Below, piece by piece: positions 1 through 34,371 of a stretch of DNA of 34,371 nt (the first letter of the stretch is position 1; each line of letters starts with the position of its first letter). A model generated the notes under the pieces. It was not told the DNA's origin, ran no database searches, and was given only the letters and a program-made list of their open reading frames with translations. A program made the translations under genes and the position numbers. Origin of the DNA: Prevotellaceae bacterium (GTDB taxonomy: Bacteria > Bacteroidota > Bacteroidia > Bacteroidales > Bacteroidaceae); NCBI GenBank assembly GCA_003150315.1, contig QAML01000065.1:42776-77146 (forward strand), read 5' to 3'.

Positions 1-89
1 AAGGCACTTATTTTAAAACAAGTGCCTTGTATTTTAAAATATATGGCTTGTATTTTTTGCCTTTCCAAATACCTGAAAAACAAGAACCT
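1..89 (-). repeat. Dispersed intergenic palindromic repeat, copy 1 (cut by window edge)
   Basis: Three modules of about 21 bp are visible (AAGGCACTT facing right, then AAGTGCCTT and ATATGGCTT facing left), followed by the constant left arm in reverse orientation (TTTTTTGCCTTTCCAAAT, then CTGAA, ending CAAGAACCT). The other arm lies outside the window. It sits just beyond the 3' end of the minus-strand MFS gene. No other hairpin terminator was found between that gene and this copy, so the copy may end its transcript. Confidence 0.85.
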
Positions 90-166
90 GCAAAACGCGA
101 AAAATTCGCCTTGAAAAAAGGTTTTTCTTGCAGTGTTTTGGTATAGCGAAAGCAGCGAAAAAAGAG

Positions 167-1342
167 CTATTCCTCTATTTTCCGCGTAAGGAAGAACCTG
201 CGCGTTGCGGCAAAGAACAGCACAACTCCTATGGCGTTCACGCCCCAATTCATCCAGAATGCCGCAGAATATCCAAAGCTTCCGCTCACCACGCCTCCAA
301 GCAAAATGCCTATTCCCATGCCCACGCCCCACGACACAAGGATTGAAGAATTTGCCGTTCCCCGTTCGTTGTGGTGCGCCATGCCTACAAACATGTTCAA
401 GAAGGCAGGATAAAGATGTCCGTTGCCCAATCCGAGCAACAATGCCGAAGCATAATAGGAAAACATCGAAGGAAATGCAATGAACATGAAATATGCCACA
501 AGCGATATACACATGCCCTCAGCCGCATTCTGTGTTAGTTTTCCCTGCCTCAAAGCCTTTGCGCCCTGAAGTCGCGAAGCCATGAGACCAATTGAAATAA
601 GCATGAAAAATGTTCCAGTGCCGCCCGTAATGCCAAGCACGTTTTTGCTGTATAAAGCAATGTAGGAGCTGAGCACTCCCCACGAAAAGGCAAAAAACAT
701 GATGTTGAGACTCAGAAGCCAGGCGCGGGTAAGAAAGAAACGGTCGAACGACACCGGACGTTTGTCGGCTTTACGCTCGCGTTTGGGAAGTTCTATGCGC
801 GAAGCCACAAACAGCGCACCGGCTGCTATGAAAAACGAAAGCCAAAAGAGCACCTCGAAACTGTTTACCCATTTATATATGAATACGCCCGCGCTCGGAG
901 CAATTGCCATTGAAAGATTATTGCTCAAGCCGTAGAAGCCCAGTCCCTCGTTTCTTCGCGACGACGGCAGAACGTCTATAGCCGCCGTACTGTTTGCCAC
1001 CGTTACCGCGCCAAAGGGCAGTCCGTGGAGTGTTCTTATTATGGCGAACATCAGGAGCGTTCCGGCTACGGGATAGCCCGCAAAAAACACGAAGAAGAGC
1101 GACAAACTCCACAGCAAAACGCCACGGCGGTCGAAACTGTCAACCACGTATCCGCTGAAAAGCCTTGCCACAATTTCGGCAACCACATATCCCGAAAGCA
1201 CAACGCCTATCATATTGTTTGATGCGCCGAATTGCTCGCTCAAATACAAAGGCAGGAGCGGCGTGAGCAGATAGAACGCGAAATACATCATGAAGTTCAC
1301 GAGCATTACGCGCAGATAATTCTTATTCCATAGTTTCTCCAT
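167..1342 (-). CDS. Major facilitator superfamily transporter
   Basis: A 391-residue inner-membrane protein of the usual MFS size, with about twelve hydrophobic segments in two halves. The loop after the second segment reads GYVVDSFDRR, which fits the MFS motif A pattern (GxxxDxxxR). It probably exports or imports a small solute by proton coupling; the substrate cannot be read from the sequence. The gene has its own TAnnTTTG box only a few bases before the ATG, so its transcript should have almost no leader. It is transcribed alone, away from the PBP gene, and copy 1 of the intergenic repeat follows it. The family is clear but the specific role is unknown. Confidence 0.85.
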   Translation of the reverse strand: MEKLWNKNYLRVMLVNFMMYFAFYLLTPLLPLYLSEQFGASNNMIGVVLSGYVVAEIVARLFSGYVVDSFDRRGVLLWSLSLFFVFFAGYPVAGTLLMFAIIRTLHGLPFGAVTVANSTAAIDVLPSSRRNEGLGFYGLSNNLSMAIAPSAGVFIYKWVNSFEVLFWLSFFIAAGALFVASRIELPKRERKADKRPVSFDRFFLTRAWLLSLNIMFFAFSWGVLSSYIALYSKNVLGITGGTGTFFMLISIGLMASRLQGAKALRQGKLTQNAAEGMCISLVAYFMFIAFPSMFSYYASALLLGLGNGHLYPAFLNMFVGMAHHNERGTANSSILVSWGVGMGIGILLGGVVSGSFGYSAAFWMNWGVNAIGVVLFFAATRRFFLTRKIEE

Positions 1343-1350
1343 AACTTTTG

Positions 1351-1358
1351 CAAAGTTA
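1351..1358 (-). promoter_or_regulatory. Candidate -7 box for the MFS gene
   Basis: The minus strand reads TAACTTTG, a full match to the Bacteroidetes TAnnTTTG box. No good TTTG lies at the usual spacing of about 20 bp upstream. The ATG at 1342 begins 9 nt downstream of the box, implying a leader of only a few bases. Confidence 0.45.
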
Positions 1359-1500
1359 CCGCTTTAACGGCAAAGCACATTGCACGGAGCGAAATTTAAC
1401 GAAGTTTCGGAGCTTCGCCTTTTCGGTGTTCACACCCCGGTTTGCAGAATTTCCGAGTGCCGTTTACCGCCGCCGGAAACGCCTAAAATGTCGCTTTCAA

Positions 1501-1620
1501 AAGTTATTGTTTTCCAGACATTTGAAAAGGCGAAAAATATAAGGCACTTATTTCAAAACATAAGGCACATATTTTAAAATATATGCCTTGTATTTTTTAC
1601 AACAAGCCATGTGTGTTTTT
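1501..1620 (+). repeat. Dispersed intergenic palindromic repeat, copy 2
   Basis: A complete forward copy of about 120 bp. The left arm runs from AAGTTATTG through CAGACATTTGAAAAGG. The modules are AAGGCACTT (right), AAGGCACAT (right) and ATATGCCTT (left). The right arm contains ACAAGCCATGTG followed by T-runs. It lies between the MFS promoter and the terminator of the PBP gene. Confidence 0.9.
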
Positions 1621-1725
1621 CAACGTCCCGCAACAGGAGAAAAACGACGACTCGGATGCGATTTTCAAGGGCATTCCCGACAAAGGCGATACGACCCGCA
1701 AATAAGAGAACGCATGTACATGCCG
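1621..1725. other. Rest of the MFS-PBP intergenic gap
   Basis: The 446-bp gap between the MFS and PBP genes is accounted for by the MFS promoter, a small CGAAA/TTTCG hairpin near 1388-1408, repeat copy 2 and the PBP terminator. I see nothing interpretable in this remaining part. Confidence 0.4.
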
Positions 1726-1762
1726 CAAAAAAGAAATCCGCACGATTTGCACCGTGCGGATT
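1726..1762 (-). terminator. Rho-independent terminator of the PBP1A gene
   Basis: A perfect 10-bp stem (AATCCGCACG at 1735-1744 against CGTGCGGATT at 1753-1762) with an 8-nt loop is followed on the minus strand by TTCTTTTTT. It lies 27 bp past the stop codon. Confidence 0.85.
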
Positions 1763-1788
1763 CTTCCGATATTAGCATTCGGGATTTG

Positions 1789-4284
1789 TCAATTAACGAA
1801 ATCGTCAAAATTAACTTCCCCGTTGTCCTTTTTCTTTTTCTTCTTTTCGCCTGCAGATTCGGCGTTCTTGCTCTCGCCTCCCTCTGCGTGTCCCTCATCC
1901 ATGTGTTCTTCGAGATTAATATCGAATTCCAAGCTGTCTTTTGCCGCCTGAATGGAATCTTTTCTCGCTTTGGAGCGCGGAACATAGTTGCAGGAGTAGC
2001 ATGATGAGGAAATATTTTCCTTTGCTGCGCCGAATTTACGCTGATATTTGGAAAATTGCGAATCGCCAAAGACCGATTGCATGAAATATCCCACAATGGG
2101 CAGCGCGGTACGGCTTCCCTGTCCCAAAGCTCCCGTGCGGAAGTGAATGGAACGGTATTCGCCGCCAACCCAAGCACCTGCCACGAGACCGGGTGTTACT
2201 CCCACAAACCACGCATCGCTATGGTTATTGCTCGTACCCGTTTTGCCGCCGAAATCTGTGGTTTTGCGATACGGTCCGACATAACCTCCGAGCGGCATTG
2301 AAGTACCTCCGGCAAGATTCAAGCCTCCTTGGAGCATTTTCTGCATGAGGAAAGCCGAACGATAAGGTATTGCCTGATGACTTTCTTCGGGAGCGGTATA
2401 AATAACATTGCCACGGCGGTCAACAATCTTGGTTACGAGCACGGGATCTCTCTGACGACCGTCGTCAGCTATGGTGGAATACGCATCAACAAGCTCAAGC
2501 AGGTTGACATCCGAGGCTCCGAGAGCAAGCGAAGGCGTATCGTCGAGCGGAGATTTGATTCCCATTGCGTGAGCAGTCTTTATGATGTTGGAAATGCCCA
2601 CTTCCTGTCCCAATCTGACGGCTATACTGTTTATGCTTTGCGCAAAAGCGGAGAGCAATGGCACACTGTCGCCCGAGAAATTGCCGTTTGCATTGGTTGG
2701 AGTCCAACGTACCATTTCCTTTTTCTTACTGTCGTAAACGTCCATTGCGAAATATTCGTCGCGACGACGGTCGCAGGGCGTAATGCCACGGTTCATGGCT
2801 TCGGTATATACGAAAAGTTTGAAAGTGGAACCCGGCTGGCGCATGGCCGTTACCTTGTCGTATTTCCAAGACTTGAAATCTATGTCGCCAACCCAGGCTT
2901 TGACGTGTCCGCTCTGCGGCTCCATTGCCACAAGACCCGCATGCATGAATTTCACCATGTATCTTATGGAGTCCATGGTGGACATTTCCTCTTCTTTTTT
3001 TCCGTCGTAGTCAAAGAGTTTTACCTTGTGTTTCTGATTAAGATAGAAATTAATCGAATCGGAATTGACACCGTATTTCTGTTCCAGCTCCTTGTACTGC
3101 GCGGTACGCTTGGCGAGATTCTCAATAAAGTTGGGAATGACATTATGATTCTCATCGCGCCACGGATCTTCGTTTCCCCAATGATTACGAAAGTTCCGCT
3201 GCACATTTTTCATCTGTTTCACGAGAGCTTTCTCGGCATATTCCTGCATTTTAAGGTTCAGCGTGGTATAAATCTTGAGTCCTGCGCTGTAAAGGTCTAT
3301 TCCGTTGTCCTTGCACCACTGTTTCAGATAGTCGGCAACGGCTTCGCGGAAGTATAGAGCCTTTCCGTCATAAGCAGTTTCAACTTTGAAATTAAGCTCT
3401 ATGGGAGTTTGTTTCAACGATTCGCATTGTGCCGCCGACATGTGCCCGTGGCTTTGCATATTGTCGAGTACTACGTTGCGGCGTTTCAAACTGTTTTCGG
3501 GATTGGTGCGCGGATTGTAGTAGCTCGTAGCCTTGAGCAGTCCCACAAGTACCGCCGACTGTGTGGCGGTGAGCTTGTCGGGCGTGGTATTGAAGTAAGT
3601 TTTTGCCGCAGTCTTGATGCCGTATGCGTTAGAACCGAAATCCACCGTATTTGCATACATAGTGAGAATTTCGTCTTTGTTGTAGAAAATTTCAAGTTCC
3701 ACTGCAAGCACCCACTCCTTGCTTTTCATTATCAGGATTCGCAGACCGGGAATATATCCGAGCAGACCCGTGGAATACTGGGTGCGCACACGGAACATGT
3801 TCTTGACCAGCTGCTGCGTAATGGTTGAGGCTCCGCGCGCATGACCGCGCATCATGTCCTTGGCTGCTGCGAAAAGTCCCTTGAAATCTATACCGTGGTG
3901 GTGATAGAAACGCTCGTCCTCCGTGTCGATAAGCGCGTGGAAGAAAACGGGATTTATTTCGCCATACTTTACAGGGGTTCGATTTTCGTTGAAATACTTT
4001 CCTATCAGCTGCCCGTCCTCACTATATAGTTCCGAAGCCTGCGAAGTTTCGGGGTGCATTATACTGTGGATTGTGGGAGACTTTCCGAAGAGCCACAGGA
4101 AGTTGAGGTTTACAGCCGTAAAGTAAACAATAAGAAACACAAAAAAGGAAACGATTCCCGCAATGGTCTTGTACCACCACGGACGTCCCTTGAACTGCCT
4201 CTTGTACCACCGTGCGAACTGCAAGAGTTTTGCCTTCAAAAGCAAAAGCAGAGATTTTATTCTGTCGATTGTCTTTTTGTTCAT
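1789..4284 (-). CDS. mrcA: Class A penicillin-binding protein 1A (transglycosylase/transpeptidase)
   Basis: An 831-residue bifunctional peptidoglycan synthase that polymerises lipid II glycans and cross-links the stem peptides in the periplasm. A basic N-terminus precedes one membrane anchor (about residues 40-62). The GT51 domain follows, with EDERFY (catalytic Glu122) and RGASTITQQL (150-159). The transpeptidase domain has SxxK as STFK (Ser486, Lys489), SxN as SIN (550-552) and KTG at 681-683, so both active sites look intact. The C-terminal tail is acidic and contains a run of six lysines (GEKKKKKKDNG). It has its own promoter and terminator, so it appears to be a single-gene unit. The family is certain; ponA and mrcA are alternative symbols. 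Confidence 0.95.
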   Translation of the reverse strand: MNKKTIDRIKSLLLLLKAKLLQFARWYKRQFKGRPWWYKTIAGIVSFFVFLIVYFTAVNLNFLWLFGKSPTIHSIMHPETSQASELYSEDGQLIGKYFNENRTPVKYGEINPVFFHALIDTEDERFYHHHGIDFKGLFAAAKDMMRGHARGASTITQQLVKNMFRVRTQYSTGLLGYIPGLRILIMKSKEWVLAVELEIFYNKDEILTMYANTVDFGSNAYGIKTAAKTYFNTTPDKLTATQSAVLVGLLKATSYYNPRTNPENSLKRRNVVLDNMQSHGHMSAAQCESLKQTPIELNFKVETAYDGKALYFREAVADYLKQWCKDNGIDLYSAGLKIYTTLNLKMQEYAEKALVKQMKNVQRNFRNHWGNEDPWRDENHNVIPNFIENLAKRTAQYKELEQKYGVNSDSINFYLNQKHKVKLFDYDGKKEEEMSTMDSIRYMVKFMHAGLVAMEPQSGHVKAWVGDIDFKSWKYDKVTAMRQPGSTFKLFVYTEAMNRGITPCDRRRDEYFAMDVYDSKKKEMVRWTPTNANGNFSGDSVPLLSAFAQSINSIAVRLGQEVGISNIIKTAHAMGIKSPLDDTPSLALGASDVNLLELVDAYSTIADDGRQRDPVLVTKIVDRRGNVIYTAPEESHQAIPYRSAFLMQKMLQGGLNLAGGTSMPLGGYVGPYRKTTDFGGKTGTSNNHSDAWFVGVTPGLVAGAWVGGEYRSIHFRTGALGQGSRTALPIVGYFMQSVFGDSQFSKYQRKFGAAKENISSSCYSCNYVPRSKARKDSIQAAKDSLEFDINLEEHMDEGHAEGGESKNAESAGEKKKKKKDNGEVNFDDFVN

Positions 4285-4328
4285 TTACATCTATTTTTTG
4301 CTATGTATTTCATAGCGTTTCACTACTG

Positions 4329-4360
4329 CAAAAGTAGTAATTTCAGCCTTGACGAAAGTT
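4329..4360 (-). promoter_or_regulatory. Promoter of the PBP1A gene
   Basis: The minus strand has TACTTTTG (4336-4329), an exact TAnnTTTG box, with a weaker TTTC about 18 bp upstream. It is placed 45 nt before the ATG. Confidence 0.6.
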
Positions 4361-4470
4361 TGTTTGCCCATAAAAATTGCTTAAAGCCATGCGAATAAGC
4401 ATTTGCGTTCGAAAAATGATTACCGGCATGACAATAAACAGAAGAAAAAAGTGAAGTTTCGGGACATGTG

Positions 4471-4589
4471 AAAAAACACATGGCTTGTTGCGAAAAACAT
4501 AAGGCATATATTTTAAAATACAAGGCACTTATTTTAAAATAAGTGCCTTGTATTTTTTGCCTTTCCAAATCCCTGAACCACAACAACTT
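4471..4589 (-). repeat. Dispersed intergenic palindromic repeat, copy 3
   Basis: A complete copy in reverse orientation. It reads ACACATGGCTTGTTGCG (right arm reversed), modules AAGGCATAT and AAGGCACTT facing right and AAGTGCCTT facing left, then TTTTTTGCCTTTCCAAAT and CAACAACTT (left arm reversed). Relative to its arms the middle module is inverted compared with copy 2. It fills the 368-bp gap between the PBP promoter and the end of miaA. No separate hairpin terminator of good quality was found for miaA, so this copy may serve. Confidence 0.9.
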
Positions 4590-4652
4590 ACAAAAACTCA
4601 GAGAAAAGCCTTAACTTTTTGGTTCTTAGGTAGTTAAGAAAAACGCCGTCAT

Positions 4653-5576
4653 TTAGCGCACTGCGGGCACGGATTTCGATTTTATATACTCGACTATCGA
4701 GTCAAAATCGTCGGGACCGAACCAAGTCATTTCCTCGTCGCGCTTGTACCATGTGAGCTGTTTTTTGGCATAAACGCGAGTATTCTTTTTCATCCTCTCA
4801 ATGGCTACGGGCAATGTCATTTCGCCGTCGAAATATTTGAACATTTCGTTATATCCCACGGTGTTCAGTGCCGTCAGTCCCCGCTGCGGATAAAGTTCCC
4901 GTGCCTCGTCAACAAGTCCCTCAGCTATCATTTTGTCCACACGACCGTTTATGCGTTCGAAAAGTCGGGGGCGCGGAATGTTGAGTCCTATCTTAATGAT
5001 GTTAAAAGGGCGCGGCTTGCAGGCGCGAACGCGAAACGAAGTGTAAGTCCTGCCAGTGGAATGACATATTTCAAGAGCATGGAGCACGCGGCGCGGATTT
5101 TTCAAATCGACAATGGCATGATATTCGGGATCAAGCCTTTTCAGTTCATCGCCAAGGGCTTCCAGTCCCTCTGATTCGAGACGTTGCTTCATCTCCGCGC
5201 GTATATCGTCGGGCACAGTGGGGATGTCGTCAATGCCTTTTACCACGGCATCGACATACATCATGCTTCCGCCCGAAAGAATTACGTAGTCGCTGGTGCG
5301 AAACAGCTCGGCGAGAAGGCGCAGAGCGTCCTGCTCATAACGAGCCGCACTGTAATAATCGGTAATAGAGAGATTGCCTACAAAGTAAAAACGAGCCTGC
5401 GCAAGTTCTGCCTCATCGGGTCGCGCCGTGCCTATTTTCATTTCGCGATATACCTGACGGGAATCGGCATTTACGATTGGGGCGGAAAACAAGTGGGCAA
5501 GACGGATGCACAAATCCGTCTTGCCCACTGCTGTTGGTCCTGTTATGACTATGAGATTAGCCAATGGAAAAATCAA
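4653..5576 (-). CDS. miaA: tRNA dimethylallyltransferase
   Basis: A 307-residue enzyme that transfers a dimethylallyl group to A37 of tRNAs reading UNN codons. The P-loop is GPTAVGKT (residues 13-20), followed by DSRQVYREMKIGTARP, a family signature. Total length matches the family. The ATG overlaps the stop of the preceding pRiA4b-like gene by 4 nt, which suggests translational coupling, and the gene is the last of the lipid A operon starting with lpxD. Its presence with lipid A genes seems to be one of convenience rather than shared function (inference). Confidence 0.95.
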   Translation of the reverse strand: MIFPLANLIVITGPTAVGKTDLCIRLAHLFSAPIVNADSRQVYREMKIGTARPDEAELAQARFYFVGNLSITDYYSAARYEQDALRLLAELFRTSDYVILSGGSMMYVDAVVKGIDDIPTVPDDIRAEMKQRLESEGLEALGDELKRLDPEYHAIVDLKNPRRVLHALEICHSTGRTYTSFRVRACKPRPFNIIKIGLNIPRPRLFERINGRVDKMIAEGLVDEARELYPQRGLTALNTVGYNEMFKYFDGEMTLPVAIERMKKNTRVYAKKQLTWYKRDEEMTWFGPDDFDSIVEYIKSKSVPAVR

Positions 5577-6148
5577 AACCTTCCGTCGTCGCCGGAGTCG
5601 AGAGGTCCGTCGCTGATGTCGAGACCTTCGTTGCTGAAATCGTCGTCATTGAAACCCTCCGAACCGTAAAAACTTTCGTCTGCAAAGTTTTCGTCGGTCT
5701 GCTGCGGCTTTGCCCCCTTCTTGGCAGGCTTTTCTTCTACAAGAATCTCTGCCGGAGCATCGCCGATGGAGCGTGTGATTTGCGCCTTCTTGAGATTCTT
5801 TCCGGGAATCATCTCTTTGAGTTCAATGTAGAACGCACGGTTGTTGAAAGTATCGAAGATGAATTTCAAACGCATGGGAACATCGTCGAGCAAACTGCGC
5901 AGCGAGGTTTTGTCCATAGTGTAAACGTCCTCGTCATAAGGCGTAAAGCCCATATCCTCACGTGTTATCTCGCATTGCTTCTCCCACTCGTCGTTTGTGA
6001 TATAGAAGCTCGTAACCTGATCGTCCTCGTAGTTGCACGAAGCAAGTATTGCCTCGCAGAAATCGAGAAATGTGGAATCTGCGTCAATCTTTATCTCGCG
6101 CAGGAACTCGTCAACCTCATCGCTTATGATTGTAAATCGGAATAACAT
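5573..6148 (-). CDS. pRiA4b ORF-3-like (IS1096 passenger TnpR-type) protein
   Basis: A 191-residue protein. Residues 1-120 resemble the pRiA4b ORF-3-like fold: an N-terminal beta strand (FRFTIISDEVDEF), a helix with FLDFCEAILAS, then a strand near VTSFYITNDEW. Despite the family name there is no sign of a transposon here. From about residue 135 the chain becomes a low-complexity tail, first Lys-rich (KPAKKGAKP) and then strongly Asp/Glu/Gly-rich and probably disordered. The gene sits 33 bp after lpxA and overlaps miaA by 4 nt, so it is a fixed member of the lipid A operon. Its biochemical function is unknown and nothing seen here supports transposase activity. Confidence 0.75.
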   Translation of the reverse strand: MLFRFTIISDEVDEFLREIKIDADSTFLDFCEAILASCNYEDDQVTSFYITNDEWEKQCEITREDMGFTPYDEDVYTMDKTSLRSLLDDVPMRLKFIFDTFNNRAFYIELKEMIPGKNLKKAQITRSIGDAPAEILVEEKPAKKGAKPQQTDENFADESFYGSEGFNDDDFSNEGLDISDGPLDSGDDGRF

Positions 6149-6181
6149 GATTGCTATTATTTATCTCGCGGGCGTTTATAT

Positions 6182-6955
6182 TTATTTTATAATGCCTCGT
6201 TTGGCGGTTTCAACGAAGTTTATGATATACACAATCTCTTTTGACATGGGAAGAGTCTTTTTAATATCCTCCAAACTCTCGGAACGGAGTTTTCCGCTCT
6301 GATAAAGCATGCGATAAGCCTCGTGTATGTTCTCTATAGTCTCATTCGAAAAGCCGTGGCGGCGCAAACCCACAATGTTAAGTCCCTGATAAGCCGCCGG
6401 CTCACGGGCAACCATGACATAAGGCGGCACATCCTGGCTGAAACGTGTGCCTCCGCCAATCATTACATAGCCTCCCACATGGCAGAACTGGTGAATGAGA
6501 ACCGATGCACTTATTACGGCATAATCGTCAATGATTACCTCTCCGGCAATCTTTGTTGAGTTTCCTATGATACAGCCACTGCCGAGCGTAACATCGTGAG
6601 CCACGTGAACGCCCTCCATTAACAGGTTGTCAGAGCCAACTATTGTTCTTCCCTTGGCGGCTGTACCGCGATTTATGGTAACATTCTCGCGAATTCTGTT
6701 GTTATCGCCGACAATTGCAGTGGTTTCCTCTCCCCGAAACTTCAAGTCCTGAGGAACTGCACTTATTACCGCACCGGGGAAAATGGTATTGCCATTTCCA
6801 ATGCGGGCTCCGCTAAGCACGGTAACGCTATTCATAAGAATATTGTTGTCGCCGATTTCAACATTCTTGTCTATAAAACAGAAAGCACCTATTTCGCAGT
6901 TCTTTCCGATTTTTGCTTCCGGGTCAATAAACGCCAAAGGACTAATTTTGCTCAT
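6182..6955 (-). CDS. lpxA: UDP-N-acetylglucosamine acyltransferase
   Basis: A 257-residue cytoplasmic trimeric left-handed beta-helix enzyme for the first step of lipid A synthesis, moving a 3-hydroxyacyl chain from ACP to UDP-GlcNAc. Hexapeptide repeats such as IGKNCE, IGDNNI and IGNGNT fill residues 10-175. The catalytic His is His120 in VHVAHD, with IHQFCHVGG downstream as in E. coli LpxA. The C-terminal helical part begins at about LNIVGLRRHGFS. The acyl chain length preference cannot be told by eye. The start ATG follows the lpxC/fabZ stop by 29 bp. Confidence 0.95.
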   Translation of the reverse strand: MSKISPLAFIDPEAKIGKNCEIGAFCFIDKNVEIGDNNILMNSVTVLSGARIGNGNTIFPGAVISAVPQDLKFRGEETTAIVGDNNRIRENVTINRGTAAKGRTIVGSDNLLMEGVHVAHDVTLGSGCIIGNSTKIAGEVIIDDYAVISASVLIHQFCHVGGYVMIGGGTRFSQDVPPYVMVAREPAAYQGLNIVGLRRHGFSNETIENIHEAYRMLYQSGKLRSESLEDIKKTLPMSKEIVYIINFVETAKRGIIK

Positions 6956-6984
6956 TATGCCTGATATTTGGATTGGACTTCTTA

Positions 6985-8370
6985 CTATTTGTTCTTAACA
7001 ATTTGGGCAGTGAAAGTGGCTTCACAAGCAATTTGTTCGCCAACAAACACAAAACCTTTCATGGAAGAAACGCCATGACGCACCGGCGCAAGAAGACGCA
7101 CGTTGAAAATAAGAGTATCTCCCGGCACAACCTTACGACGGAACTTAACGTCATCAATTTTCATGAAATATGTGCTCCAACGTTCCGGTTCTTCCACCGT
7201 GCTAAGCACAAGCAAGCCGCCGGCTTGCGCCATTGCCTCAACTTGAAGCACACCGGGCATAACAGGTTCCTGCGGAAAATGACCCTGAAAGAAAGGTTCG
7301 TTGGCAGTTACGTTCTTAACGGCAACAATCTGGTTTGAACCCATGGCAATTACCTTGTCGACAAGCTGCATGGGGTAACGGTGAGGAAGAAGTTGGCGAA
7401 TGCGATTAACATCCATGATTGGTTCCTCATTAGGATCGTAATGCGGAGCCTGAATTTCGTGAGCGCGGATTTCACGACGCAGTTCGCGTGCAAACTTATT
7501 GTTTATTGTATGACCGGGACGGGTTGCTATAATCCTACCTTTGATCGGGCGACCAACAAGAGCCATGTCGCCAACAATGTCAAGGAGTTTATGGCGCGCA
7601 GGTTCGTTTGCCCACTTCAAAGGACGGTGAGAAATGAAGCCAAGCTTGGTGGCATCGCGATGAGGTACCTTCATTTCATCGGCAATCTGGTCAAGACGTT
7701 CCTGACTAATCTCCTGTTCGTAAATAACTATGGCATTGTCAAGATCGCCTCCCTTTATGAGTCCCGCCTGAAGCAAAGGTTCCACCTCACGCATGAAAAC
7801 AAATGTGCGGGCAGAGGAAACTTCTTCGGTAAAATTGGAAAGACTGTCAAGAGTTGCGAACTGACTTGAAAACCACTTTGACCCATAGGAAATCATAGCC
7901 GTTATGCTGAATTCCTCATCGGGAAGAATCATTACCGACGAGCCGGTTTCTTCATCATGAACCTCTATTTTTTTCTTTATGATATAGTAATCTTTCGGTG
8001 CATTAAGCTCTTTCACACCCACACGTTGTATGTTTTCAACGAAAGGAGCCGAAGAACCGTCAAGAATAGGGAATTCGGGACCGTTAACCTGCATGAGGCT
8101 GTTGTCTATTCCCAGAGCGTAAAGCGCAGCCATGGCATGTTCAATGGTAGAACAGCGTGCGTCGCCCTTGGCTACCACTGTGCCGCGCGTAGTTTCCACT
8201 ACGTTTTCGGCAATAGCCGGAATTATCGGTTCACCTTCAAGATCTATTCTTTGTATTTTGTATCCGGAGTTCTCGGGTGCGGGATTGAAAGTAACAGTAA
8301 GGTTCAAACCCGTATGCAGTCCTTTTCCGTAGAGAGAGAAACTGCCGTTGAGTGTTGTCTGTTTAAGCAT
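6985..8370 (-). CDS. lpxC/fabZ: Bifunctional LpxC deacetylase / FabZ dehydratase
   Basis: A 461-residue fusion. Residues 1-305 are LpxC, the zinc UDP-3-O-acyl-GlcNAc deacetylase committing flux to lipid A: TIEHAMAAL supplies Glu77 and the zinc ligand His78, RHKLLDIVGD supplies His260 and Asp264, and PGHTINNKFA holds the general acid His287. Residues 320-461 are FabZ, the 3-hydroxyacyl-ACP dehydratase, with LLPHRYPMQLVDKV, then HFPQEPVMPG (His364) and LQVEAMAQAGG (Glu378). Both active sites look complete. The fusion is known in Bacteroidetes. It joins the two enzymes that compete for the 3-hydroxyacyl-ACP pool, which may help balance them (inference). It begins 7 bp after lpxD. Confidence 0.96.
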   Translation of the reverse strand: MLKQTTLNGSFSLYGKGLHTGLNLTVTFNPAPENSGYKIQRIDLEGEPIIPAIAENVVETTRGTVVAKGDARCSTIEHAMAALYALGIDNSLMQVNGPEFPILDGSSAPFVENIQRVGVKELNAPKDYYIIKKKIEVHDEETGSSVMILPDEEFSITAMISYGSKWFSSQFATLDSLSNFTEEVSSARTFVFMREVEPLLQAGLIKGGDLDNAIVIYEQEISQERLDQIADEMKVPHRDATKLGFISHRPLKWANEPARHKLLDIVGDMALVGRPIKGRIIATRPGHTINNKFARELRREIRAHEIQAPHYDPNEEPIMDVNRIRQLLPHRYPMQLVDKVIAMGSNQIVAVKNVTANEPFFQGHFPQEPVMPGVLQVEAMAQAGGLLVLSTVEEPERWSTYFMKIDDVKFRRKVVPGDTLIFNVRLLAPVRHGVSSMKGFVFVGEQIACEATFTAQIVKNK

Positions 8371-8377
8371 GATATTC

Positions 8378-9424
8378 TTATTTTTCTTTGTTTTCGTTTT
8401 TTTGTTTGTCCATTTCCCTTTTCATTTCGTTCACCTGTCTGAACATTTCGGGAAGATTGCGGAACACAGCCGCTGCCTTTGCAAAGCGTCGGGCATCTAT
8501 TGCCGGCGAACCGAGAACAGTTTGTCCTTCTTTCAGTATTGGTCCGGCTATACCCGCCTGTGCTCCGGAATGTGTGCGCGATGCGATTTTAGCATGTCCC
8601 GTTATTCCTACCTGACCTCCGAACATGCACCATTCGCCTATCTTTGTAGAGCCTGCCACTCCCACTTGCGCCGACATCACAGTGTTTGCGCCTATTTCAT
8701 CATTGTGAGCTATCTGCACAAGATTGTCGAGTTTTACGCCGTTGCCTATTTTGGTTGTTCCCATCATGGAACGGTCCACACACGTGTTTGCTCCAATTTC
8801 CACGTTGTCGCCTATTTCCACGTTTCCTATCTGCGGAATCTTTTCGTAGCCGTCCGGTGTTGGTGCGAAACCGAATCCGTCGGCTCCTATGACGCATCCG
8901 GAATGGAGTATAACGCCCGAACCTATTTTGCAATGGTGATAAACGGACACGTTGGGATATATTATGCAGTTGCTTCCTATCACGGAATGTTCTTCAATGG
9001 TTGCATTGGGATAAATCTGCGTTCCGTCGCCCACTACAACGCCATCGCCTACATAAGCCAACGGACCCACGTAAACGTCTTTGCCCAATTTGGCGGTTTC
9101 GCTCACATACGCGCGTTCGCTCACCCCTTTGCGTTTGGGTTTGCTCTGCTCGTAGAGATTCAGAAGTCTCGCCACCGATTCGCGAGGGTCTTTAACCTTT
9201 ATCAGTGTGGCTTTAACCTCACGCGCAGGTTCGAAATCCTCAGGCACAAGCACTATGCTCGCATCGGTTTCATAAACATAGTTCTCGTACTCTTTGGCAT
9301 AAAAGAAAGTGAGTGCGCCGTTCTTTGCCGAATCAATGTTCGAAAACGTGTTAACACTTGCATTCTCGTTTCCCACAATGCTTCCGCCAAGAAATGCGGC
9401 TATTTGTCCGGCTGTAAATTCCAT
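8378..9424 (-). CDS. lpxD: UDP-3-O-acylglucosamine N-acyltransferase
   Basis: A 348-residue enzyme adding the N-linked 3-hydroxyacyl chain in the third step of lipid A synthesis. An N-terminal uridine-binding region (about 1-100) is followed by a hexapeptide-repeat helix (about 105-300). The catalytic His is His240 in [10 protein letters not shown], with ITGHAKI downstream, and the C-terminal helix is charged ([16 protein letters not shown]). I chose the ATG at 9424 because MEFTAGQIA is where LpxD proteins normally begin; an in-frame ATG at 9460 would add 12 unrelated residues. First gene of the lpxD - lpxC/fabZ - lpxA - pRiA4b-like - miaA operon. Confidence 0.93.
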
Positions 9425-9487
9425 TTCAGTTTTCAATTTGTCCGCCCGCACCCTGCACATGCAAGGATATAAAGCGCATTATTAATG

Positions 9488-9519
9488 CAAAAGTACAAAG
9501 CAAAAACCACATAAACAAA
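9488..9519 (-). promoter_or_regulatory. Promoter of the lpxD-miaA operon
   Basis: The minus strand shows TTTG (9519-9516), exactly 20 bp, then TACTTTTG (9495-9488). This is a full match to both halves of the Bacteroidetes sigma-70 promoter. Transcription should begin near 9483, giving a leader of about 58 nt to the lpxD ATG at 9424. Confidence 0.8.
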
Positions 9520-9680
9520 GTTAGCACGGTATTTTAATGTCGCACGGGCTTTGCCTGTCTTTCGGTCGGGGCTTAACAAACAGCGGCGAGGCTCATTTTC
9601 GGGAGCGGATGCCTCTGCCGCCTCCGGTTTTGCATTGCGCGGCTCAATAAAAAGCCGTGGCACGCATTCATTTCGCACAT
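9520..9680. other. GC-richer spacer between lpxD and the purF-like gene
   Basis: The divergent lpxD and purF-like genes are separated by 306 bp. The outer parts are the two promoters. The middle (about 9540-9660) is visibly richer in G and C than other gaps but holds no convincing gene, repeat or hairpin. Confidence 0.4.
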
Positions 9681-9686
9681 AATTCT

Positions 9687-9694
9687 TAATTTTG
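9687..9694 (+). promoter_or_regulatory. Candidate -7 box for the purF-like gene
   Basis: TAATTTTG matches TAnnTTTG exactly, 36 bp before the ATG at 9731. No clear TTTG stands at the expected upstream distance, so the call rests on one box. Confidence 0.5.
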
Positions 9695-9730
9695 CGGATA
9701 TTTACACTCGATACATAAGAATCATAATTT

Positions 9731-11140
9731 ATGGGAGGATTTTTCGGAACAGTATCCATGTGTCCGTGCGTAAACGACTTGTTTTACGGCACAGACTATC
9801 ACACTCATCTCGGCACAAGACGCGCCGGAATGGCAACATTCACCAAGGAAGAGGGTTTCCAACGAAGCATACATAATCTCGAAAACGCTTATTTCCGCAG
9901 CAAGTTCGAAGACGAGCTTGACAAATTCAAGGGAAACGCCGGCATAGGGGTCATAAGCGACACAGATGCCCAGCCGATAGTCATAAACTCGCATCTCGGA
10001 AGATTTGCCATTGTTACTGTGGCTAAAATCACAAACATCGGCGAGCTGGAAAACGAGATGCTCGAAAACAAGCAGCACTTTGCCGAACTTTCCTCGGGCA
10101 AAACCAACCAGACGGAGCTTGTGGCTCTGCTCATTGTGCAGGGTAAAACCATTGTTGAGGGCATTGAGAACGTTTATCGCAAGGTGAAAGGTTCGTGCTC
10201 CCTTCTGATGCTCACCGACGAGGGCAAAATTATTGCCGCACGCGACAAACTGGGACGCACACCCATAGTGATTGGTAAAAAAGACGGTGCATACGCAGTG
10301 GCAAGCGAGACAACGGCTTTCCCCAACCTCGGATATTCGGAGGTAAGGAACATAGGACCGGGAGAAATCGTGAGCATTGATGCCGAAAACCTTGAGCAAC
10401 TGCGCAAACCCAACGAAAAAATGCAGATTTGCTCTTTTCTTTGGGTTTACTACGGTTTCCCCACTTCTTCATACGAGAACATCAATGTGGAGAAAGTGCG
10501 TTTCACCTGCGGAGAAACCATGGGAAAAGAAGACAACACCGATGTGGACTGCGTATGCGGCATACCCGATTCGGGCGTGGGCATGGCATACGGATATGCT
10601 GCGGGAATGAAGAAACCATATAAGAGAGCCATATCGAAATATACGCCCACATGGCCGCGAAGCTTCACTCCGAGCAATCAGACACGCCGCGAATTTGTGG
10701 CGAAAATGAAACTTATCCCCAACGAAGCCATTTTGAAAGGCAAGAGCGTGCTTTTCTGCGACGATTCGATTGTTCGCGGCACACAGTTGCGCGACAATGT
10801 GAAAATGCTTTACGATTGCGGCATACGCGAAGCGCATGTCAGAATTTCATGCCCCCCGCTTGTTTACGGCTGCAACTATATAGGTTTCACTTCTTCACGC
10901 AGCGACCTCGAACTGATTACGCGCCGCATAATTCAGGAACAGGAAGGCGACATGAACAAAAACCTTGAGGCATACGCCACAACCGACTCGCCGGAGTACA
11001 AACGCATGGTGGAAATCATAAGAACAAAACTCGGGCTGACTTCACTGCGATTCAACACCGTGGAGAACCTCGTAAAAGCCATAGGGTTGCCCAAATGTCA
11101 GATATGCACCCACTGTTTCGACGGTTCAAGCTATTTTTAA
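9731..11140 (+). CDS. PurF-like amidophosphoribosyltransferase with degenerate glutaminase domain
   Basis: A 469-residue protein built like PurF, which makes phosphoribosylamine from PRPP and glutamine. The phosphoribosyltransferase half is well kept: VLFCDDSIVRGT (340-351) is the PRPP loop. Cysteines at 234, 381, 456, 459 and 462 lie where Fe-S type PurF proteins carry cluster ligands. The glutaminase half is not kept. The N-terminus is MGGFFG instead of MCGxxG, so the nucleophile Cys is Gly2; the usual RYST and HNGN motifs are replaced (GVISDTDAQ; VAKITNIGE). It may use free ammonia, act as a partner or regulator of a true PurF, or do another reaction. Similar Cys-less proteins are, to my recollection, annotated as amidophosphoribosyltransferase in other Bacteroidetes. 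It is a single-gene unit with a strong terminator. Confidence 0.85.
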   Translation: MGGFFGTVSMCPCVNDLFYGTDYHTHLGTRRAGMATFTKEEGFQRSIHNLENAYFRSKFEDELDKFKGNAGIGVISDTDAQPIVINSHLGRFAIVTVAKITNIGELENEMLENKQHFAELSSGKTNQTELVALLIVQGKTIVEGIENVYRKVKGSCSLLMLTDEGKIIAARDKLGRTPIVIGKKDGAYAVASETTAFPNLGYSEVRNIGPGEIVSIDAENLEQLRKPNEKMQICSFLWVYYGFPTSSYENINVEKVRFTCGETMGKEDNTDVDCVCGIPDSGVGMAYGYAAGMKKPYKRAISKYTPTWPRSFTPSNQTRREFVAKMKLIPNEAILKGKSVLFCDDSIVRGTQLRDNVKMLYDCGIREAHVRISCPPLVYGCNYIGFTSSRSDLELITRRIIQEQEGDMNKNLEAYATTDSPEYKRMVEIIRTKLGLTSLRFNTVENLVKAIGLPKCQICTHCFDGSSYF

Positions 11141-11162
11141 GACAACGACACTGACTACATAC

Positions 11163-11202
11163 ACCGAAAGCCGGACTCCTGCGAGTCCGGCTTTCGGTTT
11201 TT
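11163..11202 (+). terminator. Rho-independent terminator of the purF-like gene
   Basis: A perfect 16-bp stem (11163-11178 against 11183-11198, ACCGAAAGCCGGACTC and its complement) with the 4-nt loop CTGC runs into TTTTT. It begins 23 bp after the stop codon. Confidence 0.92.
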
Positions 11203-11340
11203 ATGCCCGCTAAAACCGCACGCCACAAGCCGCATGACTCCCTGCGCAACGACAATGCTTTCGATAGAAAAACGCGAGATTTGTGCATTTTTACAACATT
11301 CTGAAAATCACCTTTTTACAGCAAAACAGAAGACTTTTAT

Positions 11341-11460
11341 AAGTTCTTGTGTTTCAGACATTTGAAAAGGTCAAAAATATAAGGCATATATTTTAAAATA
11401 AGTGCCTTGTATTTTAAAATACATGGCTTGTATTTTTTGCGATAAGCCATGTGTTTTTTC
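11341..11460 (+). repeat. Dispersed intergenic palindromic repeat, copy 4
   Basis: A complete 120-bp forward copy. The left arm is AAGTTCTTG through CAGACATTTGAAAAGG. The modules are AAGGCATAT (right), AAGTGCCTT (left) and ACATGGCTT (left), and the right arm contains GATAAGCCATGTG. It lies in the 400-bp gap between the convergent purF-like and alaS genes, outside both of their own terminators. The third module and right arm form an extra ACATGGCTT/AAGCCATGT pair. The remainder of the gap (11203-11340) shows nothing else. Confidence 0.9.
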
Positions 11461-11479
11461 GGCTAACGCCCGGGGCATG

Positions 11480-11513
11480 AAAAAAGTTCCGCATCATTTT
11501 GCTGACGCGGGAC
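11480..11513 (-). terminator. Rho-independent terminator of alaS
   Basis: The minus strand has an 11-bp stem with one mismatch and one G-T pair (11513-11503 against 11496-11486, loop GCAAAA), followed by six T (11485-11480). It lies 28 bp after the alaS stop. Confidence 0.8.
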
Positions 11514-11540
11514 TCGATTTATACGGATTAAGAACTAATT

Positions 11541-14162
11541 TCAAATACCTGCCACTTCCAACGCTTTGTCAAGGGCAGCATTCAAACCGTCAAGGTTATG
11601 ACCGCCCGCAGTAGCGAAATGAGGCGCACCGCCACCGCCGCCCTGAATAAGTTTTGCGGCTTCACGTACAATCTTGCCCGCATTGAGGTCATGATCCTTG
11701 ACAAGATTCTTGCTAATCATGAGAGTGAGCATGGGTTTATCGTCTGCAATTGTGCCGAGTACGCAGAAAAGGTTCTCGGGCACCGCTGCAGAAATATTGA
11801 ATGCAAGATCCTTGGCAGCATCCGGCTTAATGGGCAGAACACTCTTGACAACCGTTATGCCATCGCGGTTTTCGGCACGCTTGATAAGGGCATTTTTCAA
11901 ATCTTCCACTTGTTTCTGAACAAAACCATCTATGCGTTTGTGTAAATCACTATTCTCCTCCACTGTTTTCTTGATAACGGCGGTGAGGTCCTTGGCATTG
12001 TTGAAAAGAAGCTTCAAACCGTTGAGCAAATCCTCGGCTTTGTAAACAAGTTCTTCGGCAGTGGCACCGGTTACAGCCTCAATGCGCCTTACACCTGCGG
12101 CAACGGAACTTTCGGAAATGATGTGGAACAAACCGATACGCCCGGTGCTCTTGGCATGACAACCTCCGCAGAACTCAACGCTCTTACCGAACTTCACAAC
12201 TCTCACCTTGTCGCCGTATTTCTCGCCAAAGAGAGCAATTGCGCCTAACTTTTTAGCCTCCTCAATGGGTGTATCACGATATTCTTCAAACGGAATATCT
12301 TCGCGAACGGCAGCGTTGACAATTCTTTCAACCTTGCGCAGTTCTTCGGGCGTTACCTTTTGGAAATGCGAGAAGTCGAAACGCAAATAATCAGGTGTTA
12401 CAAGCGAGCCTTTTTGTTCCACATGGCTTCCGAGCACTGTGCGCAACGCAAAGTCCAACAAGTGGGTTGCAGTGTGGTTTGCCTCGCTGTCTCTGCGCCA
12501 TTTCTTATCAACCACAGCCTTGAACGCAGCTTCGGGATGCTCCGGAAGTTTATTGGCAATATGAAGCGCAAGATTGTTCTCACGTTTTGTATCTATGATG
12601 TCAATCGTTTCAAATTCGCTGACAAGTTTGCCGTGGTCGCCAACCTGTCCGCCCATTTCTGCATAGAACGGCGTGGTGTCGAGAACTATTTCGTAATGTT
12701 TCTTCTTCTTTTGCTCCACCACACGATACCTCGTGATATGGCATTCGCTCTCTGTAGTGTCCCAGCCAACGAACTTCTCTTCGCCGCCATTCACTGTTAT
12801 CCAGTCGCCAAGCTCAACCTGAGCTGCGTTTCGCGCACGTTCTTTCTGTTTTTGCATTTCGTCGGCAAAACCTTCCTCGTCTACCGTCATTCCGTTCTCT
12901 GAACAAATGAGTTCAGTGAGGTCTAACGGGAAACCGAACGTATCGAAGAGCGTGAAAGCTTTGATTCCTTCGATTTGTGTCTTGCCTGCCGCACGGGTTT
13001 CGTTTATTATGTTGTCAAGAAGATTGATGCCGGTGGAAAGAGTACGGAGGAAAGAATCTTCTTCTTCCTTTATGACGCGACCCACAAGCACTTTCTGTGC
13101 ACGAAGTTCGGGATAAGAATCTCCCATTTCGTCTACGAGTGTGGGCAGGAGCTTATATATGAATGCTTCTTTCTGTTCGAGGAAAGTATATGCGTATCTT
13201 ACGGCGCGGCGCAATATACGTCGTATCACATAACCGGCTTTTGCATTGTCGGGCAACTGTCCGTCGGCAATAGAGAAAGCAATGGCGCGAATATGATCTG
13301 CCACAACGCGCATAGCAACATCGGTCTTTTCGTCAACGCCATATTTCTTGCCGCAAAGTTCCGAAATCTTCTTTATTATAGGTTGGAAAATGTCGGTGTC
13401 GTAATTGGAATCCTTTCCCTGAAGCACACGACAAAGACGCTCAAATCCCATGCCGGTGTCAATAACTCTGGCGGGCAGCGGCTCGAGTGAACCGTCGGCT
13501 TTACGATTATACTGCATGAACACAAGATTCCAGATTTCTATGACCAGAGGATTGTCTTTGTTAACGAGCGAAGCACCGCTGACTTTTTTCTTCTCGTCTT
13601 CGGGACGAAGATCTATGTGAATCTCCGAACAAGGTCCGCAAGGACCCGTATCACCCATTTCCCAAAAATTATCGTGTTTGTTACCATTAATAATATGGTC
13701 TTCGGGGAAAAACTCGCCCCAGTATCCCGCAGCTTCGTTGTCGCGTTCCAGACCTTCGGATGGCGCACCTTCGAAAACGGTTACATACAAATCTTTTTTC
13801 TCAATCTTAAGAACGTCCACAAGATATTCGTAAGCCCAGCCAATGGCTTCCTTCTTGAAATAATCACCAAAGCTCCAGTTGCCAAGCATCTCGAACATTG
13901 TGTGATGATAAGTGTCATGTCCCACCTCTTCAAGGTCGTTGTGCTTACCGCTTACGCGCAGGCATTTCTGCGAATCCGTGCAGCGGCGGCTCTTGGGCTT
14001 CACATTTCCCAAAATAATGTCCTTAAACTGATTCATGCCCGCGTTGGTGAACATAAGCGTGGGATCGTCCTTAACCACAATGGGAGCGGAAGGCACTATA
14101 AGATGTCCTTTTGATTGGAAAAACTGTTTGAAAGATTCCCTTATTTCGTTTGCTGTCATCAT
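11541..14162 (-). CDS. alaS: Alanyl-tRNA synthetase
   Basis: An 873-residue class II synthetase charging tRNA-Ala. The N-terminal aminoacylation domain contains [10 protein letters not shown] (39-48), [17 protein letters not shown] and MGFERL. The editing domain has HTATH (563-567) and CGGCH (Cys665, Cys668, His669), the metal site that removes mischarged Ser and Gly. The C-Ala domain ends with a glycine-rich [14 protein letters not shown]. The start is the ATG at 14162 ([11 protein letters not shown]); a TTG 33 nt upstream is in frame but lies inside the promoter -7 box. The gene is divergent from the MerR-type gene with interlocked promoters, and it is a single-gene unit. Confidence 0.96.
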
Positions 14163-14189
14163 GACTCTATAAATTTCAAAGTAAAATCG

Positions 14190-14220
14190 TTGCAAAGTTA
14201 CGCCGTTTTATTTATTTTTG
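14190..14220 (+). promoter_or_regulatory. Promoter of the MerR-type gene
   Basis: TTG at 14190-14192, 20 bp, then TATTTTTG at 14213-14220; both halves match the Bacteroidetes consensus. Transcription should start near 14225, about 29 nt before the ATG. Its upstream half directly abuts the -7 box of the alaS promoter. Confidence 0.7.
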
Positions 14221-14223
14221 CAA
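14193..14223 (-). promoter_or_regulatory. Promoter of alaS
   Basis: On the minus strand TTG (14223-14221), 20 bp, then TAACTTTG (14200-14193). Predicted start near 14188, leader about 26 nt. It occupies almost the same 31 bp as the opposing MerR-gene promoter. Confidence 0.7.
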
Positions 14224-14253
14224 GAACAAGCGAATTAAACTCATTTACAGCCC

Positions 14254-14601
14254 ATGCCTTTATCCGAGAACAAAGACTTGAAACTATACTACTCGATAAG
14301 CGAAGTAGCGAAAATGTTCAACGTTTCCGAAACCCTCCTCAGGTTTTGGGAAAAACAGTTTCCGCAGATAAAGCCGCGAAAAAGCGGGCGAAACATCAGG
14401 CAATACAGTCGCGACGACATTGAACAGGTACGCCTAATATACAACCTTGTGAAAGTTCGCGGGCTTAAACTCGCAGCCGCACGCGATGCGCTGAACAAGA
14501 ATCACAGCGGCGAACAGCAGACAACCGAGGTGATTGAAAAGCTTAAAAACATACGCATCGAGCTTGTAAACCTGAAGCACAGCCTTGACCAGTTTTTATA
14601 G
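14254..14601 (+). CDS. Small MerR-family transcriptional regulator
   Basis: A 115-residue DNA-binding protein. The winged helix-turn-helix occupies about residues 12-80: YYSISEVAKMFNVSETLLRF is the HTH, then a wing with GRNIRQYSRDD and a helix with VRGLKLAAARDAL. The rest is a short helix suited to the antiparallel coiled coil of MerR dimers (EKLKNIRIELVNLKHSLDQF). There is no effector domain and no cysteine, so metal sensing of the MerR type is unlikely. It is divergent from alaS, and a dimer bound in the shared promoter region could affect both genes (inference). Its target and signal are unknown. Confidence 0.85.
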   Translation: MPLSENKDLKLYYSISEVAKMFNVSETLLRFWEKQFPQIKPRKSGRNIRQYSRDDIEQVRLIYNLVKVRGLKLAAARDALNKNHSGEQQTTEVIEKLKNIRIELVNLKHSLDQFL

Positions 14602-15279
14602 ACCGAACGCATAAAAACCGCGTCCGCACCGCGCACATTCGAACACACAACCCGATATCTTTCCACCGCAAGGCATTCCTTTGGGAGTACATGATACACG
14701 TTTCCATAAAAACGAAACGCGCAAGTTTCTTAATACCTTTCTTTACGGGGCACACCTCACAAATCCCCAAACGTTCCGTTTATTAATTTCATTCAGCCTC
14801 TTTTCGCAATAAATTTTCGGGAACTTGCACCCCCTGCTCGCCTTTCCTTTGGGGTAACCCGGCACATACTACCAAACCCAACGGACTTGTACTCTAAGGC
14901 ACGTCTTTTCTTATGGAGCTTGTTGCACATGTCCCGAAACGCAGATAACCAATAATCAATCATAAGCCATTTCTCATAAAACACAATGCAAACGCTCCTG
15001 CACATGTTGAACTTGCAAGTTCCCGTAGCACCTTACTAATGACACATACCCCATATTTCCCATGACGGATGTATTCTACATCAAACGGCAAGGTACTTAA
15101 CTTGGGGGGGGTACATCAACATGTTTAGGAACTTTCCTTTCGCATTTTTCCGCATACCGCATATAGCATAACACTTTTAAGAGACCTGTAAAAATGAGAG
15201 TATGTGAAGGCTAACAACGTGCCGTTTTCAGACACCGCTTCCCTCAAAAAATTCAACGCTTTCAAGACCTGTTTTTACA
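14602..15279 (-). repeat. Gene-free stretch with decayed repeats
   Basis: No credible gene. Read on the minus strand, loosely similar blocks recur at intervals of about 100-195 bp. They share a GCCTTG/GCCTTA start, a purine-rich middle with GGGT and TATGTG, then AAGG and an end like ACTTGCAAGTT (visible near 14668, 14724, 14822-14896 and 15015-15090). Translated fragments resemble each other weakly (RNALRWKDIG and RRALEYKSVG). A run of eight G lies at 15104-15111. This looks like eroded repetitive or formerly coding DNA. The similarity was judged by eye. Confidence 0.4.
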
Positions 15280-15391
15280 GACATGGGATGTAAGAAAAAA
15301 TATAAGGCACATATTTTAAAATACAAGGCACTTATTTTAAAATAAGTGCCTTGTATTTTTCGGCATTCCAACTGTCTGAAATCCAATATCG
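15280..15391 (-). repeat. Dispersed intergenic palindromic repeat, copy 5
   Basis: A reverse-oriented copy: AAGGCACAT and AAGGCACTT facing right, AAGTGCCTT facing left, then TTTTTCGGCATTCCAACTG and CTGAAA (left arm reversed). The arm on the other side (ACATGGGATGTAAG) departs from the usual AAGCCATGTG form and resembles copy 7 instead. It ends about 13 bp beyond the terminator of the neighbouring lipoprotein gene. Confidence 0.85.
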
Positions 15392-15403
15392 TTTTTCGGG
15401 CTT

Positions 15404-15446
15404 TATAAAACAAGTCTTCCCCGGGCAAAATATGCCCGGGGAAGAC
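15404..15446 (-). terminator. Terminator of the SusC/SusD locus
   Basis: A perfect 13-bp GC-rich stem (15414-15426 against 15434-15446, containing CCCCGGGC) with a 7-nt AT loop is followed on the minus strand by TTGTTTTAT. A second small hairpin, TTGTAAT/ATTACAA at 15453-15469, lies between it and the stop codon. Confidence 0.8.
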
Positions 15447-15475
15447 CTTATTTTGTAATGTTATTACAATCTCTA

Positions 15476-16024
15476 TTAGTTGGTTCCGGTTGATGCGCTC
15501 AAATATCCGGAAATCTTGAGATAACCGTACTCGGTACCGTCAACCTTAACATAGTAAACTATGCTGTCGGTCTTGATGCTCTGACCACGATCTTTCTCAA
15601 CGGTTGCAGCGTTTTTCAACACCTTACCACCTACGATTGTAACGGGAGAGCCGTATTCATTCTCGCCTTCGTTTACGGAGAATTTCATGCCCTTAACGTT
15701 AACTTTCACCTTATGGCTGTAGTTGTTAACGCCGCCGAAGTTGCTTTCTCCCTGATCGTCAACCCACATCTCGTTGCCTTTGTTGGCAGCAGTGTTGTAG
15801 GTCATGAGATCACTGCCAAAAGCACCTTGATCTTCCCAATTCCAATTGTCGATATTTGCAACATCGCCTTGCTCATCGCATGTAAAGACATCTACCACCC
15901 ATGCACCTGCCAACTTCTCAACCTTTGTGCCGCCGGCATTTGTGCTGCTGTCGCTGGGATCGCTGTCGCAAGAGGTGAAGCCCATTGTCAAAGCTGCTGC
16001 TATCAAAAAAAGATATTTCTTCAT
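15476..16024 (-). CDS. Lipoprotein of the PF12888 type (lipid-binding putative hydrolase)
   Basis: A 182-residue lipoprotein. The signal peptide ends in the lipobox FTSC with Cys19, and the following DSDPSD is acidic, as in Bacteroides proteins carried to the cell surface. The mature part contains LMTYNTAANKGNEMWVDDQG, which I recognise as the signature stretch of this family; such proteins often accompany SusC/SusD pairs. The family name is tentative and no catalytic residues can be pointed to. A surface role in binding the ligand of this locus is the likely guess. Last gene of the locus, 26 bp after the Ig-like lipoprotein. Confidence 0.7.
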   Translation of the reverse strand: MKKYLFLIAAALTMGFTSCDSDPSDSSTNAGGTKVEKLAGAWVVDVFTCDEQGDVANIDNWNWEDQGAFGSDLMTYNTAANKGNEMWVDDQGESNFGGVNNYSHKVKVNVKGMKFSVNEGENEYGSPVTIVGGKVLKNAATVEKDRGQSIKTDSIVYYVKVDGTEYGYLKISGYLSASTGTN

Positions 16025-16050
16025 GATTGAAATTCTGTTTTTAGTTTAAT

Positions 16051-16740
16051 TTATTTCGCCAACTCCATTACAAGGTGGTAATTGATAATAACGTCCATCT
16101 TAACCTTACCGGTTGCAGGATCGTAGCTACCCGTAACGCTTGTCATGTTAAAGTTCCAGGGGTTGGAGCTTGAAATACCTGTTATGCTGTTATCCTTGCC
16201 GAAAGCAAAGTAACCCGTGCAGGCATAAGCAGCACCGTTACCAAGCGTAACAGCATAGAGACCTGCCCAATAGTCGCTGATAGAATACAAACCGGGAGCA
16301 AGCTGTGTGAGAGTTACAGAGTTTCCGATAACGGAATATCTGTCAAACACTGACTGCGAACCGTCAGTGCTGGTAACTTTGTAAGTACCGCTGATATTTG
16401 TAGTAACTTCAGGGTCATAAACAAGCACCTTGCGGGTAACAGAAGCGGAGAAACCGTCCTTGTTTACCGCAGAGTAGGTAACATTGTATATACCCATCTT
16501 GTTGGCATCAACATCTCCACTGACAGTTACCTTGGAAGTTACATCTTCCGTACCTTCCGTAGCGGTATATCCCGGGTCGGTGTATGTGGAACCTTTTGCC
16601 ACAAGATATGTATCGCCCTCTTTCAAATCAATGGAAACGTAATGTGTGACATACGCATCGTCTTTACCATCGTAATCGCAGGAGCTGAAGCCTACAAGCA
16701 CGAATGCGGCAAGTGCGAACAAACTTATAATTTTTTTCAT
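16051..16740 (-). CDS. Ig-like (DUF5011/DUF5012-type) lipoprotein
   Basis: A 229-residue lipoprotein. The lipobox is FSSC (Cys21) followed by DYDGKDD. Residues about 35-115 form an Ig-like domain of the kind that starts with a YTDPGYTA motif and ends in GIYNVTYSA, then SVTRKVLVYDP. The C-terminal half is beta-rich, has YAVTLGNGAAYACTGYFAFG and lacks recognisable enzyme motifs. I use the ATG at 16740, which gives a normal MKKIISLF signal start; an ATG at 16752 would add MTFK. It lies 29 bp after susD, in the place where surface glycan-binding or similar accessory lipoproteins are found. Probably a surface ligand-binding protein. Confidence 0.7.
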   Translation of the reverse strand: MKKIISLFALAAFVLVGFSSCDYDGKDDAYVTHYVSIDLKEGDTYLVAKGSTYTDPGYTATEGTEDVTSKVTVSGDVDANKMGIYNVTYSAVNKDGFSASVTRKVLVYDPEVTTNISGTYKVTSTDGSQSVFDRYSVIGNSVTLTQLAPGLYSISDYWAGLYAVTLGNGAAYACTGYFAFGKDNSITGISSSNPWNFNMTSVTGSYDPATGKVKMDVIINYHLVMELAK

Positions 16741-16769
16741 TTTGAATGTCATATTAACTGTTTCAAATA

Positions 16770-18260
16770 TTATTTATCCCAGAATACCGGAGTTGTAAGA
16801 GCAGGCTGTTCGGGAACATTTTCGTTGAGGTTCTTGCTCGAAGTTGAGTAGAACACGCGCAAAGGAACTGCCTTGCTGCCAAGGTCATCACGATAGGGAT
16901 AGATAAGATCACCTGCAACATACTTGGTATTGTCTGCCTCGAATTCCTTTCCGGTAAGACCCCAAGAAGGAACGTTGGTACGACGTTGCTCTGACCAAGC
17001 TTCCATGTGATCCATATAAAGGAGAGCTACCCATTTCTGCATGTAAACGAGCTTGAGCTTTGCATCGTTTCCGCTTTGAGCATCCCAAGATGTGCGGCTC
17101 TGTGCAAGGAATTCATCAGCACCGTCTATCTCACGAGTTTCGAAGTCAGCCTTAACACCTGCCTCGTATGCAGCCTTAGCTTTTGCTTCATCGTTGAAGT
17201 ATTTGAGGTATACCTCAGAGAGCAAGAACTGCAACTCAGCCTGAGTAAAGAACTCAACAGCTTTTGTAGGATAATAGTTGAGGCAGCTGTACACACCGTT
17301 GTCCTTGTAAGTGTAACCGGTCTGCAGGTGTGTACCGGGAAGACGACCTGCATACTTACCTTCGTTGTCTCCAGTGGTTGCCTTTGTGAAAGTATAAGCA
17401 ATACGCGGGTCATTGGTGATGCTCATGTAGCTTATGATAGGATAAGAACCTACGTGGTTTGCTGCATTAGTACGTTTGTTGGATTCATACCAAGGATTAT
17501 CCTTTGCTTTTTGATCTTGGAAACCCGGCTGGTATTCAAAATTACCCGTAAAGAATTCATCTTTGCTGACAACATTCTTAAGTTTTGCTGTGTAGTCGGC
17601 AACATCTATTCCTGCCTGAATCATGCGAAGGTACATGCGAACACGGAGAGCATTTGCAAAACCTTTCCACTGGTTAATGTCGCCACCGGCAATAAGATCT
17701 TTGCCGTCCATTGCTCTGTCTTCGGAATTGAGAGCAGCTTCCGCATCATCGAGTTCCTTAAGAATGCCGGCATAAACCGTTTCACCGTTGTCATACTTGG
17801 GTTTCTGAATGCTTGAACCCCTGTTTGCCTCGGTGTAAGGAGTTTCACCGGTAGCATCTACCATTATTTGCAAAGCATACGCGCGAAGAGCGGTTGCAGC
17901 AAAGAGATCATAGGTGTTTTTAGTCTTATTCTTTATTTCTTCGATGTCCTGAAGCGCACCGGCATAGATACAACTGTACCAACGGTCGGAAACATTGTCG
18001 TCTGCCGTGAGTTGATACCAAGTATATTTGTTATACTGGTTTGTGGTAGGAGCCTGCTCGTAATACTGAACGAAGAAACCGGCAGTATTATACATTGCGT
18101 CGCCTGCCACAACAGCCACATAGTTTTGTGCAGCGGGCATGATAAGACTAACGCTTACCTTTTCGCCACTCGGGTTGTTAGGATCTTCGTTGATGTCAAG
18201 GCTGCCGCAACCCGTAAGTGTGGCAAGCCCTATTGCTGACAATAATAATATTTTTTTCAT
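16770..18260 (-). CDS. SusD/RagB-family outer-membrane nutrient-binding lipoprotein
   Basis: A 496-residue lipoprotein with the signal MKKILLLSAIGLATLTGC (lipidated Cys18). The N-terminal SLDINEDPNNPS is characteristic of SusD-like proteins, closest by eye to the SusD/RagB-like lipoprotein-2 branch. The body is helical with tetratricopeptide-like segments such as AQNYVAVVAG, GALQDIEEIKNK and WKGFANALRVRMYLRM. The lid-type protein binds the substrate over the SusC channel. It starts 18 bp after susC, the universal order. The substrate is not evident: there is no glycoside hydrolase, peptidase or sulfatase nearby. Confidence 0.92.
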   Translation of the reverse strand: MKKILLLSAIGLATLTGCGSLDINEDPNNPSGEKVSVSLIMPAAQNYVAVVAGDAMYNTAGFFVQYYEQAPTTNQYNKYTWYQLTADDNVSDRWYSCIYAGALQDIEEIKNKTKNTYDLFAATALRAYALQIMVDATGETPYTEANRGSSIQKPKYDNGETVYAGILKELDDAEAALNSEDRAMDGKDLIAGGDINQWKGFANALRVRMYLRMIQAGIDVADYTAKLKNVVSKDEFFTGNFEYQPGFQDQKAKDNPWYESNKRTNAANHVGSYPIISYMSITNDPRIAYTFTKATTGDNEGKYAGRLPGTHLQTGYTYKDNGVYSCLNYYPTKAVEFFTQAELQFLLSEVYLKYFNDEAKAKAAYEAGVKADFETREIDGADEFLAQSRTSWDAQSGNDAKLKLVYMQKWVALLYMDHMEAWSEQRRTNVPSWGLTGKEFEADNTKYVAGDLIYPYRDDLGSKAVPLRVFYSTSSKNLNENVPEQPALTTPVFWDK

Positions 18261-18278
18261 GCTTATCTGTTCTTATGT

Positions 18279-21200
18279 TTAGAAGCTGATCTTAATGTTG
18301 AAACCGTAGCTGCGTGTTGACGGGTTAGCTCCGTATTCACCAAACATTGCACCCAAGTCGCCGCTTACAGAAGTGTTCTCGGGATCAACAAATGTGTTGT
18401 CGCTCGGAGTCCACATAAGGAGGTTGCGACCGAAGAACGAAACGGAAGCACCGGTAAGGAATGTCTTGTCAATCCATTTCTTCGGGAGATTCCAAGTTAC
18501 AGCCACATCACGAAGCTTTACAAAACCGCGACTCACGAGGTTTGAAGCATCGCAATCGTATTGGTCTGCCCAATAGCTCTGGATATAGTTGTAATCCAAA
18601 GCAGTTGTATTTTCTACGTATGATACGCTACCGTCATCAGCAGTAACTTTGTTTACAGAGTTAGGCACGATGAACGGTTTACGATCATTGTAAACGGTTT
18701 GCTTTGCAATACCTGTAAAGAATACATTACCTTTTGTACGTGTGTACATCTTACCACCTACGCGAGCTTCCATGTTTGCTGTAAGGCTGATGTCTTTCCA
18801 GCGAATTGTAGTACCCCAACCGAGGGTGTATTTGTGGTTCATGTCGCCGCAATATTCGTATTTGTCGCTCTTTACAGGAAGACCTGTATTTGCTGCCACT
18901 ACTACGTGTCCTTCAGGGTCGCGCTCGAGTCTCTGATCTTTATAAACGCCAAGGGGTTTGCCCTTAACTGCGTAGAGAGAAGTTCCACCGCTGAAACCGA
19001 AGATTACGATTTCTTTGCCAAAGTCTTTGGGAAGGCTTACAACCTTTGAACGGTTGAGAGTCCAGTTCATATTAAGATCCCACTGCCAATCGCGAGTTTT
19101 GATAGGAGTGCCTTGTACGAGAAGTTCCACACCCTTGTTGGTTATTTCGCCTATGTTTACATAACGACGAGTGAAACCTGTACCCGCGTCAAGGTTCATG
19201 GCAAGTGTCTGGTTGTTTGTGCTACGGTTGTAGTAAGCAAAGTCAAATGACAAACGGTTACGGAAGAATGCCATGTTGAGACCAAATTCCCATTCTGTTG
19301 TCATTTCAGGTTTAAGTTTGTTATTACCCATTATGTTTGAAAGGGTAAATGCGTTGAGACCTCCGAGAGGGAAATCAATTTCACCGAAACCGGAACCATC
19401 GGCCCCAGCCTGTGCATAGACGTTCTGGGTTGAATACCATTCTGCGTCGTTACCGGTCTTACCCCAAGCCACACGAACTTTACCGAATGAGATAATGTCC
19501 TTAAGATCTTGGGGAATGAGTTCCGTGAAAATGAAACTGCCGGTGATACCCGGATAGAAATATGAACGTTCTGCCTTGGGAAGAGTCGAAGACCAGTCGT
19601 TACGTGCTGTAACGTTGAGGAAAACCATATCTTTCCAAGAACCTTCAACTTGACCATAAGCACCGATGAGACGTGAATGATAGAATTTATCTACTACCGC
19701 AGGAGTGCTACCGGAGTTTGCTGTGTTGAACCATGTAGGAATGTCAAGGCTGCTTACTTCCTGGGAAGCTATGGAAAGCTTACGCTCATGAGTGTTAAGA
19801 CCGAGGATAGCGTTCAAGTTGAAATCTTCATCTATAGGTTTAGAGAAGTTGAGCATAAAGTCTTGATCAATGAGACGCTCTTTGCGGTCCATAGTGTAAA
19901 CCCAACCGGTCTGAGAACTGATTTCAGAGTTGTTGTCCCAGTTGGGAGTTCCTGCCCAAAGCACGCTCATGTTAGGAATACCGTTGCGTGTTTTATGGAT
20001 TGTGTAGTCCATACCTACACGGTATGTGAACTTCAAGAAGTCAAAGATATTGTAGTCAGCCTGGAATTTACCCCAAAGTTTGTCCATTTCCGCTTCGTCA
20101 AGATAGTTCTTGAGAATGTAATAAGGGTTGGTTGCATTGTAAGGAGTATAGTAATAACCCGGAGTATTGAACGGATTACTGAGGTCTTTCTGCGCGGTAA
20201 TACTAATATCGCGGGGAACATTGTAAAGAGAGAAAATAGGATTAAGTTTCTGACCGGTTGAAACGAAGTTGTTCTTCTGGTAAGAATAGCTCAACGAAGA
20301 CGAGAATGTGAGCTTGTTGTTCACCGTATAGCTACCGTTCGAAGTGAATGTGTACTTATTATAAGCATCGGAACGTGTAGGATAGACACCATTATTGTTG
20401 ATGTTCGAGAGCGAAACAAAGAAGTTGCTCTTATCGGTAGCACCGTCTAACGAAACGCTGTTGTTGAACATTACGCCGGTATCGAAGAAATCACGTACGT
20501 TGTTCTTGATTGCTTTATAGCTCTTCACACGCTGTGAGTTGTCATAAACATAGCCGTAAACTTTCTCAAGACCATCGAAACGAGGACCCCAAGAACCGTT
20601 TTCAATAGCTACATGCTCGCCGCTTGCGCCCTGACCGAAACGATTTTGCATCTCTACGAGACGGGCAACATTGGAGAACTGAATACCGCCATTATAAGTA
20701 ATGCCTACGCCTTTGTCGCGTTTCTTACCTTTCTTGGTTGTAATCATTATCACACCGTTTGCTGCGCGTGAACCATAAAGTGCTGTAGCTGCCGCACCTT
20801 TAAGGACTGTCATATTTTCGACATCGTCCGGGTTTATGGCGTTTGCACCGCTACCGAAGTCGTAGTTGTGGTTCAACGCATCGGTACTCTGCATGGCTTC
20901 ATTGCTCATAGGCACACCGTCAATCACATACAACGGCTGGTTGGTCTTTGCAAGCGAAGAGAAACCACGGATAATCACACTGTTGGTTGATCCGGGATCA
21001 CTGTTGTTTGAAATTGACACACCGGCAATCTTACCTTGCAAGCCCTGCATGATGTTGGCGTTGCGGGTTTCCACGAGGTCTTCCGTATTAACCGAAGTTG
21101 CCGAATAACCCAACGACTTTTCCGAACGTTTAATGCCAAGCGCGGTTACAACAACGCCGCCAAGCATTTTGTCGTTGGATTTGAGTGAAACATTCATCAC

Positions 21201-21464
21201 GCTTTTTACCGGGAGCACCTGTGCTTCCATTCCTATGAACGAGAAACGAAGCTGTTTTGCAGATGCGGGAAGGTTTGAAAGCGTGAAGCGACCGTCTGCA
21301 TCGGTATTCACACCGATTGTGGTTCCGGGAACGCTGACACTAACGCCAATCAACGGCTCGCCGTTGTCTGCGGAAGTTACGTGTCCGGTTACGGTCTTGA
21401 CTTGAGCGTTTACGAGGAGGCAAGTGAAAGCTCCCAATAAAAGCATCATCAATTTTTTACCCAT
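18279..21464 (-). CDS. SusC/RagA-family TonB-dependent outer-membrane transporter
   Basis: A 1061-residue receptor. The signal peptide ends at VNA-Q (residue 20). A carboxypeptidase-regulatory-like domain follows (about 24-95, GHVTSADNGEPLIGVSV and GVNTDADGRFTLSNLP). A TonB-box-like VVVTALGIKR comes at 104-113 and the plug domain at about 115-235 (NIMQGLQGKIAGVSI, VIIRGFSS, PLYVIDGVPM). The rest is the 22-strand barrel, ending in FNIKISF with the expected terminal Phe. It is the first gene of the four-gene locus. The leader is long, about 170 nt. No sensor, sigma/anti-sigma pair or enzyme is encoded beside it, so the ligand and its control are open. Confidence 0.95.
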   Translation of the reverse strand: MGKKLMMLLLGAFTCLLVNAQVKTVTGHVTSADNGEPLIGVSVSVPGTTIGVNTDADGRFTLSNLPASAKQLRFSFIGMEAQVLPVKSVMNVSLKSNDKMLGGVVVTALGIKRSEKSLGYSATSVNTEDLVETRNANIMQGLQGKIAGVSISNNSDPGSTNSVIIRGFSSLAKTNQPLYVIDGVPMSNEAMQSTDALNHNYDFGSGANAINPDDVENMTVLKGAAATALYGSRAANGVIMITTKKGKKRDKGVGITYNGGIQFSNVARLVEMQNRFGQGASGEHVAIENGSWGPRFDGLEKVYGYVYDNSQRVKSYKAIKNNVRDFFDTGVMFNNSVSLDGATDKSNFFVSLSNINNNGVYPTRSDAYNKYTFTSNGSYTVNNKLTFSSSLSYSYQKNNFVSTGQKLNPIFSLYNVPRDISITAQKDLSNPFNTPGYYYTPYNATNPYYILKNYLDEAEMDKLWGKFQADYNIFDFLKFTYRVGMDYTIHKTRNGIPNMSVLWAGTPNWDNNSEISSQTGWVYTMDRKERLIDQDFMLNFSKPIDEDFNLNAILGLNTHERKLSIASQEVSSLDIPTWFNTANSGSTPAVVDKFYHSRLIGAYGQVEGSWKDMVFLNVTARNDWSSTLPKAERSYFYPGITGSFIFTELIPQDLKDIISFGKVRVAWGKTGNDAEWYSTQNVYAQAGADGSGFGEIDFPLGGLNAFTLSNIMGNNKLKPEMTTEWEFGLNMAFFRNRLSFDFAYYNRSTNNQTLAMNLDAGTGFTRRYVNIGEITNKGVELLVQGTPIKTRDWQWDLNMNWTLNRSKVVSLPKDFGKEIVIFGFSGGTSLYAVKGKPLGVYKDQRLERDPEGHVVVAANTGLPVKSDKYEYCGDMNHKYTLGWGTTIRWKDISLTANMEARVGGKMYTRTKGNVFFTGIAKQTVYNDRKPFIVPNSVNKVTADDGSVSYVENTTALDYNYIQSYWADQYDCDASNLVSRGFVKLRDVAVTWNLPKKWIDKTFLTGASVSFFGRNLLMWTPSDNTFVDPENTSVSGDLGAMFGEYGANPSTRSYGFNIKISF

Positions 21465-21639
21465 AATCTTACTTTTTAGATTAAACTTAGTTATTTGTAT
21501 TGTTTATTATATGTATAATCTCTTATGATTGCGATAACGTTTTTTACAGTCTGTTCACGACTTACGGTCGCACATATACATTATTATATATAAACTGCCG
21601 TCAATTTCAACTTTACCTTGGCTACTTCATACATTTTTG

Positions 21640-21647
21640 CAAAAGTA
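21640..21647 (-). promoter_or_regulatory. Candidate -7 box of the susC operon
   Basis: The minus strand reads TACTTTTG, an exact TAnnTTTG box; a TTTG stands 17 bp upstream, a little closer than usual. Predicted start near 21635, implying a leader of about 170 nt before the susC ATG. Confidence 0.55.
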
Positions 21648-21659
21648 GAAAATTCTTTT

Positions 21660-22102
21660 AACTGCAAAAAGATTCCATTATGTTATTTTTACAGGGTGTA
21701 AACAGGTACTTTTCTTCGTTTTTTAACAAAACGGCAATGCTTTATGCCGTTTTTCCCAATTATTTCCATTTCGTTTCGAATTTCAAACTAAAATCGGGAT
21801 GTAAAAAAGACAAAACGATAAAATGTTAAAATTTCGCCGATATTTTCTCCGTGCAGAATTTTTTTATTTGCAACTTTTTATTTTGTCAGATTTACTTTAC
21901 ATTTCTTTTATTCTTGTTAACCAAACGTTCTAACCGCTTGCGTGTGCTTTGACCCGTGTTTCCGCCGGCATTTCCGGGCATAAAACAGCGCGACACTCCC
22001 ATCCCGCCCATCACATCCGGCACACCGCCGCCGGAGACTCGCATAACGGTTTGAAAACACGGCTTAAAAACGGCAAAAAACACCTCAAAAACGTCGTTTT
22101 AC
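21660..22102. other. Gene-free stretch upstream of the susC promoter
   Basis: The first half is very AT-rich. The second (about 21950-22060) is unusually GC-rich for an intergenic stretch, with many CCG and GCC triplets. Short open frames exist on both strands, but they have no start signals or recognisable protein and I do not call a gene. Together with copy 6, the argD terminator and the susC leader this accounts for the 906-bp gap between argD and susC. Confidence 0.4.
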
Positions 22103-22223
22103 AAGTTACTGTTTTTCAGATGTTTGAAAACGTCAAAAATACAAGGCACTTATTTTAAAATACAAGGCACTTATTTTAAAATATGTGCCTTGTATTTTTT
22201 ACGATAAGCCATGTGTGTTTTTT
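22103..22223 (+). repeat. Dispersed intergenic palindromic repeat, copy 6
   Basis: A complete forward copy of about 121 bp: left arm AAGTTACTG through CAGATGTTTGAAAACG, modules AAGGCACTT (right), AAGGCACTT (right) and ATGTGCCTT (left), and a right arm with GATAAGCCATGTGTG. The first two modules are identical direct repeats 21 bp apart. It lies 62 bp beyond the argD terminator. Confidence 0.9.
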
Positions 22224-22284
22224 GCACAATACATATCGTTGTGAAAAAACTCCCGATCTCGGAAAAAATCCGCCCATTGAGTGC

Positions 22285-22324
22285 AAAAAACAACCCGCAC
22301 ATTTCGGTTAAGAAGCGTGCGGGT
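22285..22324 (-). terminator. Rho-independent terminator of the arginine operon
   Basis: A perfect 8-bp GC-rich stem (ACCCGCAC at 22293-22300 against GTGCGGGT at 22317-22324) with a 16-nt loop is followed on the minus strand by TGTTTTTT. It lies 47 bp past the argD stop. Confidence 0.75.
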
Positions 22325-22370
22325 CGCAAACGTAATAATTCTGTGTAGTTATAAATGGATTTGCTATGGT

Positions 22371-23501
22371 CTAAAACTTGACAAGAGCATTTTTAAGACG
22401 TTCCACGAAATCGTCGGCCTGCCCTGTGGTGAGGCAGAGAGGCGGCAACAGACGCAGGATGTTTGTTCCCGCTCCGCCGGTAAACACGCGCTGCTCGAAA
22501 ATAAGGTTCTTTCGCAATTCCTTAACGGGTTTGTCGAATTCAAGACCTATCATCAGTCCGCGTCCGCGTATATCTTTTATTTCCTCTATCTCCCTGCAGC
22601 GGTCCATGATATGCTCTCCAACCTCTGCAGCATTGCTCACGAGTTTTTCGTTCTCTATTACGTCGAGCACGGCAAGCGCGGCAACACATGCCAAATGGTT
22701 TCCGCCGAACGTTGTGCCGAGCATTCCGTAAACAGGTTTGAATTTCGGTGAAATCAAAAGCCCTCCCATGGGAAATCCGCAGGCTATGCCTTTGGCAACG
22801 GTTATAAGGTCGGGCTTGACATCGAGATACTGGTGGGCAAAGAACTTTCCGCTTCGTCCGTAGCCGCATTGCACTTCGTCGCAAACAAGCACCGTGTTGT
22901 GCTCGTCGCATGCCTTGCGCACCGCCTGCATAAATTCTTTGTTTGCCAAATGTATTCCGCCCACACCTTGTATGCACTCCACAATCACGGCACAGACATC
23001 GCCTTTGGCTATCTCGCTTACAAATGCCTCGGTGTCGTTGAGCGGAAGGAAGGTAACATGACTGTTTTTGTTGATGGGCGCATTGATTTTGGGGTTATCG
23101 GTAGCTTCCACCGCAAGCGATGTACGTCCGTGAAAAGCTCCCGCAGAAGCAATCACTCTTGTGCGTCCGTTGTAAAACGAAGCAAGCTTTAGCGCGTTTT
23201 CGTTGGCTTCCGCTCCCGAGTTGATAAGAAACAGCGAATAGTCTTCGTAGCCCGAGGCTTTGCCCAAGCGTTCCGCAAACTCGGTTTGCAAATGGTTTTG
23301 CACCGAATTGGAATAAAATCCGAGACGATTGAGCTGACGACTCACACATTCTATATAATGAGGATGGCAGTGTCCGATACTTATCACGGCATGTCCGCCG
23401 TAAAGGTCAAGATACTTGTTGTCGTCGGCATCCCAAACGTTGCATCCGCGTCCGCGAACTATTTCTACATCATATAATGGAAAAACGTCAAATGGTTTCA
23501 T
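22371..23501 (-). CDS. argD: Acetylornithine (or succinylornithine) aminotransferase
   Basis: A 376-residue class III PLP aminotransferase that converts N-acylglutamate semialdehyde to N-acylornithine. Visible are the dimer and substrate region LDLYGGHAVISIGHCHP, the PLP phosphate contact NSGAEANENALKLA, Asp208 in VLVCDEVQ that pairs with the pyridine nitrogen, and the Schiff-base Lys237 in VAKGIACGFPMGG. Bacteroidetes are known to use succinylated rather than acetylated intermediates in this pathway, so the acyl group is uncertain. Last gene of the operon, 15 bp after argC; no proC gene follows it here, as it does, to my recollection, in Bacteroides. Confidence 0.93.
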   Translation of the reverse strand: MKPFDVFPLYDVEIVRGRGCNVWDADDNKYLDLYGGHAVISIGHCHPHYIECVSRQLNRLGFYSNSVQNHLQTEFAERLGKASGYEDYSLFLINSGAEANENALKLASFYNGRTRVIASAGAFHGRTSLAVEATDNPKINAPINKNSHVTFLPLNDTEAFVSEIAKGDVCAVIVECIQGVGGIHLANKEFMQAVRKACDEHNTVLVCDEVQCGYGRSGKFFAHQYLDVKPDLITVAKGIACGFPMGGLLISPKFKPVYGMLGTTFGGNHLACVAALAVLDVIENEKLVSNAAEVGEHIMDRCREIEEIKDIRGRGLMIGLEFDKPVKELRKNLIFEQRVFTGGAGTNILRLLPPLCLTTGQADDFVERLKNALVKF

Positions 23502-23516
23502 TGTTGAATTTGTTTT

Positions 23517-24482
23517 TTAGAAAGCCGCAGCCTTCAGTTTAAGTCCCGCATCCTCGGCAATGCCGAACATGATGTTCATATTCTCCACTGCCTGACCCGC
23601 AGCACCCTTCAAAAGATTGTCGATGACCGACGTAACGAGCAGACGGTCGCCATATTTTTGAGCATGAACAAGTGCGCGGTTGGTGTTGACCACTTGTTTC
23701 AAGTCAATGTCGCGAGACACGTAGTGGGTGAACGGTTCTCCTGCATACATCGAGTAACATTTGTCGATTTCTTCCTGCGACAATCCGGTGCGCATGAAGA
23801 CGGTGGTGAAAATGCCGCGCGCAAAGTCGCCGCGATAAGGCACAAAATCCAAATCTCCTCCGAAATCGGGTTGAAATTCTCTGATGCTTTGGTTTATTTC
23901 AAGCAAATGCTGATGAGTGAACACCTTGTAAACGCTCATGTTTCCGTTGCGCCAACTGAAATGTGTGGTGGGCTGCGGTTTTACTCCCGCACCGGTGCTG
24001 CCTGTTATGGCATTGATCACAACATCTCCCTTCAAGACTCCCGCCTTAGCCAGCGGCAGCAGCGCGAGTTGTATGCAGGTGGCAAAACATCCCGGATTGG
24101 CTACGTGTTGTGCCTTGGCTATGAGAGAGCGATGGGTTTCGGGCAAACCATAAACGTAATCGTTTCCCGGAGCTGCTATTCTGAAATCCTGAGCAAAGTC
24201 TATGATTTTTACGTTCGCGGGCACGGGATTGTTTTTAAGGAATTCCTCACTCTTGCCATGCCCCAGGCAGATAAACAAAACGTCAATCTTTTCAAACGGA
24301 AGCTCGTCGGTGAATCGAAAATCGGTATCTCCGAGCAAACCTTCATGGACATCCGAGAAAAGATTTCCCGCATTGCTCCCCGAATTGGCGAAAACAATCT
24401 CCGCCTGCGGGTGATTGAGCAAAACTCTTATAAGTTCGCCCGCCGCATAACCCGCCGCGCCTACAATTCCTACCTTTATCAT
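23517..24482 (-). CDS. argC: N-acyl-gamma-glutamyl-phosphate reductase
   Basis: A 321-residue NADPH-dependent enzyme of arginine synthesis. The Rossmann start is MIKVGIVGAAGYAAGE. The catalytic Cys is Cys132 in VANPGCFATCIQLAL, with the conserved TGSTGAGVKP and later HQHLLEINQ, where the active-site His of the family lies. I take the ATG at 24482, seven bases after the argG stop, because family members begin MIKVGI; an ATG at 24503 would overlap argG by 14 nt and add MNVGNQR. Tight spacing suggests coupled translation with argG. Confidence 0.94.
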   Translation of the reverse strand: MIKVGIVGAAGYAAGELIRVLLNHPQAEIVFANSGSNAGNLFSDVHEGLLGDTDFRFTDELPFEKIDVLFICLGHGKSEEFLKNNPVPANVKIIDFAQDFRIAAPGNDYVYGLPETHRSLIAKAQHVANPGCFATCIQLALLPLAKAGVLKGDVVINAITGSTGAGVKPQPTTHFSWRNGNMSVYKVFTHQHLLEINQSIREFQPDFGGDLDFVPYRGDFARGIFTTVFMRTGLSQEEIDKCYSMYAGEPFTHYVSRDIDLKQVVNTNRALVHAQKYGDRLLVTSVIDNLLKGAAGQAVENMNIMFGIAEDAGLKLKAAAF

Positions 24483-24489
24483 ACGCTGA

Positions 24490-25695
24490 TTACCGACGTT
24501 CATCCTTATGTTTGGAATAATATATGCGCAAAGGCGTGGATGTTACCTTTATGAAGCCTTTTGCCTCTTCGGAAGTCCAACCTTTTTGAGTTTCTCCATA
24601 CTCTCCGAACGGATTCTTTACCAAATCGTCTTTGGAATCCACCCCTACGGTTTCGAAAGAATAGGGACGAAGCTTAAGAGTTACCACACCGTTCACATTA
24701 CGCTGCGAAGAAGTGAGCATGGCTTCTATATCGGTCATCACAGGTTCCATGTACTGGCTCTCATGCAGGAACATGCCGTACCAATTCGACACCTGGTCTT
24801 TCCAATACTGCTGCCATTTCGAAAGAGTGTACTTTTCGAGGAAACGGTGTGCCCCGATTATCAGCATAGGTGCGGCAGCTTCAAAACCAACACGCCCTTT
24901 GAGTCCCACGATAGTGTCGCCCACATGACAATCACGCCCTATGGCATAAGCAGCACCTATCTTTTCTATTTCCTGAATGGCTTTGATTTTATCGTCATAC
25001 TCTTTACCGTCCACGCTTGCTATTTCGCCGTTCTTGAAACCTATTTTCAATTCTCTTTCTCCCTCGGCGGTGGCATGTTTTAGGTAAGCCGATTCGGGAA
25101 GTCCCTGATTGCTGTCGAGAATTTCGCCTCCGCAAATCGAAGTTCCCCATATACCCACGTTGTAGGAGTATTTTAGTTTTGCGAAATCGGCTTTGAAACC
25201 GTGGTCGTTGAGATAATCTATTTCTTCTTTGCGCGTAAGCACGCGATCACGAGTGAGGGTGATGATTTCCTTACCCGGAGCCATCACGAGAAAAGTCATG
25301 TCGAAACGAATCTGGTCGTTGCCGGCACCCGTGGAACCGTGAGCTATAGCGTCTGCTCCCACTTCGTTGGCGTAACGTGCTATTGCTATTGCCTGGAAAA
25401 TCCTTTCGCTCGAAACCGATATGGGATAGCAATTATTGCGAAGCACATTGCCGAAAACCATATACTTCAAACTTTTTTCGTAATACTCCTGCGTTACATC
25501 GAGAGTTACATATTTTGTTGCGCCGAGCTTATATGCGTTTTTTTCATTGGCTTCCAGCTGCTCCTTACTGAAGCCGCCGGTGTTGGCACAAGCCGCATAA
25601 ACTTCGTAACCCAGTTCGTGCGAAAGATACATCACCGTGTATGAAGTGTCAAGCCCGCCACTGTAGGCAACAACCACTTTCTTTTTCTTTTCCAT
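24490..25695 (-). CDS. argG: Argininosuccinate synthase
   Basis: A 401-residue enzyme joining citrulline and aspartate with ATP. The ATP pyrophosphatase P-loop AYSGGLDTSY is right at the N-terminus (residues 9-18), and AIAHGSTGAGNDQIRFD is the conserved ATP/citrulline region. The frame stays open upstream to 25854, but that extension (Arg- and Cys-rich) overlaps the preceding GNAT gene and does not look like protein, so the start is the ATG at 25695 (MEKKKKVVVAYSGG). The gene follows the GNAT gene by 38 bp. Confidence 0.94.
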   Translation of the reverse strand: MEKKKKVVVAYSGGLDTSYTVMYLSHELGYEVYAACANTGGFSKEQLEANEKNAYKLGATKYVTLDVTQEYYEKSLKYMVFGNVLRNNCYPISVSSERIFQAIAIARYANEVGADAIAHGSTGAGNDQIRFDMTFLVMAPGKEIITLTRDRVLTRKEEIDYLNDHGFKADFAKLKYSYNVGIWGTSICGGEILDSNQGLPESAYLKHATAEGERELKIGFKNGEIASVDGKEYDDKIKAIQEIEKIGAAYAIGRDCHVGDTIVGLKGRVGFEAAAPMLIIGAHRFLEKYTLSKWQQYWKDQVSNWYGMFLHESQYMEPVMTDIEAMLTSSQRNVNGVVTLKLRPYSFETVGVDSKDDLVKNPFGEYGETQKGWTSEEAKGFIKVTSTPLRIYYSKHKDERR

Positions 25696-25733
25696 TGCTT
25701 TATATGATGTTTTTATTATTGCGTTGTTAGTTT

Positions 25734-26372
25734 TTATCTCAATCCTTTTGCAGCAGCATCCTTTGCCATTTTCACCACATCGGGCGGAAGTTGCACGGGA
25801 AGCGGTTCTCCTTCGTGGTCGGCGGGATCGTAGAGCATTCCGGTACACACACAATATTTCCTGCCTGTGCGCGCAAGAATATCACAATTGATGCAGCAGG
25901 GATGATCGGGCGTTCCGCAGCCCTTCCAATACTCGTCGTCCTGCGTAAGATCGCAAAGCGGCACGGGAACATAGCCGAGTTTCGTATTTATCTTCATCAC
26001 CGCGCCCTGACTTGTCAATCCGAAAAGCTTTGCATGAGGCCAGCGCAGACGGCTGAGCGTGAAGGCAGTTTCCTTGATGCGTGTGGCAAGGTGATGCTGC
26101 CTGAACTTCGGAACTACAATGAGTCCGGAATTTGCCACATAGTGTTTGTCTTCCCAGCTTTCTATATAGCAAAAACCGGCAAACTCTTCTCCGTGGAGAG
26201 CTATTATGGCTTTTCGTTCGCGCATCTTCTGCGCCACGTATTCATGGGTTCTTGAAGCTATTCCCGAGCCGCGCACTTTTGCTGCATCGGCTATTGTCTT
26301 CAATATGGTGTCCACATACTTTTCATGAGACGCATCGGCAACCAACACGTCTATACCATCATTGTAAGTCAT
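25734..26372 (-). CDS. GNAT-fold acyltransferase of the arginine operon, candidate acylglutamate synthase
   Basis: A 212-residue protein. Residues 1-145 have a GNAT acyltransferase shape: AIIALHGEEFAGFCYIES, then strand 4 VANSGLIVVPKFRQHHLATR, where RQHHLA stands at the acyl-CoA phosphate loop (R/Q-x-x-G-x-A) with His in place of Gly. The C-terminal 65 residues carry six cysteines (152, 159, 160, 163, 174, 176; GCGTPDHPCCINC and KYCVCTG), a pattern suited to metal binding. The operon has no argA or argJ, so this is the natural candidate for the first step, acylation of glutamate. I recall genetic evidence for such a role in the B. thetaiotaomicron orthologue, but could not check it. Acyl donor unknown. 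Confidence 0.75.
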   Translation of the reverse strand: MTYNDGIDVLVADASHEKYVDTILKTIADAAKVRGSGIASRTHEYVAQKMRERKAIIALHGEEFAGFCYIESWEDKHYVANSGLIVVPKFRQHHLATRIKETAFTLSRLRWPHAKLFGLTSQGAVMKINTKLGYVPVPLCDLTQDDEYWKGCGTPDHPCCINCDILARTGRKYCVCTGMLYDPADHEGEPLPVQLPPDVVKMAKDAAAKGLR

Positions 26373-26423
26373 TTCCTGTTCGTAATGTATAAAAACCTAC
26401 TATCCGTTCCTTTCACCCGTTTC

Positions 26424-26909
26424 TCAAAGATTCGCCACTATCTGCGGGAGAATCTCTTTGAGATCGGCAGCCATTTCTTCGCAGGAACTTCCTTTTTTTC
26501 CTATCACCATCACGGTGTCATCGCCTGCAAGCGTAGCGGCAATATGGGGGAAATGTTTGTTGTCTATGGTTCCCGCCAAAGCAGCAGCAAAGCCGGGAAT
26601 GGTATGCAGGATTATTGTCTTTCCGCCCTCCTCGTTGTTGAGCAGACATTCCTCGAGCGAAACATTGTTTCCCGTACTCTTGCGCATGGCATGTGTATAG
26701 TTGGGATTGTTAGGCAATATATATATCACCTGTCCGAACTGGGTGGTAATACGTATGGCACGCAGATGTTGCAAGTCGCGCGAAAGCGTTGCCTGAGTGG
26801 AACCGTGCCCCACGGCTTTCAGTTCTTCGAGCAGTTCTTCCTGACTGCTGATGTTTTTGTCGTTCAAGATTTTACGAATGAACCCCAAACGAACTTCTTT
26901 TTCTTTCAT
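26424..26909 (-). CDS. argR: Arginine repressor
   Basis: A 161-residue regulator. The N-terminal winged helix (residues 6-65) includes SSQEELLEELKAVG and STQATLSRDLQHL, the ArgR recognition region. The C-terminal hexamerisation and arginine-binding domain has TIPGFAAALAGTID and LAGDDTVMVIGK, with Asp130 and Asp131 in the arginine-contact position. Length is standard. As first gene of the operon it probably controls its own transcription and that of the genes behind it in response to arginine. Clustered TGAAT half-sites upstream are candidate operators. The GNAT gene follows after 51 bp. Confidence 0.95.
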   Translation of the reverse strand: MKEKEVRLGFIRKILNDKNISSQEELLEELKAVGHGSTQATLSRDLQHLRAIRITTQFGQVIYILPNNPNYTHAMRKSTGNNVSLEECLLNNEEGGKTIILHTIPGFAAALAGTIDNKHFPHIAATLAGDDTVMVIGKKGSSCEEMAADLKEILPQIVANL

Positions 26910-26934
26910 TCTTTCTGTTTGATTTTTCGAATTG

Positions 26935-26965
26935 CAAAAGTACTGCGTTTTTTCATAGCGAACAA
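26935..26965 (-). promoter_or_regulatory. Promoter of the arginine operon
   Basis: On the minus strand TTG (26965-26963), 20 bp, then TACTTTTG (26942-26935). Predicted start near 26930, about 20 nt before the argR ATG. Confidence 0.7.
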
Positions 26966-27002
26966 GTTTTTATACAAAAATCTTTGCATAAAAACATTTT
27001 CT

Positions 27003-27028
27003 ATTCACCCTTTATTCAAAAAGATTCA
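27003..27028 (-). promoter_or_regulatory. Candidate ArgR half-site triplet
   Basis: Three TGAAT half-sites on the minus strand (27003-27007, 27014-27018, 27024-27028) are repeated at steps of 11 and 10 bp, one helical turn. The E. coli ARG box uses the same TGAAT half-site, but as an inverted pair. The triplet is about 40 bp upstream of the argR promoter. Confidence 0.45.
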
Positions 27029-27122
27029 AATTCCGCATTTTCAAAATCTCCACTCAACTCTACATTTATTTTTCTGATAATCAGATAACATATAGCCACA
27101 AAAAGATTACCACACGCCACAA

Positions 27123-27183
27123 ATTCAACACGGAACTCAAATGAATTATTTTTGAATATACACAATTTTTCTTGCAATATTCA
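27123..27183. promoter_or_regulatory. Further TGAAT half-sites between argR and the lipoprotein gene
   Basis: TGAAT occurs on the plus strand at 27142-27146 and 27153-27157 (11 bp apart), and on the minus strand at 27123-27127 and 27179-27183. A separate 13-bp palindrome (TCTGATAATCAGA) is at 27073-27085. The sites fall in the 632-bp gap between argR and the lipoprotein gene. Which gene they serve, if any, is not clear. Confidence 0.35.
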
Positions 27184-27269
27184 CATTTTTCAAATTCCGA
27201 GGCACGGCAGCTAAAAAACAGACGCAAAAACACCACATTTCAAGGCAAATTTTCGACCCTTTCCCGCAC

Positions 27270-27372
27270 ATTGTTTTTCAAGCACTTAACACGCTCAAAA
27301 ATACAAGGCACTTATTTTAAAACATAAGGCACATATTTTAAAATAAGTGCCTTGTATTTTTCATTACATGCG
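27270..27372 (+). repeat. Dispersed intergenic palindromic repeat, copy 7
   Basis: A forward copy with weakened arms: ATTGTTTTTCAAGCACTT on the left; modules AAGGCACTT (right), AAGGCACAT (right) and AAGTGCCTT (left); TTTTTCATTACATGCGG on the right. It lies between the divergent argR and lipoprotein genes, where no transcript is expected to end. Confidence 0.8.
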
Positions 27373-27481
27373 GAAAGCTTCCGAAACATTCCGCAAACAA
27401 CTTCGTTATAGCGTCATGTATGAATCCCAAAACGGGAAAGCATGTTTTTTGTCCCGATTTAATATAAAACAACTTTTCAAA

Positions 27482-27513
27482 TTTTCGGGAAAGGAATAAT
27501 ATAATTACTTTTG
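27482..27513 (+). promoter_or_regulatory. Promoter of the lipoprotein-uppS-bamA cluster
   Basis: TTTTC at 27482-27486, 19 bp, then TACTTTTG at 27506-27513, an exact TAnnTTTG box. The lipoprotein ATG follows 28 bp later. Confidence 0.65.
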
Positions 27514-27541
27514 CCGATAAAATATATATTGCAAATATTAT

Positions 27542-28891
27542 ATGAAGAAACCAATTGCATTTGTTGTGATGTCGGCACTTGCCCTGGCATTTCTGGCGAG
27601 TTGCGGTGATGACAACAAGAGCAGTGAGCTTAGTTCGGATTGCGCAATAAACGCCATTGTTTTGGGGAATCTGTCGCGCATTTATCACACGTATCTCGAC
27701 AATGGCAAGGACACCAGTTACAGCATAACCGTTCCCGGCGCAGCCTATCCACTGCATATCGACCAGATAAACCGCCGTATTTTCAACAGCGACTCTCTGC
27801 CCGTGGGAACTGCGGTGAACAAGGTCTATTTCACCACATTCAGTGCCGACGGCATTGTGAGCTATCGTTTGGAAAGCGGAAAAGATACTCTGTATTCCAC
27901 TAAAGACACGCTCGACTTCACTTCACCGAGAATTTTCACGATATTTGCTTCGGACGGTTCGGGAAGCCGTTCATACACCATAGACATCAAAATTCACAAT
28001 GCCGACCCCGATGCATATTCGTGGGTAGCCGCTTCGCCTGCCGACAATGACGTGGCGAAACTGGAAAGCATGCGGATGATAGCAAAAGACGGACAACTGT
28101 ATCTTTGGGGCAGCAAAAACGGAACAAACGTGGTAATGACCCGCAAAACAGGAGAGGGAGTAGCCTTGTGGACAAAGAAAGACATTTCGGGAACGGACGG
28201 ACTGCAAACCAAGAGCATCAACCTGTTCAACGGTAAGTTTGTGGCAATTTCGGAATCGGGACTCGTGGAGTCTGAAAACGGCGCAGATTGGACGGAAACA
28301 GCCACTTCGCTCGTACCCGACAGGATTCTGGCTGCTGACGAAGAGTTGTACATAACCGTTTCGGGCAAAATCTACAGCTCAAGCGACCTCAAGTCATGGA
28401 AAGAAGAGAAAGCCGACAACTCCACAGCCTTTCTGCCCACGGAAAACATATATTCCGCCGTACTGCCGGCTGTGAACAATCCGAACATAGAGAACATTGT
28501 TTGCGTGGGATACCTTGACGGCAAAACCGAGACTTGGAAAAAGGAAATGAACAAGGTATATCCCGAAGATAACGCCTGGAGCTACTACCCCACCACCGAG
28601 GAAACTCCTCGCACATTGCCTTATCTGAAAGGATTCAACATGATGAAATACGACGGCAAACTGTTTTGCGCAGGCATAAACGGCGACACCGTAAACGTAT
28701 ATACCAGCGCCGACGGTGCAAGAGCATGGAAAAAAGTAAAAGTTCCCACAATGGTTCCCGCCCAAACAGGCAAACCCACGGAAATATTCATGACTCCTGA
28801 CGACGACAACCATATATGGTTGGTATGCAGCGGCACGGGAATGCTGTGGAAAGGTTATCTGAACAGGCTTAAAGCCGACAAAAGCGAATAA
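27542..28891 (+). CDS. DUF6242-like lipoprotein with beta-propeller-like repeats
   Basis: A 449-residue lipoprotein with lipobox LASC (Cys21) followed by GDDNKSS, an acidic start like that of surface-exported lipoproteins. Residues about 30-155 are a beta-rich N-terminal domain (Ig-like, ending FASDGSGSRSYTIDIKI). From about 160 there are recurring blocks of the form KDGQLYLWGSKNG, NGKFVAISESG and DEELYITVSGKIYSS, each with a Trp nearby, as in BNR/kelch-like propellers. DUF6242 is assigned from memory of this gene order. The function is unknown. It heads the envelope cluster, 6 bp before the DUF6089-like gene. Confidence 0.7.
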   Translation: MKKPIAFVVMSALALAFLASCGDDNKSSELSSDCAINAIVLGNLSRIYHTYLDNGKDTSYSITVPGAAYPLHIDQINRRIFNSDSLPVGTAVNKVYFTTFSADGIVSYRLESGKDTLYSTKDTLDFTSPRIFTIFASDGSGSRSYTIDIKIHNADPDAYSWVAASPADNDVAKLESMRMIAKDGQLYLWGSKNGTNVVMTRKTGEGVALWTKKDISGTDGLQTKSINLFNGKFVAISESGLVESENGADWTETATSLVPDRILAADEELYITVSGKIYSSSDLKSWKEEKADNSTAFLPTENIYSAVLPAVNNPNIENIVCVGYLDGKTETWKKEMNKVYPEDNAWSYYPTTEETPRTLPYLKGFNMMKYDGKLFCAGINGDTVNVYTSADGARAWKKVKVPTMVPAQTGKPTEIFMTPDDDNHIWLVCSGTGMLWKGYLNRLKADKSE

Positions 28892-28897
28892 AGAAAG

Positions 28898-29596
28898 ATG
28901 AAAAAAGCGTTGGTTCTGCTTATGGCTGTGCTTGCATGCCTTAACGGCTCGCGCGCACAGGACGATGTGGACTATCGCTACGAGATAGGAGCCGCACTGG
29001 GCGGCAGCTTTTATCGCGGACAATTAAACCACAAATTCTTCGGGCAACCCGGTGTTGCAGGAGGGGTTGTGGGACGCTGGAACATCAATCCATACATGGC
29101 GGTGAAGGCAATGCTGGACTACGCATCGGTGAAAGGTTCCACAACCAATGTGGACGATTTCTTTCCTACCGATCCCGGCAATCCCGCAGTATCGACCGAC
29201 AAACGCAGTTACAAACTAAGCGACGGCATTGTGGATTTCAGCGCAACATACGAGTATAACTTTTGGCCTTTCGGGCTACACCACGGATACCAGGGCAGAC
29301 AGCGCATAACACCTTTCCTGCAACTCGGACTCGGAGCCTGCTACGGAACAGCCGGCAAGGCTTTCACCCTGCAAATACCCATAGGCGTGGGAGTGAAATA
29401 CAAATTTAAGCCGCGAGTAAACCTGGGATTCGACTGGCTGTATCACTTCTCGCTAAGCGACAATCTTGACGGGTTCGAATATCCCTACGGCATAAAATCC
29501 ACCGGATTTCAAAACAAAGACAGCTATTGCACGGCAATGTTCTACATAAGCTACGACTTTTCGCCGAAATGCCCGCAATGCAACAAAAACGACTGA
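28898..29596 (+). CDS. DUF6089-like outer-membrane beta-barrel protein
   Basis: A 232-residue exported protein. The signal peptide is MKKALVLLMAVLACLNGSRA, cleaved before QDD. The mature part alternates hydrophobic and polar residues as in small outer-membrane barrels (YRYEIGAALGGSFYRGQLN, YMAVKAMLDYASVKG, GVGVKYKFKPRVNLGFDWLY) and contains ITPFLQLGLGACYG. The chain ends in FSPKCPQCNKND rather than an aromatic residue; the CPQC pair is unusual for a barrel terminus. To my recollection this gene usually sits directly before uppS and bamA in Bacteroidales, suggesting a link with outer-membrane assembly (inference). No enzymatic motif is visible. Confidence 0.7.
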   Translation: MKKALVLLMAVLACLNGSRAQDDVDYRYEIGAALGGSFYRGQLNHKFFGQPGVAGGVVGRWNINPYMAVKAMLDYASVKGSTTNVDDFFPTDPGNPAVSTDKRSYKLSDGIVDFSATYEYNFWPFGLHHGYQGRQRITPFLQLGLGACYGTAGKAFTLQIPIGVGVKYKFKPRVNLGFDWLYHFSLSDNLDGFEYPYGIKSTGFQNKDSYCTAMFYISYDFSPKCPQCNKND

Positions 29597-29618
29597 TTAA
29601 CGACCAATAAAAATAAAC

Positions 29619-30386
29619 ATGAGTGCTCCGCAGATAGATATGCAACGCATTCCGCGCCATATAGCAATAATAATGGACGGCAACGGTCGCTGGGCCGTTA
29701 GACGCGGCCTTCCGCGTACAGCAGGACACCAAGAAGGTGTGGAAACTGTAAAACGCATAACCGAAGAGGCTGTGCGGCTCGGGGTGAAATATCTCACACT
29801 TTACACTTTCTCAACCGAAAACTGGAAACGTCCGAGCAATGAAGTGGCTGCGCTCATGTCGCTTGTACTTACATCGCTTCAGGAAGAGCTTTTCATGCGC
29901 AACGGCGTGCGCTTCCGCGTTATAGGAGACATAAGAAAGTTGCCGCTTGCAGTGCAAAAGAAATTGCAGCAATGCGAGCGCGACACGATAGGAAATACAA
30001 AGATGACTCTCGTTGTGGCGTTGAGCTACTCCTCACGTTGGGAAATTTCTGCCGCAGCAAGGAATATTGCTGCCGACGTGAAACAGGGTACCTTGGAGAT
30101 TTCACAAATTGACGAAGAAACCTTTTCAAAATATCTCGCCACGGCATTCATGCCCGACCCGGAGCTTATGATACGCACGGGAGGAGAGTTGCGGTTGAGC
30201 AATTATCTGTTGTGGCAGTGTGCATATTCCGAACTTTATTTCTGCGATACCTATTGGCCCGACTTCAAAGAGGAAGATTTCCAAAAAGCCATAGCCGATT
30301 ATCAACAGAGACAAAGACGTTTCGGAAAAACCGGCGAACAGATGCAAGCAGAAAACCCGAAAACCAAAAACGAAACCGAAGAATAA
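29619..30386 (+). CDS. uppS: Isoprenyl transferase (undecaprenyl diphosphate synthase)
   Basis: A 255-residue cytoplasmic cis-prenyltransferase making the C55 lipid carrier for peptidoglycan, O-antigen and capsule. The signature [13 protein letters not shown] carries the catalytic Asp20. [11 protein letters not shown] and [20 protein letters not shown] are the other conserved blocks that bind the allylic and homoallylic diphosphates. The tail is hydrophilic. It lies 22 bp after the DUF6089-like gene and 50 bp before bamA, in one transcription unit. Confidence 0.95.
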
Positions 30387-30436
30387 CAAAGCGGAGGGAA
30401 CATACATTATATATATGCCCCGCAATATAACAAAAG

Positions 30437-33058
30437 ATGAAACATATAAAGAATACAGCCATATTGATTGCAGCACTTTTCGCAGCTGCAACCTTTTGCC
30501 GTGCTTCCGTGTCGCGAGACAGCGTGATTGTTAAGCCCGACATCATTTACTCCATGCAACAGAACAACTATATTCTCGGCGGATTCATAGTTGACGGCGT
30601 GGCAAACTATGACGAGGAACTCTTGCGCAATATTTCGGAGCTGCGCGAAGGGCAGACTCTGACAATTCCGGGCGCAGACATTACAAACGTTTTGCAACGT
30701 TATTGGAAACAAAAGATATTCAGCGATGTTTCTATCTCTGCAGACAGTATCGTGGGCAATAAAATTTATCTGCATATAAAACTTACCGCACGCCCAAAGA
30801 TTTCTACGATAAACTATCACGGAGTTAAGAAATCGCAGCGCGAAGATCTCGAACAACGTCTCGGACTTAAAGCCGGAAGTCAAATATCTCCGGACATCGT
30901 GGACCGTGCAAAAATCATAATAAAACGCTACTTCGAAGAAAAAGGTTATCAAAACGCCAAAGTAGAAATGTTGCAGCAGGACGATGTATCGGCTGCAAAC
31001 CAAGTTATAGTTGATATAAACATCGACAGAAACGAAAAGATTAAGGTAAAACACATTTACTTTACCGGCATAGAGCAGGGAAACGTAAAGAAACTCAAGA
31101 AGGCAATGAAGAAAACCCACGAGGTTAATAAGTTTGCCAATCTGTTTCGCGCCAAAAAGTTTCTGCCCGAAGAATACAAGAAAGATAAAGGTTTCTTGAT
31201 AGACAAATACAACGAATGGGGCTTTAGAGACGCAATCATAACCAGCGACAGCGTTACGCCTTACGACGAAAAGCACGTTGATTTGCATATTAATATTGAA
31301 GAAGGTCAGAAATATTATCTGCGCAATGTGAGCTGGGTGGGAAATACTGTGTATAGTTCCGAATCGCTTGCCCGTGCACTAAAAATGAAGTCCGGCGACG
31401 TTTACAACCAAACCTTTCTGAAAAAACGTTTGAACGATGACGAAGACGCAATAGGCAATCAATATTACAACAACGGCTATGTGTTTTACAATCTGAACCC
31501 TGTGGAAACCAACATAGACGGAGATTCCATTGATTTGGAGATGCGTATTTACGAAGGACAGCCTGCTACTCTTAACCACGTGCGTATCAGCGGAAACAAA
31601 AGAGTTTATGAAAACGTTGTTCGCAGGGAACTTCGCACAAAACCGGGCGATTTGTTCAGCAAAGAATCCGTTATGCGTTCCATTCGAGACCTTGCCGCAC
31701 TAAACTTCTTTGATCCCGAAAAAATAGAACCGGACATAAAGCCCGATCAAGAGAACGGAACGGTAGACATAAACTATAAACTCGAACCCAAACCCAGCGA
31801 TCAGGTGCAAATATCCTTTGGTTGGGGTCCGACAGGTATTGTGGGAACTGTGGGATTGAAGTTTACGAACTTCTCCATGCAGAATCTTTTCAACAGCAAG
31901 AACCGTCGCGCTCTCTTCCCCCAAGGTGATGGGCAACAGCTCTCTCTTTCAGCGCAAACAAACGGTACATATTACCAGAATTACTCGTTTAACTTCCTCG
32001 ATCCCTGGTTTGGCGGCAAACGTCCTAACTCTCTGTCGCTTTCAGCCTTTTTCTCTAAGCAAACCGATGTAAACAGCAACTACTACAACAGTTCTTACTG
32101 GAACAACTACCAAAGCTATTTGTACGGTTATGGAACTTCGGGCGGATATTACAATAACTACAACTACTACGACCCTGACAAATATGTCAAGATATACGGT
32201 GTTTCATTAGGTTGGGGCAAACGTCTGCGCTGGCCCGACGATTATTTCACACTTACTGCCGAAGCAACTTTCCAGAGATATGACTTGAAATCGTGGCAAT
32301 ACTTCATTATCACCGACGGAAACTGCAACAACTTCAACTTGAGCCTCAGCCTTTCGCGCAACTCCGTAGACAATCCCATTTTCCCGCGTAGAGGTTCTGA
32401 TTTCCAGCTTTCTGTTGCCGCCACTCCGCCCTATTCTCTTTGGGACGGCAAGGATTACAAGAATCTCGCCAGAGATTATCGCGCAGCTTCCTATAACAAG
32501 GAGATGCAGGAGAAGTATCGTTGGGTGGAATATCACAAATGGAAATTCAAACTCCGCACCTACACGGCACTTACAGGCAAAAACAAATGCCCGGTTCTCA
32601 TGACGCGCACCGATTTCGGCTTCCTCGGTCATTACAACAAGTACAAGAAATCTCCGTTCGAGACATTCTATATGGGTGGTGACGGTATGTCGGGATATTC
32701 TTCGGGATATGCCACCGAGACTATCGGTTTGCGCGGATACGAAAACGGATGTCTCACTCCCTACGGAGCGGAAGGTTATGCCTACAGCCGTATGACCGTG
32801 GAACTTCGTTACCCTCTTATGCTCAAAGGTCAGACTAACATCTACGCACTTGCATTTGCCGAAGGCGGTAATGCATGGTACGACACAAAGAAGTTCAATC
32901 CTTTCGACATGAAACGCTCTGCCGGTGCCGGTGTACGTCTTTTCCTTCCAATGGTCGGGCTTATGGGCATTGACTGGGCATATGGATTTGACAAAGTGTT
33001 CGGTTCTTCGAAAAACGGCGGCTCGCACATTCACTTCATAATAGGTCAGGAGTTCTAA
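30437..33058 (+). CDS. bamA: BamA-type outer-membrane protein assembly factor
   Basis: An 873-residue outer-membrane insertase. The signal peptide ends near CRA-S (residue 23). Repeated POTRA domains fill about residues 45-440 (GGFIVDGVANYDEELLR, ISTINYHGVKKSQREDLE, YYLRNVSWVGNTVYSSESL, LNHVRISGNKRVYENVVRR). The Bac_surface_Ag barrel follows, with the conserved L6 motif as LRGY at about 765 and a terminal IIGQEF. An unusual Tyr/Asn-rich insert (about residues 545-580, with YYNNYNYYDPDKY) probably forms an external loop. Only one BamA is seen in the window. The two Skp genes follow it directly. Confidence 0.94.
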   Translation: MKHIKNTAILIAALFAAATFCRASVSRDSVIVKPDIIYSMQQNNYILGGFIVDGVANYDEELLRNISELREGQTLTIPGADITNVLQRYWKQKIFSDVSISADSIVGNKIYLHIKLTARPKISTINYHGVKKSQREDLEQRLGLKAGSQISPDIVDRAKIIIKRYFEEKGYQNAKVEMLQQDDVSAANQVIVDINIDRNEKIKVKHIYFTGIEQGNVKKLKKAMKKTHEVNKFANLFRAKKFLPEEYKKDKGFLIDKYNEWGFRDAIITSDSVTPYDEKHVDLHINIEEGQKYYLRNVSWVGNTVYSSESLARALKMKSGDVYNQTFLKKRLNDDEDAIGNQYYNNGYVFYNLNPVETNIDGDSIDLEMRIYEGQPATLNHVRISGNKRVYENVVRRELRTKPGDLFSKESVMRSIRDLAALNFFDPEKIEPDIKPDQENGTVDINYKLEPKPSDQVQISFGWGPTGIVGTVGLKFTNFSMQNLFNSKNRRALFPQGDGQQLSLSAQTNGTYYQNYSFNFLDPWFGGKRPNSLSLSAFFSKQTDVNSNYYNSSYWNNYQSYLYGYGTSGGYYNNYNYYDPDKYVKIYGVSLGWGKRLRWPDDYFTLTAEATFQRYDLKSWQYFIITDGNCNNFNLSLSLSRNSVDNPIFPRRGSDFQLSVAATPPYSLWDGKDYKNLARDYRAASYNKEMQEKYRWVEYHKWKFKLRTYTALTGKNKCPVLMTRTDFGFLGHYNKYKKSPFETFYMGGDGMSGYSSGYATETIGLRGYENGCLTPYGAEGYAYSRMTVELRYPLMLKGQTNIYALAFAEGGNAWYDTKKFNPFDMKRSAGAGVRLFLPMVGLMGIDWAYGFDKVFGSSKNGGSHIHFIIGQEF

Positions 33059-33092
33059 AGAAAGAATATCAAAACAATAAAAACAAACCGAT

Positions 33093-33617
33093 ATGAAATC
33101 ATTACGTAACTTCATCATTGCGCTGGCGGCAACTTTTGGTTGCATTGTCTATGCGCAGGCACAGAAATATGCTCTTGTGGATATGGAGTACATTCTCAAA
33201 AATATTCCGGCATACGAACGCGCCAACGAACAGCTTAATCAGCAGTCCAAAAAATGGCAGGCAGAAGTGGAGGCGGTGCAAAATCAGGCGCAGACACTTT
33301 ACAAGAACTACCAGAACGAATCGGTTTTTCTCTCTGCCGAGCAGAAAAAACAGCGCGAACAGGCAATTGTGGACAAAGAAAAGGAAGCAGCCGAACTGAA
33401 ACGCAAGTATTTCGCTCCCGAAGGCGAACTTTTCAAAAAGCGCGAGAGCCTTGTGCAGCCCATACAGGACGAAATCTATAATGCAGTTAAGGACATTGCG
33501 CAGAACAAGGGTTTCCAACTCATCCTTGACCGTGCTTCCGATTCCGCCATTATTTTTGCTTCGCCCAAAATAGACATTTCGAACGAGGTGCTTACCAAAT
33601 TAGGCTATTCCAATTAA
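33093..33617 (+). CDS. OmpH/Skp-family periplasmic chaperone, first copy
   Basis: A 174-residue exported protein; the signal peptide ends at AQA before QKYALVD (about residue 23). The mature N-terminus YALVDMEYILKNIPAY matches the OmpH/Skp start. A long charged helical segment (about 45-125, rich in Gln, Lys and Glu) forms the tentacle arm. The C-terminus returns to the body with GFQLILDRASDSAIIFAS. It should hold unfolded outer-membrane proteins on their way to BamA, encoded 34 bp upstream. It differs clearly from the second copy, so it is not a recent duplicate. Confidence 0.9.
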   Translation: MKSLRNFIIALAATFGCIVYAQAQKYALVDMEYILKNIPAYERANEQLNQQSKKWQAEVEAVQNQAQTLYKNYQNESVFLSAEQKKQREQAIVDKEKEAAELKRKYFAPEGELFKKRESLVQPIQDEIYNAVKDIAQNKGFQLILDRASDSAIIFASPKIDISNEVLTKLGYSN

Positions 33618-33623
33618 TATCAT

Positions 33624-33631
33624 TATATTTG
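33624..33631 (+). promoter_or_regulatory. Candidate internal -7 box before the second skp gene
   Basis: TATATTTG fits TAnnTTTG and lies 46 bp before the ATG at 33678, in the only longer gap (60 bp) of the bamA-skp-skp stretch. No clear upstream TTTG was found. Confidence 0.35.
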
Positions 33632-33677
33632 CACCCCGTACATAACGGAATATAAATAAGATAATCAACTATAAACA

Positions 33678-34175
33678 ATGAAAAAGGTAATTCTTACGGC
33701 TCTTCTGTTCTTACCGTTGAGCCTCTTTGCGCAGAAGTTCGGTCATTTCGATTCTTCCGAAATCGTCAAGGCAATGCCCGAATACGCTAAGTCGCAAACC
33801 GAAATCCAGAATCTCTCAAAGCAGTTCGAGGACGAAATCAAACGTATGCAGGACGAGCTTACCAAAAAAGGTCAGGAATATGACCGTCAGCACGATTCAC
33901 TTCCCGACAACGTCAAGAAGCGTCGCGAACAGGAACTTCAGGAGCTTTATCAGCGCATTCAGCAGACTTCCAACGACGACCGCGATTCCTTGCAGGCTGC
34001 TTCGGCCAACAAGATGCGCGAAATCACACAGAAAATCGTTAATGCCGTTAAAGCTGTGGGCGATGAGGGCAAATATGTTTACATCATGGATGTAACAGGT
34101 GGCATACCTTACATCAGCAAGAGCCTCAGCGAGGACGTAACAAAGAAAATCCGCGAAAAACTCGGTTTGAAATAA
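33678..34175 (+). CDS. OmpH/Skp-family periplasmic chaperone, second copy
   Basis: A 165-residue exported protein with signal peptide MKKVILTALLFLPLSLFA cut before QKFGHFD. The family start KFGHFDSSEIVKAMPEYAKS is followed by a charged helical hairpin (about 45-115, EIKRMQDELTKKGQEYDRQ) and a short C-terminal body (YVYIMDVTGGIPYISKSL). It shares layout but limited identity with the gene before it. The two may form mixed trimers or serve different clients (inference). It is the last gene of the cluster before a strong terminator. Confidence 0.9.
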   Translation: MKKVILTALLFLPLSLFAQKFGHFDSSEIVKAMPEYAKSQTEIQNLSKQFEDEIKRMQDELTKKGQEYDRQHDSLPDNVKKRREQELQELYQRIQQTSNDDRDSLQAASANKMREITQKIVNAVKAVGDEGKYVYIMDVTGGIPYISKSLSEDVTKKIREKLGLK

Positions 34176-34196
34176 TTCGCAGAAAAAGCATAAATC

Positions 34197-34229
34197 AAAG
34201 CGCATGCCCTTCGGGGGATGCGCTTTTTT
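34197..34229 (+). terminator. Rho-independent terminator of the bamA-skp cluster
   Basis: AAAGCGCATGCCC pairs with GGGGATGCGCTTT (one G-G mismatch) across a TTCG tetraloop and runs on into a T-tract. It starts 22 bp after the second skp stop. Confidence 0.88.
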
Positions 34230-34305
34230 GTTGTCTTTCGGACGGTATGCCACAACGGTGGCGCGAAATGGGGCGGTCGAAACCCGAAATCTCGTTTATT
34301 TGCAG

Positions 34306-34313
34306 TAATTTTG
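34306..34313 (+). promoter_or_regulatory. Candidate -7 box for a gene beyond the window
   Basis: TAATTTTG matches TAnnTTTG after the cluster terminator. It probably belongs to a plus-strand gene starting past the right edge; murI often comes next in this gene order. Confidence 0.35.
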
Positions 34314-34371
34314 CATTCCGGAAGTTACGAAAAGAGTGTAATTTATTGGAAATGAGCGTAGGTTAATTGCT

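Follow-up and report, generated by a model that had tools for sequence, protein, structure and literature searches.

A dispersed intergenic repeat with 13-bp modules on a 21-bp ladder in a Prevotellaceae genome and its relatives

What kind of element occupies the spacers of a stretch of Prevotellaceae DNA at a density of one copy per 4.9 kb? The window analysed here, a 34,371-nucleotide stretch of contig QAML01000065.1 (positions 42,776 to 77,146), carries within its 34 kb seven intergenic copies of a non-coding repeat of about 120 letters. A sequence-only reading had located the copies, placed all of them between genes and proposed a dispersed unit (REP- or MITE-like, a structured RNA or a protein site) as opposed to chance AT-rich palindromes. 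Pfam scanning of nine copy-adjoining genes revealed no overlap between a copy and a supported gene, in agreement with the intergenic placement. A few program-called open reading frames overlap copies and were taken as spurious.

Copy 1 (1..107, minus strand), truncated by the window edge, comprises the left arm and modules in the order ++- with the third module cut, and lies downstream of an MFS gene (167-1342, minus strand). Copy 2 (1483..1621, plus; modules 1538-1592, ++-) is located between the PBP1a and MFS genes, and copy 3 (4468..4602, minus; modules 4498-4552, +--) between miaA and PBP1a. Copies 4 (11330..11463, plus; modules 11378-11432, +--) and 5 (15279..15400, minus; modules 15301-15355, +--) separate convergent genes, the former a purF-like gene and alaS, the latter merR-like and Lipid_bd genes. 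Copy 6 (22089..22222, plus; modules 22140-22194, ++-) is downstream of argD and upstream of a SusC-like gene. Copy 7 (27249..27380, plus; modules 27302-27356, ++-) occupies a divergent gap, with argR on the minus strand and a lipoprotein-like gene on the plus strand; this gap type was taken from Pfam, the simple ORF caller having missed argR.

At the core of each copy, three 13-bp modules (TAYAAGGCACNTA) are separated by 8-bp AT spacers and keep a strict 21-bp register; the spacer TTTTAAAA is palindromic in most window slots. The modules do not all run in one direction. Each of the six complete copies has a plus module in slot 1 and a minus module in slot 3, whereas slot 2 varies (3:3), giving the order + (+ or -) -. 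Copies 3 and 5 each contain a 42-bp perfect palindrome. The arms, previously described as uniform, are so only in part. AAGTT occurs in four of the seven left arms, is replaced by AGGTT in copy 1 and is lacking in copies 5 and 7, while AAGCCATGTG is present in four of the six complete copies and absent from these same two. The AAGCCATGTG block falls on the 21-bp register, reading as a weak fourth module.

The repeat is real. All seven copies lie where the sequence-only reading had put them. At up to three mismatches AAGGCACTTATTTTAAAA matched the window 21 times, three per copy, whereas 100 dinucleotide shuffles gave 0.08 matches on average (sd 0.27). A module-independent test, in which three 13-mers had to be linked at one period, returned seven arrays at 21 bp and none at any other period from 15 to 29 bp. 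Direct repeats behaved similarly, with seven places at a distance of 21, none at 20, 22 and 42, and a mean of 0.13 (maximum 2) at the remaining distances between 14 and 62; this 21-bp peak of the window is free of selection by module or profile match. Together with homologues or look-alikes in other genomes, the shuffle and period tests uphold a dispersed unit over chance AT-rich palindromes.

Profile searches of related Bacteroidales, which the sequence-only reading had suggested, uncovered related ladders beyond the window. One relative, G087, carries the ladder at about 69-76 places in 480 kb, and a single-module pattern matched it 81 times compared with six for the backwards pattern. A profile built from the six window rows alone matched G087 with a best E-value of 9.5e-19 and 19 matches below 1e-6, including both strands of single places; conversely, the nine places listed for a profile of 57 G087 rows alone include six of the seven window copies (best 2.1e-13). 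Reversed-sequence controls in both directions produced no match below 1e-3. Comparison of the arms was less clear. The window right arm matched G087 at 0.083 with a reversed control at 0.075, and the left arm at E 0.001-0.08 in five copies and about 2 in two, every time on the strand opposite to the initial forward alignment. That forward left-arm alignment had been forced by the aligner and was discarded. Because the left-arm match is weak and on the other strand, we claim from these sequence comparisons homology of the window and G087 elements in the core only.

A joint profile of G087 and window copies (R1), which contains the forced left-arm alignment and can miss other dialects, matched 20 of 150, five of 200 and seven of 393 genomes, many weakly or singly. 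Places were read, among the 20 positives of the first set, in G087, G012, G026, G027, G051, G042, G050 and G039, setting aside the low-count G019, G020, G021, G022, G043, G048, G052, G056 and G059. Single matches in G130, G147, G148, G321, G361, G402 and G496 were taken as chance, and the sequences at the matches in G130, G147 and G148 contained no ladder; loose pattern matches in G178 and G113 (two) were excluded from the counts. Eight further related genomes carry ladders, each with its own module sequence. In one of these, G180, a 12-bp word has 71 exact matches spread across the genome. Copies lay within ORFs of the simple caller in 7/69 cases in G087, 0/22 in G012, whose many copies are nearly uniform, and 0/16 in G180. 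Exact searches found no 21-mer match in a collection of 84,980 species and no 20-mer match in viral contigs; since the module is a dialect, exact search is the wrong tool. Blastn of one G087 copy found no match in plasmids or phages, and a weak match of one window copy to a Nicoliella plasmid, covering 25% of the query, was taken as chance. The searches made, Rfam included, returned no described repeat family.

The register recurs among the relatives. Direct-repeat places at 21 bp numbered 49 in G087, 25 in G012, 15 in G180, seven in G026, five in G039, four each in G051 and G050, three in G042, two in G027 and one in G021, peaks that are partly built in because the stretches were chosen by module or R1 matches. 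Places at 20 bp numbered 0-1 per genome set, the window included, and those at 22 bp were zero except in G087 (27), G027 (2) and G042 (1). A 21-bp ladder as a general feature of Bacteroidales found no support in 80 alaS-region loci, which held four noncoding 21-bp arrays (three low-complexity-looking) and 17 direct-type 22-bp arrays in 12 loci.

Module orientation was analysed in 57 G087 rows drawn from the 76 places; partial places were omitted, as were exceptions such as L124 (four modules), L134 7812 (two modules) and L125 16609 (+++). In 56 of the 57 rows slot 1 was plus, and in 56 slot 3 was minus; slot 2 was minus in 43, plus in 10 and unclassed in four. In twelve pairs, all deriving from two flipped copies, the middle module was inverted in place while the spacers on either side matched. 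An inverted pair matching at 10 or more of 13 positions occurred in 41/57 rows compared with 31.5 when slots were permuted, a count reached in four of 2000 permutations and from which shared ancestry was not removed.

For comparison of orthologous gaps we used miaA-PBP1a, since the purF-like/alaS neighbourhood was kept in none of 80 loci. The element is absent in 12/12 relatives keeping the miaA-PBP1a pair, and the gap measures -32 to 152 bp in them versus 368 bp in the window. Most simply, copy 3 was gained in the window's lineage, as judged from this one locus and distant relatives. Target-site duplication (TSD) scores of the flanks were 12 in the window (six copies; permuted mean 10.8) and 24 in G012 (20 copies; permuted mean 28.3), neither indicating a duplication; in G180 (16 copies) the score of 36 equalled the permuted maximum. 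Matching the left flank to the reverse complement of the right one, against shuffles, identified no consistent terminal inverted repeat (TIR) in the window, with two of six complete copies exceeding shuffles (p<0.05). In the consensus of the 16 G180 copies the ends are AT-rich and inverted over about 285 bp, and a unit bounded by GTCCGGTAAAC / GTTTACCGGAC encloses some of the G087 copies. Because the G180 copies and some of those in G087 are embedded in longer units that end differently, the 120-bp block is not necessarily what moves. No mobilising gene was found.

Could the copies act in transcription? Bidirectional intrinsic terminators (A-tract, stem and T-tract, serving both strands), kept at transcription-unit ends and copied around the genome, would fit the gene map, on which six of the seven window copies adjoin a gene 3' end. 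One strand of each of copies 2, 3 and 7 scores as terminator-like, L300 in G051, a copy with two modules, resembles a textbook hairpin with T-tract, and in G012 one of 19 occupied gaps is divergent, compared with five of 24 gaps that measure at least 150 bp and hold no copy. However, at three or four gene ends the stop codon is followed by a terminator-like hairpin of the gene's own before the element is reached, namely those of the purF-like gene (11163..11198, plus, 16 pairs, before copy 4), Lipid_bd (15412..15448, minus, 16 pairs, before copy 5) and PBP1a (1734..1763, minus, 13 pairs, before copy 2), and more weakly alaS (11489..11510, minus, eight pairs, before copy 4); the hairpin scan yielded 29 sites versus 21.3 expected from shuffles, so that only long stems carry weight and the hairpins serve as context. 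Copy 7 lies in a divergent gap, six of 15 occupied gaps in G180 and six of 38 in G087 are divergent by the simple ORF caller, and the G180 modules read without a T-tract. The gap-type bias is weak and not exclusive, and we consider terminators an unlikely explanation. An RNA function, as a structured small RNA or a cis-acting element, was one of the options raised earlier; it is not favoured and appears scarcely credible. Three single window copies do fold well (z -6.3, -6.9 and -3.3), yet some copies lie beyond terminator-like hairpins, slot 2 flips, and Rfam gave no match in the window at gathering score or in four G087 loci at E<=1. RNAalifold recovered no shared pair over 63 copies, although mixed slot classes and the forced arm alignment weaken this test.

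Turning to DNA-level alternatives, a classical MITE moved by the DDE transposase of a resident IS would suit the size, intergenic position and copy number, the window element being short, non-coding and multi-copy, and the inverted ends of G180 and the bounded unit of G087 point the same way. The lack of a TSD in the window and G012 and of a consistent TIR in the window, as well as ends that differ between G180 and G087, make such a MITE improbable to much the same degree as a terminator. Chromosomal sites that are bound by a cellular regulator or a nucleoid protein and retained by selection would account for the two-turn register, the copy density of the window and the exact words across G180, but the module differs among related genomes and most relatives have no match to R1, which can miss other dialects; we view this as quite improbable. 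REP/REPIN elements copied by a RAYT (Y1 HUH transposase) would likewise be short inverted units, intergenic, multi-copy and genome-specific in sequence. Nevertheless, PF01797 (Y1_Tnp) occurs in three of 12 genomes with R1 matches versus nine of 14 without, drafts being liable to miss genes, and in two of the eight genomes whose ladders were read. The 1,972-bp locus around the single PF01797 gene of G087 contains no module; a second frame there is presumably TnpB, judging from its motifs. A GTAG tag is absent from all seven window copies on both strands, and CGTC occurs in one (copy 6, twice). A RAYT-driven origin is therefore highly unlikely. REP- or MITE-like thus holds as a likeness and fails as membership.

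Similar likenesses and differences emerge from described systems. REP, BIME and REPIN elements are likewise short palindromic extragenic units, inverted in arrangement, lineage-specific and present in many copies (PMC3733652, PMC6006769). The inverted unit pair is present in the + x - order of all six complete window copies, whereas the fixed 21-bp ladder of usually three units, without a GTAG tag or RAYT association, sets the window element apart. A Bacteroidetes subclass of RAYT, 2.6, is reported to have 'atypical secondary structures' (PMC6006769). The BrickBuilt MITE of Porphyromonas gingivalis is intergenic and composed of a leader, repeated units and a tail (PMC4596501; PMC10969869). Its 23-nt direct repeats number 1 to 22.8 per copy, some copies have IS5-like TIRs and one described copy is preceded by a rho-independent terminator; one strain has 19 copies, and the MITE is present in P. 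gulae too (PMC4596501). The window element shares the Bacteroidales host, intergenic position and repeated units, and differs in having three units at 21 bp, mixed orientation, near-constant length and no consistent TIR. The 23-bp period gave no array in the window, versus seven at 21. The lox and FRT sites of tyrosine recombinases have inverted 13-bp arms and an asymmetric 8-bp core, with an additional 13-bp arm in FRT. Comparing geometry alone, the window element resembles them in its 13-bp units spaced by 8 bp, and departs from them in its palindromic TTTTAAAA spacer, many copies per genome and direct pairs. Neisseria DNA uptake sequence dialects are likewise lineage-specific short words, often in inverted pairs after genes; the window element differs from them in its fewer copies and fixed multi-unit ladder.

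The element is dispersed within genomes; it is intergenic, fixed in register, fixed in outer and free in middle orientation, and genome-specific in its modules. The interpretation we prefer, with confidence about evenly divided between it and all else, is a dispersed, non-autonomous DNA repeat, its modules being putative protein recognition sites. Such a repeat would spread into the spacers between genes, and its working part would be a ladder of asymmetric 13-bp sites placed 21 bp apart. Since 21 bp corresponds to two helical turns, neighbouring sites would lie on the same DNA face, and outer sites that are opposed around a free middle one would ensure at least one opposed pair, which, if of one class, would be capable of forming a hairpin or cruciform. 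A sequence-specific protein, either a mobilising enzyme or a DNA binder, may read the modules; the module dialect of each lineage would track that putative protein as REPs track RAYT, and copies would survive at harmless positions. More tentatively, and with less than even confidence, the non-autonomous repeat may belong to an undescribed class, a two-turn (21-bp) ladder in which the 13-bp sites are exchangeable and invertible and each lineage rewrites their sequence throughout its genome under fixed geometry, driven by a putative protein distinct from both RAYTs and ordinary IS transposases.

The element resembles a spreading repeat of a type that has been little described, and its ladder hairpins may be misread as terminators or small RNAs. 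Should a protein read the modules, this would account for a good part of the intergenic DNA in the window and in some relatives, and the genomes would constitute natural dialect sets for finding the specificity and the gene of that protein, as REPs led to RAYTs.

All seven copies of the repeat reported by the sequence-only reading were confirmed, copy 1 being truncated by the window edge. The core consensus in these copies is three 13-bp modules, TAYAAGGCACNTA, in strict 21-bp register, separated by 8-bp spacers that read TTTTAAAA in every slot except one. Module matches in the window numbered 21 against 0.08 expected. A search for arrays of three 13-mers of whatever sequence, evenly spaced, returned seven with a period of 21 bp and zero with periods of 15–20 or 22–29 bp. 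Among the six complete copies, slot 1 was always in plus and slot 3 always in minus orientation, while slot 2 was evenly divided (three plus, three minus). The arms, previously described as uniform, vary: a AAGCCATGTG block is present in four of the six complete copies, where it keeps to the 21-bp register and forms a weak fourth module.

The DNA of the window belongs to Bacteroidales: its AlaS shares 74% identity with the AlaS of an uncultured Bacteroidales genome and 71–73% with that of Prevotellamassilia timonensis. As had been claimed, all seven copies lie between genes on the gene map. By the same map, eight gaps up to position 27542 (counting the cut first gap) exceed 150 bp, and seven of them hold a copy; the one unoccupied gap is the divergent lpxD/purF-like one. 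Copy 7 also lies in a divergent gap. No copy was seen in the final 196 bp past the last operon, which ends at 34175; on reading, these 196 bp hold a hairpin with a T-run that is absent from the terminator-scan listing. A terminator-like hairpin separates the element from the stop codon of the purF-like gene (11163-11198, 16 pairs), the Lipid_bd gene (15448-15412, 16 pairs) and the PBP1a gene (1763-1734, 13 pairs), and a weaker one does so for alaS (11510-11489, 8 pairs). Only the long stems carry weight, because the scan returned 29 sites in the window versus 21.3 in shuffles. Copies 2, 3 and 7 are themselves terminator-like by score, on one strand each.

The exact window word had no match among 84,980 species genomes. 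With one base changed it was found in four of 150 searched relatives of G001, the genome with the best AlaS match; it occurred twice only in G087, where reading those two places revealed the ladder. With identities to the window of 87% (lpxC), 80% (purF-like), 75% (lpxD) and 60% (miaA), G087 is not very close to it. One-module matches in G087 numbered 81 versus 6 for the backwards pattern. In a 480-kb sample of G087 (40 stretches, every one picked by a module hit), profile search identified, apart from the seven window copies, 76 places that do not overlap one another at E<1e-4 (69 at E<1e-6), 17 G087 copies having seeded the profile and some of the 76 being partial. Four module classes (AGGCAC, TTTGAG, TAGGAC and AAGGAG) are mixed among the slots in G087. 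In 57 near-complete rows, slot 1 was plus in 56, slot 3 was minus in 56, and slot 2 was minus in 43, plus in 10 and unclassed in 4. Among the rows left out are exceptions to this pattern: L124 has four modules, L134 has two, and L125 16609 reads +++. The middle 13-mer is inverted in place between matching spacers in 12 copy pairs, all tracing to two flipped copies (L128 and L129). An inverted pair (at least 10/13) occurred in 41 of the 57 rows versus 31.5 after slot permutation, with 4 of 2000 permutations reaching 41 and ancestry not removed from the test.

Some G087 copies are embedded in a larger unit with GTCCGGTAAAC and GTTTACCGGAC at its boundaries (L125 12591-13042; L142 to 8619; upstream ends in L153, L136, L139 and L145); other hairpins lie inside this unit, as does a second block resembling the left arm. 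Tandem copies about 230 bp apart were also seen (L131, L143, L154, L153, L123 and L142), several near contig ends, as was a separate intergenic repeat of ~22-bp GCATGACAGCTGCGATGCAT-like units (L133 540-650 and L156 10180-10290).

Profiles built from G087 only and from the window only detected each other, with E down to 2.1e-13 and 9.5e-19 and nothing below 1e-3 against reversed sequence; this signal derives from the core. For the left arm by itself, E was 0.001-0.08 in five copies and near 2 in the other two, and every match lay on the opposite strand from the alignment used (best reversed control 2.4); the right arm by itself was not significant (0.083 versus 0.075 in the control). Since the arm scores are weak or non-significant, our claim is limited to the core and geometry, which the window and G087 share; shared arms are not claimed.

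R1, a sequence-only profile of 57 G087 and six window rows, matched 20 of 150 G001 relatives at E<=0.001. Matches numbered at least 21 each in G087 and G012 (all the candidates scored there), 18 in G026, 8 in G051, 7 in G050 and 5 in G027, and four or fewer in others; these, like the other R1 counts below, are lower bounds from the best 8 to 21 candidates scored per genome, two strands of one place are often counted twice, and R1 may miss other dialects. By eye, 39 of 40 places inspected in seven R1-positive genomes carried between two and five modules that keep the 21-bp register; the remaining one (L290), cut by a contig end, had none. The module is TATTAGTAACATA in G012 (20 near-uniform copies), TATAAGGGAGATA or TAAGTCCGACATA in G026, TACATCGGATGTA in G027 and TATCTCGGAGATA in G051, with still other sequences in G050, G039 and G042. 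Across 393 genomes of the order R1 matched seven, all singly, and across 200 G087 relatives five, of which G087 and G180 were real on inspection. G180 holds 71 exact matches of a 12-bp word and, with one mismatch allowed, 127 plus 136, where the backwards pattern gives 32 plus 38; its element, from 16 aligned copies, contains five modules, spans ~285 bp and has inverted, AT-rich ends. G180 copies (L226-L254) show two GTAACT...TCA-like blocks, five in-register modules and a terminal TTTATTATATAAAAA.

Direct-repeat counts were highest at 21 bp in stretches of G012, G180, G026, G039, G051, G050 and G042, and in G087 (49 versus 27 at 22 bp), with G027 at 2 versus 2 and G021 at 1 at 21 bp; because the stretches were selected on hits, the peaks are in part a product of that selection. 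The other genomes resemble the window ladder in geometry, and G012 also has a G087-like left block. A TTTGTAACTAWNTGAWWWTCAG motif resembling the G087/G012 left block occurs in 33 viral stretches (L192-L224), many near-identical mutually, reading TGATWATCAG in all except L196; its backwards control found none in viral contigs. Separately, 17 noncoding tandem arrays of 22-bp period, 16 purely direct, were found in 12 of 80 alaS-region loci (for example L048 13049 and 22397, L073 19253 and L034 12692); the next commonest period between 15 and 35 was 21, with four arrays.

At miaA-PBP1a, miaA matched in 29 of 30 genomes searched, and PBP1a followed within the flank examined in 12. In all 12, copy-rich G087 among them, the gap is unoccupied, spanning -32 to 152 bp (window, 368 bp) with best 13-mer matches at 21 bp of 6-9/13 (window, 13/13). 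The simplest account, from one locus and distant relatives (PBP1a 54-73%), is that copy 3 was gained in the window's lineage. In G180 a different gene follows miaA, and the downstream spacer reads as an apparent worn ladder of that genome's dialect.

The earlier suggestion of a REP- or MITE-like unit holds as a resemblance, in short, dispersed, intergenic copies, but does not place the element in either class. A REP driven by RAYT, the Y1 HUH transposase PF01797, is disfavoured: among genomes that R1 hit, 3 of 12 carry PF01797 (2 of the 8 with inspected ladders), versus 9 of 14 that it did not hit, and the locus of G087's PF01797 gene has no module. A classical MITE fits poorly, with no TSD in the window or G012 and TIR in only two of six window copies. 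The structured-RNA idea found no backing in Rfam, where no family matched, or in a weak test for a shared fold over 63 rows, which found none. BrickBuilt of P. gingivalis, as described in PMC4596501, has a similar plan but differs in its 23-nt direct repeats and IS5-like ends. A narrow search of the open literature found no description of a 21-bp ladder of this sort in Bacteroidales.

Because the two-turn register and outer orientation are fixed, the middle is free, and the word changes between genomes while the spacing stays constant, the data suggest that a protein may recognise the modules on one face of the DNA, perhaps that of an extruded hairpin, and that the element would have been spread by some mover.
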